From positions 310,001 through 374,000 of the forward strand of contig JAETOO010000001.1 of NCBI GenBank assembly GCA_021771715.1: 64,000 bases of DNA, read 5' to 3'. Below, piece after piece: positions 1 through 64,000 of this stretch; within the stretch, counting starts at the first letter, position 1; each line of letters opens with the position of its first letter. The notes beneath the pieces are model-generated. The model was not told the origin of the DNA. It saw nothing but the letters and a program-made list of their open reading frames with translations, and made no database searches. Made by a program: the position numbers and the translations under genes. Source of the DNA: Oscillospiraceae bacterium. Its GTDB lineage: Bacteria; Bacillota; Clostridia; Lachnospirales; Lachnospiraceae.

Positions 1-700
1 GCGCCGTCTGTGCTTCCAGGTAGTCCTGCACCTCCCAGAGACGCTGCGCTGCCTGCGCGATATGGTCGACTGCCTGTGCGTTCAGCCGCTCCGTGAGCCA
101 CGGCAGAAGCTCCAGGCGGATCCGGTTGCGCGTGTACGCAGTCTCCAGATTGGTCCGGTCCGTCCGCCAGCGGATGCCCTGAGTCCTCAGATATGCTTCG
201 ATCTCGCTGCGCTCCGTAAAAAGCAGCGGCCGGATGATCCTGCCGCGCACCGGCCGGATGCCGCCGAGCCCTTTTACGCCGCTGCCGCGCGCGAGGTTCC
301 AGAGCACCGTCTCTGCCTGGTCATTCCGGTTGTGCGCGACTGCGATCCGGTCCGCACTCTGCTCCTGCGCAATGCGCGCGAACACTTCGTACCGCACCGT
401 GCGGCCTGCCTCCTCCACCGTCAGTCCGCGCTCCCGCGCGACCGCCTCCACATCAATGCGCTCCACAGACAGCTTCACATTCCATCGCTCACAGAGCTCT
501 GCCACGTACGCCGCGTCCGCCAGGCTCTCCTCCCCGCGGATGCCGTGCTCGACGTGCACCGCAACCAGCGAAATCCCCAGCTCCTCCCGCAGGCTGACCA
601 GACCGGCCAGCAGGCAGACTGAGTCTGCTCCGCCCGACACGCCAACCACTACCTTCATGCCGCGCCCGATCATCCGGTACGCCCGGATCGCATCCCGCAT
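1..700 (-). CDS. tilS: tRNA(Ile)-lysidine synthase TilS (3' end beyond the window)
   Basis: TilS attaches lysidine to C34 of the CAU-anticodon tRNA-Ile in the cytoplasm, using ATP. Reading the minus strand from 700 gives a protein starting MRDAIRAYRMIGRGMKVVVG, followed at once by the PP-loop SGGADS, then AVHVEHGIRG and the NRNDQAET helix typical of the family. The C-terminus lies outside the window. The start is uncertain: the frame stays open upstream through a 30-nt repeat array to a stop at 1025-1027. An ATG at 917-919, preceded by GAGAGG, would add a repeat-coded N-terminal extension of about 73 residues. I chose the ATG at 700 because relatives begin there, although its ribosome-binding site is weak. 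The gene follows the SpoIIE-like gene in the usual Firmicute order. Confidence 0.9.
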   Translation of the reverse strand, partial: MRDAIRAYRMIGRGMKVVVGVSGGADSVCLLAGLVSLREELGISLVAVHVEHGIRGEESLADAAYVAELCERWNVKLSVERIDVEAVARERGLTVEEAGRTVRYEVFARIAQEQSADRIAVAHNRNDQAETVLWNLARGSGVKGLGGIRPVRGRIIRPLLFTERSEIEAYLRTQGIRWRTDRTNLETAYTRNRIRLELLPWLTERLNAQAVDHIAQAAQRLWEVQDYLEAQTA

Positions 701-765
701 CCCGGGAGGCGCAGAATCACGGCTAGCCCGCTCCTGCTCTCCCCCCGCCGCATGCTGTCTATCCA

Positions 766-1112
766 ATGTCTGTGCCCCTCGTTCCTGTCCGCCCAACGTC
801 CGTGCCTCCCGTTCCTGTCCATTCAACGTCCGTTTTTCTCGTTTTTGTCCATCCAACGTCCGTACCTCTCGTTCCTGTCCACTCAACGTCCGTTTCTCTC
901 GTTTTTGTCCATCCAACATCCGTACCTCTCGTTCCTGTCCACTCAACGTCCGTTTCTCTCGTTTCTGTCCATCCAACGTCCGTACCTCTTGTTCCTGTCC
1001 ACTCAACGTCTGTTTCTTTCGTTTCTATCCATCCACGTCCGTACCTCTCGTTCCTGTCCATCCAACGTCCGTTTCTCTCGTTTCTATCCATCCAACGTCT
1101 GTTTCTCCCGTT
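766..1112. repeat. 30-nt tandem repeat array between the SpoIIE-like gene and tilS
   Basis: About 11-12 copies of a 30-nt unit (forward reading close to CGTTCCTGTCCATCCAACGT plus a C/T-rich ten bases), with a second-order 60-nt period because alternate units differ in the same way. One unit near 1031-1037 lacks one A, which breaks the reading frame. All three minus frames are largely free of stops inside the array. One of them joins tilS in frame and reads as repeats of TLDGQKRE / TLSGQERE. Another gives an ORF at 759-1217 that starts just after the SpoIIE-like stop. There are no unique spacers, so it is not a CRISPR array. Confidence 0.9.
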
Positions 1113-1227
1113 TCTCCTTCTCCACGCTCTGTATCTCCCGCACTCTCCTATGTATCTCTCCACTGCCCTCATGCTTCCGCTCATCGCATCTGCAGCTCTC
1201 ACCTTTTCCGCGGGCAATTCTCTATTC

Positions 1228-2709
1228 TCACTTCTTCCACACTCTCCCGATCAGTATCGTCATGTCATCCCGCGCATTCATCTTCTGCAGCAGATAGACG
1301 CGCTCCATCAGGCGCTGCGCGTGCTCCTTCGCGTTTGGCGTCTCGGTGCGCCGGATCAGCTCGATCATCTGCTCCTCGCGGCCCTCCTCCGGCAGCGCCT
1401 CCAGCACGCCGTCCGTCATCATGATAATCGTGTCCGACTCCCCGAGCTGCCGGTGCATGCTCTCATAGTCCGAGCGCTGCATCACACCCACCGGCATCGC
1501 CCCGGGCCGGATCACCTCGACCGTGTCCCCGTGCTTTAAAAACGTCGCCGCCGCCCCCGACTTGATCAGGTCACATCTCGCCGTGTACAGATCCACCATG
1601 CACAGGTCAATCGTCGAGAACATCTGGTCCTGGCTCTGCAGCAGCATGCAGGAGTTGATCATCCGCACAGCCGTCTCCTGCGGAAACCCCGCCTCGAGAA
1701 ACTGCTCCAGAAGCTCGATCACTTTCTCACTCTCCCGGCACGCCCCGACTCCAGAGCCCATCCCGTCCGCCAGGCTCATCACGACCTGCCCGGTCTCCTT
1801 CTGCAAAAACGCAAAATTATCCCCGGACACCAGCTCCCCGCTCTTTGTGATCCGCGAGATGCCGCAGAGCATCTGATAGCGCGTCTCAGGCACGAAATGA
1901 AAACTCCCCGGATCCTCACTGACCACCGCCCTGCAGTTCCACGCCGGCCTCATTTTCTCCCCGCAGCACTCCGTGAGAATCTCCGCGACCGTCTTCACCG
2001 ACACGCAGACCTTCTTCACCGGGCGCAGCGCCAGAAAAATCTCCGTGCGCTCCTCGTCGCAGACAAACACGCGCAGCCCGTCCAGCGCGAGGCCGAGATA
2101 CCGAAGCTCCCGCGGCAGCTTCCTCTGAAGCACCTGCTCACACTCCGGCGAGCTGACAAAGCCCTCCGCGGCGCGGTGCAGCAGCTCCGCTGTCTGGTAA
2201 ATCTGCTCCCCCGCCGCCATGCGCTGCTCCATCATCCGGTTGTTCCACAGCAGCCGGACGCGCGCCTGATGGTAGGCGGCTGCCAGCGCCCCGGCCACCT
2301 CCGCCGGCCTGCGACAAAACGGCTCCAGACTGCCGAAGCTCTCCTGCGAAATCTCCCCGTCATACTCCAGGTCGCGGGCGAGCCCGTACAGCGTCCGGCA
2401 GCTCTGAAAATAATAATTTTCCCAGCAGCTCTGCTCCCGGCCGCAGCCCGCGCACACCGTTTGCCGCACCTCCTCGAAGAGCTGCTCCATATCCTCATCG
2501 CCAAGGCGCTCCTTCTGACAGGGCATGTCCTGAAACAGCTTTGCGAGACCGTAAAACGCCTCCGCATACTTCTCGATCTGCTCCTTTGCCGGGAGCGGAT
2601 ACAGCCATCCGTCAGCCTGTCTCCGGCGCCTCTCCTCCCGTCTCGTCTGCCTGTACGCTATCCATTCCTCTCCTGCCTGAATCACTGCTCCAAACCCTTC
2701 GCTCATCAT
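1228..2709 (-). CDS. SpoIIE-family PP2C-type phosphatase without membrane domain
   Basis: A Ser/Thr phosphatase of the SpoIIE family, about 493 residues. In sporulating Firmicutes SpoIIE dephosphorylates SpoIIAA and so activates sigma-F. Visible are a cysteine cluster near residues 86-95 (CAGCG...CW), the SGDNF motif near 295, and the PP2C metal-binding motif DGMGSG near 315-320, followed by GAMPVGV and a late MMTDGV. Canonical SpoIIE is about 800 residues with some ten N-terminal membrane helices; here the protein begins soluble. The start at 2709 (or the next codon, 2706) is set by AGGGGAGG just upstream; the open frame extends to 2865 without a ribosome-binding site. A TATAAT lies at 2740-2745. 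The position between divIC and tilS matches spoIIE, so it is either a shortened SpoIIE or a paralogue in its place. Confidence 0.85.
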   Translation of the reverse strand: MMSEGFGAVIQAGEEWIAYRQTRREERRRRQADGWLYPLPAKEQIEKYAEAFYGLAKLFQDMPCQKERLGDEDMEQLFEEVRQTVCAGCGREQSCWENYYFQSCRTLYGLARDLEYDGEISQESFGSLEPFCRRPAEVAGALAAAYHQARVRLLWNNRMMEQRMAAGEQIYQTAELLHRAAEGFVSSPECEQVLQRKLPRELRYLGLALDGLRVFVCDEERTEIFLALRPVKKVCVSVKTVAEILTECCGEKMRPAWNCRAVVSEDPGSFHFVPETRYQMLCGISRITKSGELVSGDNFAFLQKETGQVVMSLADGMGSGVGACRESEKVIELLEQFLEAGFPQETAVRMINSCMLLQSQDQMFSTIDLCMVDLYTARCDLIKSGAAATFLKHGDTVEVIRPGAMPVGVMQRSDYESMHRQLGESDTIIMMTDGVLEALPEEGREEQMIELIRRTETPNAKEHAQRLMERVYLLQKMNARDDMTILIGRVWKK

Positions 2710-2783
2710 CCAGCCTCCCCTGACGCATTTAGTCTGATGATTATAGCGCATCTGCGGTGCAATGTCTGTCAGAATATGGAAGG

Positions 2784-2814
2784 AACAAAAACAGGATATC
2801 GCAACGCGATATCC
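2784..2814 (-). terminator. Intrinsic terminator after divIC
   Basis: On the minus strand the palindrome GGATATCGC-gtt-GCGATATCC (2794-2814) is followed by a T-rich tract (TGTTTTTGTT). It sits between divIC and the SpoIIE-like gene, so the latter probably relies on its own promoter (TATAAT at 2740-2745). A closely similar GATATC-type palindrome occurs at 53202-53229. Confidence 0.65.
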
Positions 2815-2821
2815 CGCTGTA

Positions 2822-3124
2822 CTACTCCGGTTTAAACAGGATCTCATCGTCATAGACGAGTCCAAACTTCTCCCGCGCTATCTTTTCGATAAACTCCGTC
2901 GAATCGACATAATCCTTGAGCTTCTCGATCTCGCCGGCGCGCACCCCTTCATCCTGAATCAGCTGCGTCAGCTCTTCTTTGCGCGATACATACGCGTTGT
3001 TGCGCTCCGTCAGGCGTGAGCTCTGCACCATCAGCACAACAAGCAACACTGCAACAATCCCAGCGATCGCAATCATCCCCCTACGATTGCTCCGGCTGAG
3101 CCTTCTTCTTGTTCCCTTCGCCAT
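2822..3124 (-). CDS. divIC: Septum formation initiator DivIC/FtsB-like
   Basis: A 100-residue bitopic division protein. It has a basic cytoplasmic N-terminus (about residues 1-16), one hydrophobic helix (about 17-33), then a coiled coil with a heptad-like run ERNNAYVSRKEELTQLIQDE and a C-terminal segment EFIEKIAREKFGLVYDDEI typical of the DivIC/FtsB family (PF04977). DivIC partners with FtsL and DivIB at the septum. Its place after yabQ and before the SpoIIE-like gene matches Bacillus and Clostridium. The length is normal for the family. Confidence 0.9.
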   Translation of the reverse strand: MAKGTRRRLSRSNRRGMIAIAGIVAVLLVVLMVQSSRLTERNNAYVSRKEELTQLIQDEGVRAGEIEKLKDYVDSTEFIEKIAREKFGLVYDDEILFKPE

Positions 3125-3242
3125 GTTTCTGCCCCTCTATAATTCTATGTTCCTCCCACGATAAACTGCTTTCTTTATTGTACCCTTTTTTCCTCCCGAT
3201 TTCAATCACATTCCTGAACTTTTTGAAACTTTTCTCCGGCAG

Positions 3243-3875
3243 TCAGCCTTGCCTGTCTTCCGACCCGTTTTTTCTTCCGGCAATCGCCTTCGCCTTTCGT
3301 TTCCTGTCTGATTTTGATGACATGTCAGGCTCTGTATCTCGCCGCCTGCGCACACGACTATGCACCCAACCGCGCACCCGCGCACGCACAGCCCGAATCG
3401 GCCGCGCGAAAAGCCGCCCGATCCGGCGGAGGATTCTGCCTGCCATCCCGAGACAGCGGTGCAGGTGTCGCAGCAGAAACGCTCCGAATCTTCCGGCGAT
3501 TCTGCCTACGAACCCAAGGCAGCGGCGCAGACGTCGAAGCAAAAACTCCACAATCCATCGGACTGCCGAAAAAATTCCGGCCAGCCCTTTTACGACCCAC
3601 GGGCTTGCCGTCTGGTGGTAGAGGATCACCCCGATTGCGATCCCCGCCGCGACGTACCCGCGGATCACTCCGTTCGTCTCCGAGAAGGCAAGGCAGAAGG
3701 TCAGGAAGCCCGCCGCCATCCAGAAGATAAAGTCCTCCGCCGACACGGCCACCGTCCCGTGGCGGAACACTCTGCGCAGCGCCCGCAGCAGATCGTACAG
3801 TGCCGTCAGCCCGATCCCGTGCGCAATCGACAGGAAAAAGACGACGGTCTCCTTTCGTATGACGTCGCTCATCAT
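3243..3875 (-). CDS. yabQ: Spore cortex protein YabQ
   Basis: A membrane protein of about 210 residues, with hydrophobic stretches near 10-30, 45-65 and 70-88 and then a very arginine-rich C-terminal half. In Bacillus YabQ is made in the mother cell and is needed for the spore cortex. The N-terminal block (FFLSIAHGIGLTALYDLLRA, FWMAAGFLTF) is what identifies it. The C-terminal part contains two similar Arg-rich stretches (RRLRRCLGFVGRI and RHLHRCLGMAGRI), suggesting an internal duplication. The start overlaps the yabP stop (two overlapping ATG codons, 3875 or 3872), so the pair is translationally coupled. Confidence 0.85.
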   Translation of the reverse strand: MMSDVIRKETVVFFLSIAHGIGLTALYDLLRALRRVFRHGTVAVSAEDFIFWMAAGFLTFCLAFSETNGVIRGYVAAGIAIGVILYHQTASPWVVKGLAGIFSAVRWIVEFLLRRLRRCLGFVGRIAGRFGAFLLRHLHRCLGMAGRILRRIGRLFARPIRAVRARVRGWVHSRVRRRRDTEPDMSSKSDRKRKAKAIAGRKNGSEDRQG

Positions 3876-4150
3876 CGGAACATCCTCTTCATCAGGCTGC
3901 CCTTTTTCTCGGGATGGCTGCCGGAATAGACCATGCTCTCGATCACGCCGTCCAGCTCCACCTCTCCCTGATCGAGCAGCAGCCGTCCTACATGCAGTTC
4001 TTTTCCTTTCAGCGTCAGCACTCCGAGCTCCGTCTCCAGCACCACGGTGTTCTCGTCAAAGGAGAGCACATCCGTCACGCCGGTAATGCTCCCCTGCTTC
4101 CTGTCCTTCCACAAGATACTATGCTGTTTTGCGTTGTTTTTTTCGTCCAT
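3872..4150 (-). CDS. yabP: Sporulation protein YabP
   Basis: A small protein of 92 residues in the YabP/YqfC family (PF07873), required with YabQ for spore cortex formation. The core TGVTDVLSFDENTVVLETELG then LTLKGKELHVGRLLLDQGEVELDGVIESMVYS is characteristic. The ATG at 4150 is chosen because GGAG lies six bases upstream; the frame is open to 4225, with another ATG at 4165 that has a less well-spaced site. The stop overlaps the yabQ start. Confidence 0.9.
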   Translation of the reverse strand: MDEKNNAKQHSILWKDRKQGSITGVTDVLSFDENTVVLETELGVLTLKGKELHVGRLLLDQGEVELDGVIESMVYSGSHPEKKGSLMKRMFR

Positions 4151-4276
4151 GCGGCACTCCGGCATTTTCTCCCATTGCTTCATTCTATGAGAAGCGCCGC
4201 AGAAGTAGAACCCGCAGGCCGGCATCCTGCAGCTTCGACGCCAGCCTGCGTCATCCGGGCGATTTTGCCGGGCAGT

Positions 4277-4516
4277 TTACAGATACCGGTACATCTCCGC
4301 CGCATCCTCTTTCTTCTGGGAATCCTGCACGGACACGATCTCCACCTTCACATTCCGCGTCCCGAACTGGATCTCCACCACGTCGCCCGGCTTCACGTCG
4401 ACGGACGCCTTCGCCGTCTTCCCATTGACCATCACGCGCCCCGCATCGCAGGCCTCATTCGCGACCGTCCGGCGCTTGATCAGCCGGGACACCTTCAAAT
4501 ATTTGTCAAGTCTCAT
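4277..4516 (-). CDS. rqcP: S4-domain RNA-binding protein RqcP/YabO (HslR family)
   Basis: A 79-residue protein that is essentially one S4 RNA-binding domain (MRLDKYLKVSRLIKRRTVANEACDAGRV through VNGKTAKASVDVKPGDVVEI). In Bacillus RqcP works with RqcH in ribosome quality control, where it stabilises the P-site tRNA while alanine tails are added to stalled nascent chains. The length is normal. A GAGAGG-type site precedes the ATG. It lies downstream of HU, separated by the 283-bp structured element at 4541-4823, which would be in its 5' leader if transcription starts beyond that element. Confidence 0.9.
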   Translation of the reverse strand: MRLDKYLKVSRLIKRRTVANEACDAGRVMVNGKTAKASVDVKPGDVVEIQFGTRNVKVEIVSVQDSQKKEDAAEMYRYL

Positions 4517-4540
4517 CTGCGTTCCTCTCTTTCTTTTAGT

Positions 4541-4823
4541 TACAGTTCAGCCAGTACGCCATGCAAGCCGCAGGTCTACGCTCCGCTTCGGTCGGCGCTA
4601 ATCGTGTGCCGCCGGCACACAGCGCCCCGCTTGCTACGCAAGCTATCCGCCGCTACGCGGCTCCTGTCTGTGGCTGAATGGGTCTCCGCTTCGCTTCGGT
4701 CGGTGCTAAACGAGTCCCACTGGGACTCAGCACCGTTCCGCCCATTCAAAAATGGTAATACAGCCCTTAGCAAGCGAGCTTGCACGGTCTGTCTTCCCAT
4801 TTTTCATGCATGGCTGAACTGTA
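4541..4823. repeat. 283-bp multi-armed inverted-repeat element
   Basis: The ends are a perfect 13-bp inverted repeat (TACAGTTCAGCCA at 4541-4553, TGGCTGAACTGTA at 4811-4823). Inside are at least five further dyads: arm A 4594-4626, GCTTGC-GCAAGC near 4630-4643, GCCGC-GCGGC near 4648-4661, an arm closed by GAATGGG/CCCATTC (4677-4747) that holds arm B 4702-4734, and AAAAATGG/CCATTTTT (4748-4804) holding GCAAGC/GCTTGC. Arms A and B have identical geometry (6-bp stem, 4-nt one-sided bulge, 8-bp stem, 1-nt loop) and differ at four base pairs, all compensated. No convincing ORF. A non-autonomous mobile element or a structured RNA are the two likely natures. Confidence 0.8.
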
Positions 4824-4829
4824 GCTGTC

Positions 4830-4863
4830 AAAAAGCCCCGGAACTTCACGAAAAGCCCGGGGC
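4830..4863 (-). terminator. Intrinsic terminator of the HU gene
   Basis: On the minus strand GCCCCGG, a 15-nt loop, CCGGGGC and then TTTTTG follow the HU stop codon by about 30 nt. Classic factor-independent terminator shape. Confidence 0.8.
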
Positions 4864-4895
4864 AAATGATTCCTCTGTATAGCGGTACGCGCAGC

Positions 4896-5168
4896 TTAGT
4901 TCATCATATCCTTCAAAGCCTTGCCTGCTTTGAACTTCGGAGTCTTGGAAGCCTTGATCGTCATCGTCTCGCCAGTCTGCGGATTTCTCCCCTCTCTGGC
5001 GGCGCGCTCGGATGTCTCAAATGTACCAAAACCAACGAGCTGTACCTTCTCGCCGCTCTTCAGCTGCTCAGCAACCACATCGGTAAATGCCTTCAGTGCC
5101 TTCTCAGCGTCCTTCTTCGATAATTCTGTTCTCTCTGCAATCGCAGCGATCAATTCTGTCTTATTCAT
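4896..5168 (-). CDS. hup: DNA-binding protein HU
   Basis: A nucleoid protein of 90 residues that bends DNA as a dimer. It starts [20 protein letters not shown] and shows the HU signature [21 protein letters not shown], followed by the proline-bearing arm and [12 protein letters not shown]. The ATG at 5168 has AGGAGGAA seven bases upstream; the frame runs open to 5267 but without support. It has its own sigma-A promoter (5300-5328) and terminator (4830-4863), so it is probably transcribed on its own although it lies in the mazG-rqcP gene order. Confidence 0.95.
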
Positions 5169-5299
5169 CGTAGTTCCTCCTCTGAATTTTATCTGCGGTC
5201 TGTCCGACAGCCGCATACCATTCCAAGCTCGTGAGCTCTGCTGCTCATCAGAATATACGGGCTTCACCAGATGTCTCCCGAACCAGAGCCCTGGTAATA

Positions 5300-5328
5300 T
5301 TTATATAATGGAATATCCCGTTTGTCAA
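5300..5328 (-). promoter_or_regulatory. Sigma-A promoter of HU
   Basis: On the minus strand TTGACA (5323-5328), a 17-nt spacer and TATAAA (5300-5305) stand about 130 nt upstream of the HU start codon. The hexamers are near-consensus with ideal spacing. Confidence 0.8.
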
Positions 5329-5360
5329 GGATTTCCTGCATTCTTCGGTAAATCTGCGTT

Positions 5361-5386
5361 TAAAGTTCAGCCATGCATAAAAATGG
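5361..5386 (+). repeat. Solitary copy of the end motif of the 283-bp element
   Basis: TAAAGTTCAGCCATGCATAA and the next few bases closely match the reverse complement of the right end of the 4541-4823 element (4797-4823). No partner end is seen nearby. It lies between the mazG stop and the HU promoter. A related sequence is at 63779-63798. Confidence 0.5.
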
Positions 5387-5425
5387 CCGGTTTGCATGGC
5401 ATCCGGGCTGAGATGGAGTCTGCCG

Positions 5426-5947
5426 TCAGCGCTCCGACAGGTGGCAGATGATCTGGCCTGCCGCTGCGCGGAACGCTACCTTCTCGGCGTACGCCTCCTC
5501 CGGCGTCCGGTTCTTCTTCTCCTCCCGCTTGATTTCCTCCCAGCTGACCAGCTCACGTGTGCCGTCCTCTCCCGGAAAGACGTGCGGATGGCGGCGGACC
5601 ATCTTGCGGCTGATCGTCTCGATCACATCCCGGATGTCAAACAAGCCCTGCTCCTTCGCGATCTGGGCGAGCAGCACCACCTGGAGGAGCACATCCCCGA
5701 GTTCCTCGCACAGGTTCTCTGCTTTCCCGGACTGCTGATACAGGTCAATCCCCGCGATCGCCTCCGTCATCTCGTTGATCATGCACTCCTTCAGACTCTC
5801 AAAGGTCTGCGCGCGATCCCAAGGGCAGCCATCCTCCCCGCGCAGCTGCGCGATGATCTCGCAAAACTCCGCAAAGACTTCTCCCGCCTGTGGATTTCCG
5901 CCGGCCGCCCCCGTCTCGATTTCATGTTCCTGTCTCTTTTCCGTCAT
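5426..5947 (-). CDS. mazG: MazG-family nucleoside triphosphate pyrophosphohydrolase
   Basis: About 173 residues with one MazG domain. It hydrolyses (d)NTPs to NMP and pyrophosphate and is regarded as a house-cleaning enzyme. Visible are GEDGCPWDRAQTFESLKECM (about 37-56), the metal-binding NEMTEAI (about 59-65) and EELGDVLLQVVLLAQ (about 81-95), then SRKMVRRHPHVF and VSWEEIKREEK. Bacillus YabN carries an extra methylase domain, absent here. The ATG at 5947 is preceded by GGGAGGAAG; the longer frame to 6169 lacks such a site. Confidence 0.9.
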   Translation of the reverse strand: MTEKRQEHEIETGAAGGNPQAGEVFAEFCEIIAQLRGEDGCPWDRAQTFESLKECMINEMTEAIAGIDLYQQSGKAENLCEELGDVLLQVVLLAQIAKEQGLFDIRDVIETISRKMVRRHPHVFPGEDGTRELVSWEEIKREEKKNRTPEEAYAEKVAFRAAAGQIICHLSER

Positions 5948-6232
5948 TTCGCTTCCTCCCCATATACTCCCGCCGACGCAGAACTGGGCACATCCCGTCC
6001 GCTGCTCTGCATACCTTATCTTACTAAATCCCCTGTACTGCAGGCCATCCGCACAGGAAGCGGCGTCTCCTCTTAGCTGAGAAGGCTCACCTGCGCAGGA
6101 GACAACACCTCCTCTCACCTCAAGAAGGCCGCCGCAGAAATCTCCGCGGCGGCCGCTCTCAAAGCGCACTCCAAATGCCTTTTCCCTGCTTCTGCTCTGC
6201 CTGTCAGGCTCCGCGGCATCGCGCGAATTCCT

Positions 6233-7966
6233 TTACAGCATCTTGTTGATCATAGCAAGCACCTGCTCGCCGAGCGCTGCGGACTTCGCATCCGCGTCCT
6301 CGAGCGACGTGCCCTTGATTCCGTAGTAGAACTTTACCTTCGGCTCCGTGCCGGACGGGCGCACGCACAGCCATGCGTCGTCTGTCAGGTCAAAGTAAAG
6401 CACATTTGAGGAAGGAAGACCGGTCGGGCGCACCTCGCCGGTCGCGATATCCCGGATCGTATCCGCCTTGTAGTCGCGGAACGAGGTCACCTGGTAGCCG
6501 CCGATCTCTGCAGGCGGATTCTTCCGCAGCGTCTCCATGATCTCCTGGATCTTCTGAAGGCCCTCGATGCCCTTCAGGCTGACGGACTTGATGTCATCCT
6601 TGTAGTAACCGTAGCGCTCGTACATCTCGAGCATCGCATCCCAGAGCGTCTTGCCCTGCGCCTTGTAGAACGCAGCAGCCTCAGCCAGCGCCATCGAAGC
6701 GACAATCGCATCCTTGTCCCTCGCGTGTGTGCCGATCAGGCAGCCGTAGCTCTCCTCGAAGCCGAACAGGTACTCGCCCTTTCCGCTCTGCTCGAAGCCG
6801 AGAATCTGCTGTCCGATGTACTTGAAGCCGGTCAGCACCTCGATCAGCCCCGCGCCATAGTATTTCGCAATCGCATCTGCCATATTCGTCGTGACAATCG
6901 TCTTAATCAGGTAGCCGTCCTCCGGGAGTCCCTTCGTCGCCTTCATCTGGCTGATCTCATAATCTGCCAGCAGACAGCCGGACATATTTCCGGTCAGCGT
7001 GTGGTACTCGCCGGTCTTCGAATCCTTCACGCGCACGCCGAGACGGTCTGCATCCGGATCCGTCGCGAGCACGAGGTCCGCGTCGAGCTCCTTCGCCATC
7101 GCGAGTCCGAGCGTGAACGCCTCCTCCGCCTCCGGGTTCGGATAGCTCACGGTCGGGAAATCTCCGTCCGGCAGCTCCTGCTGCGGAACCACGTAGACGT
7201 GCTCAAAGCCGAGCTCCTTCAACACACGGCGAACCGGGATATTTCCGGTGCCGTGCAGCGGCGTGTAGACGATCTTCAGATTCTTGCTCTCCTGCTCGAT
7301 CAGCTCCGGGTGAAGCACGCGGCTCTTCAGGCACGCGATAAACGCATCGTCAATCTTCTCGCCGATCACCTCATACAGTCCGGCAGCGATCGCAGCCTCC
7401 TTGCTCATCGTCTTCGCCTCGGTGTAGCTCACCTTCTTCACCTCGGCCATGATACCGGTGTCATGCGGCGGAGTGATCTGCGCGCCGTCCTCCCAGTATA
7501 CCTTGTAGCCGTTGTACTCAGGCGGATTGTGGCTCGCCGTGATGTTGATGCCGGCGATGCAGCCGAGCTCGCGCACTGCGAACGACAGCTCCGGGGTCGG
7601 GCGGAGGGACTCAAACACGTACGCCTTGATCCCGTTCCCCGCCAGTGTCAGCGCCGCAAAATCTGCAAATTCCGGTGACATATGTCTCGAATCATATGCG
7701 ATGGCCACGCCCTTGCTCTGGCCGCCGGCCTTGATGATATAGTTGGCAAGTCCCTGCGTCGCCGCCTGCACGACGTACTGGTTCATACGGTTCGTGCCTG
7801 CGCCGATGATGCCGCGAAGACCCGCTGTTCCAAACTCGAGCGCCGTGTAAAACCGCTCCTTGATCTCCTTCTCGTCCTCTGCAATCCCCTGCAGCTCCGC
7901 CTTCGTTGCCTCATCAAAATAAGGGTCATTCAGCCATGCCTCGTATGACTTTCTATAGTCTTCCAT
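6233..7966 (-). CDS. Phosphoglucomutase/phosphomannomutase (alpha-D-phosphohexomutase)
   Basis: A cytoplasmic enzyme of 577 residues that interconverts hexose 1- and 6-phosphates and feeds UDP-glucose and cell-envelope synthesis. The N-terminus FGTAGLRGIIGAGTNRMN (about 45-62), the catalytic loop TASHNP (about 143-148, with the phospho-serine), the metal-binding DPDADR and the sugar-binding GFEESYG are all present, followed by the C-terminal phosphate-binding RPSGTEPK. The length matches the PgcA-type enzymes of Firmicutes (565-580). A good AGGAGG site precedes the ATG. The leader (7967-8045) contains a dyad GTGATCC...GGATCAC and a TATAAT at 8039-8044. Confidence 0.93.
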   Translation of the reverse strand: MEDYRKSYEAWLNDPYFDEATKAELQGIAEDEKEIKERFYTALEFGTAGLRGIIGAGTNRMNQYVVQAATQGLANYIIKAGGQSKGVAIAYDSRHMSPEFADFAALTLAGNGIKAYVFESLRPTPELSFAVRELGCIAGINITASHNPPEYNGYKVYWEDGAQITPPHDTGIMAEVKKVSYTEAKTMSKEAAIAAGLYEVIGEKIDDAFIACLKSRVLHPELIEQESKNLKIVYTPLHGTGNIPVRRVLKELGFEHVYVVPQQELPDGDFPTVSYPNPEAEEAFTLGLAMAKELDADLVLATDPDADRLGVRVKDSKTGEYHTLTGNMSGCLLADYEISQMKATKGLPEDGYLIKTIVTTNMADAIAKYYGAGLIEVLTGFKYIGQQILGFEQSGKGEYLFGFEESYGCLIGTHARDKDAIVASMALAEAAAFYKAQGKTLWDAMLEMYERYGYYKDDIKSVSLKGIEGLQKIQEIMETLRKNPPAEIGGYQVTSFRDYKADTIRDIATGEVRPTGLPSSNVLYFDLTDDAWLCVRPSGTEPKVKFYYGIKGTSLEDADAKSAALGEQVLAMINKML

Positions 7967-8067
7967 TCTTCAACCTCCTGTGCTTTGCTTCACCGTGATC
8001 CCGGTCTTTTCCGGATCACGTATGGCTATATCTTAATCATTATAACCTGAAAATCCGTAAAATGGAA

Positions 8068-9054
8068 CTATTTTTCCAGCATTTTTACAAATTTTTCGCG
8101 TTTCTCCTGCTGCCGGTTCATGACCTGCAGCTTATCAAGAAATCTTCTCGATATCCAGGCCTTGTTGCTCCCGTAATAGTAGTTCGCCAGCTTCCGGAAT
8201 TTCTCCGGGTAGAGCATCCGCACATAGAGAAGCCGCTTCTCCTTGGCCGACACCGGCCGGATCTGCACGTAGTGATCCAGCATCCGCATGCCGAGCCGCG
8301 GGTTCCAGTCCTGCTTCTCCAGAATCTTCCGCATAAAGCGGTAGAGATCGTTGATCTGGTAGTCGAACCGGCAGCACTCAAAATTGACCGTCGCCATGTC
8401 GTACCCCGACATCAGCACGTGATGGTGGTCGTAGTCCCCGTGGCAGACGCTCCCGCGCGCCGTGCTCTCCGAGATGTGGCCGAGCCCCGATTGCTGCCCG
8501 AGCAGCTGCTCCGCCTCGGACGCCTGGTCAAAATACACCGGGAAGGAGTCGAGAAACAGCCGCTCAAACTCTCCCTTCGTGTTTTTCTTCCTTATAAAAG
8601 AGCGGATCTTCTTCAGCTCCGCGTTCTGCGCGTGCAGCTCATCGAGCGGGGACGGCGCCGTGAAGCTCTTTTCCAGCTCAGGCTCGTTCGTCAGGTGCAT
8701 CAGCCGGTGCAGCCTCGCGAGATTCGTCACCGCCGCCAGAATCTCCGACTCGCTCGTCGTGTCGCACTCCCGCCCCGCATACCACTCCTTGACGACGTAT
8801 TTGTTGTCCTCCCAGTCGCGCGAAATCAATCCCCCCTCCTTGTTCGGGAGGATCACGTCTACCTTCCTGTACCCGCCGTCCCGGATCTGCTCCATCAGCC
8901 GGTTCTGGAACAGCGCTTTGTTCTCGGAGCCCGTGTAGTCGCTCAGAATCCGGGTTCCCTGCGGTGTGTCGAGAATGTACGCCCCCCGCGCGCGCCGTGT
9001 CCCGACCACCTCCAGCTCGTACTGCTCCAGTACCTTCAATGCTCTGTCATTCAT
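8068..9054 (-). CDS. CotS-family spore coat kinase-like protein
   Basis: A protein of 328 residues in the CotS/YutH group, which has a protein-kinase/aminoglycoside-phosphotransferase fold and associates with the spore coat. The kinase-like catalytic motif HGDYDHHHVL is at about 205-214, followed by NFECCRFDYQINDLYRFMRK, which corresponds to the metal-binding region. The N-terminal part has ISRDWEDNKYVVKEWYAGREC, as in CotS proteins. The ATG at 9054 has GGGGGAG seven bases upstream; the frame extends to 9231 without support. The substrate of this family is not established. Confidence 0.8.
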   Translation of the reverse strand: MNDRALKVLEQYELEVVGTRRARGAYILDTPQGTRILSDYTGSENKALFQNRLMEQIRDGGYRKVDVILPNKEGGLISRDWEDNKYVVKEWYAGRECDTTSESEILAAVTNLARLHRLMHLTNEPELEKSFTAPSPLDELHAQNAELKKIRSFIRKKNTKGEFERLFLDSFPVYFDQASEAEQLLGQQSGLGHISESTARGSVCHGDYDHHHVLMSGYDMATVNFECCRFDYQINDLYRFMRKILEKQDWNPRLGMRMLDHYVQIRPVSAKEKRLLYVRMLYPEKFRKLANYYYGSNKAWISRRFLDKLQVMNRQQEKREKFVKMLEK

Positions 9055-9388
9055 CCCGCTCCCCCTCTTTCTTTTCCAGACGGAATACCGCAAAACACTG
9101 TAAACCAACCGTCGCTGGCGCTCTCTTGACAGAGATAGAAACCCATGACAGCGGCTGCAGCGCTTTCGCAGCACTCTGCGTGAAATACCTGTTCTGTCAG
9201 ATCCCCTTCCGCCGTGCGCAAAAGGGGACAAAACAGGCAGCCGATCCGCGATGGGCGGAGGACTGCCTGCGTTCTCTCTATCATATGTGGGGGAACAAAA
9301 AAATATGTACGGCAGAGCGCTGCCAAATCAGTGGGCTCGTGTTAGCCCGGTCATTGCCGCGCAAGCACGCCGTCACGCGGCAGCACGG
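9055..9388. other. Intergenic region, no gene recognised
   Basis: Between the CotS-like gene and the HAD gene. A dyad CAGGCAG...CTGCCTG spans about 9235-9271. The open frames here are extensions or shadows of the flanking genes, and I see no supported promoter or gene. Confidence 0.4.
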
Positions 9389-9498
9389 ATGTCTGCTGCC
9401 GTCAAATATACATACATGTGCGTCTGCCTGGCTTATCACTCACATGTCTGCCGCCGTCAAATATACATACATGTGCGTCTGCCTGGCTTATCACTCAC
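9389..9498. repeat. 55-nt tandem duplication at the 3' end of the HAD gene
   Basis: Two directly adjacent 55-nt copies (9389-9443 and 9444-9498) differ at a single visible position (CTGCTGCC against CTGCCGCC). The second copy includes the TGA stop of the HAD gene (9495-9497), so the first carries a duplicate of that stop region. The unit length is not a multiple of three. Confidence 0.95.
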
Positions 9499-10148
9499 GC
9501 GAGCAAGCATCTCGTAAGCTCTTCTACATCCTCACAGATCGCATCCGCTCCCGCGGCCTCGAGCTCCTCGCGGCTGCCGTACCCGTAGAGGACTCCGACG
9601 CAGGGCAGCCCGTTCTCCTTCGCTCCCAGAACGTCGTGCTCACGGTCTCCGATCATGACCATCTCCCCGGCGTGCTCCCGTCCGACCTGTCTCAGAACCA
9701 GGTCGATCACCTGCCCTTTGCTCGTGATCTTCTCATCCAGCGTGCTGCCGACGATCCAGTCAAAGTACGGCGCGATGCCGAAGTGCTCCGCGATCCGCAT
9801 TGCAAACGGCTCAGGCTTCGAGGTCGCAACGATCAAATGCTTCCCCGCCTGCCTAAGAGCCGCCAGCAGTTCCGGGATCCCGTCGTAGACACGGTTCTCG
9901 CACCAGCCTCGGTCTGTGAAGTACTCGCGGTAATCCGCGATCGCCGCCATCCCCTCCTCGCGCGTCATCCCGTAATACCGGTGAAACGACTCCAGCAGCG
10001 GCGGCCCGACAAACGGCAGCAGCCGCTCGCGCTCCGGCACCGCGATCCCGCGCTTTCTCAGCGCATGCGCCACCGAGTTCACAATCCCGTCCGCGGAATC
10101 GGTCAGCGTTCCGTCGAGGTCAAACAAAATGTACGGATAGTTCTGCAT
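9495..10148 (-). CDS. HAD-family phosphatase, PGP/Gph-like
   Basis: A cytoplasmic phosphatase of about 217 residues with the HAD motifs FDLDGTLTDS (nucleophile Asp10, general acid Asp12), ATSKPE (motif II), the conserved Lys in DEKITSKGQV, and GDREHDVLGAKENG (motif IV). The cap-domain layout resembles phosphoglycolate phosphatases and PpaX, so the substrate is not certain. The ATG at 10148 is chosen for its strong AAGGAGATCACT; an in-frame ATG at 10178 overlaps the stop of the upstream DUF4276-like gene (TAATG). The GC-rich coding contrasts with the AT-richer module just upstream, so that module may have been inserted directly ahead of this gene. Confidence 0.88.
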   Translation of the reverse strand: MQNYPYILFDLDGTLTDSADGIVNSVAHALRKRGIAVPERERLLPFVGPPLLESFHRYYGMTREEGMAAIADYREYFTDRGWCENRVYDGIPELLAALRQAGKHLIVATSKPEPFAMRIAEHFGIAPYFDWIVGSTLDEKITSKGQVIDLVLRQVGREHAGEMVMIGDREHDVLGAKENGLPCVGVLYGYGSREELEAAGADAICEDVEELTRCLLA

Positions 10149-10177
10149 AGTGATCTCCTTCTCATGTTTGGTTTCCA

Positions 10178-10843
10178 TTACGCGGAAAGTCGTTTCTCAA
10201 TTTCTCCGATAAAATACTGATAACTCGGTGAAGCATTCTCATGCAAATTCAGACATTGGCCGATCTTATCTGCCCATTCGCACTTTGCCTTCGCAATCTC
10301 TTTATAATTACCATCTGCTTTTTTTCTGAGATTTGACAGCCCTTTTGGATATACTATTTCTGCTAAAGCCTGCCATGTATCACAGATGCCATCCTGTTCG
10401 TATCTCTTTATAAATTGTATTCTCGCATTCGGATAAGCCGCTTTGATTGCTTCCACATCTCCCAGAAGCCATGCTTCCATTTCCTTAACTGCTATGCAAA
10501 AGGTATAATCACACAGCACCAGATTAGCAAGCGCAACCTGCTCCAACTCTCTTTTAAACTGCTCCGTATCTCTTTTATCATTATCCAGAACAATTACGAG
10601 CGTCGCGTTCTCCATACTCTGTAATACTTTACTAAATGCCTTCATATAAAGAGGCAAATCATTCAGTAGTTTTCCTGTTTTTCTCTGTAATACATTCCCT
10701 TTCTTTTGCAAATGGCCAATTCCACCAAATGCTTTCACGTTCCACTCAATGCAGTCCTCGATGTGCTGATTTCTCACTTTTTCCATAACGTGATTCACCA
10801 AAATACTTGTTGACTGATCCTCTATCAGAAATTGGAAATACAT
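10178..10843 (-). CDS. DUF4276-family, TOPRIM-like partner of an ATPase
   Basis: A protein of 221 residues. I recognise the DUF4276 pattern: an N-terminal acidic strand motif FLIEDQSTS (Glu8), a central VIVLDNDKRD (Asp87 and Asp89), and then IAVKEMEAWLLGD (Glu121, Glu123, Trp125). Spacing of a Glu followed by DxD resembles the TOPRIM metal site of OLD-, AbiL- and PARIS-type effectors. Nuclease activity is an inference. The gene starts directly at the stop of the ATPase gene (TAGATG), so the two are co-translated. It is AT-richer than both sides, which suggests transfer. Likely the effector of a two-gene defence module. Confidence 0.7.
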   Translation of the reverse strand: MYFQFLIEDQSTSILVNHVMEKVRNQHIEDCIEWNVKAFGGIGHLQKKGNVLQRKTGKLLNDLPLYMKAFSKVLQSMENATLVIVLDNDKRDTEQFKRELEQVALANLVLCDYTFCIAVKEMEAWLLGDVEAIKAAYPNARIQFIKRYEQDGICDTWQALAEIVYPKGLSNLRKKADGNYKEIAKAKCEWADKIGQCLNLHENASPSYQYFIGEIEKRLSA

Positions 10844-12076
10844 CTATTCCTCCGTGCTTTCAAAATATTTGCTGTACCACATATCACCGATCGTAACTCC
10901 TTCCTCTGCCAACTCTTTGACGAAGGTATATTCCGAAGCTCTTTTGACGCTGGAGTAACCATCCGCCCCCTTCGTCAGCACCCACACATCATCTGGACCC
11001 AGTGAGTTTACAAAAAAGGGGCTGTGAGTTGTAACAAAAAGCTGTTTTGAAAACCCTTTGCCCACATTTTCTCTCATTTCTTCAGCCAATTCTCCTAAAT
11101 AATGATGATACAATCCATTTTCAGGCTCTTCTATAAACACCAGTTGCCTTGGATTTTTTTCGTGAAGTAGTAAATAGTAGGCAAAAAGCTTCAACGTTCC
11201 ATCCGACATTCTCTGAGAATAGAACGGCTGTGTAAAACCTTGCTCATAAAAACGCAGCATCATCTGCCCATTTTCGAATCTCTGTGGTTCAATTTTTTCT
11301 ATTCCCGGAAGTTTCGACTGAATTTCCGCTAACACTTTTTCAAAATCTTTTCGGTTCTCGCGGTACATATATTGTGCAACATTATTAATGTTACTCCCAA
11401 TTCTATCCAGATATGCCTGCGGCGCCGCCGTCTGCAATCTTCTCGCCGCGTCAGGCGAAAAATAGCAAAGGTACCAGCTTCTCAAAAAATTCAGAAATTT
11501 TTCGATACGATCATATTGTTTCATAGCTCCTAAAGTCACAATAGCCGGACGGCGCACATCTGAGAGTTGAACTTCTATTTTCTTTCCGGTAATACTTCCA
11601 TCATCATCCTGCCCACCATCGTCATTTCCTTCAAACGCATATCCACTTCCATTCTGCAAATACATGAAAGAACGAGGCCATCCATGCTTTTCCAGGCGCT
11701 GCCGTAACCGCTCCATCTTTACATATGGACGACCGGATTGATCCAGATCAATCTCCAATTCATAAGTAATAGGACGTGTGTTACTCGACTCACGGTAATA
11801 CAACTCAAATCGAATCGGCTCCGTTGCGCCCTGCGAAACTAATCGTTCAAATCCACCACGATTATTTGAATCACAGGCAGCCTCCACACCTATCTCTAGG
11901 CAATCCGCGATAAATCCAAAGGCATCTGCCAGCGTACTTTTTCCATTTCCGCTAGGTCCGATAATGGCAACTAAATTGCCAAGCACCCGCTCATTTTGAC
12001 GGGTCCTCGTCTTCCCCAGTACAATATGTTTTAACACCCCATAATTTTGAATTTCAATTCCTTCTATTTTCCCCAT
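10844..12076 (-). CDS. AAA/ABC-type ATPase of a putative defence module
   Basis: About 410 residues in the SMC/OLD-like ATPase class. Walker A GPSGNGKST is at about 40-48, an ABC-signature-like RMSDGTLKL comes before Walker B LVFIEEPENGLYHHYL, and the switch-like TTHSPFFVNS follows. The insertion between Walker A and the signature is about 230 residues with a short helical segment, not a long SMC coiled coil. The start at 12076 has GGAGAGGG just upstream; the frame opens to 12139 without a site. It is followed at once by a DUF4276-type gene. This pairing is like AbiL (ATPase plus RloB) and PARIS (AriA/AriB) but is not assignable to either by eye. Confidence 0.8.
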   Translation of the reverse strand: MGKIEGIEIQNYGVLKHIVLGKTRTRQNERVLGNLVAIIGPSGNGKSTLADAFGFIADCLEIGVEAACDSNNRGGFERLVSQGATEPIRFELYYRESSNTRPITYELEIDLDQSGRPYVKMERLRQRLEKHGWPRSFMYLQNGSGYAFEGNDDGGQDDDGSITGKKIEVQLSDVRRPAIVTLGAMKQYDRIEKFLNFLRSWYLCYFSPDAARRLQTAAPQAYLDRIGSNINNVAQYMYRENRKDFEKVLAEIQSKLPGIEKIEPQRFENGQMMLRFYEQGFTQPFYSQRMSDGTLKLFAYYLLLHEKNPRQLVFIEEPENGLYHHYLGELAEEMRENVGKGFSKQLFVTTHSPFFVNSLGPDDVWVLTKGADGYSSVKRASEYTFVKELAEEGVTIGDMWYSKYFESTEE

Positions 12077-12110
12077 ATCCCTCTCCGCTTTCAAGTTTTC
12101 TTCTTTTTCT

Positions 12111-12139
12111 ATCATAGCATGTAGGCTTAAAAATGGCAA
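12111..12139 (-). promoter_or_regulatory. Promoter of the ATPase/DUF4276 module
   Basis: On the minus strand TTGCCA (12134-12139), a 17-nt spacer, and TATGAT (12111-12116), about 35 nt upstream of the ATPase start codon. Confidence 0.55.
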
Positions 12140-12178
12140 TAAAACAAGTCAAGCATTTTACACCTCACAAGCTACCAC

Positions 12179-12583
12179 TCACTTGAACGCATCCTGCACC
12201 ATGACCCGCGCCCCATCTTCCAGCGTGCGGTCGGCCTCCACCACGATCTCATCGAAGAGGCTTGCACGCAGCGCCGCCCTCTCTTCGTCCTGCGCCAGCA
12301 CCTCGGCCGGAAACAGCTGCACGTACTGTTCCTTTCCGAATTTTCCGTCCCGCTCGCCGAGCGCATAGACCCAGTACCGCTCTCCTTCCAGGCGCAGTGC
12401 AGAGACCGGAACGGTATACTCATACTGCTCCTCCTTGCCGTCTGCGACGACCGTGCCGGGCTTTAACGCGGATACCGTCACCTGCGGCAGCCGGATGCGC
12501 TCAATCTTCGCAGAAACCACTGTGCAGAAAAGCAGGAGCAAAAACAGATATTCCGCTGTTTTACGGATGATTTTTTTCCTCAT
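12179..12583 (-). CDS. Small exported protein resembling the C-terminal domain of a membrane fusion protein
   Basis: A 134-residue protein with an N-terminal hydrophobic segment (EYLFLLLLFCTVVSA, about 11-25) and then a beta-rich domain. The order SALRLEGERYWVYAL, YVQLFPAEVLAQ, DEIVVEADRTLEDGARVMV recalls the distal domain of HlyD/RND-type adaptors, without the lipoyl or hairpin domains. That resemblance is weak and by eye only. It is the last gene of the transporter run, following the MalG-like permease by 13 nt. The ATG at 12583 has GAAGGAG; two codons further up is another ATG without a site. Confidence 0.55.
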   Translation of the reverse strand: MRKKIIRKTAEYLFLLLLFCTVVSAKIERIRLPQVTVSALKPGTVVADGKEEQYEYTVPVSALRLEGERYWVYALGERDGKFGKEQYVQLFPAEVLAQDEERAALRASLFDEIVVEADRTLEDGARVMVQDAFK

Positions 12584-12596
12584 AGACACTCCTTCG

Positions 12597-13439
12597 TCAC
12601 TTTATGCCTGACACCGCGATTCCTCCTGAGAGCTCATCGCGGAAATATGCGAACAGCAGCAGCACCGGGAGCAGCGCCAGCAGTCCGCACGCGAAGATTT
12701 CCGGCCCGCTGCCCGCGGTGAAATCCGCCAGAAAAACCGACAGCGGATACTTGCTCTTTTCCTTCAGAAAGACCATCGGCTGCTCTACCATATTCCAGTT
12801 ATCCACGAAATTCAAAATCAACAGCGATGCGATTCCGCCCCTGCTGATCGGAAGCGCTATGCTGACCAGCCTCCGGATCGCCCCCGCTCCATCGAGCCGC
12901 GCCGCCTCGAGCACCTCCTTCGGGATCTCATCCATGACCTGCTTCATCAAAAAGACTCCGAAGGAGGAAAAGATTCCCGGCAAAATGACCGCCGCGTAGC
13001 TGCCGATCAGATCCAGCCGGTCCAGAATGATATAATTGCTGACGAGCGTCACCTGATACGGCATCATCATCAAAATCACGACCAGTACGAACAGCACCCT
13101 GCGTCCGGGAAACTGAAATCTGGAGAACCCGTATCCGGCCAGGCAGGAGACCGTGATCTGTCCCGCCGCGATCGCCGCCGTGATCCCGATGGAGTTCCAG
13201 AATTTCATCAGATAGCCGGGCTCTGACAGGAGCACCGTAAAGAGCGCGTCCAGCGACCAGCGGTCCGGCAGAAGGTGAAACGCCAGGTACACTTCCTCCC
13301 CGGTCGCCATGCCGCCGTAGTAATAGTAATATTCCTCCGCGCTCATAAACGCATTCAGAATCGTATAGACGAACGGCAGCAGCGCAAGCACTGCCGCCAA
13401 TACCAGAATTCCTCTTTTCGCCATCCTCATTTCTGCCAC
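12597..13439 (-). CDS. Sugar ABC transporter permease, MalG/CUT1 type
   Basis: An integral membrane permease of 280 residues with about six hydrophobic helices. The cytoplasmic EAA loop EAARLDGAGAIRRLVSIALPIS docks the ATPase. No ATPase gene is nearby, as is usual for CUT1 systems, which share MsiK-type ATPases. It follows the MalF-like gene by six bases and is followed by the small exported protein. The substrate cannot be read from the sequence. Confidence 0.9.
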   Translation of the reverse strand: MAEMRMAKRGILVLAAVLALLPFVYTILNAFMSAEEYYYYYGGMATGEEVYLAFHLLPDRWSLDALFTVLLSEPGYLMKFWNSIGITAAIAAGQITVSCLAGYGFSRFQFPGRRVLFVLVVILMMMPYQVTLVSNYIILDRLDLIGSYAAVILPGIFSSFGVFLMKQVMDEIPKEVLEAARLDGAGAIRRLVSIALPISRGGIASLLILNFVDNWNMVEQPMVFLKEKSKYPLSVFLADFTAGSGPEIFACGLLALLPVLLLFAYFRDELSGGIAVSGIK

Positions 13440-13445
13440 CCTCCG

Positions 13446-14375
13446 TCATGTTCCGTGCGGAAACCTTTTGCTTGTTCTCTTCCCGCCACGTCCCCTGCGA
13501 ATTTTCTTCCGGCTCCCTCCGTCACTTTCACTGCGGTACTTCCCTGCGAACAGCAGAATCACGAGCAGGAAGATGAGCAGGAACACCAGAATTGCCGCCA
13601 CCGAGAGCCGCTGATAGTTCAGGTTCTCAAAATTATTGTTCATAAAGTGCTGCAGCATGTAGATGCTCTTGTGCGGATATTTTCCGCCGAGCAGATACGC
13701 CTCCCGGTAACACTTGAAGGCGTTGATGACGGACATGACAAACACGAACAGCGCGCTTGGGGCCAGCAGCGGACACTGGATGTACCGGAAATACTGCCGC
13801 TTCCCGGCGCCGTCCAGCTTTGCGGCCTCCTCACATTCCGCCGGGATTGCCTGCAGGCCGGTCAAGAACAGGACCATGTTGTAGCCGCAATTCTTCCATA
13901 TATAAAGGAACAGCAGCACGTAGAACGCCAGCCCTGACTGAAACCAATCCTTCTCCTCCCAGCCCAGCTGATACAAAATCCGATTGAAGATCCCGAACTC
14001 GGAGAGCATGACCTGGACAAACATCACGACCGAGCCAATCGGTATGACCATCGGATACAGAAAAATGGACTGGAACAATTTCGTGCGCCTGGCGTTTCCG
14101 TAGAGCAGCAGAGAGAGGCACAGCGAAATCACCATGATCAGCGGAATCCCGATCCCCATAAACCGGAACGTATTCGAGGCCGCCAACTGAAAGGCGTAGC
14201 TCTGCAGCACCTCCGCATAGTGTGTCCACCCGGCGAAGGTCCCGCCGCCGATCCCGGACGTAAAGGAATACCCGACACTGATTCCGAACGGTATAATATA
14301 AAACAGCAGAAATCCGGCTAAAAACGGCAATACAAACAGGATTCCGGTCAGGCTCTCCCTCTTTTTCAGGCTCAT
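13446..14375 (-). CDS. Sugar ABC transporter permease, MalF/UgpA type
   Basis: A membrane permease of about 309 residues, starting MSLKKRESLTGILFVLPFLA, with six predicted helices and the EAA loop EEAAKLDGAGKRQYFRYIQCP. It forms the pair with the MalG-like gene downstream. The ATG at 14375 overlaps the TGA of a repeat-coded ORF (ATGA), with GGGGGG about 11 nt upstream. The frame is open to 14399. It belongs to the run that begins with the ECF sigma factor at 21.5 kb. Confidence 0.9.
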   Translation of the reverse strand: MSLKKRESLTGILFVLPFLAGFLLFYIIPFGISVGYSFTSGIGGGTFAGWTHYAEVLQSYAFQLAASNTFRFMGIGIPLIMVISLCLSLLLYGNARRTKLFQSIFLYPMVIPIGSVVMFVQVMLSEFGIFNRILYQLGWEEKDWFQSGLAFYVLLFLYIWKNCGYNMVLFLTGLQAIPAECEEAAKLDGAGKRQYFRYIQCPLLAPSALFVFVMSVINAFKCYREAYLLGGKYPHKSIYMLQHFMNNNFENLNYQRLSVAAILVFLLIFLLVILLFAGKYRSESDGGSRKKIRRGRGGKRTSKRFPHGT

Positions 14376-14611
14376 GTTCTTACACCCCCCACTCGGCACA
14401 CTTGTCTGCGTCCACTTACCCCATCAGACGTACTACTCTCAACACATCCGGCTGCTTCGTCGGCCATGCAATGCGCATTACTTCCGGCTGCTTCGGCAGC
14501 CATACAATGCGCATCACTTCCAGCTGCTTCGGCGGCCATGCAATGCGCATCACTTCCGGCTGCTTCGACAATCATGCAATGCACATCATTTCCGGCTGCT
14601 TTAGCTAGCAT
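14372..14611 (-). CDS. Possible small ORF made of 12-residue repeats, coupled to the permease
   Basis: A 79-residue frame made mostly of a 12-residue repeat (AEAAGSDAHCMA and variants), running from just after the solute-binding protein stop to a TGA that overlaps the ATG of the MalF-like permease (ATGA). The overlap and the unit of exactly 36 nt are what one expects of a translated coupler. Against it, no good ribosome-binding site precedes 14611, the product has no recognised domain, and several frames of such arrays are open. Treat as a hypothesis. Confidence 0.35.
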   Translation of the reverse strand: MLAKAAGNDVHCMIVEAAGSDAHCMAAEAAGSDAHCMAAEAAGSNAHCMADEAAGCVESSTSDGVSGRRQVCRVGGVRT

Positions 14612-14627
14612 ACAATGCGCATCGCTT
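14448..14627. repeat. 36-nt x 5 tandem repeat
   Basis: Exactly 180 bp, five 36-nt units with a forward consensus starting CCGGCTGCTTCGGC and ending AATGCGCATCACTT. Units differ at a few positions each. It fills the gap between a solute-binding protein gene and its permease genes. Confidence 0.95.
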
Positions 14628-14631
14628 CCGC

Positions 14632-15972
14632 TTACTCCGTGAGATAAATTTTCACATACTCTTCAAACTCTGCTAGGCAATCCTCATAGTCCGCATCCCC
14701 GGCATAGAACGGTTCCATTGCGCTGAAAAATTTCTGTGCGGTCAGGTCGCTCAGAAAAATACTTCCATCCGGCTCGGTCAGCATTCTCTTATATTCTTCC
14801 AGAAACTCTGCGCCTGGCTCACCGATTTCCAGCATCTCCCTGCCGCCCTCCATCACCTCGCTCAGATTCTCCTCGATCGCCGCCTCCAGAGCCGCCCGCT
14901 GCACCGGGATATAGGACGTGTAGGAAGCCAGTGTACTCTGCATTTCCTCCCGCAAAAACAGGCGGAGCATATTCCACGCATTCTGCTTATTCTCACTGTT
15001 GGCCCGTATTCCCGCGTACAGCCGGACCTCCGCCAGAAGCTTTCCGCCGGAAGTACGGAACGGCAGGATGACAGGCGTATCCTGCGCCGCAATGGCGGCA
15101 GCCGCACTCAAGTAACCCTCCATTGCAATGGGAACCGCGACATACGCCCTGCGCTCCAGGATATCCTTCCCGTACCCATAATACCGAAACTCTCCAAAGA
15201 CGTTATCCAGCTCCTCCTCGTACATCCGGCAGTAGGCAGTGCACGCTTCCTGCAGCACGGCCTGATCCACGCCGATCTCGCCGTCCTCATAGTTCAGGAA
15301 CGAGTCTCCCAGATGCTGCGGGAAAGACATCAGCTGTGCGCCGTCGGCCAGAATCCGATCGCTGTAATCTGCGTCGTACAGCGCGGCGATTTCCTTGAGC
15401 ACGGAGACCGTATCGGTACACGCGCCAAGGTCAAAGCCGATTTCTTCCAGTCCCTCCCGCGAGGCGATTCCAAGCCGGAGATCGTAGTTCAGAGGCATCA
15501 CGTACTGTGTTCCGTCGAACCGTCCGCCCTCCACCACAGGCATCACGTAGGACGCTTCCTCCCATCCGTTTTCCGGTGTCATGAACGCATCCAGAGGTGC
15601 AAACACACCCGCCGCCAGCAGCTTGTAGACGTCATCCGTCCCCCAGCTGTTGAATAGCAGGAGGTCCGGGCCGCCGCCGGCCATCAGCTCCGTCTTCATT
15701 CTGACCGGATCCGCCATCATCTCATCCATGCTGTAGGTGATCACGTTCAGCTCCACCTCCGGCCATGTCTGCCTGAACTCTTCCAGCGCCTTCGCGTAGA
15801 TGTAGTGTTCCTGCTCCTCACTCATATACAGCGTGAGGCTGCTGTTCTCATCCGCCTTCACCGTGTGCCCGCCTGCTGCCGCCAGCAGCACAGCCCCGAG
15901 CGCCAGACACGCACCCGCTTTTCTTCCCATTCTGCGCCTTATCTGTTCCATCTGATTTCTCATTCCTCTCAT
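14632..15972 (-). CDS. Extracellular solute-binding protein (CUT1-like)
   Basis: About 446 residues, with an export signal (basic start, then ACLALGAVLLAAAGG) and a likely signal peptidase cleavage near HTVKADE. No lipobox cysteine is evident, which is unusual for a binding protein of a Gram-positive cell. The mature part has family landmarks: SLTLYMSEEQEHYIYAKALE, GGGPDLLLFNSWGTDDVYKL, GTQYVMPLNYDLRLGI, and YVAVPIAMEGYLSAA. It is the third of three consecutive binding-protein-like genes and the one nearest the permeases. The ATG at 15972 fits GGAGGG best; ATGs at 15981 and 15963 are alternatives. Confidence 0.85.
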   Translation of the reverse strand: MRGMRNQMEQIRRRMGRKAGACLALGAVLLAAAGGHTVKADENSSLTLYMSEEQEHYIYAKALEEFRQTWPEVELNVITYSMDEMMADPVRMKTELMAGGGPDLLLFNSWGTDDVYKLLAAGVFAPLDAFMTPENGWEEASYVMPVVEGGRFDGTQYVMPLNYDLRLGIASREGLEEIGFDLGACTDTVSVLKEIAALYDADYSDRILADGAQLMSFPQHLGDSFLNYEDGEIGVDQAVLQEACTAYCRMYEEELDNVFGEFRYYGYGKDILERRAYVAVPIAMEGYLSAAAAIAAQDTPVILPFRTSGGKLLAEVRLYAGIRANSENKQNAWNMLRLFLREEMQSTLASYTSYIPVQRAALEAAIEENLSEVMEGGREMLEIGEPGAEFLEEYKRMLTEPDGSIFLSDLTAQKFFSAMEPFYAGDADYEDCLAEFEEYVKIYLTE

Positions 15973-16034
15973 TTTCCTCATCCCTCCGGCCCTTTTCTTA
16001 TCTGACAGCCCCGTCCATTTTCACCCGTAGCTCC

Positions 16035-18110
16035 TCACTTTGCTTCGCCCGGCAAGTATCCCATCTGTTCCATCGCATCCGCATACGTCTCATGCCCGAG
16101 TGCTGCCGCACAGAATCCAAAGGCCTCCTCTTTCAAAGTGGAACTCTCTGAAATCACAAATACAGACGTATCGCCGCTCTCCTCCTCGGTTCCGTAGGCC
16201 AGTCCTCTGTCTTTTTCGAGCACTTTGACAACGGGAAGCGGTTTCTCTGTGCTCTGCAGATACGGCGTCAGATCTGCGTAGCATTCCCCCAGCGGCGCAC
16301 CGTCAAAATCCATCTCCAGCACTTCCTTGACCCCCAGGAAAATATCCGCCCCGGCATCTACCATCTCCATTTTTTTCGCATCCACCACCGCGGAGTTGTG
16401 CGCAGTATCCCTCGAAATCAGCTGTACATGCAGATGCTCATTGGAATACGATTTTGCCGCAGCCGCCAGCCACTGATAGAGCGGATAGTCCTCTCCCAGC
16501 CCCCAGTCACCATATGAAACCGTGAGCACCTGCTTCTCCGGCACATCTGCGTGTCCGTTTTCGTCTGAACACTGATTCCGAAATGCAGCGTCCGTCACCG
16601 CTTTCTGCGTGCACTCGCGGAAGGCTTTCGAGGCCTCGCCGGAAAGGGACAGGACGTCCTTTTCCTCGCCGCACAGCATTTTATAGGTGTATTCCGCCCA
16701 TACTGCCGAGGTCTTCAGCTGATTTTTCCAGCATCTTGTGACACCGGATGCCGGGAAATCATCTGTCAGGTATATGGACCCGTCTCCGCTCACATAATTG
16801 CCCTGAAATGCGCGCAGAAGCGCAGTCGCTTCCGCAGGATAGCGCGTGTTTGCATTGACCGCCACAGACTGGGTAATCATCGCGCGCACTGCTCCATCCC
16901 GGGACGGGATGCTGAAAAACACCAGATCCTTCTCGTCCTCAAACAGTGCCATGTTCTGCGCAGCCTTTGACTTGTTCGTGAGCATGCATCCGCTGAGCAT
17001 GCTCACTCCCGACGAGAGTGCTTCGTAAGGGGCAAAAAAGCTGCTGCTGTCACCTGACCTTTGGCGCGTTTCCGCCAGAAGCGTCTGCAGCCGGTCCGTT
17101 TCCCCTTCCCCTGCCGCATCCTCTCCGTGATTCTCCTCCTGCTCCGCGTCAGCCATGCGATTTTCTCCCTGCTCAGCATTCTCCGTCTGATCTCCGCGTT
17201 GTCCGGCACAGCACGCCTCGATCCAATCTACATCGGCCGCGTTTTCAAAAATCGTCTTTCCGGTCGCATCGGCTGCCTCCTGAAAAGCTTCCAGAAATGC
17301 ATCCAGGCTCTCATAGCTCTGCTCTGTGTCAATCCCGGCCGCTTCCAGCGTATCCCGCAGCCCGAACACGGCAGGGCACTGGATATAGACCGGCAGCACA
17401 TACTGCCTGCCGTCCACCTGCCCGGCCTCCAGCGTTCCCGGCAGATAGCTCAGCTTGCCGACCACGTACGTCTCGACGTTCCCGATCTCCGCCAGATACC
17501 CGGATTCCATCAGGTACTCCGGGCTGACTCCGTTCGCCTCGTCCATAAAGATCAGATCCGGGCCGCCACCGCCGTCCAGCTCGCGCAGCAACTCCTCCTC
17601 AAACTGCTCCGGCGTCAGATAACTCTTGTCGACAAGCCGCCACGTCAATTCCGGAAAATACTCCTCATAGCCCGGCATGTCAGAGCCGAACGCATAGCTG
17701 TACAGCGCCTCCCGCACAACTGCCTCACTGTCTGCATCCAACCAAATCGTAATCTCCGGCACCGCATCCGCTTCCGATGCAGTCTCCTCTATTACTTCTG
17801 GCACTGTCGCCTCTGCTGTTTCTGATGCAGTTCCTTCTATTGCTCCTGACACTGCCGCCTCTGCCGTTTCCGACGCAGTCTCCTCTATTACTTCTGACAC
17901 TGCCATCTCTGACGCTTCCGATGCCGTCCTCTCTATTGCTTCTGACACTGCTGCCTCTGCTGTTTCCGACGCAGTCTCCTCTATCACTTCCGACTCTGCC
18001 ACTTCCGATATAATTTCCGCTCTCGCTTCCACCTCTGCTACCGCCGCGCCGTCGAACACCCCCGCGGCCAAGCCGACTCCCAAGCATGCCGCCAACCATT
18101 TTCTTCTCAT
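16035..18110 (-). CDS. Large solute-binding-like exported protein with N-terminal repeat region
   Basis: A 691-residue protein. After the signal sequence (WLAACLGVGLAAGVFDGAA) comes an acidic 16-residue repeat (SEVIEETASETAEAAV, about five copies, residues 33-112), then a binding-protein-like domain (PEITIWLDADSEAVVREALY, GGGPDLIFMDEANGVSPEYL, GRQYVLPVYIQCPAVFGLRD). A second, shorter binding-like segment begins near VLTVSYGDWGLGEDYPLYQW and contains ADIFLGVKEVLEMDFDGAPL. The following 686-residue neighbour has the same two-part plan, so the two genes are probably paralogues. There is no lipobox. It may be a receptor-type partner for the ECF pair rather than a transport protein. Confidence 0.7.
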   Translation of the reverse strand: MRRKWLAACLGVGLAAGVFDGAAVAEVEARAEIISEVAESEVIEETASETAEAAVSEAIERTASEASEMAVSEVIEETASETAEAAVSGAIEGTASETAEATVPEVIEETASEADAVPEITIWLDADSEAVVREALYSYAFGSDMPGYEEYFPELTWRLVDKSYLTPEQFEEELLRELDGGGGPDLIFMDEANGVSPEYLMESGYLAEIGNVETYVVGKLSYLPGTLEAGQVDGRQYVLPVYIQCPAVFGLRDTLEAAGIDTEQSYESLDAFLEAFQEAADATGKTIFENAADVDWIEACCAGQRGDQTENAEQGENRMADAEQEENHGEDAAGEGETDRLQTLLAETRQRSGDSSSFFAPYEALSSGVSMLSGCMLTNKSKAAQNMALFEDEKDLVFFSIPSRDGAVRAMITQSVAVNANTRYPAEATALLRAFQGNYVSGDGSIYLTDDFPASGVTRCWKNQLKTSAVWAEYTYKMLCGEEKDVLSLSGEASKAFRECTQKAVTDAAFRNQCSDENGHADVPEKQVLTVSYGDWGLGEDYPLYQWLAAAAKSYSNEHLHVQLISRDTAHNSAVVDAKKMEMVDAGADIFLGVKEVLEMDFDGAPLGECYADLTPYLQSTEKPLPVVKVLEKDRGLAYGTEEESGDTSVFVISESSTLKEEAFGFCAAALGHETYADAMEQMGYLPGEAK
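17773..18012. repeat. 48-nt x 5 in-gene tandem repeat
   Basis: Codes for the acidic 16-residue repeats near the N-terminus of the 691-residue binding-like protein. The unit is a multiple of three, so copy number can change without a frameshift. Confidence 0.9.
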
Positions 18111-18260
18111 TCCATCTAAACCCTCCTTTTTATTCTCACAAGCAGTGCTCCGGCTGCCATGCTCACATCAGCATCTGACAACTGCCGCATAAGTTGCTGA
18201 GTGCCGGCAACACACATTTAGCACCAGCCAAATCGAAACGTAGCCCACACATCCCGCTGC

Positions 18261-20321
18261 TCACGGTAAACTATCTGATTTCTCTCCCGCCTCGCGCATC
18301 AGAACCGGCTCCTCTCCGATACGTGCTGCCATTTTTTCGTATTCATCCCTGCTCAGGCACAATCTGATAAATTCCAGCGCCTCCTCGGGGAGCTCTGTCT
18401 TTGCGGAGACGATAAAGCCGCTGACCAGCGTCGTCTCCTCCAGGTACGGGATGTGCATCAGCGCGCTCTGTTCCCCGGCCTCCAGGGCGCCCTCTTTCCA
18501 CGCAAGCCCGGACAGCCCGCTCTCATCCAGGAGCGGCCGGTAATCCAGCACATGCTCTGCCGTATCCTCATAGCCCAGCCAGACCACCGTCCGGTAGAGC
18601 ACCGTGATATCGGCGGCGGTATCCATCAGCAGCAGTCTCTCATACCACTCATCCGTCTCTCCTCTGCACACCTCCACATGGATTCCGTGCTCTGCCTCAA
18701 ACTCCTCCGCCGCCCCGATAATCCATTCATACAAAGGCCCTTCCTCGCCCAGGCCGTCGTCCGGCACCATCACACTCAAGGCCTTTTCGCTGCCTGTCCC
18801 GGCACACTCACCCTCCGACACCGAAGAGCGCTCGCTGCACGACGTCTCCAGCAGCGGAACATACTCGCTGCACGACGTCTCCGACACCGGAACGTACTCG
18901 CCGCACGACGTCTCCGACACCGGAACGTGCTCACTGCACGACGTCTCCGACACCGGAACCTGCCCACCGCACGATGTCTCCGGCAGCGGAAAGTTCCCGC
19001 AGTATGACGTCTCCACAAGCTTCGACGTCACCTTTGCATACCTCCATCCGGCGTTGTTCCCCAGGGAATTTGTCTCCTGCCACCCGAACGGTACCAGGGA
19101 AACCGCCTGCTCGATCAGACCTGTCCAGTCATATGCTTTTGCCACCGGCAGGTTCACCGCGCAGTTGTGCTGGCGCTTCTGGAAAAACGCGTTCAGCGCC
19201 GCATACGCTGCCTCCAGGTTGGAGGAATGTCTGTTGACCGCCACGGCCTGCCGCAGCACCGCCTGCATTTGGCCGTCCAGCCGCCGAAGCGGGAGAAAGA
19301 CGACCGTTTCCTCCTCCGGCAGCATCGCGGCCTGCACCGCCATACGCCGGTAGTCCCGGATACCGGCTGTCAGAAACAAACACGTTCCCGCCGCAGAGTC
19401 CTCGCCGGCCTGCAGGCTGCTCTTTGCTGTCCCTCTGACATCGCTGCCGTCTTCCGCAAAGTCTTCTTCTGCTTGCCTGCCGTCTTCCACAGAACCTTCT
19501 TCTGCCTGCTTGCCGTCTCCCGCAAAGCCTTCTCCTGTCCGCCTGTCGTCCTCCTCTTCAGAACGATTCTGCCCGGACACTCCCGCCTTCAATGCTTCCA
19601 CATCCGCCCGCAGCTCCTCGCTCCAGTCCGCCTCGTCCCCGATGTACTGCTCCAGCCGCTCAAGAAAATCGCAGGAATCAAACGGGCTCTCCCCGGTCTG
19701 TTCCTGATACGCCGCGGCCACCTCAAACAGCCGCTCGATGTCCCACAGTTCCTCCTCCGTGACTCCCGCCTGCGCGAGCCGCTCCTGCGTCGTGACCAGC
19801 ACCGGAAGGTCGACAGACACCGGAATCAGGTACTGCTCTCCATCCATCTGCCCCGACTCTAAAATGCCCTCGCAAAAATCCGAGGCTGTGTACACGCTCT
19901 TCCCGCTCTCCAGCCATCCGTCCAGGCCAGCGAGATATCCCTGCTCCACAAATTCCGCCGGATCCTCACAGCTATACGCATCCAGAAATACGAGATCCGG
20001 CCCCTTTCCCTCCTGCAGCTCCGAGCGGAGCTGGCTGCGATACTCCTCCGCCGAGAGGGCGCTCTTATCCACCAGGTTCCAGTTCACAAGCGGATAGTTG
20101 TCCTCCTCACCCGAGTACTGTGCGACCTCGCTCAGATTTTTGTACATCGCGACCATCGCCCGGACATACATCTGGTTCTCCCGGTCCAGGTAAACCGTGA
20201 TCTCCGGCACGCCCTTTTCCCCGGGACGGCGCATTCTGACAGCCGCTGCCGCCGCCAAAACAAGCAGCAAACCAGTGACCAGGAGGAACACGCCTCTCTT
20301 CCTTCTCTTTCTCCGTCTCAT
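18261..20321 (-). CDS. Large solute-binding-like protein with two internal repeat tracts
   Basis: A 686-residue protein. The N-terminal basic stretch RRRKRRKRG is followed by a single hydrophobic helix (VFLLVTGLLLVLAAAAAV), which may be an uncleaved anchor. Then a binding-like domain (PEITVYLDRENQMYVRAMVA, GKGPDLVFLDAYSCEDPAEF, GEQYLIPVSVDLPVLVTTQE), an 11-residue repeat tract (QAEEGSVEDGR-like), more of the domain, a 12-residue Cys-containing repeat tract (PVSETSCSEYV) and a second binding-like segment (LSVMVPDDGLGEEGPLYEWI). It shares this plan with the next gene. It follows the anti-sigma-like gene by 15 nt, pointing to shared control. Confidence 0.7.
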   Translation of the reverse strand: MRRRKRRKRGVFLLVTGLLLVLAAAAAVRMRRPGEKGVPEITVYLDRENQMYVRAMVAMYKNLSEVAQYSGEEDNYPLVNWNLVDKSALSAEEYRSQLRSELQEGKGPDLVFLDAYSCEDPAEFVEQGYLAGLDGWLESGKSVYTASDFCEGILESGQMDGEQYLIPVSVDLPVLVTTQERLAQAGVTEEELWDIERLFEVAAAYQEQTGESPFDSCDFLERLEQYIGDEADWSEELRADVEALKAGVSGQNRSEEEDDRRTGEGFAGDGKQAEEGSVEDGRQAEEDFAEDGSDVRGTAKSSLQAGEDSAAGTCLFLTAGIRDYRRMAVQAAMLPEEETVVFLPLRRLDGQMQAVLRQAVAVNRHSSNLEAAYAALNAFFQKRQHNCAVNLPVAKAYDWTGLIEQAVSLVPFGWQETNSLGNNAGWRYAKVTSKLVETSYCGNFPLPETSCGGQVPVSETSCSEHVPVSETSCGEYVPVSETSCSEYVPLLETSCSERSSVSEGECAGTGSEKALSVMVPDDGLGEEGPLYEWIIGAAEEFEAEHGIHVEVCRGETDEWYERLLLMDTAADITVLYRTVVWLGYEDTAEHVLDYRPLLDESGLSGLAWKEGALEAGEQSALMHIPYLEETTLVSGFIVSAKTELPEEALEFIRLCLSRDEYEKMAARIGEEPVLMREAGEKSDSLP
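18836..19015. repeat. 36-nt x 5 in-gene tandem repeat (Cys-containing)
   Basis: Codes for 12-residue units of the type PVSETSCSEYV, one cysteine each, in the 686-residue binding-like protein. Units are near-identical (forward core GCACGACGTCTCCGACACCG). Confidence 0.9.
19444..19545. repeat. 33-nt x 3 in-gene tandem repeat
   Basis: A second, more diverged array in the same gene, coding for FAGDGKQAEEG / SVEDGRQAEED / FAEDG units of 11 residues. Edges are approximate. Confidence 0.65.
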
Positions 20322-20336
20322 AGCTTCCCCTTTGGC

Positions 20337-21005
20337 CTATTGCCCGGCCGCCTCTTCCTGGGCCCCGACCTCCTGCATCCGGATCACCGTCAGGTACCCC
20401 GGCCGCTCAATCAGCACTACCTCTATCTTTTCCGAAAAACAATACTGTCCCTCGACCAGCACATCGCACGCGACCCTGGCCGCGATCTCATACCCTCTGC
20501 GCACTGCGTCCACCGCCCGCACCGTGATCTCGACCTCCGGCATCACCGGACGGTCCGGCCTGTAATACTCCATAATCTTATCCTTGAAATAATAGGCCGC
20601 CTGGAGCGTATTCGTGTTCAGCTGCCAGCCATCCCCGGTGTTCTCCTCCCCGGTGTACAGCACAACACGGCTCTCCATAAACTCCTTCAGCACCTCGGAC
20701 GTCCGGCTGGCCACTTTCTCCTCTACTTCCCCCGTCTCCTTCACCTGCGGGGAGATCGTGTAGATCACCCGGTTCAGGATCGGTATATCCGCCGCGTAGG
20801 AGGGAAACTCCGTAAAAAACAGGAGCACACACAGAAAAACAGCCGCCGCGCTGCCGCAGACCCACGAGACGCGCTGCCAGATCCGCGCTCCCGCTCTCGA
20901 TCCGCTTCTCCCCTGCCAGGCCGCAATCTCCTCAAGCGTCTGGTCGATCCGCTCCTCATAATGGCGCGGCATCTGCGGAAAATTTTCTCTCAGATATCTC
21001 TTCAC
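20337..21005 (-). CDS. Membrane anti-sigma-like protein
   Basis: A 222-residue protein with a cytoplasmic N-terminal helix-rich part (RHYEERIDQTLEEIAAWQG), one membrane helix (SWVCGSAAAVFLCVLLFFTEF, about 48-68), and an outside domain with SYAADIPILNRVIYTISP. This plan is that of the DUF4179-like anti-sigma factors next to ECF genes. It uses a GTG start at 21005 with AAGGAGAGG upstream. It is the second gene after the sigma factor, and the gene after it codes for an exported binding-like protein. The sigma-binding function is inferred from position. Confidence 0.65.
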   Translation of the reverse strand: MKRYLRENFPQMPRHYEERIDQTLEEIAAWQGRSGSRAGARIWQRVSWVCGSAAAVFLCVLLFFTEFPSYAADIPILNRVIYTISPQVKETGEVEEKVASRTSEVLKEFMESRVVLYTGEENTGDGWQLNTNTLQAAYYFKDKIMEYYRPDRPVMPEVEITVRAVDAVRRGYEIAARVACDVLVEGQYCFSEKIEVVLIERPGYLTVIRMQEVGAQEEAAGQ

Positions 21006-21045
21006 AGCCTTCCTCTCCTTTCTTCTTCATTCCAGCTCTTCCTGC

Positions 21046-21531
21046 CTACTCTAAAATCCGGCGAAGCGCTTTCCGCGTCCGCGACAGCCTGCTCTTGACC
21101 GTACCTATAGGCTCCTCCAGAAGCTCTGCGATCTCCCGGAGCTTGTAGCCCTCCAGGTGGAACAGCAGGAGCGCCAGCCGGTCCTTCTCGCCAAGGCCCT
21201 TCAGCGCATTCCACAGATCGACATCCGGCGGCTTGAAGTCCTCCGACACCTCCCAGTCCTCCTGCGGAATCTGCCTGCTGCCCTGCTTTGCATAGTCAAA
21301 GCACTCATTTTGCAGAATTTTCAGCATCCACACCCGGAATTTCCGCGGGTCCCGCAAATGCTCCAGATTTTCATACGCCTTTAAAATCGCGTTCGCCGTC
21401 GCGTCCTCCGCATCCCACTCGTTGTGCAAAATCGACAGCGCGACATAAAACATTGTACTTTTCATCGACTGCACCTGCTCTGTGAACCAGGTGCCATCCT
21501 TCTTTTTTCCCAACATAATCCGTCCCTGCAT
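21046..21531 (-). CDS. ECF-type RNA polymerase sigma factor
   Basis: A sigma-70 family factor of about 161 residues. Region 2 is at about 20-75 (MFYVALSILHNEWDAEDATANAILKAYENL then FRVWMLKILQNECFDYAK). Region 4 is at about 105-160 (GLGEKDRLALLLFHLEGYKLREIAELLEEPIGTVKSRLSRTRKALRRIL). The start at 21531 is fixed by AGGAGAGAA; the longer frame to 21618 has none. It heads a same-strand run with the anti-sigma-like protein and three binding-like proteins, so it probably controls itself and perhaps this run. Confidence 0.9.
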   Translation of the reverse strand: MQGRIMLGKKKDGTWFTEQVQSMKSTMFYVALSILHNEWDAEDATANAILKAYENLEHLRDPRKFRVWMLKILQNECFDYAKQGSRQIPQEDWEVSEDFKPPDVDLWNALKGLGEKDRLALLLFHLEGYKLREIAELLEEPIGTVKSRLSRTRKALRRILE

Positions 21532-21546
21532 TTCTCTCCTATATAA

Positions 21547-21577
21547 TATAGACTGCACGAAACAGAAAAAGGTTGCA
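21547..21577 (-). promoter_or_regulatory. Candidate autoregulated ECF promoter
   Basis: On the minus strand TGCAACC followed by TTTTT (21571-21577), then about 17 nt, then GTCTATA (21547-21553), just before the ribosome-binding site. The AAC-containing -35 with a T-run and a GTC-containing -10 resemble ECF promoters. The site of transcription start is not shown. Confidence 0.5.
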
Positions 21578-21724
21578 AGGAAAACATTAAAATTTTTCTT
21601 GACTTTTTTCATCAGCATCGTATAATTAGGTAATAATTGTTGCGCAACACACGTTTCTTTTTCGGTCGCATACTCTTACGCCGCAGAGAATTGCATGCGC
21701 CCGGTACATCCGAACGACAGAAAA

Positions 21725-21991
21725 GCGCAAATCCTGAAAATTATCTGCGGTTCGTGCGCCGGAAAGAATAAAAAGAACGCACAGACCCTGAAAATTATCT
21801 GCGATCCGTGCGACGAAAAGAGTAAAGGAACACACAGATCCGGAACATTGCCTGCGATCCGTACGACAGAAAGAGTAAAAGAACGCACAGACCCTGAAAA
21901 TTACATGCGATCCGTGCGACGGAAAGAGTGAAAAGAACGCACAGATCCTAAAAGTTGCCTGCGGTTCGTGCGACGGAAAGGAAGGAAAGAG
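21725..21991. repeat. 53-54-nt x 5 tandem repeat upstream of tetR
   Basis: Five units (starting near 21725, 21778, 21831, 21884, 21938) share the cores CGCACAGACCCTGAAAATTA and TGCGATCCGTGCGAC followed by a purine-rich GGAAAGAGT. The last unit ends directly at the ATG of the TetR gene, and its GGAAAGGAAGGAAAGAG is that gene's ribosome-binding site. The unit is not a fixed multiple of three. Confidence 0.9.
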
Positions 21992-22576
21992 ATGCCGCCA
22001 AAGTTCAAGTTTACAAGAGATGAAATTACCGCTGCCGCTCTGGACATCACACGCAGGGAGGGGCCGTCCGGCCTGACTGCCAGGGCGCTCGCGGCCGAGC
22101 TCGGCTGTTCGGTCAAGCCGATTTTCGGGCTGTTCAAAAATATGGAGGAGGTGCAGCAGAAGGTCTATGATTCCGCATACGCGCTGTACCGGCGCTACCT
22201 GCGGGAGGACATGGCGAAGGGCGCCTATCCTCCGTACAAAGCAAGCGGTATGGCGTACATCCGCTTTGCACGGGATGAAAAGCTGCTCTTCAAATTGCTC
22301 TTCATGCGCGACCGGAGCCACGAGCAGCCGGAGGACAACCCGGAGGAGCTAAAGCCGCTGATCGAGCTGATCCAACAAAATCTGGGACTTGGCGAGGCCG
22401 ATGCCTACCTGTTCCACCTGGAAATGTGGATCTTCGTGCACGGCATCGCGACGATGATCGCCACCTCCTACCTGGAGTGGGACGACACGCTGATCAGCAA
22501 GGTGCTGACGGACGCCTACATGGGACTGAGACATCGCTACACGGAGCAGCCGGATGCTCCGACACAGAGGGGGTGA
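21992..22576 (+). CDS. TetR/AcrR-family regulator
   Basis: A 194-residue regulator. The N-terminal HTH domain reads TRDEITAAALDITRREGPSGLTARALAAELGCSVKPIFGLFKNMEE (about 6-51), and a C-terminal ligand-binding part follows. It ends seven bases before an ABC-2 ATPase gene and so is likely the local repressor of that exporter. The start is at 21992; the frame is open for eight more codons into the repeat array. Confidence 0.88.
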   Translation: MPPKFKFTRDEITAAALDITRREGPSGLTARALAAELGCSVKPIFGLFKNMEEVQQKVYDSAYALYRRYLREDMAKGAYPPYKASGMAYIRFARDEKLLFKLLFMRDRSHEQPEDNPEELKPLIELIQQNLGLGEADAYLFHLEMWIFVHGIATMIATSYLEWDDTLISKVLTDAYMGLRHRYTEQPDAPTQRG

Positions 22577-22582
22577 ACCGCA

Positions 22583-23311
22583 ATGGATGCAATCATGACA
22601 CGATCACTGACCAAACGCTACAAGGATGTGACCGCCGTCGACGGCCTGGATCTGACCGTTCGGCAGGGGGAACTGTTCTCCCTCCTCGGCGTGAACGGCG
22701 CGGGAAAGACGACCACCATCAAGATGCTCTCCTGCCTGACGAGACCGACGAGCGGCGATGCCTTTTTGAACGGACACAGCATCACCTCGGACACGGCGGA
22801 AATCAAGCGTATGATCGGCGTGTCTCCGCAGGAGACGGCTGTCGCGCCCAATCTGACCGTGCAGGAAAATCTGGAGCTGATGTGCGGCGTGCACGGTTTT
22901 TCAAGGGAAAAACGAGCGCAAAAGATCCGTGAGCTCTCTGCACAGTTTGGGCTCACACCGATTTTAAAGAAGCGGGCCGGGAAGCTCTCAGGCGGCTGGC
23001 AGCGCAGAGTCAGCCTCGCTATGGCGCTCATCAGCGAGCCTGAGATTCTGTTTTTGGATGAGCCGACCCTGGGCCTGGACGTGCTTGCGAGGAGCGAGCT
23101 GTGGGATGTCATCCGCGCCCTGAAGGGCAGGGTCACAATCATTCTGACCACGCACTACCTCGAAGAGGCGGAAGCCCTCTCAGACCACATCGGTATCATG
23201 AAGGACGGCAGACTTCTCGTGCTCGGGACAGCCGATGAGATCAAGGCAAGCACCGGGGTGGAAAAATTTGAGGACGCGTTCATCGCGGCGGTAAAGGGGG
23301 AACTGAGATGA
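22583..23311 (+). CDS. ABC-2-type exporter ATPase
   Basis: A 242-residue nucleotide-binding subunit (DrrA/CcmA-like). Walker A GVNGAGKTTT, the Q-loop VSPQET, signature LSGGWQRR (the Q of LSGGQ replaced by W), Walker B EILFLDEPTLGLD and H-loop TTHYLEEAE are visible. It overlaps the permease gene by four bases (ATGA). The exported compound is unknown. Confidence 0.92.
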   Translation: MDAIMTRSLTKRYKDVTAVDGLDLTVRQGELFSLLGVNGAGKTTTIKMLSCLTRPTSGDAFLNGHSITSDTAEIKRMIGVSPQETAVAPNLTVQENLELMCGVHGFSREKRAQKIRELSAQFGLTPILKKRAGKLSGGWQRRVSLAMALISEPEILFLDEPTLGLDVLARSELWDVIRALKGRVTIILTTHYLEEAEALSDHIGIMKDGRLLVLGTADEIKASTGVEKFEDAFIAAVKGELR

Positions 23312-24042
23312 GACTACTTACGTTTTCAGGCAGAACGGCAAAAGAAATCCTCCGCGACCCTCTGAACATCGGATTCGGCCTGGGATTTCCCCTGATTCTG
23401 ATCCTGCTCCTCTCTGCAATACAGGCGAACATTCCTGTCAGCCTGTTTGAGATTGCGAGCCTGACTCCCGGCATCACGGTATTCGGGCTCTCTTTCCTGA
23501 CGCTCTTTTCCGCCACGCTCATCGCGAAGGACCGGGAGAGCGCGCTCCTGCAGAGGCTTTACACGACGCCGCTCACAGCTGCGGATTTCATTTTCGGGTA
23601 TACCCTGCCGATCCTCCCGATCGCCGCGGCGCAGAGCGTGGTCTGCTATATCGTCGCTGTATTGCTCGGGCTGCCCCTGACTGTGACGATCGTGTATGCC
23701 GTGCTGTCTCTGCTGCCCGCCTCCGTGTTCTTCATCGCACTGGGACTGCTCTGCGGAAGCATCTTCCACACAAAGCAGGTCGGCGGCATCTGCGGCGCAC
23801 TGCTGACGAACCTGACCGCCTGGCTCTCGGGAGTCTGGTTTGACCTCGACCTTGTGGGCGGCCTCTTCAAGAAGATCGCCTACGCGCTGCCGTTTGTGCA
23901 CGCCGTCGAGCTCGAGCGGGCTATGCTTCACGCCGACTATCCAGCCGCGCTGCCGCACCTGCTCTGGGTGCTCGGGTATGCGGTGGTTGTGACAGCGGCG
24001 GCGGTTCTGCTGTTTTTGCGGCAGATGAGGGAGAAGGCGTAG
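23308..24042 (+). CDS. ABC-2-type exporter permease
   Basis: A 244-residue membrane subunit with about six helices (for example PLILILLLSAIQ, ITVFGLSFLTLFSATL, AAQSVVCYIVAVLL and VLGYAVVVTAAAVLLFL). It carries the typical LIAKDRESALLQRLYTTPLTAADF loop of ABC-2 permeases. It pairs with the ATPase upstream. A hairpin element 10 nt after the stop may act as a terminator. Confidence 0.9.
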   Translation: MRLLTFSGRTAKEILRDPLNIGFGLGFPLILILLLSAIQANIPVSLFEIASLTPGITVFGLSFLTLFSATLIAKDRESALLQRLYTTPLTAADFIFGYTLPILPIAAAQSVVCYIVAVLLGLPLTVTIVYAVLSLLPASVFFIALGLLCGSIFHTKQVGGICGALLTNLTAWLSGVWFDLDLVGGLFKKIAYALPFVHAVELERAMLHADYPAALPHLLWVLGYAVVVTAAAVLLFLRQMREKA

Positions 24043-24052
24043 TTGACTTCAA

Positions 24053-24160
24053 GGGGAGAGGGTGTTGCAAAATGCGGCAAATCCACGATGACTGGTATCT
24101 GTGCGACTGAGCGTATACCAGTAGTGGTAGTTGCCAACAATTTTGCAGCATCCTCTCCCC
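24053..24160. repeat. Hairpin element, copy 1 (94-bp core at 24060-24153)
   Basis: The core begins GGGTGTTGCAAAA and ends TTTTGCAGCATCC, with inner paired blocks GGCAA/TTGCC, CCAC/GTGG and CTGGTAT/ATACCAG, so most of it folds into one long imperfect hairpin. In this copy the pairing continues into the flanks (GGGGAGAGG/CCTCTCCCC). A second copy of the same core length is at 57728-57821. No ORF. A small palindromic element (MITE-like) or a bidirectional terminator. Confidence 0.85.
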
Positions 24161-24192
24161 CTGCCTGAACTATCTATTCGGTTGCTGATGCA

Positions 24193-26601
24193 TTATATCG
24201 TTTCTTCTATCAGGTTCACTTCCTTCCAATTCCCCTCCGTGTCAATCAAAAAGGTCTTAATTTCAAAGGGTCTAATGGAAATCATATGGCTGTTTCCCAT
24301 AAATTCTACTCTGCTGTCTGTCTTCTGTCCTGTTGTCTCATAAAGCCGAATGATCACGCCCTCTCTTTTCAAAGGCTTTTTCAGCGCGCTGACCACGACA
24401 TTATCCGCCTCTACAGAAATGTAGCTATTTCTCATAGGAAGCGTCCCCTTATGAAATGTCTCAAACATCGTGATGAGCGGATGATTCAGCAGGAGGGCAT
24501 CCTTTACCACGGACGCTTCCTTCCAGCTGCCCGCATGAGGCTCTACAATATAAGAGAACTCACTGATTCCCTGATCCATAAAGGAATATTCCTCTTCTTC
24601 CTCCTCATGAAGCTGATACGGCTGATGATGAGCGAAGACCGGACTCCTCAGAACGGTGATTCCGATTCGGCTGCCAGTAAAATCCACGCCATTCTTACAG
24701 TCATTCAAAATTGATAACCCGTATGAATCATCTGAAATATCTGCCCACCTCTGCATAGGCTCCTCCAGGCCAATCTTGTTTTTCAGAACAAATCCATATG
24801 GAATCTCCGCACTCGCCTCGCAATCCTCCGTCAAATCTGCCTGATAATACATCTTTACAGCTTCCATACGCCCCTGCCAGTTCAGCTTTGACTTCACGCG
24901 TACCACGCTCTCACCGTCATACAGAGAAAAGATTTGTGTGAGTGTTGAGTTTTTATATTTTGATATAAACTGTACTGCTTTTCGAACCTTTCCGAAATCG
25001 GCAACCTTTGCAGAAACAAGCTGAAATTCTCCCTTTTTCTGATCCAGCTTCTTCAGCTGATGACCCCAGGTATCATTTGGATCTTCGACCACACAGACAG
25101 AAGAGCGCTCTTTCAGCACCTCTCTCCCATTTATCTTGTCATAAAGCCTCTCTATGGTTCCTGTTTCTTTCGAAAAAATAACCTTCAGCTTCTCATTCTC
25201 CAATACATAGGGATCCGCGGCACTTGGGAGCATCGCGGCCTCAGGCTCCGCCGCCTCTTTCCTTTTTGCGAAATACAGACTATACCCCAGTGCCGGCACC
25301 TCCGCTATAAACGTGAGCCGTCTCCTGCCGTTCACCCGGCACGAAGGAGCAATCATCTGATACTCCACAGGGCTATCCGAACTGTCCAGGAGCTCCATAT
25401 TTTCCGTGTGAATCGAATTTGCAAACATACCGCTTTCAAACTCCACCGGCGCCTTTACGTCCCAGGAATTCGGATTAAAGACCAGCAGCGGAAGGCGATC
25501 CGGCTGCAGCGGTATATCAATGTCGAACGAAATACCATTCACCGCCTCCGTCGTACAGCGGTCTGCAATTGCCAACGCCTCTCCCAGCTGATTTCGCGCA
25601 TCAAAGTAAGCGGACTCAATGGCAGAGCCTGCAAGGGTATCATGAAACTGGTTGAACAGTACATCCTTCCACGCCTTCGTCAATTCCGTATCGTCCACAT
25701 GTTTTCCTAATGCCAGCGCTACTGTGGAAAACGCCTCTGCCACATAGAGCGATGCCTCCGCCCTGCGATTCAGCTTCTTGATCATGGATTCCGCCGTGTA
25801 ACATCCGGGTGAATGATGCTGCAGTTCCTCACAGACCACAGGAAGCTCACAGTCTTTTACAGCCGTAAAATACGTATCCGGATCACTAAAGACAATCTCA
25901 AGATCTCCCTGCTCCTTCTGCAGCGCCTGAATCGCCTCAATATTTTTTTTCGTCGGCCCGCCTCCGTGATTTCCAACGCCGTAAAAACACATCATGTGGT
26001 CATTGCCCGGCGAGTATTCTTTCCCGCACAGCTCCACCGCCCTCGGAATATCCTCCCAGAAGCAGTACTGAACCGGAATGCGAAATGCCTTTACCCGGCT
26101 TCCGTCAGGCGCCTGCCACAGAAACGCTCTGGCAGGAAGCTCCTTTTCATTCGGATCCGGTCTCATAAAGACGTAATTCTCCATGCCGGACAATTTCAGG
26201 ATCTGAGGCAGCATAGCATTATGTCCGAAGCTGTCCACACAATAGCCCGTGTGCGCCTTCACTCCAAACTTTTCCAGAAAGTAGTTTTGCGCAAGCAGTC
26301 CGTGTCTCGCAAAAGATTCCCCTGACGGGATATTACAGTCCGGCTGAACCCACCAGCCACCGCAAATTTTCCATCGCCCCTTCTGCACGTTCTTTCTAAT
26401 CTGTTCGAACATCTCAGGTTCATTTTTTTCAATCCACTCATAAAACTGAGCCGAGCTTGAGGTAAAAATAAAATCATCATACTCCTCAATACGATCCAGC
26501 GCCGACTTCAGCGTCGCTTTATTTTCCTGATACCCTTCCTGCCAATTCCAAAGCCATACTGGATCTAAATGTGCATTTCCTATCATATGCATTGTTTTCA
26601 T
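24193..26601 (-). CDS. GH38 alpha-mannosidase
   Basis: A cytoplasmic hydrolase of 802 residues with no signal peptide. The zinc-site motif NAHLDPVWLW (His11, Asp13) and the nucleophile segment GGWWVQPDCNIPSGES (Asp88) are those of GH38. HNAMLPQILKLSGMENYVFMRP and the late Gly/Glu-rich receptor domains follow. It is the last gene of the minus-strand sugar operon, where transport brings in mannose-containing oligosaccharides and this enzyme would cut them inside the cell. TAAGGGAGG precedes the ATG. The gene is AT-richer than the flanking blocks. Confidence 0.93.
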   Translation of the reverse strand: MKTMHMIGNAHLDPVWLWNWQEGYQENKATLKSALDRIEEYDDFIFTSSSAQFYEWIEKNEPEMFEQIRKNVQKGRWKICGGWWVQPDCNIPSGESFARHGLLAQNYFLEKFGVKAHTGYCVDSFGHNAMLPQILKLSGMENYVFMRPDPNEKELPARAFLWQAPDGSRVKAFRIPVQYCFWEDIPRAVELCGKEYSPGNDHMMCFYGVGNHGGGPTKKNIEAIQALQKEQGDLEIVFSDPDTYFTAVKDCELPVVCEELQHHSPGCYTAESMIKKLNRRAEASLYVAEAFSTVALALGKHVDDTELTKAWKDVLFNQFHDTLAGSAIESAYFDARNQLGEALAIADRCTTEAVNGISFDIDIPLQPDRLPLLVFNPNSWDVKAPVEFESGMFANSIHTENMELLDSSDSPVEYQMIAPSCRVNGRRRLTFIAEVPALGYSLYFAKRKEAAEPEAAMLPSAADPYVLENEKLKVIFSKETGTIERLYDKINGREVLKERSSVCVVEDPNDTWGHQLKKLDQKKGEFQLVSAKVADFGKVRKAVQFISKYKNSTLTQIFSLYDGESVVRVKSKLNWQGRMEAVKMYYQADLTEDCEASAEIPYGFVLKNKIGLEEPMQRWADISDDSYGLSILNDCKNGVDFTGSRIGITVLRSPVFAHHQPYQLHEEEEEEYSFMDQGISEFSYIVEPHAGSWKEASVVKDALLLNHPLITMFETFHKGTLPMRNSYISVEADNVVVSALKKPLKREGVIIRLYETTGQKTDSRVEFMGNSHMISIRPFEIKTFLIDTEGNWKEVNLIEETI

Positions 26602-26645
26602 AGCGATCCTCCCTTAATCTCACGTAAATCATCTCAGATTTTCCC

Positions 26646-27479
26646 TCAGCCCTTTGTGGCGCCTCCCATGCTGAAGCCCTGGGACATGTTATCCTGAGAA
26701 AAGTGATACAAAACAAAAATCGGAATAATATAAATCACTGCATAGGCTGCTACCTGACCATACATCACCAGTCCATGCACATCATATAGCCGGTAGATAT
26801 TGACTGATGCCGGGAATTTTTCTGCACTCATGAGCATCAGGAACGGTGTATAAAAATTTCCCCATGCATTAATGAAATTGTAAGTCGTCACTGTAATAAA
26901 GCCGGGCAGCATCAATGGCAGCAGTACCTTTCGAATTGCCTGCGATTTTGTAGCACCGTCCACCCATGCAGCCTCCTCAAGATCAATAGAGACCGTATCC
27001 ATAAAATTTTTCATCATCCAGATCGCATAAGGCGTGCCTGCAGCGGACATTATCATGATCACTCCGAATAAATTGTCAATCTGACGAAATTTAATCAGCA
27101 GCTTATAGGTAGACAGCATCATTGCGGAAGCGGGAAGCGAGGTCAGGAACAGAAGCCCCAGTGAAACATTCGAAGCCGCTTTTGACTTATACCGTGACAG
27201 GGGATATGCAGCCATGACAGAAACCACATCAATGATCAATGTCGTGCAGACTGCAATAATCAGGCTGTTTAGAAATCCCTGCAGCATGCCGTCCTTTTGA
27301 AGAATAAACTTAAAATTCTCCAGAGACCATGTTTCAGGAAGCTTGATCGCAAGTGTAGCCTCCGGGTCAAACGCGGCAAGGAAAAGCCACAGTGCCGGAA
27401 TTGCAAAAGCGACTCCGATCAGGATCAATACCGCATAGGATAATGCACTGCCTATTCGCTTTCTCGTATGCATCTTCAT
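26646..27479 (-). CDS. Sugar ABC transporter permease, MalG type
   Basis: A 277-residue permease with six helices and the EAA loop EEAAWVDGATKSQAIRKVLLPL. It forms the channel with the MalF-like gene just upstream. GGGGGGATGATGGA lies ahead of the start. Its place between the permease partner and GH38 points to uptake of alpha-mannosides. Confidence 0.92.
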   Translation of the reverse strand: MKMHTRKRIGSALSYAVLILIGVAFAIPALWLFLAAFDPEATLAIKLPETWSLENFKFILQKDGMLQGFLNSLIIAVCTTLIIDVVSVMAAYPLSRYKSKAASNVSLGLLFLTSLPASAMMLSTYKLLIKFRQIDNLFGVIMIMSAAGTPYAIWMMKNFMDTVSIDLEEAAWVDGATKSQAIRKVLLPLMLPGFITVTTYNFINAWGNFYTPFLMLMSAEKFPASVNIYRLYDVHGLVMYGQVAAYAVIYIIPIFVLYHFSQDNMSQGFSMGGATKG

Positions 27480-27493
27480 TCCATCATCCCCCC

Positions 27494-28384
27494 CTAATCC
27501 TGATTTGCCTTGATCAGCCGCAGATAGACAAAGCTCAAAAACGCACCGATCGCGAGCAGGAGCAGCGCAATTGCCATACCGTATCCAACCTGAAACGCAC
27601 TGAACGCCTGCTTGTACATGTATACGGAAAGTGTCGTAGTCTTAACTCCCGGCCCTCCTCCGGTGAATGCATAAATCATTCCGAAGGTGCCAAGAGTTCC
27701 CAGCGTTACCATGATGAACGTAGTGGAGGTCGTCCCTTTTATCATAGGAAGTTCGATGGATTTTAAAATATTAAACTTGCTCGCGCCGTCAATTTTGGCC
27801 GATTCAATCACATCATCCGGTATTCCATCCAAAGCGGCCTGAAACATCAGCATACTGTACGCCGAACCCTTCCATATATTCGCCAACACAATACTCAGCA
27901 TCGGATACTCAAAGATCCAGCTCACCTTCTTAAATCCCAACAGCTTTACGAACATATTCAGCGTTCCCTTATCGTTAAAAAATGCAGAGAACATATAGGC
28001 CGCGATAATCTCAGGTGTGATCCAGCCCAACACCACCATAAATCCAGTAAACTTGCGTATGCCAGCTTTTCTTTTTTTCATAAGCTTCGCTATTGCAAAC
28101 CCAAAGCACTGCTGCCCTATAATTCCGGAAAAAACCAGGAATACCAGAGTATTTTTCAGGATTTCCGGAAATTTCGGATCTGTAAGAATACTCTTAAAAT
28201 TCTTCAAGCCGACAAAGTTTGTCTGTGTTGCCGCTGAGCCCGTCAGTGTCAGATCCGTAAAAGCGTAGTATATCGTCATCAGCATTGGATATACATAGTA
28301 TACGCCGATCAATACTGCCGCCGGTAAAATAAGCAGAGCGGATGTGAGTAATTTTTTCCTCGACATGTTATTTCTGGTTTTCAT
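27494..28384 (-). CDS. Sugar ABC transporter permease, MalF type
   Basis: A permease of about 296 residues, beginning MKTRNNMSRKKLLTSALLIL, with the EAA loop ESAKIDGASKFNILKSIELP. AAGGAG stands eight bases before the ATG at 28384, so the open 13 codons before it are not used. It follows the binding-protein gene after a terminator-like hairpin, which likely lowers its expression relative to the binding protein. Confidence 0.92.
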   Translation of the reverse strand: MKTRNNMSRKKLLTSALLILPAAVLIGVYYVYPMLMTIYYAFTDLTLTGSAATQTNFVGLKNFKSILTDPKFPEILKNTLVFLVFSGIIGQQCFGFAIAKLMKKRKAGIRKFTGFMVVLGWITPEIIAAYMFSAFFNDKGTLNMFVKLLGFKKVSWIFEYPMLSIVLANIWKGSAYSMLMFQAALDGIPDDVIESAKIDGASKFNILKSIELPMIKGTTSTTFIMVTLGTLGTFGMIYAFTGGGPGVKTTTLSVYMYKQAFSAFQVGYGMAIALLLLAIGAFLSFVYLRLIKANQD

Positions 28385-28466
28385 CCAAATACTCCTTTCG
28401 TCCCTTTTTCCAGAATTATACATTCATCTCCTGCTGTTATCTTCCTTAAAGATCGTTTCCTCTGAT

Positions 28467-28501
28467 AAAAAGTCAGCTGCAGAGCTTTATCTGCAGCTGA
28501 C
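28467..28501 (-). terminator. Intercistronic attenuator after the binding-protein gene
   Basis: On the minus strand a perfect 12-bp stem (GTCAGCTGCAGA and TCTGCAGCTGAC, 6-nt loop) is followed by TTTTTATC. It lies between the solute-binding protein and its permeases, where partial termination sets a high ratio of binding protein to permease. Confidence 0.85.
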
Positions 28502-28516
28502 TGCAATCACCGTTTT

Positions 28517-29860
28517 CTATTTCACAAGAACCTTATCCTCGCCTAACTGACGGATCATCTCCTCCTGCAAAGCAGCAATCGCCTCCTCCGGCGTAGCAGA
28601 AGCCGTGGCAACACTCTCTACAGCAGCGGTAAACGCAGTTGTGATAGAAGAATATCCTTCTACTGACGGACGGAAATGACCATAAACCAGCTGATCCTTT
28701 GTATACGGAATCGCAGACGGCGTCTGGCTCAGATATGCCTCCGCGTCAGCCACATCGGTTCTCGGAGAGCTCTCTCCGCAGTACATAACTCTTGCCAGAA
28801 TACCATCATAACCGCAGAGATATTTTAACAGCTCAACACCGCCTTCTTTGTTGTTGGCATTTTCCGGAACTGCCCAAGTCCAGCCGCCGCACATCGTCGT
28901 GTAGCTCGGATCCTGTCCATCCACAGTCGGGATACTTGCACAGCCCCATACATCCATAGCCTCATCCCACGGATACTGAGATGCAAACTGTCCCAGAGTC
29001 CAGCTGCCGCTGATATATAACCCTACCATTCCATTCTGCATATAATCTGAGGCCAGAAGCTGTTCGATACTCGGATCGGCCGCCTGAGCCGGAGTCTCGG
29101 TCACCTCATACGTGTTAAACGCATCATTCACAAAATTCAGGGTTGTCTTCAGCTTTTCCGTGTCCACCACCCACTTTGCGGCTTCCTCATCGTAGATCTG
29201 TGACGGCCATTCTCCCTCTGTACCGGAAAGGAAGAGCTGGAATGTACGCATGGAAGTCTGCTCCGGATAGGTACTAGAAGCCCACATGAAAAGCGGGATA
29301 AAGTCTTCCTTATCGGCATTTGCCTCTTTCAATTTGGACGCTACATCAAGAATTTCCTGCCAGGTGGTGGGCTGCCACTCTCCTTCGATCCCGATATCCT
29401 TCAAAAGCTCCTTATTATAATACAGGATCTGCGTATCTGTTGAGCATTGAACCGCGTACGTCTTTCCGTCGGTTCCTTTTCCTCCCTCCAGCATAGCCGG
29501 TGCAAAGCTGGCCAAATCCTCCCAGTCGGCAAGTGCATCGTCCAAGCAGTACAGCTTCCCGGCTGCCGCATCCGATTTCACCATAAATCCATCCTCTGCG
29601 ATCACATCAGGACAGGTATCTGTGCTGTCCATTAACAGCATTGTTTTTGTATACATGTCCTGATCCGACGGAATCAAAACCGGTTCTACCGTGTAGCCCG
29701 TCTCTGCCTCGAACTTATCCACAATTTCCTGCTGCCAGGTTAAGGAATCGCCCTGAAGAGCAAGCTTTACTACCTTTGACTCTTCTGCCGATGCCACTTG
29801 GGCAAACATTGTTGCAGCCATAGCTGCGGTCATAACTGTTGATACAATACGTTTTCTCAT
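28517..29860 (-). CDS. Extracellular sugar-binding protein (CUT1)
   Basis: About 447 residues. A signal peptide (MRKRIVSTVMTAAMAATMFA) with likely cleavage after QVASA; no lipobox cysteine is seen. The mature chain VVKLALQGDSLTWQQEIVDK, CPDVIAEDGFMVKSDAAAG, and TYAVQCSTDTQILYYNKELL is of the MalE/family-1 binding-protein type. AAGGAGG precedes the ATG at 29860. It follows the SIS gene and precedes the attenuator and the permeases. Confidence 0.92.
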   Translation of the reverse strand: MRKRIVSTVMTAAMAATMFAQVASAEESKVVKLALQGDSLTWQQEIVDKFEAETGYTVEPVLIPSDQDMYTKTMLLMDSTDTCPDVIAEDGFMVKSDAAAGKLYCLDDALADWEDLASFAPAMLEGGKGTDGKTYAVQCSTDTQILYYNKELLKDIGIEGEWQPTTWQEILDVASKLKEANADKEDFIPLFMWASSTYPEQTSMRTFQLFLSGTEGEWPSQIYDEEAAKWVVDTEKLKTTLNFVNDAFNTYEVTETPAQAADPSIEQLLASDYMQNGMVGLYISGSWTLGQFASQYPWDEAMDVWGCASIPTVDGQDPSYTTMCGGWTWAVPENANNKEGGVELLKYLCGYDGILARVMYCGESSPRTDVADAEAYLSQTPSAIPYTKDQLVYGHFRPSVEGYSSITTAFTAAVESVATASATPEEAIAALQEEMIRQLGEDKVLVK

Positions 29861-29907
29861 TGTGTATCCTCCTTTTATTTTTTTTAACCATTTTGGATAA
29901 AATGGTT

Positions 29908-30540
29908 TTATTCTGTTTCCGCAGTTCCAAAAAAGTATTCCTCCAGCATCGAGCATATGGTATGGTACACCACGATGTGCTTTTCCTGAACAAAAGCGGT
30001 ATCTGTCTCCGGGACACAGATACATACATCTGCCAAACTTCTGAGCTTTCCACCGGTTGCCCCTGAAAAACCGATTACCTTCATATGCTTTTTTCTGGCA
30101 ATTTCCGCCGCATACAACACATTCTTAGAATTTCCGGACGTTGTAAGCGCAATCAACGTGTCCCCTTCCTGTCCATATCCATAAACCTGCTGGGCAAATA
30201 TCATGTCCGGGTCCACATCATTTGCATAAGCCGTCGATAATACCTGGTTCTGTGTCAATGGAATCGCCGGCAGAGCGCCCTGCAGCTGTTTGGAGAGATC
30301 GCCATATTGATTTTTTAAGTCTTTTCCCAATGGCCTCTTCAGATGAAACCCTTTCATCAGTTCTCCAACAATATGTTCCGCATCAGAAGCGCTTCCGCCG
30401 TTTCCGCATGTCAGCAGTTTTCCGCCACGGCAAAAACATTGTTTCAGTAATTCATACGCAGCATCCACATCCGCACAAATAGCGGTAAGCTCCGGATACC
30501 TTTGATTCATCTGATCCAAATACCTGTGTGTACTTTTCAT
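29908..30540 (-). CDS. SIS-domain sugar-phosphate isomerase (GmhA-like)
   Basis: A 210-residue cytoplasmic protein with one SIS domain. TCGNGGSASDAEHIVGEL (about 44-61) is the phosphosugar-binding loop of GmhA-type isomerases, and ALTTSGNSKNVLYAAEIARK (about 131-150) and GFSGATGGKLRSLADV follow. Its place next to a ROK sugar kinase suggests that it acts on the phosphorylated sugar. Whether it is an isomerase or a binding/regulatory SIS protein is not decided by the sequence. Confidence 0.85.
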   Translation of the reverse strand: MKSTHRYLDQMNQRYPELTAICADVDAAYELLKQCFCRGGKLLTCGNGGSASDAEHIVGELMKGFHLKRPLGKDLKNQYGDLSKQLQGALPAIPLTQNQVLSTAYANDVDPDMIFAQQVYGYGQEGDTLIALTTSGNSKNVLYAAEIARKKHMKVIGFSGATGGKLRSLADVCICVPETDTAFVQEKHIVVYHTICSMLEEYFFGTAETE

Positions 30541-30554
30541 TGTTATTGATCCTC

Positions 30555-31562
30555 TTATACACCATCAACTAACTGCAGCTTATTCAGTATAACGGACAAT
30601 GCCGCAAAATCACCGATCTTTTCTCCTAATCCAGACCTGACGACTCTACATACCTTTAGTGAACGGTCGAGCGCCTCTTTTTGTAATACTTTGGCCGCAG
30701 ACTCCCAGATCAATTCATAGCTTCTGGTAAATACGCTTCCGCAGACAATGATTTCCGGATTCAGAACATCCACCAAAATCGCCAATGCCGCTCCAAGATA
30801 TTTTCCGCTGATTTCAAATACCTCTCTTGCAAGAGGATCACCCTTTTGGGCTTCATTCGCAAGAAATTTCGCCGTCAGCCTGCTCAGGCTTCCGAGATCC
30901 GGGCAGACGGATGATGGCGTACCCTTCTGAATCAGCTCAATCGCCTTAATCTGGGCCAGCTGAGAAATCCCTGCGCCGCTGCACATTCCTTCAAAAGATC
31001 CTGCCTTTCCATAACCTACCGGTCCGATATCCGTCAGCCGGATATGTCCGGCTTCACCAGCCATATCATTTGTTCCGTTATAAAGTCTTCCATCCAGTAT
31101 TAAACCGGCTCCCATACCAGTCCCGTATGTCAGAAAAATAATATTTTTACAGCCTCTTGCAGCCCCAAATCTGCTTTCTGCCAAAGCGCCTGCATTTGCA
31201 TCATTTTCCAAGAAACAGGGAACCTGAAATTTATGTTCGAAGATTTTTACAATTTCTACGTTGTTCCATCCCACCAAATTCGGCGGATTCAAAATAATTC
31301 CTTTTGTGTGATCCAAGGGACCACCGCAGCTAATGCCGATTCCTAACAATTGCTTCTGCTCTATGTGATGCTTCTTGCAGAGTTCTTCGATAATTGACAT
31401 AAGTTTATCGAGCATGTGATACGGACCAATCTGAATGTCCGTACAAATCTTTACTTTGTCCAGAACGAAGTCTTCTGTGCCACATTTTGCAACAGAACCC
31501 TTTCCCAACACAACCGCACATTTTGTTCCCCCAATATCTACTCCAATCGTATACTTTTCCAT
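30555..31562 (-). CDS. ROK-family sugar kinase
   Basis: A kinase of about 335 residues. The phosphate-binding IGVDIGGTKCAVVLG is at the N-terminus; FLENDANAGALAESRFGAARG and FLTYGTGMGAGLILDGRLYNG carry the catalytic Asp and the sugar site, and MAGEAGHIRL follows. The usual ROK zinc motif is replaced by GYGKAGSFEGMCSG. The start at 31562 has GGGGGTGGGG upstream. It is the first gene of the operon behind the 31701-31729 promoter and probably phosphorylates the imported hexose. Confidence 0.9.
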   Translation of the reverse strand: MEKYTIGVDIGGTKCAVVLGKGSVAKCGTEDFVLDKVKICTDIQIGPYHMLDKLMSIIEELCKKHHIEQKQLLGIGISCGGPLDHTKGIILNPPNLVGWNNVEIVKIFEHKFQVPCFLENDANAGALAESRFGAARGCKNIIFLTYGTGMGAGLILDGRLYNGTNDMAGEAGHIRLTDIGPVGYGKAGSFEGMCSGAGISQLAQIKAIELIQKGTPSSVCPDLGSLSRLTAKFLANEAQKGDPLAREVFEISGKYLGAALAILVDVLNPEIIVCGSVFTRSYELIWESAAKVLQKEALDRSLKVCRVVRSGLGEKIGDFAALSVILNKLQLVDGV

Positions 31563-31700
31563 TTTCCCCACCCCCTTTCCAAAAAATGAATTGCAAGCCA
31601 ATTCTGTCTCGTCAGCGAACTCTCGCCGCAGAGATCTGAGTCTCTGCAATCTGCCTGCCAAAAACGACTGTATCCATTTCTTTCTTACCTTTATGCTGCT

Positions 31701-31729
31701 ATTATAATCATAATCCTTTAATTAGTCAA
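31701..31729 (-). promoter_or_regulatory. Consensus sigma-A promoter of the mannoside operon
   Basis: On the minus strand TTGACT (31724-31729), a 17-nt spacer and TATAAT (31701-31706), about 140 nt before the kinase start. It faces away from the ROK repressor gene. The spacer and flanks are AT-rich with short dyads, where the repressor may bind. The rest of 31563-32171 is AT-rich and shows no gene. Confidence 0.8.
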
Positions 31730-32082
31730 CTCTTTTTATTAAATTTGTTTTTACTCTTTACCTTTTCTTTTTAAAATTATTCATAATGCCATTTTTTGTA
31801 AATTTTTTCGCCACTATTTGTACTATTTTTAAATACTTAAATAAAACAGCTTTACTTTATGGCGTATAGAAGCCCTATCGAATAACTGTTAAAAAAATGT
31901 TTTCATACTTCAACGGATTTTTCTTTCTTTCACTTGAAATCCCTCTCAGATATGCTATATTGAGAACAGAAAAAGAGAAAGCCAGAGAAGAGGCTGTCCT
32001 GTCAGTTTTCAGATAAGCCCCGATCTATGCAATATCCTCAAATGTATCCGTTCAGCTGAAACATACAATTTCCTGCAAAGCT

Positions 32083-32113
32083 ATTGACACGTTCCTTTTT
32101 TTTCCTTTATTAT
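32083..32113 (+). promoter_or_regulatory. Candidate promoter of the ROK repressor gene
   Basis: TTGACA at 32083-32088, and a TTATTA/TATTAT hexamer at 32107-32113 after 18-19 nt of mostly pyrimidines. About 60 nt upstream of the start codon. Confidence 0.5.
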
Positions 32114-32171
32114 TGATGTGAAACTATTCATTTTCGAGTAAATTCTCTGGCACAATTTAAGAGGTAACCGA

Positions 32172-33386
32172 ATGAGCAGCAATAAAGGTAACAATAATCA
32201 GGATATTAAACGTCATAATAAATTATTAATTCTTAAAATGATTGCTACTGGTCATAAACTGTCACGCGTGGAAATTGCCCATAAAATAGGGCTGACGAAA
32301 ATGGCCGTTGGAAATTTGATTTCAGAACTAATCGAAGAAAATCTGATTTCTGAGACAGAATATGTACCGCACAGTGAAAGTGAGACTAAAAATGGGAGAA
32401 AGCCAGTCGTCCTTTCCATTTCGGATCAGTCTCCATGTACCTTAGGCATATTAATAAAAAGAGAATTATGCCAACTGATCATTGGGGATCTAAGCGGAGC
32501 GATCCTGGATTCTATAACCTACACATATGAATCTCTGAACAATGCTTCAGAACTCCTTGATCTCCTCTATCAAGGCTATCTGCAATTGCAGCGCCAGACA
32601 AGGCGAAAAATAATTTATATCGGTATTTCATCCGTCGGCCCAATCAATATGCAGGAGGGAGTTATCTTAAATCCTCCTTTCTTTTATGGAATACACGACC
32701 TTGAAATCACTTCCTATTTCGAGGAAAAGACCGGTCTACCCACATATTTGATCAACGATGCAAACGCCGGTGCACTTGCCGAAAAGCTCTATGGAATGAT
32801 GAGAAATGACAGAAACTACCTCTACCTTCATATTATGAACGGAATAGGTGCCGGAATCATTATTAATGACGTTCTCTATGAGGGAAATACAGGACAAAGC
32901 GGCGAGATCGGACACTGCTCCATCAATTTTGCGGGGCCTGAGTGTGATTGCGGCAACCACGGCTGCCTTGAATTATATGCCAATATCCGTGTCATGAGAA
33001 ATGAGATTTATGAACATCGCACATTGTTTCCGGAATCTCCTCTCCTGAATATCAGGAAACCAAATTGGGAAGATATTATCAAGGAGGCAAACAATAAGGA
33101 TACCCTGGCTATGATGGTAATGTCCAATTACTGTTCTTATATCTCCTATGCATTGATTAATATTCTGAAAATTTTGAATGTATCTGCTATTGTAACCGGA
33201 TACACAAATCCAGGCAGTGGAAACTTTATTGAGCAATGTCTGCAGTCCAAAATTTCTCACGCACTGCATTATGAGGGCTCTGACAATATTACTGTTATCC
33301 ATTCGTTCTTTGATGACAATGCCCCACTGATCGGCTCCATTGCATTTATCAACAATAAAATTTTTAATGGAGAGCTTTCATTATAG
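32172..33386 (+). CDS. ROK-family transcriptional repressor (XylR/NagC type)
   Basis: A 404-residue regulator. The winged helix-turn-helix (NKLLILKMIATGHKLSRVEIAHKIGLTKMAVGNLISELIEENLI) is at about 16-60. The ROK domain has ISSVGPINMQEGVILNPPFF, INDANAGALAEKLYG, and the zinc motif CDCGNHGCLELYA. It lies divergent from the kinase-transport-GH38 operon and would repress it until a sugar ligand binds. GAGGTAAC precedes the ATG. Codons are AT-rich like the rest of this locus. Confidence 0.9.
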   Translation: MSSNKGNNNQDIKRHNKLLILKMIATGHKLSRVEIAHKIGLTKMAVGNLISELIEENLISETEYVPHSESETKNGRKPVVLSISDQSPCTLGILIKRELCQLIIGDLSGAILDSITYTYESLNNASELLDLLYQGYLQLQRQTRRKIIYIGISSVGPINMQEGVILNPPFFYGIHDLEITSYFEEKTGLPTYLINDANAGALAEKLYGMMRNDRNYLYLHIMNGIGAGIIINDVLYEGNTGQSGEIGHCSINFAGPECDCGNHGCLELYANIRVMRNEIYEHRTLFPESPLLNIRKPNWEDIIKEANNKDTLAMMVMSNYCSYISYALINILKILNVSAIVTGYTNPGSGNFIEQCLQSKISHALHYEGSDNITVIHSFFDDNAPLIGSIAFINNKIFNGELSL

Positions 33387-33400
33387 AAAGTTCTCCATTA
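33365..33400. other. Dyad overlapping the ROK repressor stop
   Basis: TAATGGAGAGCTTTC and GAAAGTTCTCCATTA form a long stem, extended by flanking T and A runs. It covers the 3' end of the repressor gene. It is likely part of the transcription end region with the tandem hairpins that follow. Confidence 0.6.
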
Positions 33401-33421
33401 AAAAATACTCCGCGTTTTTCC

Positions 33422-33573
33422 CGTTGAGCAGACTCGAAAAAATGCTTCGCATTTTCCCTCGTTGAGCAGACTCTAGAAAATGCTCTGCATTTTCCCTCGT
33501 TGAGCAGACTCAAAAAAATGCTTCGCATTTTCTATCGTTGAGCAGACTCGAAAAAATGCTCCGCATTTTTCCT
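33422..33573. repeat. 38-nt x 4 tandem repeat, each unit a small hairpin
   Basis: Four 38-nt units start CGTTGAGCAGACTC, each holding AAAATGC-ttc-GCATTTT or a variant with the stem kept (for example TGCTCTGCA, TGCTCCGCA). They lie between two converging genes. Just after them a strong dyad TGAGATCTGAGAAG...CTTCTCAGATCTCA (about 33576-33608) covers the stop of the ABC exporter gene. Confidence 0.9.
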
Positions 33574-33599
33574 CGTTGAGATCTGAGAAGCTGCGCTTC

Positions 33600-35378
33600 T
33601 CAGATCTCAAACTGGCTCTCATACAGTTTGTAATACGCGCCTTTCCTGGCCATCAGGGATTCGTGGTTGCCGGACTCGACGATGCCGTGGGCGTCGATGT
33701 AGAAGATGCGGTCGGCGTTGCGGATCGTGGAGAGGCGGTGGGCGATGATGAACGAGGTGCGGCCCTTGATCAGCGCCTCGATGCCCTCCTGCACCATACG
33801 CTCCGTGTGCGTGTCAATGCTTGAGGTCGCCTCGTCGAGGATCAGGATCCGCGGGTCGGAGACCATTGTGCGGGCAAAGGCGAGCAGCTGGCGCTGGCCG
33901 ATCGAGAGCTGGCCGCTGCGCTCGCTGATCTCGGTGTCGTAGCCCTTCTCCATCTTCATGATGAACTCATGCGCGTTGACGGCCTTTGCCGCCGCGATCA
34001 TCTCCTCCTCCGTCGCGTCACTTCTCCCGTAGCAGATGTTTTCCCGCACCGTCCCCGTGAAGAGAAACGTATCCTGCGTCATGACTCCCATCTGGCTGCG
34101 CAGGCTCCGAAGTGTCACTCCCTGCAGATCGTTTCCGTCGATCCGGATATGGCCTGCGGTGACATCGTAGAAACGGCTGATCAGATTGACAATCGTCGTC
34201 TTGCCCGCCCCGGTCGGCCCGACCAGCGCGATCGTCTCGCCGGGCTGCGCCGTAAAGCTGACATCCTCGAGCACTAGCCGGTCCGGCTCATCCGTGTACG
34301 CAAAATCCACATGGTCAAACTGAACCTCGCCCTTGATCTGCGGAAGCTCGGTCGCCCCCTCGCGGTCGGCGATCTCCGACGGCGTGTCGAGGATGTCAAA
34401 GATCCGCTCCGCAGCCGAGATATTCGTCACAATCTTGTTGTAGAAGCTCGCGAGGTTCCGGATCGGGTTCCAGAACATTCCCAGATACGAAGAGAAGGCC
34501 AGAAACGTACCCACGCCGATTTTGTCCGCTCCGACAATCTCGATCCCGATAAAATACAGCAGGAAGCCCCCGACTCCCCAGGTGATCTCAACCAGCGCCC
34601 CGAACAGATCCTCCACCCGGACGGCATCGATAAAGCTCTGCGAAAATTCTTCCGCGCAGACATTAAAATCACTCTGCTTTTCCTGCTCCGCCGCAAAGCT
34701 CTGCACGATGCGGATCCCGGAAAAGTCCTCATGGATGAACGCGTTCAGGTTCGAATTTTTCTTTCTGTGAACCTGCCAGAGGCGGTGCGCCTTGAACTGG
34801 ATCAAAAACATGAACAGCGCGAGCACCGGCACCATCAGGAGTGTCGCCAGCGCGAGCTGCCAGTTTTTCAACAGCATGATCGTCGCCACTCCGATCAGGA
34901 GCAGCAGATCCGGCAGAAGCTTCGTCACGCTCTCCGAGTACACGTCCCGCAGCGAGTTGACATCCCCGACAACACGTGCCAGGATCTTGCCGGTGGGCCG
35001 GCTGTCGAAGAAATGAAAGCTCAGCGTCTGGATGTGGGAGTAGAGCTGATGGCGAATCGTCAGCAGAATCTGATTCGTCGCCTCCTCCATGACAATCATA
35101 TAGTTTCTTGTGCATATCGCGTATGCACTGTACACGATCAGCGCCAGCACAGCCAGCCGCGCCAGACCGCGTATATCAGAATTTGCAACATAGACATCGA
35201 CCGCCCGCTCGATCATCAGCGGGCCGGCAAGTGTCGCAGCGAGCGTGACCAGGATCAGGGCTGACACGAGTGCAAGCGTCTTCTTGTAGGATAAGAGATA
35301 GCTGTACATCCAGATCAGGGTGTCCTTCTTCGATACCTCGCGCTGCAATTCATCTTGTCTAGCTGAATTGACAGACAT
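33600..35378 (-). CDS. ABC exporter half-transporter, canonical subunit
   Basis: A 592-residue membrane/ATPase fusion. Six membrane helices fill about 30-320, then the ATPase domain has Walker A GPTGAGKTT, signature LSIGQRQ (G to I), Walker B ILILDEATSSIDT with the catalytic Glu, and the H-loop IIAHRLSTIRNAD. It pairs with the 573-residue gene 15 nt upstream as a heterodimeric exporter of the BmrCD/TM287-288 kind. Likely substrates are drugs, lipids or peptides, not decided here. Confidence 0.92.
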   Translation of the reverse strand: MSVNSARQDELQREVSKKDTLIWMYSYLLSYKKTLALVSALILVTLAATLAGPLMIERAVDVYVANSDIRGLARLAVLALIVYSAYAICTRNYMIVMEEATNQILLTIRHQLYSHIQTLSFHFFDSRPTGKILARVVGDVNSLRDVYSESVTKLLPDLLLLIGVATIMLLKNWQLALATLLMVPVLALFMFLIQFKAHRLWQVHRKKNSNLNAFIHEDFSGIRIVQSFAAEQEKQSDFNVCAEEFSQSFIDAVRVEDLFGALVEITWGVGGFLLYFIGIEIVGADKIGVGTFLAFSSYLGMFWNPIRNLASFYNKIVTNISAAERIFDILDTPSEIADREGATELPQIKGEVQFDHVDFAYTDEPDRLVLEDVSFTAQPGETIALVGPTGAGKTTIVNLISRFYDVTAGHIRIDGNDLQGVTLRSLRSQMGVMTQDTFLFTGTVRENICYGRSDATEEEMIAAAKAVNAHEFIMKMEKGYDTEISERSGQLSIGQRQLLAFARTMVSDPRILILDEATSSIDTHTERMVQEGIEALIKGRTSFIIAHRLSTIRNADRIFYIDAHGIVESGNHESLMARKGAYYKLYESQFEI

Positions 35379-35393
35379 AATAACTCTTCCTTT

Positions 35394-37115
35394 CTATTTT
35401 TCCCCGTTGGGGTTAAGCTGTACACACCAAGTCTCGTAGTATCTTTGATGCAGCTTCATCAGTTCCTCATGTGTCCCGCGCTCGGCGATGGTGTTGTGGT
35501 CGAGGACGATGATTTCGTCTGCGTTGCGCACGGCGGAGATGCGGTGGGCGATGATGATTTTGGTCAGGCCCATGACCTCGCGCAGGCTTCCCTGGATTTT
35601 CTTCTCTGTCTCCATGTCGAGGGCGGAGGTCGCGTCGTCGAGGATCAGCACCGGGGCCTCCTTTGCGATGGCGCGCGCGATGCTGATGCGCTGCTTCTGT
35701 CCGCCGGACAGGCCGACTCCGCGCTCTCCGATCACCGTGTCATATTTTTCCCCGAGCCCCTCGATGAAGCCCGACGCCCCGGCAACGGTCGCCGCCCACT
35801 CCACCGTTCTGCGGTCGGTCAGATCCCGCTTGCCTGTGCGGACATTTTCTGCGACCGAATCCGAGAACAGAAAGACCTCCTGCATCACGACCGACATCGC
35901 CGCCCGCAGCTGGGCGAGCGGGATCTCGCGGATGTCAACCCCGTCGAGCAGGATCCGCCCGGAAGTCACATCGTAGAACCGCTGCAGCAAATTTACAATC
36001 GTCGTCTTTCCGGTCCCGGTCATTCCCATGATGCCAAGCGTGTGCCCCGGCTCGATCCGGAAGCTGACGTCGCGCAGGATCTCGTGTCCGTCGCGCACCA
36101 GCCCGACGTGGTCAAATTCAATCTCTCCTCTGATCTGACCCAGCGCCTCCGCCTGCGGATCATCCGCAATCTGCGGCGTCTCGTGGACGACCTTCTGGAT
36201 CTTTTTCCACGATGCAAACGCCGACGCCGTGTCATTGCTCAGCCATCCGAGAATCTCCATCGGCCAGATGACATTGTTCGCATACTCCGAAAATGCGCCG
36301 AGGTCTCCGAGCGTCATCCGGCCGCTGATCACGAGCAGGCCGCCTACGATCACGACCGCCAGCAGCATCATCTTTCCCAGGAAGGAAATCACCGGCTGGT
36401 GGTTCGCGAGCAGCTTCGCCTGCCGCATATTCAGCTGATAGAATCTCCGGTTGTGTCCGCTGAACTTCTCAATCTCGTAATTCTCGCGCGCAAATGCCTT
36501 GACGGCGCGGACGCCGGAGATGCACTCCTGCGCGACCGTGTTCAGCTTCGCCGTCTCCTCGCTGATCTCGTCGTAAACCGTGCCGAGCTTGTTCTCCATC
36601 CGCACCGCACAGAAGCCGATCACCGGCAGGACCGCGAGCGGCACCAGCGTCAGCCACGGATTCAGCCGGAACATGAACGTCAGCACGAAAATCGTGTGAA
36701 TCAGCGCCTCGATCGCCAGGCTTCCGATAAAGCCGAGCACCTGCCAGACGCGGTCGACATCCTCCTTCACGCGCGTCATCAGCTCGCCCGTATTGTGGCG
36801 GTCAAAAAAATCCATCGAGAGCGTCTGGATGTGGCGAAACAGATCCTTTCGCATGTCCGTCCCGATCAGCGCTCCGACGCGGTCAAACGTAAATTCCTTC
36901 AGGTAGCACAGCACGGCTCTGCCAAACCCGATCCCGAGCACGCCGAGCAGCAGCCGCATCAGAAGATTCATCTGCCCGCCGACAATCACATCGTCGATGA
37001 TGCGCTTTGTGATCTGCGGCGTCATCATGTCCAGCCCGATCGCGGCCACCATACATACCGTCCCAAGCAGGTACAGGTGCCAGTAGCGCACCATGTACGT
37101 TTTCAGTTTCTTCAT
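35394..37115 (-). CDS. ABC exporter half-transporter, degenerate-site subunit
   Basis: A 573-residue partner. Six helices occupy about 15-300. Walker A is GMTGTGKTT, the signature LSGGQKQR is perfect, and Walker B reads VLILDDATSALDM, where Asp replaces the catalytic Glu. This asymmetry is known from heterodimeric exporters, in which only one ATP site is active. GGAAGGGGGAGAAG precedes the ATG. Confidence 0.92.
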   Translation of the reverse strand: MKKLKTYMVRYWHLYLLGTVCMVAAIGLDMMTPQITKRIIDDVIVGGQMNLLMRLLLGVLGIGFGRAVLCYLKEFTFDRVGALIGTDMRKDLFRHIQTLSMDFFDRHNTGELMTRVKEDVDRVWQVLGFIGSLAIEALIHTIFVLTFMFRLNPWLTLVPLAVLPVIGFCAVRMENKLGTVYDEISEETAKLNTVAQECISGVRAVKAFARENYEIEKFSGHNRRFYQLNMRQAKLLANHQPVISFLGKMMLLAVVIVGGLLVISGRMTLGDLGAFSEYANNVIWPMEILGWLSNDTASAFASWKKIQKVVHETPQIADDPQAEALGQIRGEIEFDHVGLVRDGHEILRDVSFRIEPGHTLGIMGMTGTGKTTIVNLLQRFYDVTSGRILLDGVDIREIPLAQLRAAMSVVMQEVFLFSDSVAENVRTGKRDLTDRRTVEWAATVAGASGFIEGLGEKYDTVIGERGVGLSGGQKQRISIARAIAKEAPVLILDDATSALDMETEKKIQGSLREVMGLTKIIIAHRISAVRNADEIIVLDHNTIAERGTHEELMKLHQRYYETWCVQLNPNGEK

Positions 37116-37524
37116 TCTTCTCCCCCTTCCGGCAAAGTGCGGTCACCCGGTTCGTCCCGGCATGCGCCTCTGCCATTTTCTTTCTCTGATCCGCCGGTCG
37201 CCCACGTCTCCCGGAACGCCGACGTCTCAGTTGATTGTCCTCTCCCTCGCAGGGCTCCTGTTTTAGCTGCAATCATACTCCCTGTGCAAATCATCCACTT
37301 TTACAAAGTAAAGTTCCCGCCGTAAACATGGCTGCACGGAACGTTCTGTGCCATAGTTCCTATGGCACGAAAAACGGCCGCTGTCCGGTGATCTCTCACC
37401 ATCCGGCTGCCGCGTCTGACGAACTGCATTGCCCTTCCCGATCTCTTATGGAAGAAGCCGGCGCCTGTCCCTTCCGCCAGGGCCGTCTGCCTTTTGGCAG
37501 CGCCCGCTCCCTCGGTCGAGGCAC
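37116..37524. other. Intergenic leader of the ABC exporter, no gene recognised
   Basis: About 400 nt between the exporter start and the terminator of the 29-codon gene. Open frames on both strands (for example 37235-37567 forward) lack ribosome-binding sites and resemble nothing I know. No clear promoter for the exporter was found. Confidence 0.4.
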
Positions 37525-37551
37525 AAAAAAACGCAGTCCGTACAGACTGCG
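37525..37551 (-). terminator. Terminator of the 29-codon gene
   Basis: On the minus strand CGCAGTC-tgtacg-GACTGCG is followed by TTTTTTT. Textbook intrinsic terminator, 32 nt after the small ORF's stop. Confidence 0.9.
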
Positions 37552-37582
37552 GCACAAAACAGGATAGAAATCATCCGGGTAC

Positions 37583-37672
37583 TCAACCCGTGATCTTCCG
37601 TGCGAGGCAGACTGTCTTCGTGTAATCGGTTGTTCTGATAGATCCCTTAATGACCAAATTTCTTACTGACAT
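37583..37672 (-). CDS. Unrecognised 29-residue basic small protein
   Basis: The frame reads MSVRNLVIKGSIRTTDYTK and ends LARKITG. It has five Lys/Arg in the first 19 residues plus two in the tail, one cysteine, and no obvious membrane helix. Support is in the signals: a near-perfect promoter (37745-37773), a strong AAGGAGG seven to eight bases before the ATG, and a perfect terminator right after it, with no other gene in this transcript. A hairpin (CGTTGTC...GACAACG) sits in its leader. I do not recognise the product. It could be a small regulatory or ribosome-associated protein, a signalling peptide, or the leader of an RNA. Confidence 0.7.
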   Translation of the reverse strand: MSVRNLVIKGSIRTTDYTKTVCLARKITG

Positions 37673-37744
37673 CTTGCTGCCTCCTTCTCAAATTATTCTG
37701 CTTCGTTGTCCTGGTCTTACGACAACGGTGCAGTGCTGTTATTT

Positions 37745-37773
37745 ATAGTAACCGGATTCTTTTTCCATGTCAA
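37745..37773 (-). promoter_or_regulatory. Consensus sigma-A promoter of the 29-codon gene
   Basis: On the minus strand TTGACA (37768-37773), a 17-nt spacer, and TACTAT (37745-37750). About 75 nt upstream of the small ORF. Confidence 0.85.
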
Positions 37774-37883
37774 GAAATTTTTTTCTTTTTTCAGTTACAA
37801 CTCAGGTACAACTTCCATCTGGACGCCGCATCTGAAACGTGCTAGTATCGACTTATTACTATACACAGAAGGGAAGGATTCTG

Positions 37884-38498
37884 ATGAACGTATCAAAAAA
37901 ACTTGTCTCCTGCATGTTAGGCGTCGCTCTGGTGTGTCAGCCGATTTTTTTTAACGGCGCGGACTCTTTGTCGATGGTAGCGGAAGCGCATTCGAGCCAT
38001 CACGCAGACAGCCATCACAGCGGCAGCTCCGCAGGCAGTTATGATCCCTACTATTACTGCAATGGACACGAAGCGCATTTACATGACGGAGGTGTGTGCC
38101 CGTACGCTGACAGTTCCGATTCTTATTATTACTGCGATGGACACGAGGCGCACCTGCATGACGGAGGTGTGTGTCCGTACGCTTCCACGGTAAGTACCGA
38201 TCCGGAAGCCTACGCGGGCGGGGCCGCACAGGACGCCGTGTCCTCCCGGAACAGCGTCCTGGATACGTCTGGCAAGTCTGTCGAGCTGAGCACCGGCGAT
38301 ACGATCGCTCTGTCCAGAGATCTGATCCGCATCGTCCAGGACACCTTGAACCAGAAGGGGTATGACTGCGGAGATCCTGACGGAATGGTCGGGGCAAAGA
38401 CAAAAGAAGCCATCGCCGACTACCTGGCGGAAGCGGATGACGCGGATACGGACTCCCTGATTATCGCTATGGTTGCGAAAGGATTAGGGCTCCAGTAA
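37884..38498 (+). CDS. Exported protein with YHYH-like repeats and a peptidoglycan-binding domain
   Basis: A protein of 204 residues. Signal sequence about 1-35 (SKKLVSCMLGVALVCQPIFF); a His/Ser-rich stretch 36-55; two 25-residue repeats with YYYCNGHEAHLHDGGVCPY (56-74) and its near-copy (81-99), a Cys/His pattern known from YHYH-type exported proteins and probably metal-binding; then IRIVQDTLNQKGYDCGDPDG and GAKTKEAIADYL, the fold of PG_binding_1. It would sit in the cell wall. The start at 37884 has GGGAAGG; earlier in-frame ATGs have none. Confidence 0.75.
   Translation: MNVSKKLVSCMLGVALVCQPIFFNGADSLSMVAEAHSSHHADSHHSGSSAGSYDPYYYCNGHEAHLHDGGVCPYADSSDSYYYCDGHEAHLHDGGVCPYASTVSTDPEAYAGGAAQDAVSSRNSVLDTSGKSVELSTGDTIALSRDLIRIVQDTLNQKGYDCGDPDGMVGAKTKEAIADYLAEADDADTDSLIIAMVAKGLGLQ
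38049..38183. repeat. 75-nt in-gene repeat (two copies)
   Basis: Codes for the two Cys/His repeats of the exported protein, with a unit of 25 residues. The copies differ at few positions (Asn/Asp after the first Cys). Confidence 0.85.
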
Positions 38499-38689
38499 GC
38501 CACGTCGTCATGATCGGGCAGTGTTGTGCGTGTACTGTGATCCCCGATAGGAGAACTGCCTGCCGACGCCGCAGTGATATCCTGGACGGCAGCGGCAGCA
38601 AGCTCCTGACCGTATGTGGGTGCGTCCGGTCAGATTTATGATAACGCGCCCTCGTCCGGACAGCAAGCCTCAGACAGTATACGGATGCG

Positions 38690-39448
38690 TCAGCGACCGT
38701 CCATCAGCTGCACGGCATGTTCGAGCCCTTTTGCCGGGTCATCCTTCGGAAAATACTCCAGACCGATATAGCCGTCATAACCGGTCTCCCGGATGGCCCG
38801 GAATATGCTCCGGTAATCCACCTCGGAATCGTACAGCTCATGCCGCCCCGGATTTCCGGCCGCGTGAAAGTGCCCGATACAGGGAAGGTACTCCCGGATC
38901 CTGCGGATCAGGTCGCCCTCGGTGATCTGCTGGTGGTAGATATCAAAGAGCAGCTTCACGTGCTCAGACCCGACCTCCCGCACGATCTCTGCCGCCTCGT
39001 CGGAGCTTGACAGGTAGTAGCCCGCGTGATCCACCCGCACATTTAAGGGCTCCACCACGAGCACGCTGTCCGCCTCCTCGAGGTACGGGACACAGGCGCG
39101 CAGCCCCTCGACCAAACTCGCGTGCTGTTCCTCTCTCGCGATCGGCAGCTCATTCCCCGTCTGCGTGATGATCCGCCGGCACCCGAGCCGGCCGGCCACC
39201 TCGAGCGTCCTCCTCAGGGACTCCACATACGCTTCGCGCTGCCGCGCGTCCACGAGGCTGACAAAGCCGGTGCACAGCGCCGCGACCTCGACGCCGGTCT
39301 CCTCCCGGAGACGCCCCAGCTCCCCCAAATCCTTGTCCTCCCAGCCCCAGAACTCTATCGCGGAAATCCCGAGCTGTCTCACCCTCTTCGCCGACGCGGT
39401 CAGGGACTCTCCCTGAAATACGGCATCGGTACACACGGAAAGCTTCAT
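38690..39448 (-). CDS. Hydroxypyruvate isomerase-like TIM-barrel protein
   Basis: A 252-residue xylose-isomerase-like TIM barrel (AP endonuclease 2 family). VVEPLNVRVDH, LLFDIYHQQITEGDLIRRI and the metal-site region HFHAAGNPGRHELYDSEVDY follow the Hyi/OtnI pattern. VEP-Glu, the Asp of FDIYH and the His of GHFHAA would bind the metal. AAAGGAG precedes the ATG at 39448. It lies downstream of GH127 in the same direction, with a hairpin in between, so the two may not share a transcript. Confidence 0.85.
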   Translation of the reverse strand: MKLSVCTDAVFQGESLTASAKRVRQLGISAIEFWGWEDKDLGELGRLREETGVEVAALCTGFVSLVDARQREAYVESLRRTLEVAGRLGCRRIITQTGNELPIAREEQHASLVEGLRACVPYLEEADSVLVVEPLNVRVDHAGYYLSSSDEAAEIVREVGSEHVKLLFDIYHQQITEGDLIRRIREYLPCIGHFHAAGNPGRHELYDSEVDYRSIFRAIRETGYDGYIGLEYFPKDDPAKGLEHAVQLMDGR

Positions 39449-39765
39449 CGTGTACGCTCCTTTCTTCTTTCCTGACGGGCTGTCGTCGTCAGAAAACACA
39501 TTTATAATAAATTGCCGATGGTGTGGGGTATAAATGATTCGGTTCGTAAATGATTGCCACTTGCTATACAGGTGGGATATAAATAGTATAGTTCGTAGAA
39601 ATAAATCTCTGCCAGCCTTGGCGGGGCGAAAGCTGGAGGAAGAACTGACAGAACACCGGGAATGCCGATAGATGCGCATTTCCGGTGTTCTAATTATAAC
39701 TGTCAGAGTTTTCGAACGCTCAGGGCAAATGCTCCCGGCGCATCCGACCGTATGATTCTATGTGC
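39449..39765. other. Intergenic region with near-repeated AT-rich blocks
   Basis: Between GH127 and the Hyi-like gene. Two similar blocks (ATAAATGATTCGGTTCGTA at about 39530 and ATAAATAGTATAGTTCGTAG at about 39583) are 50 nt apart, which might be operators of the Hyi-like gene. No ORF. Confidence 0.4.
39651..39690. terminator. Hairpin downstream of GH127
   Basis: GAACACCGG...CCGGTGTTC with further inner pairing (AATGC/GCATT). No long T-run on the minus strand, so a terminator is likely but not certain. Confidence 0.55.
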
Positions 39766-41709
39766 TCAGATCCGCACCCACACCAGCATCTCTCCGACCT
39801 TGCGGTTCGTCCATGCGTAGTACGGAATGAATTTCAGCGTCTGCTCGGTGAAGGTCCTGCCGCTGTACGGGCGGTACAGCGTCTCCTCGCCCCAGTTCTC
39901 CTCGGAAAGCCGCAGTCCCTGCGTCGTCAGCGTCACGACGCCCTTGAGCAGCTCCGGCTCGTACGCGACCTCGAACTCGGGGTGTTCCCTGAGGTACAGC
40001 TCCTGCAGCTGTCCGCCGTTGTCCACCTCTTCCAGGCAGTACACGACCGGCCCGCGCATCACCGCCACCTTGCCGATATCCTCGCGCACGCGCGGGTTTG
40101 CAGCGACCAGCACGACCGGCATCGCCATCGTCACCTGGATCTCGTCGCCGTTTTTCCACACCCGGTCGAGGGATACGTAGCCCTTTTTCCGCTCCGCCTC
40201 CACGACCTCTCCGTTTACCTTTACCCGGAAGTCGTCGCACCAGCCCGGCACGCGGATCGCGTACGCAAACGCGCTGTCGCTCTCATTCTCGATCCGGATC
40301 CGCACCTCGCCGTCCCACGGATAGCGCGTCTCCACATGGATGCGGTTCTCCTTCCCGTCCAGCACGGCTTTCATATCGCCGCCGATGAACAGATTCATGT
40401 ACAGCTCCCTCTCGCTGCACTCGTACGCATAGCCGCCGATCGATGAGAGCAATCGTGCCACATTCGGCGGGCAGCAGGCGCAGCCGAACCACTTCTGGCG
40501 CTCCACCTTCACATGGCGCTTGCGGTAGTCCTTCTCCGACGCCTCCGGCACCGCCTCCAGCGGATTCACATAGAAGAACCGCTTCCCGTCCAGCGACATG
40601 CCGCTGATCACGCCGTTAAACAGCGCGCGCTCCATCACATCCGCATACCGGCTGTCCTTTGTGATCTCAAACATCCGGCGCGCAAAAAAGATCAGGCCGA
40701 TCGCCGCACACGTCTCGGCATAGACGGTATCGTTCGGCAGGTCATAGTCAAACGTAAACGACTCCCCGTACTCCGACGCGCCGATCGCGCCCGTCACATA
40801 CATCTGCTTCTCGGTAATGTTCTTCCAGAGACGCTCGCACGCCGCGAACAGCTCCGCATCCTCGGTCGCGCTGGCTACCTCCGCCATGCCGGTGTACAGA
40901 TAGACCGCACGCACCGCGTGTCCCTGCGCCTTCTCCTGCTCGCGCACCGGGAGGCCCGCCTGGTAATACTGATACTGGAAATAGCTGTCGTGCCAATACC
41001 AGCTGTTCTGGTTCTCCTCCCGCTCCTTTGCGAAATACAGCGGCTGCTGTCCTCTCTGGTCGATGAAATACTTTGCGAGCGCAAGGTGGCGCGGATCCTT
41101 CGTGATCTCGTAGAGCCCTACAAGCGCCATCTCCGCGACCTCGTGTCCCGGATAGCCCGGCTTCTTGCCCTCGCCGATACCGATGTGCTCATACACACAG
41201 TTCACGTAGCCCGCCGCGGTGTCCAGGAACTTCCGCTTCCCGGTCGCCTTGTAGTAGGCAACCGCAGCCTCCACCATGTGTCCCAGGCAGTACAACTCGT
41301 GGTTGTCCGTCAGATTCGTGAAGCGCTTCTCGAGTCCGTTCAGAATATAGTACGTGTCGAGGTAGCCGTCCGGCCGCTGTGCCGCCGCGATCACGTCGAT
41401 CGCCCCGTCCGCCGTCGCCTCCAGCTCCTCATCCGGGTGCCACATCAGGGAGTAAGCGACCGCCTCCAACCATTTGTACGCGTCGCTGTCCTGGAATACC
41501 ATTCCCTCGAATTTCCCCTCCTGCAGCCCTGCGGCCACGCGGAAGTTCTGCATACAGTGGCTGGGCTCCGCCCCCTCGATCCGGTCATTCAGCGCCTCCC
41601 ACTGATACGGGATCACATGGCAGCGCACCAGCTCCATGTACTCCTTCCAGAAGCCGTCCCGGATCTCGATCTGATCCAGCGGCATCATCCTTACTTTTTT
41701 CTCCAGCAT
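39766..41709 (-). CDS. GH127 beta-L-arabinofuranosidase-type hydrolase
   Basis: A 647-residue intracellular enzyme (DUF1680). The zinc/thiolate catalytic set is visible: Glu332 and Cys334 in AETCAAIG, and the Cys412-Cys413 pair in CACCPPNVARLL. In Bifidobacterium HypBA1 the first cysteine of the pair is the nucleophile. DNHELYCLGHMVEAAVAYY and NDRIEGAEPSHCMQNFR also mark the family. AAGGAG stands upstream. The absence of a signal peptide implies action on imported arabino-oligosaccharides. Confidence 0.93.
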   Translation of the reverse strand: MLEKKVRMMPLDQIEIRDGFWKEYMELVRCHVIPYQWEALNDRIEGAEPSHCMQNFRVAAGLQEGKFEGMVFQDSDAYKWLEAVAYSLMWHPDEELEATADGAIDVIAAAQRPDGYLDTYYILNGLEKRFTNLTDNHELYCLGHMVEAAVAYYKATGKRKFLDTAAGYVNCVYEHIGIGEGKKPGYPGHEVAEMALVGLYEITKDPRHLALAKYFIDQRGQQPLYFAKEREENQNSWYWHDSYFQYQYYQAGLPVREQEKAQGHAVRAVYLYTGMAEVASATEDAELFAACERLWKNITEKQMYVTGAIGASEYGESFTFDYDLPNDTVYAETCAAIGLIFFARRMFEITKDSRYADVMERALFNGVISGMSLDGKRFFYVNPLEAVPEASEKDYRKRHVKVERQKWFGCACCPPNVARLLSSIGGYAYECSERELYMNLFIGGDMKAVLDGKENRIHVETRYPWDGEVRIRIENESDSAFAYAIRVPGWCDDFRVKVNGEVVEAERKKGYVSLDRVWKNGDEIQVTMAMPVVLVAANPRVREDIGKVAVMRGPVVYCLEEVDNGGQLQELYLREHPEFEVAYEPELLKGVVTLTTQGLRLSEENWGEETLYRPYSGRTFTEQTLKFIPYYAWTNRKVGEMLVWVRI

Positions 41710-41759
41710 GTTCTTCTCCTTTCGTCAACACGATGCGGGCGGCCAGCCCTGCCATATCC

Positions 41760-43445
41760 TCACAAAATCAGAACCTCTTTCCCTCTGAATGCGAACCCAT
41801 AGCTTCGGATTCTCTCTCCTGCGATCCCCTGCGCCTCCAGCTGTGCGACATACTGCTTTTGGGCAATCTGTGCCAGCGCGTTCCCGGCGGTCTCGCAGAG
41901 ATCCGTTTCTTTTCTGGGGTCAAACACTTTAAATTCCAGAATCATCGCCGGATCGTGAGGATCCCGCGGTCTCAGCATGACATCGTACCGGCCAAAGCCG
42001 CTCTCGCGGTTCGACAGGATCTCATACCGCCCCTGCAGCTCCACCACCAGTCCCAGCACAAAGCCGTGATAAAACCGTTCCGGCTCCCTCTGCCCGGACG
42101 GATGGCTGCCTGTGTCAAAGAAGCTGAACACAGACTGGCTGACCCGGTTCATATAGACGTTCATCGCGTCCACATCTCCCTGCAGAAGCGCCGCTATGAA
42201 ATCATTGTAATCACTGCTGTCATCTGTGAACCAGTCCTCGATCATGCTCTCGAACATCACATGGACCTCCGTATTGGTCAGCGCCAGATGATAGCGCCAC
42301 CGCCGCCGTCCCGGATCATCCTCCACGCTCGTCACCTTCAGATAACCGCTCGCCAGAAGGAGGCTCCAGATCGCATTCTTTTTCCGATCCAGCTGGTCAT
42401 AGACGATCTGCTCATCCAGCGCGGTCACGAGCGTGCCGCCCTTCAGCAGCAGTTCAAAATCCTGCTTGATCTCCTTATTCGCCTTTCGCAGCAGCTCCCC
42501 GATCAGACTGTTGGAGCTCGTGTTCGCCCAGTAAGCTGCGATCTTTCCCTTGTCGAGAAAATTCAAAATCGACCACGGATTGTAGATGTCCTCCGACCGC
42601 CCGAAAAGGAAGCCGTCGTACCAATCCTTTACCTCCTGCTTTCTGTCAGGAAGTCCGAATTCGTCCAGGGCGTCAAATACCTCCCGCTCCGTAAAGCCAA
42701 AGCACTCCGCATATTTCTCAGATGTCGTCGTGACCACCTCGAGATTGTTCAGATCCGAGAAAATGGACTCCTTGCTGATCCTTGTGATGCCGGTCATGAT
42801 CGCCCGCTCCAGGTGGGGGTTCGTCTTAAAAGCTGCATTGAACATATTTCTGATGAAACCGGTAAAATCCTCCCAGTATCCGTCGACATACGCCTCCTGG
42901 AGCGGCGTATCATACTCATCCAGGAGAATGATGACTTTCTTTTTATAGTAGCGGCACAGATACCCCGCCAGCTGATGCAGCGCCAGCGTCGCCGTCGTGT
43001 CGTCCATATCCGGCGATACACTCTCAAAAAATTCCAGCTCCCGCCCCTGCAGGAAGCCCGACTTTTGAAGAAACGCATTCTGTATATACAGATCCGTCAG
43101 AATCTGGCAGATCCTCTTTTTCGCGTTCAGACAGTCCTTCTCCTTGACATTCGCAAAGCTCAAAAAAATCACGGGATAGGTGCCCTGAAGCTCCCGATAG
43201 CGCGTGTGCTCCCAGATTTTCGTGCCATCGAACAGATCCGTCCGCGAAGCATAATGGACAGAGAAAAACTCCTCAACCATACTCATCATCAGCGTCTTTC
43301 CAAAGCGTCTCGGGCGGGTGAGCAGTGTGACGCTGTCCCCGGCCTCCCACCACTGTCTGATGAAATCCGTCTTGTCGATATAGAAATAGTGGTTCGTCCT
43401 TATCGTCTCATAATCCTGGACACCGATCGCCACCGTTGGCTTCAC
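41760..43445 (-). CDS. AAA-ATPase-like protein with PD-(D/E)XK nuclease domain (DUF1703)
   Basis: A protein of about 561 residues in the large AAA-ATPase_like/PDDEXK_9 family common in Lachnospiraceae. TNHYFYIDKTDFI then Walker A LLTRPRRFGKTL at the start, Walker B VIILLDEYDTPLQEAY, and a C-terminal nuclease core with ESGFGRYDVML and MILEFKVF (Asp, Glu-x-Lys). Its role is not established; mobile-element or defence links have been proposed. GGGGGAGG is eight bases before a GTG at 43445; another GTG at 43454 is too close to it. Confidence 0.85.
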   Translation of the reverse strand: MKPTVAIGVQDYETIRTNHYFYIDKTDFIRQWWEAGDSVTLLTRPRRFGKTLMMSMVEEFFSVHYASRTDLFDGTKIWEHTRYRELQGTYPVIFLSFANVKEKDCLNAKKRICQILTDLYIQNAFLQKSGFLQGRELEFFESVSPDMDDTTATLALHQLAGYLCRYYKKKVIILLDEYDTPLQEAYVDGYWEDFTGFIRNMFNAAFKTNPHLERAIMTGITRISKESIFSDLNNLEVVTTTSEKYAECFGFTEREVFDALDEFGLPDRKQEVKDWYDGFLFGRSEDIYNPWSILNFLDKGKIAAYWANTSSNSLIGELLRKANKEIKQDFELLLKGGTLVTALDEQIVYDQLDRKKNAIWSLLLASGYLKVTSVEDDPGRRRWRYHLALTNTEVHVMFESMIEDWFTDDSSDYNDFIAALLQGDVDAMNVYMNRVSQSVFSFFDTGSHPSGQREPERFYHGFVLGLVVELQGRYEILSNRESGFGRYDVMLRPRDPHDPAMILEFKVFDPRKETDLCETAGNALAQIAQKQYVAQLEAQGIAGERIRSYGFAFRGKEVLIL

Positions 43446-43571
43446 CTGCCTCACCTCCCCCTACATTCTATCCAACTCCGATTTGTCCATTTTCCGGATA
43501 AGCCTATGTGGTCTGTCTTCTCATTTTTTCGCATAACTGAACCATACCGAAACCATTTGGCACCGGCGGGA

Positions 43572-44129
43572 TCAGAACTGAAATACCACCCCGATAACCG
43601 CCGCAAACAAAAACCAGAGCGCCGGGTGCAGCTTCTTCGCCTTCTTCCACTGCAGCAGCACGAAGATCACGACACAGAGCACGCAGCTCTTGATCTGCGG
43701 GGTGAGCTTGCCGGCCTCCTCGACGAAGAGGGAGACGCGGATCAGGTTGATCACGGCTGCGGCGATCAGAGCCGTCACGGCCGGACGGATCCCTGCAAAG
43801 ACCGCCTTCACGATCCGGTTCTCCTGAAAGCCGTCCAGGAATTTCGCTATGATGATGATAATGACGATGCTGGGCGCTACAATGGCAAGCGTGGCCAAAA
43901 TGCCGCCCCAGATGCCGACCGTGCGGAAGCCGGCAAAGGTCGCCATGTTCAGTCCGATCGGTCCGGGCGTACTCTCGCTGATCGCGATCATATCGCTCAG
44001 CTCTTCCATCGTGAACCACGGGTATTTCTCTGCCATGTCCATCAGAAACGGAATGGTCGCCGGGCCTCCGCCGATCGCAAACAGACCCGTCTTAAAAAAT
44101 TCCAGCATCAGAATCAGTGCCTGACTCAT
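43572..44129 (-). CDS. Chromate transporter half-subunit (CHR family)
   Basis: A 185-residue membrane protein with the CHR-domain motifs FFKTGLFAIGGGPATIPFL and ESTPGPIGLNMATFAGF. Short-chain ChrA proteins work as pairs. Its ATG overlaps the stop of the companion gene (ATGA). The real substrate could be another anion, since few of these have been tested. Confidence 0.88.
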   Translation of the reverse strand: MSQALILMLEFFKTGLFAIGGGPATIPFLMDMAEKYPWFTMEELSDMIAISESTPGPIGLNMATFAGFRTVGIWGGILATLAIVAPSIVIIIIIAKFLDGFQENRIVKAVFAGIRPAVTALIAAAVINLIRVSLFVEEAGKLTPQIKSCVLCVVIFVLLQWKKAKKLHPALWFLFAAVIGVVFQF

Positions 44130-44671
44130 TTTGCCGCACCTCCCTTCACGCGGTCAGCGATCACGCCGCAGATGCCCGCCAGCACGATGATCAGCACCGT
44201 CGGGATCTCCGTCAGCATCGCCAGCACGAACGCGCCCGCGCAGATTGCGATACTGACCGGATTGATCAGGCTCTTTTTCGCCAGCGTGTACACGGTATTC
44301 AGCATCAGCGCACAGACGCCGCCGCGGATTCCCATCAGCGCGTACTGCACGACCGGCTCTGTGATCAGCGCCTCCAAAAACAGCGCCACCACTGTGATGA
44401 TCACCACGGACGGCGACGCCATCCCCAGCGTCGCGACGATCCCGCCGATGATCCCCTTTCTCCGATAGCCCACAAACGTCGCCGTATTCACGGCGATGAT
44501 GCCGGGCGTGCACTGCCCGATCGCGTAGCAGTCCAGCAGCGTCTCCTCCGTGATCCAGCCTCTCCGCTCGACCAGCTCATACTTCAGCATCGGCAGCATC
44601 GCGAGCCCTCCTCCGAAGGTCATGATGCCGATCCGAAAGAATGCGACATACAGCTCCAATAGTTCCTTCAT
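44126..44671 (-). CDS. Chromate transporter half-subunit (CHR family)
   Basis: A 181-residue companion to the next gene, with FRIGIMTFGGGLAMLPML and CTPGIIAVNTATFVGY. The two halves show the same order of motifs, as expected for an antiparallel pair. AAGGAGAAGAAGT precedes the ATG. Confidence 0.88.
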   Translation of the reverse strand: MKELLELYVAFFRIGIMTFGGGLAMLPMLKYELVERRGWITEETLLDCYAIGQCTPGIIAVNTATFVGYRRKGIIGGIVATLGMASPSVVIITVVALFLEALITEPVVQYALMGIRGGVCALMLNTVYTLAKKSLINPVSIAICAGAFVLAMLTEIPTVLIIVLAGICGVIADRVKGGAAK

Positions 44672-44761
44672 ACTTCTTCTCCTTCTGTTTCATTCTATAT
44701 CTGCCTGCCGACCGGCACAGCAGTGCATGCTTAACTTGTCATCGCGTGCATGCTCAGTCTC

Positions 44762-46129
44762 TCATCCCTGCGCATGTTTCACTGACTTCCAGATCCGCTT
44801 TTGTTTATAGAAATAGTACGCAGTCATGCTCACCGCCGTCACCAGCCAGGTGATCGGGTAGCACGCGATAATCTGCTCCATTGTCCCATCCGGAACAATC
44901 CACGATACCCACACGACCCGCAGCAGGCAGACGCCGACCAGCGTCAGAATCGTCGACACAAAGACATAGCCCTGCGCGCGCAGCGAGCCGGAAAAAATTT
45001 CGACAAACACGAACAGGAAGTACGTCCGCGAGATCACCTGCATCATCCGGACGCCGATCTGCACCACGGACGAGTCCGAGGTAAAGATTCCGAACCAGTA
45101 TTTTCCGGTCGGCATCAGAATCGCGCTGAAAGCCACTGCAGCCGCCACCGACATGCCCAGACACTCCCAAGTGCCTTTTTTCACCCGGTCATGCTTGCCC
45201 GCGCCAAAGTTCTGCCCGACAAATGTGGTGACTGCGATGCCGAAGGCACCGTTTATCATCCAGAATACGCTGTCGATCTTTCCGAACGCCGTCCACGCAG
45301 CCATCGTGTCCACGCCGAACGCATTGATCGAGGACTGCACCGCGATGTTTGAGAGGCTGTACATGCAGGACTGGATACCGGTCGGCAGTCCGATCTTGAG
45401 CATCGTGCCGAGCAGCTCCCGCTCCATGCGGATCTTCCCGAGCTCCAGCTTCAGATCCTCGGTGTGGTACATCAGCGCGCGCGTCACCAGCACCGCGCTG
45501 ACCCCCTGCGAGATCAGCGTCCCGACCGCGACACCGAGCACGCCGAGGCCCATTGCGAGTACGAGCACAAGGTCAAGGATGATATTGATCACACAGCAGA
45601 TGATCAGGTAGTACAGCGGCCGCTTCGAGTCGCCGATCGCGCGCAGGATCGCTGAGCCGATGTTGTAAATCAGGATAAACACCAGACCCGCAAAATAGAT
45701 CCGCACGTAGAGACCCGAATCCGCCATCAGATCCTCCGGCGTGTTCATCATCCGCAGAATCGCAGGCGTCGCGGCCATGCCGATGATCCCGGCCAGCACG
45801 CCGAACACCAGCGAAAACGCGTAGGCGGTGTGCAGTGCCTGGTGCAGCCGCTCCTGATTCTTTGCACCGTAATACTGCGAGATAATCACCGTACCGCCCG
45901 CCGACAGTCCAGTAAAAAATCCAACCACAAGATTGATAATCTGCGACGAGGAACCGCCCACACTCGAAAGCGCTTCCTTGCCGGCAAAACGCCCTACTAC
46001 CACAGCGTCAACTGTGTTGTAGAGCTGCTGAAAAAACGTCCCGACCAGAATCGGGAAAAAGAAAATCAAAATCTGCTTCCAGATCACGCCCTCCGTGATC
46101 CCGTTCCGCTTTTTCTCCTTTGCTGCCAT
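44762..46129 (-). CDS. MATE-family multidrug efflux protein
   Basis: About 455 residues with twelve hydrophobic helices. QILIFFFPILVGTFFQQLYN and VDAVVVGRFAGKEALSSVGGSS at the start and GLPTGIQSCMYSLSNIAVQS at the second half mark the NorM/DinF-like fold. GGAGGCACAG precedes the ATG at 46129. It has its own promoter (46176-46204). Confidence 0.9.
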   Translation of the reverse strand: MAAKEKKRNGITEGVIWKQILIFFFPILVGTFFQQLYNTVDAVVVGRFAGKEALSSVGGSSSQIINLVVGFFTGLSAGGTVIISQYYGAKNQERLHQALHTAYAFSLVFGVLAGIIGMAATPAILRMMNTPEDLMADSGLYVRIYFAGLVFILIYNIGSAILRAIGDSKRPLYYLIICCVINIILDLVLVLAMGLGVLGVAVGTLISQGVSAVLVTRALMYHTEDLKLELGKIRMERELLGTMLKIGLPTGIQSCMYSLSNIAVQSSINAFGVDTMAAWTAFGKIDSVFWMINGAFGIAVTTFVGQNFGAGKHDRVKKGTWECLGMSVAAAVAFSAILMPTGKYWFGIFTSDSSVVQIGVRMMQVISRTYFLFVFVEIFSGSLRAQGYVFVSTILTLVGVCLLRVVWVSWIVPDGTMEQIIACYPITWLVTAVSMTAYYFYKQKRIWKSVKHAQG

Positions 46130-46175
46130 CTCTGTGCCTCCATAATTCTTACGTATTTGGTCCTTTTGTACTGCC

Positions 46176-46204
46176 ATTCTATTCCATATTTCTCAGGCCG
46201 TCAA
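46176..46204 (-). promoter_or_regulatory. Sigma-A promoter of the MATE gene
   Basis: On the minus strand TTGACG (46199-46204), a 17-nt spacer and TAGAAT (46176-46181). Confidence 0.7.
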
Positions 46205-46329
46205 CGCTCAACTCTTGTGGATATTTTTTCTCATTTTGAAGGCACACCGCAATATTTTGGAGTATCTCTTACCGCAAAGTGTCACCGGTCACGCACGATT
46301 CTACCATAGCTTTTCGGCACAGAACACCT

Positions 46330-46361
46330 GGCCTTCCATCAATGTAGATCAATCGAAGGCC
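46330..46361 (-). terminator. Hairpin after larB
   Basis: GGCCTTC...GGAAGGCC with a 17-nt loop, directly after the larB stop. There is no good T-run, so it is a weak or factor-helped terminator. Confidence 0.45.
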
Positions 46362-46366
46362 GCGGC

Positions 46367-47428
46367 TCACTCCCGAATTGCCTGGCGGTTGATCTTGGAG
46401 GCCAGGACTCCCGCCCCAAAACCATTGTCGATATTCACGACGCTGACGCCGCTCGCGCAGGAGTTCAGCATCGAGAGCAGCGCGGCGAGGCCGCCGAAGT
46501 TCGCGCCGTAGCCGACGCTCGTGGGCACACCGATCACCGGGCAGGCGACGAGGCCGCCGATCACGCTGACGAGCGCTCCCTCCATGCCGGCGACCGCCAC
46601 CACCACGTTCGCATCCTCGAAGAGCGTCAGCTTGTTCAGCAGCCGGTGGATCCCGGCCACGCCGACATCATAGACGCGCTCCACATAGTTGCCGTAGAGC
46701 TCCGCAGTGATCGCAGCCTCCTCCGCGACCGGCAGATCGCTCGTCCCCGCCGCGATCACCGCGATCTTTCCCTTTTTCTCGACTTCACAGCCATTCACGA
46801 TGCCGATGCGGGACACCGGGTCGTAGGTCATGCTGACTTTCCGTCCCATAGGAAAACGACCACTGTCTCCTGCCTGTCCTGCCGCAGACGTCTCTGTCTT
46901 GTCTGCCCGCTCCACCGCAGACATCTCTGCCTTGCCTGCCTGCTCTGCCGCAGACATATCTGCCTTGCCTGCCCGCTCCGCCGCAGACATCTCTGCCTTG
47001 CCTGCCTGCTCCGCCGCAGACATCTCTGCCTTGCCTGCCTGCTCCGCCGCAGACATCTCTGCCTTGCCTGCCTGCTCTGCCGCAGACATATCTGCCTTGC
47101 CTGCCTGCTCCGCCGTGCCTACCAGTATACGCACTCCAAGTCCCTCTGCGACTGCGTCCGCCTTCTCTCTTGACAGACGGGTGATCAGAATATTCCGGAT
47201 GTCCTTCTCCGCCATCGCCGACGCGATGCCGACAATCTGCTCCGCCGTCTTTCCTTCGCCATAGATCACCTCCGGCATGCCCTGCCGCATGTGGCGGTGC
47301 AGGTCAATGTCCGCATAATTTCCTACCAGCATGTCCGGCTGCAGGCTCACATCCTCCAGCGCCTCCCGGGCGCTCACCGTGCCCGCCTCCACCTTCTTCA
47401 GCAATTCATAGAGCTCTACCCGCTCCAT
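46367..47428 (-). CDS. larB: LarB-type NCAIR-mutase-like protein with a repeat insertion
   Basis: LarB carboxylates and hydrolyses NaAD in the synthesis of the nickel-pincer nucleotide cofactor. The C-terminal PurE-like domain is intact: [78 protein letters not shown]. The N-terminal region ([20 protein letters not shown]) is also normal. Between them, after RILVGT, come about eight 11-residue repeats ([11 protein letters not shown]), so the protein is about 353 residues, against about 250 in relatives. larC and larE are not nearby. The start at 47428 has AAGGGAAG. Confidence 0.88.
46868..47115. repeat. 33-nt in-gene tandem repeat in larB (about 7.5 copies)
   Basis: Units read forward as GCCGCAGACATCTCTGCCTT plus 13 further bases, differing at few positions. 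It codes for an Ala/Glu/Lys-rich, likely helical insertion. Confidence 0.93.
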
Positions 47429-47504
47429 ATTGCACACTTCCCTTCTTTCTGCACTCAGCTGCCCTTTCGCATTTATCCGGTACATTCCATCTGTCAGGCG
47501 CAGC

Positions 47505-47990
47505 TCATTTTACCCTCTGATATGCAATGCGCGGCGAGCCGTCCTCGACGTAGATCCGCCCGCACCTCACAAATCCGTTCTTTTCCAGAACGTGCTGCAT
47601 CACATGATTGTCCTCGTGTGTGTCACCGCGCAGATTCGGCCACTGGCGGAGACACCACTGGATACACGCTGAGCCGATGCCCTTCACCCGCCCGCGCGAC
47701 GCGATCCGGTGGATCACCCCGTACGGCTCATCGTTTGGCCAGCCGCCGTCCTCGATCACCTGGTAGGTGGGGTCGTCTCCCACGCGGAACAAAAAGACCG
47801 CCTCGATCTCCCCGTCCTCCACCGCGACGTAGCTGACGCCCTCCTCGATATCCGCGCGAACCAGTTCCCACGACGGGTATCCGTCGCCCCACTGCTTCTC
47901 ATTTCCGGTACTGCGCATAAACTGCCGGCCGATCTCGTAGATCTCCATGATCACGCCCTGATCCTCCGGCGTCGCCCTCCTGATCTCCAT
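47505..47990 (-). CDS. GNAT-family N-acetyltransferase
   Basis: A 161-residue acetyltransferase ([20 protein letters not shown]), with the acetyl-CoA loop region [20 protein letters not shown] and the late [28 protein letters not shown] precedes the ATG at 47990. A 9-bp dyad AGCAGCGAG/CTCGCTGCT is in the leader. Substrate unknown. Confidence 0.88.
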
Positions 47991-48191
47991 ACTTCCTCCT
48001 ACAGTCACAAAGTCCCGCTGCAAGCAGCGAGCCATCAAACTATCTGACTCGCTGCTCGCAGGACAAAATCCCCGACTGGTATTTTCCCGATTCATCTAGC
48101 ACCAATCACTGTCGTTACCCATACATATCACAAATAACTACACGAAATTACTTGTCTGTCTTCCCGATCGCACGGGATAAAAATACACTTC

Positions 48192-50210
48192 TCAGGCCAG
48201 CACTTTCCCGTAGTCCTCTCTGCCCGCGAACGGCCCGGCCAGCGGGTGGACATTGCGCGCGCTGTCATGGTAATCCCGGTCGAAGATGATCTCCGTTCCG
48301 TCCGGATTCTCGAACTTCTGCTCCGGCTCGAACGCCTCGCCGAGCAGCTCCGTCGAGATGACCCCCGGCAGGTAGCCTGTCCCGGCAGCGCACTCCGGCA
48401 GCAGTTCTCCGAGATTGGTCTCCAGCCGATACGCACCGTCCTGCTCCACGACCTTCCAGCTCACCACATGCTGCTCGTCCACCACCGAATTCTGCTCCTT
48501 ATCCCAGGGCTGTGCCCCGTTGAAATAGACGTTGCCGCCGGAGTAGACCGGGAGCTTGTTATAATATTTGTTCCGATCCTCCTTTGCGCCGCTGTCCCCC
48601 TCGCGGAAGAACTGCGCCAGGTACTCCTCCTGCGTGGGATAGCCGTCGAACGGCTTTGTCCCAGTCACGGTGATCGGGTCGCCGCCCATCCCAAGCTGCC
48701 GCTGGAACTCCACAAACTCCTCCGGCACCTCTCCTCCGACAAAGACATTATTATAGAAACGGTCGTCGCCGTGCAGGAACGTCATGAAGCCTGCCACCTC
48801 GGTGCGGTGCGGGACATGGTACGGTGTGTAGCGCGGTTGTTTTGTCCCCGCATTGTCCGTCCCCTTCCCGACGTAGGTAAACGGCCCGCAGATCAGGTTG
48901 TGCACCAGCGCCACGCCCTGCGTCGCGAGCTTGCAGCTGTAGGTCGAGAGCAGCAGATTGTTGTCGATCAGTGTCGGGCCATGACTCACCTCGACGAAAA
49001 TGTCCTCGCCGAGCGCAATTCCGCCGTTGATCTTCGTCCCGAGCGGCGGCATATTGTCGTGGAAGAGGTTCTGCGTCACCCGCGTCCCCTGCGCCTGCCA
49101 GTCCAGCCAGAGGCCGCGCGTGCAGTGGTGGATGTGGTTGCGCCGGAACACCACGTCGATCGCCGCGTGCATCTTGATCCCGCCGATCTCCGCGCCGGTA
49201 AACTGCTGCTTGTTGTTGATGTGGTGGATGTGGTTGTCCTCGATCACGGAGAAGACTCCGCCCAGGTGGCCGACGATCCCGGTCTGCTCACAGTGATGAA
49301 TGTTGCAGCGGCGCACAATGTGTGAGCCGATGTTCTCCTTCGTCCACCCCTCGAGCTGCGCCTGGCAGATCGCGTCGCGCTCCGTCTGCGTCCCGTGCTT
49401 CAGCCGCTTGAGCGACCACTTGTTGTCATTCTCCGGCTGTAGATATTTGCCGAGGGAGATGCCGCAGCACTTCGAATCCGAGATCTCACAGTCCTCGATG
49501 ATCCAGCCCTTGCTCCAGTGCGGGCCGATCATTCCCTCCTGGTACGCGGTCGGGGGCGCCCAGTTCGTAGCGGCCTGCTTCACCGTAAAGCCGGACAGCG
49601 TGATGTAGCCCACGCCGGTCTGATCCGGGTAGAAACAGTTCCTGCGGACATTGATTTCCACATTCTCTGCGTTCGGATCTGCGCCGTGGAAGTTCGCATA
49701 GATCAGCGTCCTGCCGTCCTTCTGGCAGGTGTACCACTTGTACACGGAAAATTCCGGCTCCCACGATGCCGGATCCGGCTCCGGCTGCAGCACGCCCTCC
49801 AGCGTGTGGCACTCATACATCGATCTCCCGTTCAGGTACACCTCCCCTGTATGGATCGGCACGATCGGATAGTACCAGTCCCCGAAAATCTCCGTCGTGT
49901 ACGGATTGTAGCTGCCAAAGATCCCGTTCGGAATCTGCGCGAGCCACACCTCCCCCTCATACGGCTCCCAGTTCTTCACCGGCTCCGCGCCCGTGATCAC
50001 CGCGGCCAGCGGCTGCTCCGAGCGGTATGTAATCCTCTGCTCACTGGTTCCCGCGTGCTTCGGGTTCACATACTCCCGATAGACGCCCGGCGCCACCAGC
50101 ACCTCATCGCCCGGCATCGCGATCCGCGCCGCGTCATTGATCCACCGAAACGGCCGCCCCTTGCTCCCGTCGCCGCCCATTTTTGCATCTGCTGATACGT
50201 AATAAATCAT
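48192..50210 (-). CDS. GH120-type beta-xylosidase (parallel beta-helix)
   Basis: A 672-residue enzyme without a signal peptide. The N-terminal IYYVSADAKMGGDGSKGRPF and GDEVLVAPGVYREYV mark the right-handed beta-helix, with many His/Asn-rich rungs (NIHHCEQTGIVGHLGG, DNHIHHINNK). GLWLDWQAQGTRVTQNLFHD (Asp370) and EDIFVEVSHGP (Glu407) fit the nucleophile and acid/base of Thermoanaerobacterium XylC, but the spacing is about 14 residues longer here because of a PPLGTKINGG insertion. GGAGGAGG precedes the ATG at 50210. Probably cuts imported xylo-oligosaccharides. Confidence 0.85.
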   Translation of the reverse strand: MIYYVSADAKMGGDGSKGRPFRWINDAARIAMPGDEVLVAPGVYREYVNPKHAGTSEQRITYRSEQPLAAVITGAEPVKNWEPYEGEVWLAQIPNGIFGSYNPYTTEIFGDWYYPIVPIHTGEVYLNGRSMYECHTLEGVLQPEPDPASWEPEFSVYKWYTCQKDGRTLIYANFHGADPNAENVEINVRRNCFYPDQTGVGYITLSGFTVKQAATNWAPPTAYQEGMIGPHWSKGWIIEDCEISDSKCCGISLGKYLQPENDNKWSLKRLKHGTQTERDAICQAQLEGWTKENIGSHIVRRCNIHHCEQTGIVGHLGGVFSVIEDNHIHHINNKQQFTGAEIGGIKMHAAIDVVFRRNHIHHCTRGLWLDWQAQGTRVTQNLFHDNMPPLGTKINGGIALGEDIFVEVSHGPTLIDNNLLLSTYSCKLATQGVALVHNLICGPFTYVGKGTDNAGTKQPRYTPYHVPHRTEVAGFMTFLHGDDRFYNNVFVGGEVPEEFVEFQRQLGMGGDPITVTGTKPFDGYPTQEEYLAQFFREGDSGAKEDRNKYYNKLPVYSGGNVYFNGAQPWDKEQNSVVDEQHVVSWKVVEQDGAYRLETNLGELLPECAAGTGYLPGVISTELLGEAFEPEQKFENPDGTEIIFDRDYHDSARNVHPLAGPFAGREDYGKVLA

Positions 50211-50773
50211 TCTGTACCTCCTCCGGTTTTTTCTATTGAAATTGTCCCGCAATGCGGGGAAAGCACTTTCTCCAGCGCCTCCGCGACCTCGCACGCGATC
50301 GCTATCTTGCTCTCGTGCCGCGTCAGGCCTGTCAGGTCAAGGTTCCGCTTTCTGACACAGCTCCTCTCTCCCCAGACGACTGCGTAGTAGACCTCCCCGG
50401 CCACGCTGTCTGCGTTCCCGGGGTCCAGGTTGCCTGTCGTGCCGGTCACACCGATGCCGATGTCGGCGCCGTACGCCCGCCTGCACGCCTGCGCCATCTC
50501 CCGGGCCACCTCCGTCGAATAGACTCCGCAGCGGGCGATCACCTCCGCCGGGACTCCCTGGCGGATCTTCGCCTCATTTGAATATGTAATAAAAGCGCCC
50601 TTCAGGATCGCGGACGCGCCCTCCGTGTCTGTGAGATACGACGCGATCAGCCCGGACGTGCAGCTCTCCATCGTGCTGATCGAAATGTTCTTCTCGATCA
50701 GGTGCCGCACGATCCGGTCCATCCTGGCCACCAGCTCGCGTTCTCTCGCCACATGCGTATTTTCTCCCGACAT
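50207..50773 (-). CDS. CinA C-terminal-type nicotinamide-nucleotide amidase
   Basis: A 188-residue protein with the PncC/CinA-C signature: TMESCTSGLIASYLTDTEGA, GAFITYSNEAK, GVYSTEVAREMAQACRR, GVTGTTGNLDPGN. It deamidates nicotinamide mononucleotide in pyridine-nucleotide salvage. The stop overlaps the GH120 start (ATGA), so both are on one transcript, although no functional link is evident. Confidence 0.88.
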   Translation of the reverse strand: MSGENTHVARERELVARMDRIVRHLIEKNISISTMESCTSGLIASYLTDTEGASAILKGAFITYSNEAKIRQGVPAEVIARCGVYSTEVAREMAQACRRAYGADIGIGVTGTTGNLDPGNADSVAGEVYYAVVWGERSCVRKRNLDLTGLTRHESKIAIACEVAEALEKVLSPHCGTISIEKTGGGTE

Positions 50774-50856
50774 ATCGCACCTTTTCCCTTCTCTTTTTCC
50801 CCCACAGCATTGCTTTTGCCGCCTCGCTCCGCAGAACTGCGCTACCCGCCTGCCCT

Positions 50857-52959
50857 CTACTCTTCCTCCGTCACCTCGACCATCTTCTTCCCTTCCGTCA
50901 GGTGGAAGAAATCATAGACCTGCTGCGCGCTGCGCAGGTTCATGGACTCGGCGCCTGCGAGCTCCTCGAGGGAAGCGTCGCGGATGGCCTCGAGCGACTT
51001 GAAGGTGCGCATCAGCGCCTTGCGGCGGGCTGGGCCGATGCCCTCGATGTCGTCGAGAATCGAGTGCACCTGCCCCTTGCTGCGCAAACTTCTGTGGTAC
51101 TCGATCGCAAAGCGGTGCGCCTCGTCCTGAATCCGCGTGATCAGCTTGAAGCCCTCGGAGCGCGTGTCGATCGGCACCTCCACGTTGTCGTGGTAGAGAC
51201 CGCGCGTCCGGTGAAAGTCGTCCTTGACCATCCCACAGACCGGGATCGAGAGCCCCAGCGCGTCCAGCACGCGCAGACACACATTCACCTGCCCGCGCCC
51301 GCCGTCCATCAGAATCAGGTCCGGGAAACGGCTGAAGCTGCCCATCTCATAGCCCATCCCCTTCTCGTCCAGCTCCTTCTGCTCTGCCAGCCCGTGCGTG
51401 AAGCGGCGCGTGAGCACCTCCTCCATGCTCGCATAGTCGTCCGGCCCCTGCACGGACTTGATCTTAAACTTCCGGTAATCGCTGCGCTTCGGCTTTCCTT
51501 TTTCATAGACAATCATCGAGCCGACGGACTCGAACCCGCTGATATTCGAGATATCGTACGCCTCCATGCGCACCACGCGCCCGACGCCGATCAGCTCCTC
51601 GATCTCGCGCACCGCGCCGATCGTCCGGCCCTCCTCGCGCTTGATCCGCTCGCGGTCTTGCCGCAGCACGATCTGGGCATTTTCGCGCGCCATCTCGACC
51701 AGCTTCTCCTTCGTCCCCTTTTTCGGAATCCGCACATAGACTCTCTGGCCGCGCTTCTCCGTCAGCCATTTCTCGACCAGCTCGTGATCCTCGATCTCCG
51801 TCTCGAGCATCAGCTCCTTGGGGACAAACGGCGTGCCCGCATAATACTGCTTCACAAAGCTGTTCAGAATGACGGCCTTCGTGTCCTGCAGCGCGACGCG
51901 CAGGAAGAAATGCTCCCGTCCGATCATCCTGCCTCCGCGGATAAAGAACACCTGCACGACGGCATCCGCGTTCGCCACCGTGTCATCCGCATCGTCCAGT
52001 GCGAGCGCGATCACATCCTTGTCCTCCCCGTCCCCGTGCGTGATCTTCTGGCGTTGCGCCACCTGCTGCACGCTGCGGATCAGATTGCGGTACTCGATCG
52101 CCTTCTCAAAATCCAGCTCCTCCGACGCCTGCTCCATCTTCTCCGTGAGCATCGCGAGCACCGGCGCGTGGTTGCCGTTCAGAAAGTCCACCGCCTCCTC
52201 AATCGAGCGGCGGTACTCTTCCTTTGTAAATGTCCCCTGGCACGGCGCATTGCACTGCCCGATGTGGTAGTACAGGCACGGGCGCTCCTTCCCGATATCG
52301 CGCGGCAGGTTTTTGCTGCAGCTGCGCAGCTTGTAGAGCTTCTTCACCAGGTCAATCGTGTCCTTGACGGCTAACCCGCTCGTGTAGGGCCCAAAATAGC
52401 GCGACTTATCCTTTTTCATCGTCCGCGAGAGCAGCACCCGCGGGTACTCCTCGCCCAGCGTCACCTTGATAAACGGGTACGTCTTGTCGTCCTTGAGCAT
52501 TGTGTTGTATTTCGGGCGGTGCTCCTTGATCAGATTGCACTCCAGCACGAGCGCCTCGAGCTCCGAGTCGGTCACGATGTACTCGAACCGCCGGATCCGC
52601 TCGACCATCTGTATGATCTTCGGACTCTTGCCCCGGCTGCTCTGAAAATACTGCCGCACCCGGTTCTTCAGGCTGATCGCCTTCCCCACGTAGATAATGT
52701 CGTCATGCGCGTCGTGCATGATATAGACACCGGGGCGTCCCGGGAGCTTTTTCAATTCCTCTTCTATATTAAATGCGATGTAGCCCTCCTGCAACTGTGC
52801 AGGCGGCTTCCCGGCCACCGCACCTTGCTCGCATGGCTCAGACTCAGTGCGCTGCTCGCACGGCTCAGGCTCAGCACACTGCTCACGCGCTACAGACCGG
52901 CTCGCCTCCGCCGCTTCCTTCTCAATATCCTTCATGCTACGCTCTTCCTCCCCGGTCAT
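50857..52959 (-). CDS. uvrC: Excinuclease ABC subunit C with an N-terminal extension
   Basis: UvrC makes both incisions in nucleotide excision repair. The GIY-YIG domain ([30 protein letters not shown]), the UVR motif, the RNase H-like domain and the C-terminal helix-hairpin-helix ([20 protein letters not shown]) are all present. Relatives start near [12 protein letters not shown]; here about 60 residues precede it, with a 9-residue repeat ([18 protein letters not shown]). An AGGAGGG lies inside the gene four bases before an ATC codon at 52779-52777, where relatives would have their ATG. ATGs at 52959 and 52935 are the visible starts. Confidence 0.93.
52831..52890. repeat. 27-nt diverged repeat in the uvrC N-terminal extension
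   Basis: Codes for two to three units of the kind E-x-EPCEQ. The copies are diverged, and the edges are approximate. Confidence 0.55.
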
Positions 52960-53349
52960 TTCCGCTTCCCGACGTCCAAAATTGTCCGCTCTGAGTTTCG
53001 TTTCCTTTTAGATTTCTTTCATTTTTCTTTCAGGATTTGATCACAGAATAGACATATCTTTCCAATATACTGGGTTCAACAAATAAATGAAGTCATCCGA
53101 TACATGACGCGTCGGTATTGCGAATGGCTTCGACAAAAAACAATCTTAACCCAAATTACTATCTTATATTCGGTTAAGTTTTCATACATTTTTCTCTTCT
53201 TGAAGGGGTATCGCTTGCGATATCCCTTCCTCCTTTTTCCGAAGATCCCGGTGCAACGTCACTCCACTCTTTTGGCAGGATATTTCTCTGCGATGCCGCA
53301 TCACCGTCACGGTCTCCCGTTTATCTGCCGTCTGCGCCGCGGCCCTCTG
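52960..53349. other. AT-rich intergenic region upstream of uvrC
   Basis: About 390 nt with no supported gene. It holds the GreA-side hairpin (53202-53229) and AT-rich sequence in which I could not choose a promoter. Confidence 0.4.
53202..53229. terminator. Hairpin downstream of greA
   Basis: GAAGGGGTATCG-cttg-CGATATCCCTTC. The T-run lies on the forward-strand side (CTCCTTTTTCC), so the direction is unclear. Its core resembles the terminator at 2794-2814. Confidence 0.45.
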
Positions 53350-53853
53350 TCAGAACTTCCGAATCTGATCGTCCTCCTCGCCGGACGCCTCGCTGATCGA
53401 GCGGATCTCCACGTAATACCCGAAAGTATCATTTACCTTGATGTAGACGCGGTCGCCGACCTTGTGTCCCAGCAGCGCCTTGCCCAGCGGCGACTCGATG
53501 CTGATCAAGCCGTTCAGGGAATTGCCCCGCACGCTCGTCACGATCCGGTAGGTCTCCGTCTCGTCGTCGTCCTCCACATAGACTTCGACGGTCTTGTCCA
53601 GGCCGACCTCATCAGACTTCGAGTGATCGGTGATCACGCGCGCCGTCTTCAGCATCCGCTCCAGGTACCGGATGCGGCTCTCGTTCGCATTCTTGTCCTT
53701 CTTCGCCGCGTGGTACTCGAAATTCTCGCTCAGATCCCCGTGCGCCCGCGCCTCCTTCACCGCCTCAATCGCCTCCTTGCGGACGACGAGCTTGCGGTAC
53801 TCGATCTCCTCCTGTATCTTCTTTACATCACTCTCGGTGAGCTGTTCCTGCAT
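53350..53853 (-). CDS. greA: Transcription elongation factor GreA
   Basis: A 167-residue factor that helps RNA polymerase cut back-tracked transcripts. The N-terminal coiled coil (residues about 5-80) carries ARAHGDLSENFEYHAAKKDK with the acidic tip, and the C-terminal FKBP-like domain has ISIESPLGKALLGHKVGDRV. AGAAGGATCAG precedes the ATG. Confidence 0.93.
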   Translation of the reverse strand: MQEQLTESDVKKIQEEIEYRKLVVRKEAIEAVKEARAHGDLSENFEYHAAKKDKNANESRIRYLERMLKTARVITDHSKSDEVGLDKTVEVYVEDDDETETYRIVTSVRGNSLNGLISIESPLGKALLGHKVGDRVYIKVNDTFGYYVEIRSISEASGEEDDQIRKF

Positions 53854-53969
53854 ATTCTGATCCTTCTTTCCTGTGATTCTCTGTCGCTGTTACAGCATTT
53901 TTATAGTTTACCATACCGGAGGAGGATGCGCAAGAACGGCATGAATTGCCCGCGAAAAAGCACTTTTGA

Positions 53970-54101
53970 GGTCAAGAGCAGCAGGGACATGACGACATGA
54001 AGAAGGACGTAGAAAGGGAGCAGCGGCGTGCCGACACCGCAAAGACAGAGCTACAAACACTGCATAAGGAGCTGGTTTGTCCGAGCAAACAACTTGAATA
54101 A
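53970..54101 (+). pseudogene. Decayed C-terminal tail of an Rpn/PD-(D/E)XK-transposase-like gene, copy 1
   Basis: The frame reads GQEQQGHDDMKKDVEREQRR then ADTAKTELQTLHKEL, a Gln/Gly plus coiled-coil tail such as ends Rpn-family proteins. It opens after a stop at 53967-53969 and has no body upstream. Positions 53983-54026 match 56636-56679 at about 36 of 44 bases in the same direction. An ATG at 53997 could start a 34-residue peptide, but I doubt it is used. Confidence 0.45.
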
Positions 54102-54102
54102 T

Positions 54103-54137
54103 CAGAAGCCGGGATAGGCGGTACATCCCGGCTTCTG
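54103..54137 (-). terminator. Hairpin after the second ATPase module
   Basis: CAGAAGCCGGGA...TCCCGGCTTCTG with a loop of about 11 nt, followed on the minus strand by ATTATTC. It probably ends the module's transcript. Confidence 0.6.
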
Positions 54138-54186
54138 ACTGCAATCAGCATCATTTTATCTACATAACAAAAATCGTCCTACTATA

Positions 54187-55008
54187 TCAGATATTTTGTA
54201 ACAAATAAAATCCATCCTTAAAGAAAAGAGAACATTTATCTTGAACAACTCCCGGATCAATTCTTTCCATCATATCTTCACCCTGTTTACTTTTTGAATA
54301 CGAAATTGGGGGATATTCGATCTCATCATGACTCGTCTTCCAAAAACTTCCTTCTTGCAAGGCAACTTGAATCTCTTCACTGAGTTTCCGGTATTTTCCC
54401 TCAAAATATCCATACTCTTCAATGTGTTCTTGATATATTGATGTCAAAATATGCTCATTTACATATTTGCGAAATCTTGTCTTAAAAAAGCTGTTCTGAC
54501 TGGATGTTAATTCATTTTTAAATGCACTTCCAAATCCATTCTCCCAATCCGCCAAAAACCATATTTCTGCTTCCGGAGCTGCAAGGAAGAAAATAACCGG
54601 TACATCTGGATGTAGCTCATTTATTTGCCGTATTACATCTTCCCTATATTTTTCCCAACCATCACAATCAGCCTTCCCTGTTCCATCCTCCTGTATATTC
54701 AGAAATCGATTATCCTTGTCGTCCTCAATCAGAATGGCATCATATTTTTCCCGGTCAAACTTTTCTTTTCCTACAAAATCTACAACATATTTGATCAACG
54801 CATTACCCGTATAGCCATTTTGCGCAATCGCATTTATATGCCGACTTGTATTTCTATTTCTAATATCCTCTGCGCTTCTTCTGGCCCTTGTTGGACACAA
54901 TTGGATATACTCACAATTTGCGTTTATTTTTCGCATAAATACTTTCAATGCATTTAATTCTGTATAACCCGCAGTAAAAAAACAGGCAATTCGTTTTTTC
55001 TCACTCAT
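54187..55008 (-). CDS. TOPRIM-like partner of the second ATPase
   Basis: A 273-residue protein. Landmarks are an N-terminal acidic strand IACFFTAGYTELNALKVF (Glu17), a central AILIEDDKDNRF (Glu95, Asp96, Asp97, Asp99), and IFFLAAPEAEIWFLADWEN (Glu146, Glu148, Trp150). The order Glu, DxD-like, then ExE-x-W is the same as in the DUF4276-like gene at 10178-10843, although the sequences are otherwise different. Nuclease activity is inferred. The ATG overlaps the ATPase stop, so the two are coupled. AT-rich coding. Confidence 0.6.
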   Translation of the reverse strand: MSEKKRIACFFTAGYTELNALKVFMRKINANCEYIQLCPTRARRSAEDIRNRNTSRHINAIAQNGYTGNALIKYVVDFVGKEKFDREKYDAILIEDDKDNRFLNIQEDGTGKADCDGWEKYREDVIRQINELHPDVPVIFFLAAPEAEIWFLADWENGFGSAFKNELTSSQNSFFKTRFRKYVNEHILTSIYQEHIEEYGYFEGKYRKLSEEIQVALQEGSFWKTSHDEIEYPPISYSKSKQGEDMMERIDPGVVQDKCSLFFKDGFYLLQNI

Positions 55009-56261
55009 TGTGGCCACCCACCAATCATCGGGTCTCCGATACGATATAAATCGCCCAGTGTCCATCCCGTCAGTTCAGAGCGTAATTCTTCTCTGTTCAG
55101 CTTTAATATCGGGGTCCGGCTCAATGGATCAAATACAAAAACTCCGACATCCCCAGATAAAAACTCATCTGTAAACTCATCCAGAAATTCTGGTGAATGT
55201 GTACTAATAAAACATTGTTTAAAACTCTGTCCCCGTAAAATCTCATTGGCAAGAACCTTCTGCCAAGCAGGGTGTAAATTCATTTCCGGTTCGTCCACTG
55301 CAAGCATGGAAATTCCATTCTGTTCAGGCATGCTCAGTAAAAGAAGAAGGACAAGCAAATGAACCGTGCCATCACTCAATTCAGACAACGAATAATAACA
55401 ATCCCGTACTTTTAGCTCCATCCATATCTTTCCACCTGCCTTTGAAATTCTGATATCTTCACAATCACTCATCTGTTTTTTTAGCATATGAATATATGTT
55501 TCTTTAAATTTCGGATATGTCTCCTCTAAAACTGCATATACATTTACAAAATTTGATCCGTCTTTTTTTAAATAACTTCCATCAGCCTGTTCATCCTGAA
55601 GTTCACGGATTGCTGCAATATGAAACGCAGTACAGGAATACGAATAAAAACTTCTGAAATATAATCGCATAGACTCCAGAACCTTCCTGATCCTATCCCG
55701 AACAAACGGCGTGCTGAACATCTCTTTATTATCAAAAAAGAGTTTATCCATTTGCAGAAGCACTGTTTCATTTCTATCTACATTAACAATAAGCCGATTA
55801 TTTCTTACCTGGTCCATTCCAGCTGTTGAGAATTCTCCCTTTCCCTGTTCTTTTCTATGACAACAAAAATAATTGTAGGGCTTCTGAGAACCACTCCGTA
55901 TCCTTGCCGCATCCAACGATTCCTCCACAATATAATTATCTCCTCTTTTTTCTCCTACATTTGCACACAGCGTATAAACGACCGGATATTCCTCACCTAA
56001 CTCAAAATGCCATGCTAATCGGAAAGATTCTTTTTTCTCACGCCTATCAACCGCCTGATTCCAACCATTCCGTTTCAATTCAGAAAGAAAACCCGTTACA
56101 TCCGTCTGAGAAGTGCCTACCATATTTGCGGCAAATGACAATGCCCGAATAAAATTACTCTTTCCGGCATTATTGGGTCCAATAAGAATATTAATACGTT
56201 CAAAAGGTAGTTCCGAACATAAAACATTCCTAAAATCACTGCATGTAAAACTTTTTATCAT
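55005..56261 (-). CDS. AAA/ABC-type ATPase of the second putative defence module
   Basis: A 418-residue ATPase. RINILIGPNNAGKSNFIRAL contains Walker A (about 28-35). Signature-like SLSELSDGTVHLLVLLLLL, Walker B SMLAVDEPEMNLHPAW and the His switch FISTHSPEFLDEF follow, as in OLD- and AbiL-type ATPases. GGAGG is ten bases before the ATG at 56261; a TTG at 56270 is too near. It differs strongly from the ATPase at 10844-12076, so this is an independent module and not a duplication. Confidence 0.82.
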   Translation of the reverse strand: MIKSFTCSDFRNVLCSELPFERINILIGPNNAGKSNFIRALSFAANMVGTSQTDVTGFLSELKRNGWNQAVDRREKKESFRLAWHFELGEEYPVVYTLCANVGEKRGDNYIVEESLDAARIRSGSQKPYNYFCCHRKEQGKGEFSTAGMDQVRNNRLIVNVDRNETVLLQMDKLFFDNKEMFSTPFVRDRIRKVLESMRLYFRSFYSYSCTAFHIAAIRELQDEQADGSYLKKDGSNFVNVYAVLEETYPKFKETYIHMLKKQMSDCEDIRISKAGGKIWMELKVRDCYYSLSELSDGTVHLLVLLLLLSMPEQNGISMLAVDEPEMNLHPAWQKVLANEILRGQSFKQCFISTHSPEFLDEFTDEFLSGDVGVFVFDPLSRTPILKLNREELRSELTGWTLGDLYRIGDPMIGGWPQ

Positions 56262-56517
56262 TCTAATCAATCCTCCACAACATATATTGTGCGCTCTGCA
56301 AGTCCCGTTAAATTCTCCTTCCTGCAGTTTTTATTTTATCACTTATATCTTGTCATGAAAACAGCAATTTCCTTTATTCCACTATATTTTTTCATGCATT
56401 TTCCTATATGGCAAAAAGTACACAAAAGAATACTTTTAAACGCTGCCAGTTGCAAGCTCAAAAACATATAGTAAAATAAGATACCCTTTAAATCCATATC
56501 TGACTGAACGGCACAGT
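56262..56517. other. AT-rich region upstream of the second ATPase
   Basis: About 250 nt with no supported gene. It should hold the promoter of the module on the minus strand, but I could not pick a convincing pair of hexamers. Confidence 0.35.
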
Positions 56518-56715
56518 ATGGTGACACAGATCAAGGACAACAGGGAAGTGACACTAGCCTTTATGAAAATCTTTGAAAAAGAACAGCTATTGATCCAAAA
56601 AGGTATCCAGCAAGGCATTCAACAAAGGCTCCAATAGGGACATGGCGGCACGAACAAAGACGTGGAAAAGGAGTAGAGATGCAGAAGCTGCGTGAAGAGC
56701 TGGCACTGCTATCTA
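56518..56715 (+). pseudogene. Decayed C-terminal tail of an Rpn-like gene, copy 2
   Basis: MVTQIKDNREVTLAFMKIFE is followed by EKEQLLIQKGIQQGIQQ, the Gln/Gly-rich tail of Rpn-type proteins. A TAG stands at 56635-56637 where copy 1 has CAG, and a second TAG comes after DVEKE where copy 1 also has CAG. Both are single C-to-T changes in the same frame, so this copy is broken. Confidence 0.55.
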
Positions 56716-56863
56716 TAATATCCATTTGATATGATCGCAACTCTTATCGCTGCTGTCTACAATTCCCCCCAGCCTTGCTGTATTTGTGAATTGTTGGGCA
56801 GTAGTTTTATCGTCAAGTGAACTTACTCTGTTATAAAATTTGCAAAAAAGAACCCGAAACCTC

Positions 56864-56894
56864 TTGACTCTGACGCAGCGTCATACCTTACAAT
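56864..56894 (+). promoter_or_regulatory. MerR-type promoter with 19-bp spacer and operator
   Basis: TTGACT (56864-56869), a 19-nt spacer, and TACAAT (56889-56894). The spacer holds the palindrome TGACGCAGCGTCA, centred as in promoters twisted open by MerR/TipA proteins. It stands 25 nt before the regulator's start. Confidence 0.88.
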
Positions 56895-56918
56895 ACCAGT
56901 ACACGGGAGGGATAGAGT

Positions 56919-57647
56919 ATGCGGACAGTAAAGGAAGTCAGTAAGCTTACGGGTGTCAGTGTGCGCACACTGCACTACTATGATGCAATCGGCCTTTTGA
57001 AGCCTGCGAAGGTGACGGAGGCGGGCTATCGCATGTATGACGATGCAGCGCTTAGCCGTCTGCAGAATATTTTATTGTTTCGCGAGCTACAGTTTCCCCT
57101 GAGGGAGATCCGGGACATCCTGGACCGCCCGGATTTTGATCCGTCGGAGGCGATCGCACAGCAGATCCGGCTGCTGGAACTGCAGTACAGGCGGATCGGG
57201 GCGCTCATTTCCTATGCCCGTGAAATTCAGGAAAAAGGAGTCACTGCGATGAAATTTGATGTGTTTGATAAACGTGAGATAGAACAGTACAAGGCGGAAG
57301 CTAGGGAAAGATGGGGCAGCACTGCGGCGTATCAGGAGTGCGAGCAGAAAAATGCCTCGCGAAAAGAAAGCGACCAGGAACGGCTTGCCAAGGAGATGAT
57401 GGCGATCTTTTCTGACATCGGAGCGCTGCGGCACCGGGAGCCTGCCGACGAAGCGGTGCAGGAGAAAGTTGCCGCCCTGCAGCAGTTTATCACGGAGCAC
57501 TACTACACGTGCACCGACGAAATCCTCCGCGGATTGGGCGAGATGTATGCGGCCGACGAGCGCTTCCGAAAAAATATCGACCGGGCCGGCGGCGAAGGCA
57601 CCGCTGCGTTTGTCCGGCAGGCAATCGCTGCATACTACGCAGACTAG
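56919..57647 (+). CDS. MerR-family regulator with TipAS domain
   Basis: A 242-residue regulator. The MerR HTH is at 1-70 (RTVKEVSKLTGVSVRTLHYYDAIGLLKP then GYRMYDDAALSRLQNILLFRELQFPLREI), followed by a dimer coil and a TipAS-like antibiotic-binding domain (about 120-240, ERLAKEMMAIFSDIGALRHR, ITEHYYTCTDEILRGLGEMY). It probably activates its own promoter, and perhaps a pump, in response to a drug. The MATE gene downstream is convergent, so it is not in its operon. Confidence 0.9.
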   Translation: MRTVKEVSKLTGVSVRTLHYYDAIGLLKPAKVTEAGYRMYDDAALSRLQNILLFRELQFPLREIRDILDRPDFDPSEAIAQQIRLLELQYRRIGALISYAREIQEKGVTAMKFDVFDKREIEQYKAEARERWGSTAAYQECEQKNASRKESDQERLAKEMMAIFSDIGALRHREPADEAVQEKVAALQQFITEHYYTCTDEILRGLGEMYAADERFRKNIDRAGGEGTAAFVRQAIAAYYAD

Positions 57648-57727
57648 CAGACTATCCGTACATCCCGTACATCCCTAAAGGGCACCTGGCACGGCTGCCT
57701 GCCTCGTTGCATGACAGCAAACGACAA

Positions 57728-57821
57728 GGGTGTTGCAAAACGCGGCAAATCCACAATGACTGGTATTTGTGCGATTGATCGTATACCAGCAGTGGGGGAT
57801 GCCAGCAATTTTGCAACACCC
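57728..57821. repeat. Hairpin element, copy 2
   Basis: The same 94-bp core as 24060-24153: GGGTGTTGCAAAA...TTTTGCAACACCC, here with perfect ends. Inner blocks CTGGTAT/ATACCAG are unchanged while the loop differs. It lies between the converging MerR and MATE genes. Confidence 0.85.
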
Positions 57822-57858
57822 TCGTAGTTTCCAGCAGTTTTACAGCAGACTATCTTCT

Positions 57859-59214
57859 TCAGGCGATCACCCGCTGGTCCCGCCATTTTCCGCTCAGAAA
57901 GCGGAGGCCGAACAGCGTTCCGCGCACCGCCCAGTCGGTAAACATGCCGATCCAGACCCCCATCGGCCCAAATCCGAAATACCGGCAGAGCAGCACCGTC
58001 AATCCCACGCGGCAACACCACATGGATCCGCACGATACAAGCATCGTAAATTTTCCGTCCCCGGCCCCGCGCAGCCCATAAGCCGGCACGAACGACAGCG
58101 TCCAGAACAGGGGCTTGACTATCGTGATAACCCCCATCATCCCGACACACATCGCCGCGGCCTCTTCGGGCATCCCCGCAAGCCTCGTGAAACACCGGCA
58201 CAGCCCGTACATGACAAGGCAGCTCGCCGTGACCGCCACCTCCGAGAGCAGCGTCACCTTCTTTATATAGTAGGAAGCCTCCTCTTGCCTGCCGGCACCG
58301 ATGCACTCCCCGACGATCGTCGTCAATCCGTCGCCGGCTCCCATCCCGGCCACCCCGCTCAGGTTTTCCAGGATGTTCGTCATCGCCTGGGCCGCAATCG
58401 CTGTGGTGCCGAGCGTCGACACCACGGACTGCACGGCGAGCTTTCCGAACTGAAACATACCGCTCTCCACCGCGGCCGGGATCCCCGTGGTCAGAAGCAG
58501 CAGGATCACCCTCCCGGACGGGCGCAGATTCCCGGACAGCCGAATGCGGATCCTCTGTCTTGGCGACGTCAGGAACTTCATCACCATGACACAGGCAAAG
58601 ATGCGGGATGCCAGCGTCGAAATCGCCGCGCCCGCAATTCCCATGTGAAATCCCCAGATCAGGGCGGCGTTTCCTGCCACATTCATCAGGTTGGAACACA
58701 CCGCCGCCGTCATGGACGTGCGGCTGTCCTCCTGCGCCCGCAAAATCGCCGCGCCCGCATGAAACAGGGCCGTGAAGGGATACGCAAACGTCGTGTAGGC
58801 GAAATAGATCTCCGCGGCCTGCTTCACATCCCGGTCCACGGACCCGAACACCAGCATCAGGATCCGCTCTCTTCCGACCGCGCACGCGGCCGTGACAACT
58901 GCCGACAGAAACGCGACCGTGATCAGGATCTGATTCGCTGCCTTCGAGGCCCTCCGCAGATCGCCGTTTCCCAGGTACTGCGCACAGACCACAGAGGCCC
59001 CGACCGCCAAGCCCCAGAACACCTCTATGACAAACATATTGATGGCGTCCACCAGAGAGACTGCCGAAATTGCCTCGGGTCCCACATTGCTGACCATCAC
59101 ACTGTCCACCATCCCCATCAGCGCGGTCAGCAAATGCTCCAGCATCAGGGGAATCAGCAAGCTCCAAAGCTTTCGGCCGCCGAACAGCTCCTTCTGGTTT
59201 CCAGTAGCACTCAT
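57859..59214 (-). CDS. MATE-family efflux protein
   Basis: A pump of about 451 residues with twelve helices. LWSLLIPLMLEHLLTALMGM, VDSVMVSNVGPEAISAVSLV and the second-half GIPAAVESGMFQFGKLAVQS match the family. GGAAAGGAAAG precedes the ATG at 59214. It is 17 nt after the GH38 stop on the same strand and may be on that transcript. Confidence 0.9.
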   Translation of the reverse strand: MSATGNQKELFGGRKLWSLLIPLMLEHLLTALMGMVDSVMVSNVGPEAISAVSLVDAINMFVIEVFWGLAVGASVVCAQYLGNGDLRRASKAANQILITVAFLSAVVTAACAVGRERILMLVFGSVDRDVKQAAEIYFAYTTFAYPFTALFHAGAAILRAQEDSRTSMTAAVCSNLMNVAGNAALIWGFHMGIAGAAISTLASRIFACVMVMKFLTSPRQRIRIRLSGNLRPSGRVILLLLTTGIPAAVESGMFQFGKLAVQSVVSTLGTTAIAAQAMTNILENLSGVAGMGAGDGLTTIVGECIGAGRQEEASYYIKKVTLLSEVAVTASCLVMYGLCRCFTRLAGMPEEAAAMCVGMMGVITIVKPLFWTLSFVPAYGLRGAGDGKFTMLVSCGSMWCCRVGLTVLLCRYFGFGPMGVWIGMFTDWAVRGTLFGLRFLSGKWRDQRVIA

Positions 59215-59231
59215 TTCTTTCCTTTCCGATC

Positions 59232-62200
59232 TTACAGCGAGAGCTTTACCGTCAGAATCTCGTACGGCCGCAGCTCCAGAAGCACGGAGTTCTCCTCCGC
59301 CTGAAGCGCTCGCTCCTTGTGTTCCAGCATATCGCACTCCCAGGCGGCTGCAATCCGTCTTGCACACGTCAGGCGCACCTGCGTTCTGCTGTTGAACATT
59401 TCATACAATCTCACCACCACGGAGTCATCGTCCTCCGCCAGCTTGACCACTTCCGCGATCACATTCTCCTTGTCGAGCCGGATCAGAGAGTCCTCCTGTG
59501 GCCCCTCTCCCCCGACATCCGGCCTGATCCGGCCAAACAGCGGGTTGTTAAACAGGTACGCCTGTCTGACCGTCCCCGCTTCCCGCCATCCGCCCTCATG
59601 GAGCCGGATCGAGTAAGAACATTCATGGTATTCCTTGTCGGCCTCCGGGTTCGGATAGGTCGCCGATTTCAGCATGGTCAGCCCGATCCTTCCGTCATGA
59701 ATGTCACATCCGTACTTGCAGTCGTTCAGCACGCTGACCCCATAGCCATGCTCGGAGAGATCTATCCACTTGTGCGCACAGACCTCAAACTTCGCCTGGT
59801 CCCAGGACGTATTCACATGCGTGGGGCGCTCGATGTTTCCATACTGGATTTCATAGGATGCGCGCTCCGCATGGATATCCACCGGGATATAGCACCGAAG
59901 CAGGACGTTTTTCTCTCTCCAGTCAATCCGGTTCGCGATGTCAATTCTGAGCGCATCCGGGTAGAAGATCAGATCCTGCTCGATGGCGGAGCTCAGATAG
60001 CGGCGGCTGATCCGCAGCACGGTCCGTACCGGGCCGTTTTCTACCACCTCGATCCGGTCCGCTGCGCCGAGCTCCCACGCCTTTTCCGTGTAGTAGTCAT
60101 TGATGTCCCACGCATCGTAATTGTGCGGCCGGTCCTCATACGTCACGAGCTGGTTTGCCCCCATCCCGTGCGGCACTACCTCTCTGCCGTGCACCTTGTC
60201 GTAAATGGAGGTGAGCTGTCCCCTTTCATCCCAGATCACCCGCAGGGAGTTGGTCTCGATGGAATTCGTTCCGACGCTCGCGGCCGAAGCCCTCTTTGAG
60301 ACAGATGAGCGCTCCGCCTCTCTGACGGAGAGCACCTTGTAGCCCCGGGGCGGCACCTGATCCACCCGAACCGCCCAGCGCCCGTCCGCGGTTCTCTGGA
60401 GCGGACACTCCTTTTCCCCGTCAGTAACCACCGGGCACGAAATGCCGGGAAGCTCCGTATACACATAGTCAGAGCCCGCAAAGCTGTTCGGATTCCACAC
60501 GATCAGGCTGCCCGGATCTCTGCCGATTTTCCGCTCCAGCAGCTCCAGAGCGGCGGTCAAAAGCTTCTGCCCTCTCTCGAACACCGCCTCGTACTCGCGT
60601 CTGGAATCCTCATACACCGCTTGAATCGCGGAGCCCGGCAGAATATCGTGGAACTGATTCTTCAACACCGTCTGCCACAGCTCATTGATCTCCGCTCTTG
60701 GATAATCAGCCCCCAGCCAGAGCTTTGCCAGCGTGCAGAAAAATTCGATGTTCTGCAGCAGAAACTCTGCTCTGCGGTTATACTTTTTATTCCGCGCCAT
60801 AGAGGTGTACGTCCCGCGATGGTACTCCAGGTACAATTCTCCCACCCATCTTGGCAGTTCCTTTTTCCCGGCGGTCTCCCGCTCCAGCTCGTGAAAGAAC
60901 TCTGCCGCGGTCGATGTCCTGGTGGCCGGACAGCCCGGTATGCCTCTTGACAGGCGACGCTGATTTTCCAGCATCTCTTGGGTGGTTCCGCCGCCCCCGT
61001 CCCCATATCCGTAGCACATCAGAATGCTCTTGTTCAGCGACTTTTGGCTGTAGCGCTTCCAGCCGCCCATGATCTGCGACGGATTCATCATTCCGTTGTA
61101 GGTCGTAAAGAAGTCGGTCCGCTTCTTCCTGTTTCCCTCCACCGCGCTCTGCCCTGCAAAGTCCCTGGCGGTGATAAAGTGGGTCAGAATCTCGGTCCCG
61201 TCTATCCCTCTCCACAGGAAGGTGTCATACGGCATCCGGTTCGTCTCATTCCAGCTGATCTTCGTCGTCATGAAATAGCGGATTCCGCATTTTTTCATGA
61301 TCTGCGGGAGCGCAGCCGAATACCCGAAGACGTCCGGCAGCCACAGAATTTCATTCTTGCGGCCAAACTCCTTCTCGAAGAACCTGGTTCCAAATAGAAA
61401 CTGTCTGACGAGCGACTCCCCGGATGTGACATTGCAGTCGGCCTCCACAAACATGCCGCCCTCCGGCTCCCACACGCCCTCCTTTACCTTCTGCCTGATC
61501 TGCTCGTAGAGCTCCGGCGCATGTTTTTTCACAAACAGGTACAGCTGAGGCTGGCTCGACATGAACCGGTATTCCGGATACCGGCGCATCAGCTCCAGCA
61601 CCGTCGCAAAACTCCGCACGGCCTTCTCCTCGGTCACGGCCAGCGGCCACAGCCAAGCGATGTCGATATGCGTATGCCCCACGGCATACACGCTCTGCCG
61701 GGAATGTCCGCACTGCGTCTCATAAAACCCGCATCGGATGGACTGCTGTGCCTCCCGCAGGCTCGCGTAGAACTGCTCCGAGTACACCTCCCGGAAATCC
61801 ACGCAGTTCAGAGAGTTCGTGAGGGCCTCCTGAATCAGCATGGCCTCCTCCGTCTCCGGGTCCAGCAGCTCCAGCACCTGGCAGGGAACCCAGACATCAT
61901 AGTAGTACGCTTCAATCTCTCTGTGCAGCACCTTTCGCTGTACCCGCATGATCAGATTCTCGTTCTCCGGCCCGGTGAAGGCAGACAGCTCCACCCGGAA
62001 TTTCTGTCCCGGGACGGCCGACTCGGTCAAAAGGATCTCCCTGTGGTTCACATCCAGCCCCTGCCGGGTCTCCCCGTCCACGAAAGCCAGAAACTGCGGA
62101 TTGTTCGCATCCCACTCGCCTTCCCTGCCCGTCGTAATCTCCAGCACAACCGTCTCGCCCTCTAACTCCCCGGGAATCACCGTCTCAAACCGGAACCAGT

Positions 62201-62393
62201 AATACTCGCTGTCGCCTCCCCAGCTGAGCCTCTCATCCAGGAGCGCCCACTCTCTCTTTTCCGAATCAGGGGCCTGACTTTCTCTCTCCTCTGTCTTGAT
62301 CCAATACACCGGAGACACGGTTTCCGCGTCCGAACAAATCAGCTGACCAAGGCACGAGATCAGTTTTTGATTTCTTGCATCTATAAAACTCAT
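59232..62393 (-). CDS. GH38 alpha-mannosidase, long form
   Basis: A 1053-residue enzyme. An N-terminal beta-sandwich (about 1-230) comes before the catalytic barrel with VGHTHIDIAWLWPL (His242, Asp244) and GMFVEADCNVTSGES (nucleophile Asp319), then LWLPDVFGYSAALPQIMKKC. No signal peptide. The plan is that of the long bacterial and yeast-vacuole type, different from the 802-residue GH38 at 24.2 kb. GAGAGGGTATTCT precedes the ATG at 62393. It follows the uroporphyrinogen-decarboxylase-like gene. Confidence 0.93.
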   Translation of the reverse strand: MSFIDARNQKLISCLGQLICSDAETVSPVYWIKTEERESQAPDSEKREWALLDERLSWGGDSEYYWFRFETVIPGELEGETVVLEITTGREGEWDANNPQFLAFVDGETRQGLDVNHREILLTESAVPGQKFRVELSAFTGPENENLIMRVQRKVLHREIEAYYYDVWVPCQVLELLDPETEEAMLIQEALTNSLNCVDFREVYSEQFYASLREAQQSIRCGFYETQCGHSRQSVYAVGHTHIDIAWLWPLAVTEEKAVRSFATVLELMRRYPEYRFMSSQPQLYLFVKKHAPELYEQIRQKVKEGVWEPEGGMFVEADCNVTSGESLVRQFLFGTRFFEKEFGRKNEILWLPDVFGYSAALPQIMKKCGIRYFMTTKISWNETNRMPYDTFLWRGIDGTEILTHFITARDFAGQSAVEGNRKKRTDFFTTYNGMMNPSQIMGGWKRYSQKSLNKSILMCYGYGDGGGGTTQEMLENQRRLSRGIPGCPATRTSTAAEFFHELERETAGKKELPRWVGELYLEYHRGTYTSMARNKKYNRRAEFLLQNIEFFCTLAKLWLGADYPRAEINELWQTVLKNQFHDILPGSAIQAVYEDSRREYEAVFERGQKLLTAALELLERKIGRDPGSLIVWNPNSFAGSDYVYTELPGISCPVVTDGEKECPLQRTADGRWAVRVDQVPPRGYKVLSVREAERSSVSKRASAASVGTNSIETNSLRVIWDERGQLTSIYDKVHGREVVPHGMGANQLVTYEDRPHNYDAWDINDYYTEKAWELGAADRIEVVENGPVRTVLRISRRYLSSAIEQDLIFYPDALRIDIANRIDWREKNVLLRCYIPVDIHAERASYEIQYGNIERPTHVNTSWDQAKFEVCAHKWIDLSEHGYGVSVLNDCKYGCDIHDGRIGLTMLKSATYPNPEADKEYHECSYSIRLHEGGWREAGTVRQAYLFNNPLFGRIRPDVGGEGPQEDSLIRLDKENVIAEVVKLAEDDDSVVVRLYEMFNSRTQVRLTCARRIAAAWECDMLEHKERALQAEENSVLLELRPYEILTVKLSL

Positions 62394-62478
62394 AGAATAC
62401 CCTCTCTTTTTCTCCATGTTTCGCCTGCCGCACCCGCACAGCGCCCGTGCGGAAGAAAGCGGCCCCTCGGTTCCGGCC

Positions 62479-63750
62479 TTACCTCAGCGTTCTCCCCGTC
62501 ACTTCCTCGTACATCGCGATCAGGTTCTCCGGCGGCACGTTGGCGACGATGTTGTGGATCGTGTTGAACACGAAGCCGCCGTCCTTGCCGAACACGTCCA
62601 CCCGCTCGCGCACCTGCTCGCGGACTTCCTCGGGCGTTCCGAACGGCAGCGTGCGCTGTGTGTCGACGCCGCCGCCCCAGAACGTAAATTTATCGCCGTA
62701 GTTCTCCTTCAGCCGGTGCAGATCCATGCCGTCCGCCGAGAGCTGCACCGGATTCAGGCAGTCGAGGCCCATCTCGGCAAAGTCATCCAGCAGATCGTAG
62801 ACGCCGCCGCACGTGTGGTAGAAGGTCTTCCACGTCGTGTGCGTGTGCACCCAGTCGTTGATCTCCTTGTAGAACGGCTTGTAGAGCTCGCGGAACGTAT
62901 CCTTGCCCAGCATCAGGCCGCGCTGGTTGCCGAAGTCGGTGCCGGAGATCCAGACGACCTGGATCCGCTCGCCGACCGCCTGATGGTAGATCTCCAGGTT
63001 TTTCAGCATGATATCCGTCTGATAGCGGAAGACTGCCTTCACATAGTCCGGGTACAGCTTCTGCGCCATCAGCCAGTCGTCCACCCGGCGGATTCCGCGC
63101 GGGTGATCGACCGCCGGTCCCGGCACGACCGCGGCATCGCCCAGCGCGCCGCCGCCCAGCATCCCGACGATCCCGTACTCTGTGTTCTCGTACAGCTCCT
63201 TCGACGTCTTCTCCCAGTGCCTTGCCTCCTCGTCGCTCATCACCGCGAAGTCGTCCTTGAAGTCCTCGAGCGGCGTCAGATCCTCCTCGTCGAGGTCAAA
63301 ATCAAACGGCTCCCGCGGCGCGGCGTCGAAGAAGGAGCCGCCCTTGGGCATCATCGCGCTGTACTCGGCACTGCGGTTGCCGTGCGGGTAGACCCACTTC
63401 GTCCCGCGCTCGTCCACATCGTACTCAAAGCCGCCGCCCATCCAGACCGGCGTTCCGTCATCCATCTCCCACGGCTTCCAGTCCTGATTCTTGTAACCGT
63501 AGAAATTTCCGATATTAAAAAGGCCGACCACGTCACAGCCAAGACGCTGCCGCAGGTCCTCCTCCACCTCGCCGAGCAGCTGTCCCGGCTCAATAATCTT
63601 CACCCGGTGCTGATCCAGCCCCAGCGCCCCGCGCAGACGGTACAGGGTACTTGCATTAATCCCCGTCTGGGACGTAGCCCCCAGATCCAGGACGGTGCGG
63701 TCCGTCGGCTGATGGTTCAGCGTCGCAATTAAACGTTCTCTTCCATTCAT
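62479..63750 (-). CDS. Uroporphyrinogen-decarboxylase-family protein
   Basis: A 423-residue TIM-barrel protein of the UroD/MtaA superfamily, in a group often found beside glycoside hydrolases and not in haem loci. MNGRERLIATLNHQPTDRTV, WISGTDFGNQRGLMLG, YKPFYKEINDWVHTHTTWKT, HTCGGVYDLLDDFAEMGLDCLNPVQ, and FWGGGVDTQRTLPFGTPEEV are its landmarks. The HxCG motif could bind zinc, as in cobalamin methyltransferases. The function is unknown. Confidence 0.82.
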   Translation of the reverse strand: MNGRERLIATLNHQPTDRTVLDLGATSQTGINASTLYRLRGALGLDQHRVKIIEPGQLLGEVEEDLRQRLGCDVVGLFNIGNFYGYKNQDWKPWEMDDGTPVWMGGGFEYDVDERGTKWVYPHGNRSAEYSAMMPKGGSFFDAAPREPFDFDLDEEDLTPLEDFKDDFAVMSDEEARHWEKTSKELYENTEYGIVGMLGGGALGDAAVVPGPAVDHPRGIRRVDDWLMAQKLYPDYVKAVFRYQTDIMLKNLEIYHQAVGERIQVVWISGTDFGNQRGLMLGKDTFRELYKPFYKEINDWVHTHTTWKTFYHTCGGVYDLLDDFAEMGLDCLNPVQLSADGMDLHRLKENYGDKFTFWGGGVDTQRTLPFGTPEEVREQVRERVDVFGKDGGFVFNTIHNIVANVPPENLIAMYEEVTGRTLR

Positions 63751-63778
63751 GAAACTATCCCATCCTTCTCACTTTTTT

Positions 63779-63798
63779 TACAGTTTGGCCATGCATAA
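63779..63798 (+). repeat. End-motif relative of the 283-bp element
   Basis: TACAGTTTGGCCATGCATAA resembles the end sequence TACAGTTCAGCCATGCAT of the 4541-4823 element. It is followed by a short run TTTTACAG that overlaps the next gene's stop. Confidence 0.4.
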
Positions 63799-63801
63799 CT
63801 T

Positions 63802-64000
63802 TTACAGCACCCGATCCCCGTCTGGCCGGTACACCTGAACCTCTGCCTCCTCTGTCCCGGCCGGCAGCTGCACCGCGCACTGCTCTCCCGGCTTCAGATC
63901 CGGGATCGGTATCCGCTCCTCATTCACAGTCAGATAGTAGCCCTTCACCGCATAGCACGGGAAGTCCGACCGGCAGCTCAGCGTGAGCTCCTGCCCCCTC
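63802..64000 (-). CDS. C-terminal end of an unidentified protein (5' part beyond the window)
   Basis: The last 65 codons of a gene whose start lies to the right. The visible end (DFPCYAVKGYYLTVNEERIP ... PDLKPGEQCAVQLPAGTEEA ... VYRPDGDRVL) alternates like a beta-sandwich domain, such as ends GH2-type and other glycoside hydrolases. It is upstream of the UroD-like and GH38 genes on the same strand. Confidence 0.6.
   Translation of the reverse strand, partial: RGQELTLSCRSDFPCYAVKGYYLTVNEERIPIPDLKPGEQCAVQLPAGTEEAEVQVYRPDGDRVL

Follow-up and report, generated by a model that had tools for sequence, protein, structure and literature searches.

The window, meaning the whole 64-kb stretch of DNA analysed here, contains 12 tandem arrays with a period of at least 20 nt as called by TRF; genes were called with a simple in-house caller. 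The first array, intergenic and made of about 12 copies of 30/60-nt units (755–1112), lies between the end of a SpoIIE-like gene (stop at 1228, minus strand; Pfam) and the next called gene. A young array of a 55-nt unit, present 2.0 times with 98% match (9389–9498, minus strand), shares 4 nt with the end of a HAD-hydrolase gene (9495–10178, minus strand; Pfam HAD_2), and its junction is free of microhomology (k=0). Just 1 nt past the stop codon of a solute-binding-protein gene (14632–15981, minus strand; Pfam SBP) begins an intergenic array of 5.2 36-nt units (14443–14630, minus strand). Two divergent genes, sigma-factor-like (21046–21618, minus strand) and TetR-like (21992–22576, plus strand), are separated by 4.7 copies of 53/54-nt units (21731–21980), situated upstream of the latter. 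Between convergent genes, 4.8 copies of a 38-nt terminator-like hairpin unit (33400–33580, minus strand) belong to a small dispersed family. No Rfam match was found in the window at the gathering threshold.

Other arrays are found in coding sequence, where most units were read from TRF calls, in several cases together with the translation. The 48/96-nt units at 17768–18002 (minus strand) encode a spacer rich in E, A, T and S that follows the signal-like segment at the N-terminus of a solute-binding protein (ORF 16035–18110, minus strand; Pfam). A second solute-binding protein (18261–20321, minus strand) carries two arrays, one with 33-nt (66/99) units (18813–19014, minus strand) and one with 3.4 33-nt units (19444–19554, minus strand). 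At 46869–47115 (minus strand), 7.5 units of 33 nt form the linker that precedes the AIRC domain in a protein (46367–47485, minus strand; Pfam AIRC) which we take to be LarB-like. In UvrC (50857–52959, minus strand; Pfam), 2.2 units of 27 nt (52826–52884, minus strand) lie in an N-terminal extension with an ATG at codon 9 and GGGGAGGAAG upstream of it; in most relatives the alignment starts only at about residue 43–63. Finally, a two-copy 75-nt repeat on the plus strand (38040–38189; motif YYCxGHEAHLHDGGVCPYA) encodes YYC(N/D)GHEAHLHDGGVCPYA twice.

An initial annotation of this DNA had listed eleven arrays. Ten of them were called by TRF at or near the positions given, and the eleventh, the two-copy motif (38049–38183), is real though TRF did not call it: at an offset of 75, 58 out of 71 positions agree. 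TRF added two weak arrays, at 10538 and 31788, and replaced the 36-nt period proposed for 18836–19015 with 33/66/99. Multiples of three, noted there for in-gene units, also occur in arrays that are intergenic by our gene calls (766–1112, 30/60 nt; 14448–14627, 36 nt). The placement of several arrays at gene starts applies to a few in the window (52826–52884, 17768–18002, 21731–21980), whereas across the genome sample they concentrate at gene ends.

That genome sample comprised 867,831 bp, 21% of the genome of the host, a gut bacterium of the family Lachnospiraceae, and yielded 126 TRF arrays. A control sequence generated from these 868 kb with an order-2 Markov model gave 6, so that these head-to-tail copies with units of tens of nt exceed chance and can be classed as minisatellites. 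The arrays are not confined to the window: 114 of them lie in the 804 kb outside it (14.2 per 100 kb, one being CRISPR-like), in agreement with the earlier proposal that a process making tandem copies acts on this chromosome. Periods range from 22 to 95 nt (5th–95th percentile; median 39), and 75 of the 126 arrays score at least 150 and are termed strong (8.6 per 100 kb). The array L239 484–855 looks CRISPR-like and was dropped from later counts, leaving 125; with this exception, units in the printed arrays are contiguous, not identical repeats set apart by unique spacers. Extrapolated from 125 arrays in 868 kb, about 600 would be expected per genome. The data support the conclusion that tandem copies of unrelated local sequences arise by some process across the sampled chromosome.

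With respect to genes, the arrays are about four times denser outside (33.0 per 100 kb) than inside (8.9 per 100 kb). In the host sample 19 arrays span a stop codon and 1 spans a start codon (p=4e-5), and in relatives the corresponding numbers are 11 and 1. The sole start-spanning array of the host is that at 17768–18002, and its status depends on the start chosen by the caller (17804). Units that cross a gene edge include the gene's own end, which favours a local origin, and the printed examples repeat the last codons and the stop downstream. In co-directional spacers of the host, 37 of 49 arrays occupy the half adjoining the upstream stop, a bias that is not significant in pooled relatives (38/66, p=0.27). 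Multiple-of-three periods characterize 50 of the 83 arrays outside called genes in the pooled relatives, which suggests missed genes. Divergent, promoter-side spacers are not empty, with 6 arrays in 53 of them.

Inside genes, the arrays encode disordered-type linkers and the frame is kept as had been claimed, with periods that are multiples of three in 58 of 60 arrays of the host sample. Mismatches between copies fall on the three codon positions 238, 237 and 389 times (p=3e-12), compared to 121, 141 and 144 in non-coding arrays (p=0.32). The third-position bias of the in-gene arrays points to conservation.

Is this abundance a property of the genus or of the lineage? In the two nearest sister species examined, the density of strong arrays is 0.7 and 0.6 per 100 kb, against 8.6 in the host: G018 has 5 arrays (1 strong) in 149 kb, and G020 has 4 (1 strong) in 176 kb. 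At the host rate, 27.6 strong arrays would be expected in the sisters, and 2 were observed (Poisson 4e-10). The contrast is about 5-fold for all arrays and 14-fold for strong ones. It could in principle reflect an ordinary duplication rate combined with relaxed selection or drift in the host lineage, which would let neutral copies accumulate, and the location of the arrays where the least harm is expected agrees with this. So do co-directional spacers: among 31 orthologous pairs compared with G020, the host spacer exceeds its counterpart by more than 20 nt in 23 and is shorter in 3 (p=0.0005). We nevertheless regard this explanation as improbable, although it is the strongest of the competitors: the end-branch protein length of the host is not raised (0.17 versus 0.19 and 0.18 in the sisters), the in-gene copies carry the third-position bias, a 5- to 14-fold contrast between sisters would need a large gap in selection efficacy, and the orthologous spacers are not significantly longer than in G018. 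Spacer inflation was rejected as a general mark, as it holds relative to G020 and G012 (p=0.005) only, and not relative to G018 or G003.

The initial annotation had also suggested that the arrays may be used to vary proteins, and a related reading is a dedicated system of contingency loci, in which selection maintains arrays so that changes in copy number alter proteins or expression. The frame kept in genes means that such a change would alter the length of a linker without destroying the protein, and the LarB-like linker does range from 19 to 120 aa between species, in frame in 36 of 36 genomes measured. Frame-keeping is the expected residue of purifying selection on any inserted copy. The greater density outside genes and the third-position bias within them speak against the suggestion, and so do the presence of an array in the DNA-repair gene uvrC, the near absence of start-spanning arrays, and the small number of arrays in the nearest sisters. 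Nor do the arrays look like phase-variation loci, in which a change in copy number switches the gene, as nearly all in-gene arrays stay in frame and one spans a start (the 6 arrays in divergent spacers being left out of this assessment). A dedicated variation system is therefore quite unlikely.

Sequence relationships among the units bear on a last alternative. By BLAST, 110 of the 125 sampled arrays are singletons, which upholds the earlier view of unrelated units for most arrays, but not for the 15 that fall in four similarity clusters; this is not the pattern of a dispersed satellite, with the same unit at many unrelated places. One cluster is a dispersed, non-coding hairpin family of 37–40 nt with five arrays in the sample; its motif matches 21 times across the whole genome, at five places, while a reversed control pattern gave none. 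A GAGAAGC...GCTTCTC palindrome adjoins three of the five arrays, and a fourth has a different palindrome next to it. That the arrays in general are the product of a mobile or dispersed element of REP/BIME-like or terminator-like type is very improbable and untenable as a general reading, for the hairpin family makes up 5 of 125 arrays, stop-spanning units hold the gene's own codons, and array DNA is not predicted to be richer in RNA structure than array-free spacers (54 versus 70 segments, p=0.48). It is nonetheless the best reading for the window array 33400–33580, which consists of short palindromic extragenic repeats found at several places. A single spreading element as the general source was accordingly rejected save for the 37–40-nt family, and an RNA-structure or terminator function for the outside-gene arrays was rejected on the same structure comparison.

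What could make the host differ from its sisters? Deficiency of FEN1/rad27 in yeast, and 5'-nuclease mutations of polA, give rise to tandem duplications some tens of nt long with short direct repeats at their borders. The host arrays resemble these, but the 5'-3' exonuclease domain of the host PolA is present (208.7 bits, in an open frame of 889 aa), which, judged from sequence, indicates that its simple loss is not the explanation. Six repair-gene families were searched (polA, mutS, recJ, sbcD, xseA and Ku), and none explains the array rate. The polA 5'-nuclease domain, mutS, recJ, sbcD and xseA are all present in the host and in both low-array sisters, so the loss of an Okazaki-flap or repair gene was rejected as the cause for the genes tested. 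Across the genus, 36 of 40 genomes yielded the PolA 5'-nuclease domain, and the four without it are 65–82% complete; recJ, sbcD and xseA were found in 11 of 11 chosen genomes, and Ku in 0 of the same number. A comparison of mismatch-repair genes had been proposed at the outset, and for mutS the host gene is present and covers the full model. Some mutS match exists in 40 of 40 genus genomes and exceeds the family cut-off in 35, with G008, G009, G024, G043 and G044 below it. In G008, which is 98% complete, mutS may be missing or broken up; this genome has 10 arrays in 61 kb, and its close relative G055, with mutS, has no lower density. G+C content was likewise rejected as a cause, showing no correlation with the density of strong arrays over 20 genomes with at least 30 kb sampled each (Spearman 0.14, p=0.55).

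The junctions and the changes in unit number offer some indication of how the arrays form. Local copying is also indicated by the LarB-like linker, whose repeats differ among G000, G003, G023 and G042; the unit in G023 copies EKAEQVRQGL, of which G005, G016, G044 and G050 carry a single copy at that place. Among 38 young, two-copy-like arrays, 25 have a junction microhomology of k at least 4 nt and 13 have k below 4, values to be read with the TRF threshold in mind, since it favours k>0 at short periods, and with large k representing partial extra copies. Of 35 mapped comparisons between close species, in which some loci enter from both sides, 24 show a different length at the array site. Only 3 of the 24 differences correspond to whole units (1, 4 and −2), one of them exceeding the length of its own array; the other 21 are fractional, which implies that other indels contribute or that flank mapping is imprecise. 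A clean whole-unit change was seen at one locus only, where G046 exceeds G052 by exactly one 33-nt unit and the flanks are 92/95% identical, and our confidence was lowered for this reason.

We favour, with a probability of about 0.70, an explanation in which in-place duplication, often assisted by microhomology, occurs repeatedly and is filtered by selection, as a lineage-specific and mostly neutral bias and not a dedicated protein-varying system. A stretch of about 20–140 nt would be duplicated head to tail, in many cases between short direct repeats, in the manner of slipped-strand mispairing or template switching, with which the junctions are consistent. Units would later be gained or lost, as is clean at the one locus between two close species and is suggested elsewhere by higher-order periods (30/60, 33/66/99, 48/96). 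Copies would then persist at sites of low harm, namely across or just past stops, in spacers and in in-frame disordered-type linkers; across a stop codon the first copy would still supply the gene end, and start-codon-spanning copies are nearly absent. The density differs between sisters without a longer protein branch or loss of the repair genes tested, and this points to a lineage-specific tandem-duplication bias.

In published surveys, tandem repeats with long units are few in most bacteria. In the accessible text of the SATFIND survey (Subirana and Messeguer 2019; PMC6749651), the densest bacterial replicon has 23.0 satellites per Mb with 5.5% of units above 30 nt, and 18 bacterial species exceed 4 satellites per Mb. 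A rough re-implementation of the SATFIND rule, not the original program, gave 29 satellites in 868 kb of the host (33 per Mb), of which one is CRISPR-like and 25 have units above 30 nt, whereas 150 kb of E. coli K-12 and 176 kb of G020 had none and 149 kb of G018 had 1. Like the satellites described there, the host arrays have tandem units above 30 nt, many of the in-gene ones being multiples of three; those of Clostridioides difficile are described as each unique and without relation to one another, which is true of nearly all in the host. The stop-codon bias seen in the host finds no mention in the accessible text (PMC6749651). The 52-nt and 20–21-nt repeats of Bacillus (PMC8161180, accessible portions) similarly form genome-wide, species-patchy arrays of variable sequence in a Firmicute, up to 103 per genome (its Table 1) and only partly conserved between strains. 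Units there have a fixed length, and all repeats within a species share short signals, whereas the host arrays have no common size. Intragenic repeats and VNTR loci of pathogens such as Legionella (PMC2639597) also consist of tandem units within genes; against these stand the roughly 600 arrays extrapolated for the host, and in the present comparison each species is represented by one genome. Among the matches listed, judged by their titles and the openings of their abstracts and with most subscription papers outside their scope, we found no such Lachnospiraceae genome and no stop-codon bias of bacterial tandem repeats.

A practical consequence is that gene ends, linkers and spacers in array-rich genomes are difficult to annotate and align, and call for caution. 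A group of close species with a 5- to 14-fold difference in array density and similar protein branch lengths constitutes a natural experiment on the control of short tandem duplication. It is tempting, if still speculative, to propose that sisters differ in a heritable mutator state for tandem duplication, in which a replication or repair factor would raise in-place 20–140-nt duplication several-fold to over tenfold without faster protein change. Such a state would lengthen gene ends, spacers and disordered linkers and could be a built-in source of new linker sequence, for example in the LarB-like protein. The arrays show how copied local DNA can extend disordered linkers and gene ends.

Tandem Repeats Finder (TRF) returned 18 rows in the window, which reduce to 12 non-overlapping arrays with a period of at least 20. 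Ten of the 11 arrays listed in the initial annotation are among them; the remaining one, 38049-38183, is weaker, a protein motif in two copies with 58 of 71 positions matching at offset 75, and the period of 36 given for 18836-19015 was a misreading of a TRF period of 33. The protein encoded at 37839-38498 looks secreted and carries the motif YYCxGHEAHLHDGGVCPYA twice, together with a borderline peptidoglycan-binding domain. The window, positions 310001-374000 of contig 31 in a host genome of 4.18 Mb (54 contigs, 97.7% complete), was combined with 803,831 bp from outside it into a sample of 867,831 bp. This sample contained 126 arrays (14.5 per 100 kb), covering 2.05% of the DNA, versus 6 in an order-2 Markov version of the same sequence, indicating that the phenomenon noticed in the window is real and chromosome-wide. 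Strong arrays, with a TRF score of at least 150, numbered 75 (8.6 per 100 kb). With the same settings, 150 kb of E. coli K-12 gave 3 arrays (1 strong), and 59 lower-ranked loci (1,063 kb; by title from Blautia, Robinsoniella, Eisenbergiella and unclassified relatives, with L030 possibly of the host's genus) gave 39 arrays (14 strong). The 126 include one CRISPR-like array (about 80484-80855 of contig 31, locus L239 484-855), whose repeat contains CGCCCCTCGCGGGGCG at a spacing of ~67 nt; it was omitted from the later position, codon, junction, structure and similarity analyses.

We also compared the host with a published survey of bacterial satellites, applying the SATFIND rule of Subirana and Messeguer in a rough version of our own rather than through their program, which makes the comparison approximate. 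The rule found 29 satellites in the 868 kb of the host (33/Mb), 25 of them with units above 30 nt and one CRISPR-like, as against 23.0/Mb, with 5.5% having units above 30 nt, for the densest bacterial replicon in Table 1 of the survey (PMC6749651). The lower-ranked loci (1,063 kb) yielded 4 and the E. coli stretches none.

The arrays are not placed evenly with respect to genes, as positioned by a simple gene caller and long open frames. The period was a multiple of three in 58 of 60 in-gene arrays, in 6 of 7 lying in an open frame that precedes a called gene, in 15 of 37 intergenic arrays (the CRISPR-like array counted) and in 6 of 22 overlapping a gene edge. In the relatives, it was so in 66 of 67 in-gene arrays and also in 50 of 83 outside called genes, the latter probably reflecting genes missed by the borrowed codon model. 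Edge arrays of the host lie nearly all at the 3' end of the gene: 19 extend across a stop codon by over 5 nt and one spans a start codon (p=4e-5), this one being 17768-18002 in the window, given the caller's start; a longer frame would make it in-gene. Pooled relatives gave 11 versus 1 (p=0.006). In the stop-spanning arrays whose units were written out, the first unit holds the last codons and the stop, and later units repeat them in the 3' flank; for the array at L237 15220, a relative (G020) has no array and a single copy of the matching gene end. In co-directional spacers of the host, 37 of 49 arrays fall in the half adjoining the upstream stop, a bias not significant in the pooled relatives (38/66). 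Per kb of spacer, the host has 0.52 arrays in convergent (8 arrays), 0.39 in co-directional (49) and 0.20 in divergent spacers (6). Array DNA outside genes has in general no unusual structure. The window region 14632-20321 holds three neighbouring solute-binding-protein genes, two of which (~690 aa) contain arrays, the third having one just behind its stop; the best match of the 686-aa protein among 39 genus relatives has 51% identity.

Among residues encoded by in-gene arrays, E, T, Q, G, A and S are over-represented and F, L, I, Y and W under-represented. Adjacent copies in these arrays show 238/237/389 mismatches at codon positions 1/2/3 (p=3e-12), against 121/141/144 in non-coding arrays, for which the frame was set arbitrarily (p=0.32). 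We read this as purifying selection on putatively disordered linkers. The process is best displayed by the protein encoded at 46367-47485 (-), which we take to be LarB-like (Pfam gives AIRC). Across 36 genomes of the genus, counting the host, the linker joining its two parts is 19 to 120 aa long and always in frame; its N-terminal flank was not found by search in G009, G019, G022 and G047. The linker repeat is 11 aa in the host, 12 aa in G003, 12 aa in G023 (a copy of a local stretch) and 20 aa in G042, and these repeats are unlike one another. At one site in RecJ, matched segments lie 195 nt apart in the host versus 63-90 nt in G003, G010, G017, G018 and G020, and 141, 147 and 264 nt in G008, G055 and G042. 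That the arrays are a device for varying proteins, as initially suggested, is not the best-supported reading; duplication in place followed by selection is preferred.

How copies arise was assessed in 38 young, two-copy-like arrays out of 343 scored in host and relatives. At least 4 nt beyond the unit were repeated at the junction in 25 of 38 (median 7), where large values represent partial extra copies and the score threshold biases short periods. No nucleotide is repeated at the junction of the 55-nt pair at 9389 in the window. This pair adjoins a candidate defence pair, made up of an AAA ATPase gene (10178-12139), which matches the MADS3 defence ATPase and TIGR04435 below the cut-off, and the gene after it, of 221 aa. 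Flanks allowed 35 array comparisons to be mapped across five close species pairs, with some loci entering from both sides; lengths were equal in 11 and unequal in 24, only 3 of the 24 by whole units. The clean case is a difference of exactly one 33-nt unit between G046 and G052, in a gene that is EF-G-like and carries a YacP domain. Strong host arrays have a median TRF match of 87 percent, with 8 of 74 at 95 or above; thus a few are recent but the majority are not. The array at 33400-33580 belongs to a dispersed family, REP-like in appearance, of terminator-like hairpins. Its unit there is a 38-nt, A/T-rich hairpin with a T-run (37-40 nt in the family, mostly tandem, with the core AAAATGCGAAGCATTTTTTCGAGTCT). 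The whole genome has 21 motif matches at five places, four tandem and one a single match on contig 5, and a diverged member on contig 10; besides the window array, members lie at contig 31, 308208-308459; contig 2, 39248-39313 and 43996-44244; contig 5, 34331-34356; and contig 10, 24662-24693. A GAGAAGC...GCTTCTC palindrome adjoins three of five sampled arrays of the family.

The host groups with the sister species G018 and G020 (SH-aLRT 100) in a quick, midpoint-rooted tree of 36 genus genomes built from PolA, LarB-like and UvrC pieces; the host UvrC (50857-52959 (-)) has its nearest match in named genomes at 89% identity, and its best matches there, by title Lachnospiraceae MAGs, suggest that the host belongs to this family. 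G018 has 5 arrays (1 strong) in 149 kb and G020 4 (1 strong) in 176 kb, that is, 2 strong arrays observed versus 27.6 expected at the host rate; the SATFIND rule gave 1 and 0, respectively. More distant relatives are high again: G003 has 28 arrays (13 strong) in 109 kb and 6 SATFIND satellites in 100 kb, and G012 has 12 arrays (5 strong) and 2 satellites in 76 kb. Some remaining distant members have low densities, single-relative values being rough since many relatives were sampled at 3-60 kb only. Around one gene, 39 genus genomes gave 72 arrays (24 strong) in 609 kb. Neither a general mutator nor a strong relaxation of protein-level selection is likely in the host lineage, since its end branch (0.17) is not longer than those of the sisters (0.19 and 0.18). 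The PolA 5'-nuclease domain and mutS are present in the host and both sisters, although presence does not equate to a normal product; all 11 chosen genomes have recJ, sbcD and xseA, and Ku was found in none of them. In G008 (98% complete), unlike its close relative G055, no match to mutS passes the family cut-off, yet its density of strong arrays is not exceptional. A second MutS-family match, presumably MutS2-like, is split by an insert at model position ~667/668 in G001, G010, G013, G014, G015, G042, G046, G048, G051, G052 and G054, and MutS of G001, G014 and G048 has extra sequence near position 116-141. G+C did not correlate with array density among genus genomes. The window stretch 24001-32000, with mannosidase-like, sugar ABC transporter and ROK genes, has a G+C of 0.45-0.47 versus 0.51-0.61 in most other 4-kb bins (one more is at 0.47) and only one weak array (31788). 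Assembly artefacts are disfavoured, because the copies within nearly every array are not identical.

The best-supported reading is tandem duplication in place, at a high, lineage-specific rate, with selection deciding where the copies stay. The arrays are a new variant within bacterial minisatellites. What makes the case worth following up is the sharp contrast in arrays between sister species, and the gene ends and linkers built from the gene's own DNA.
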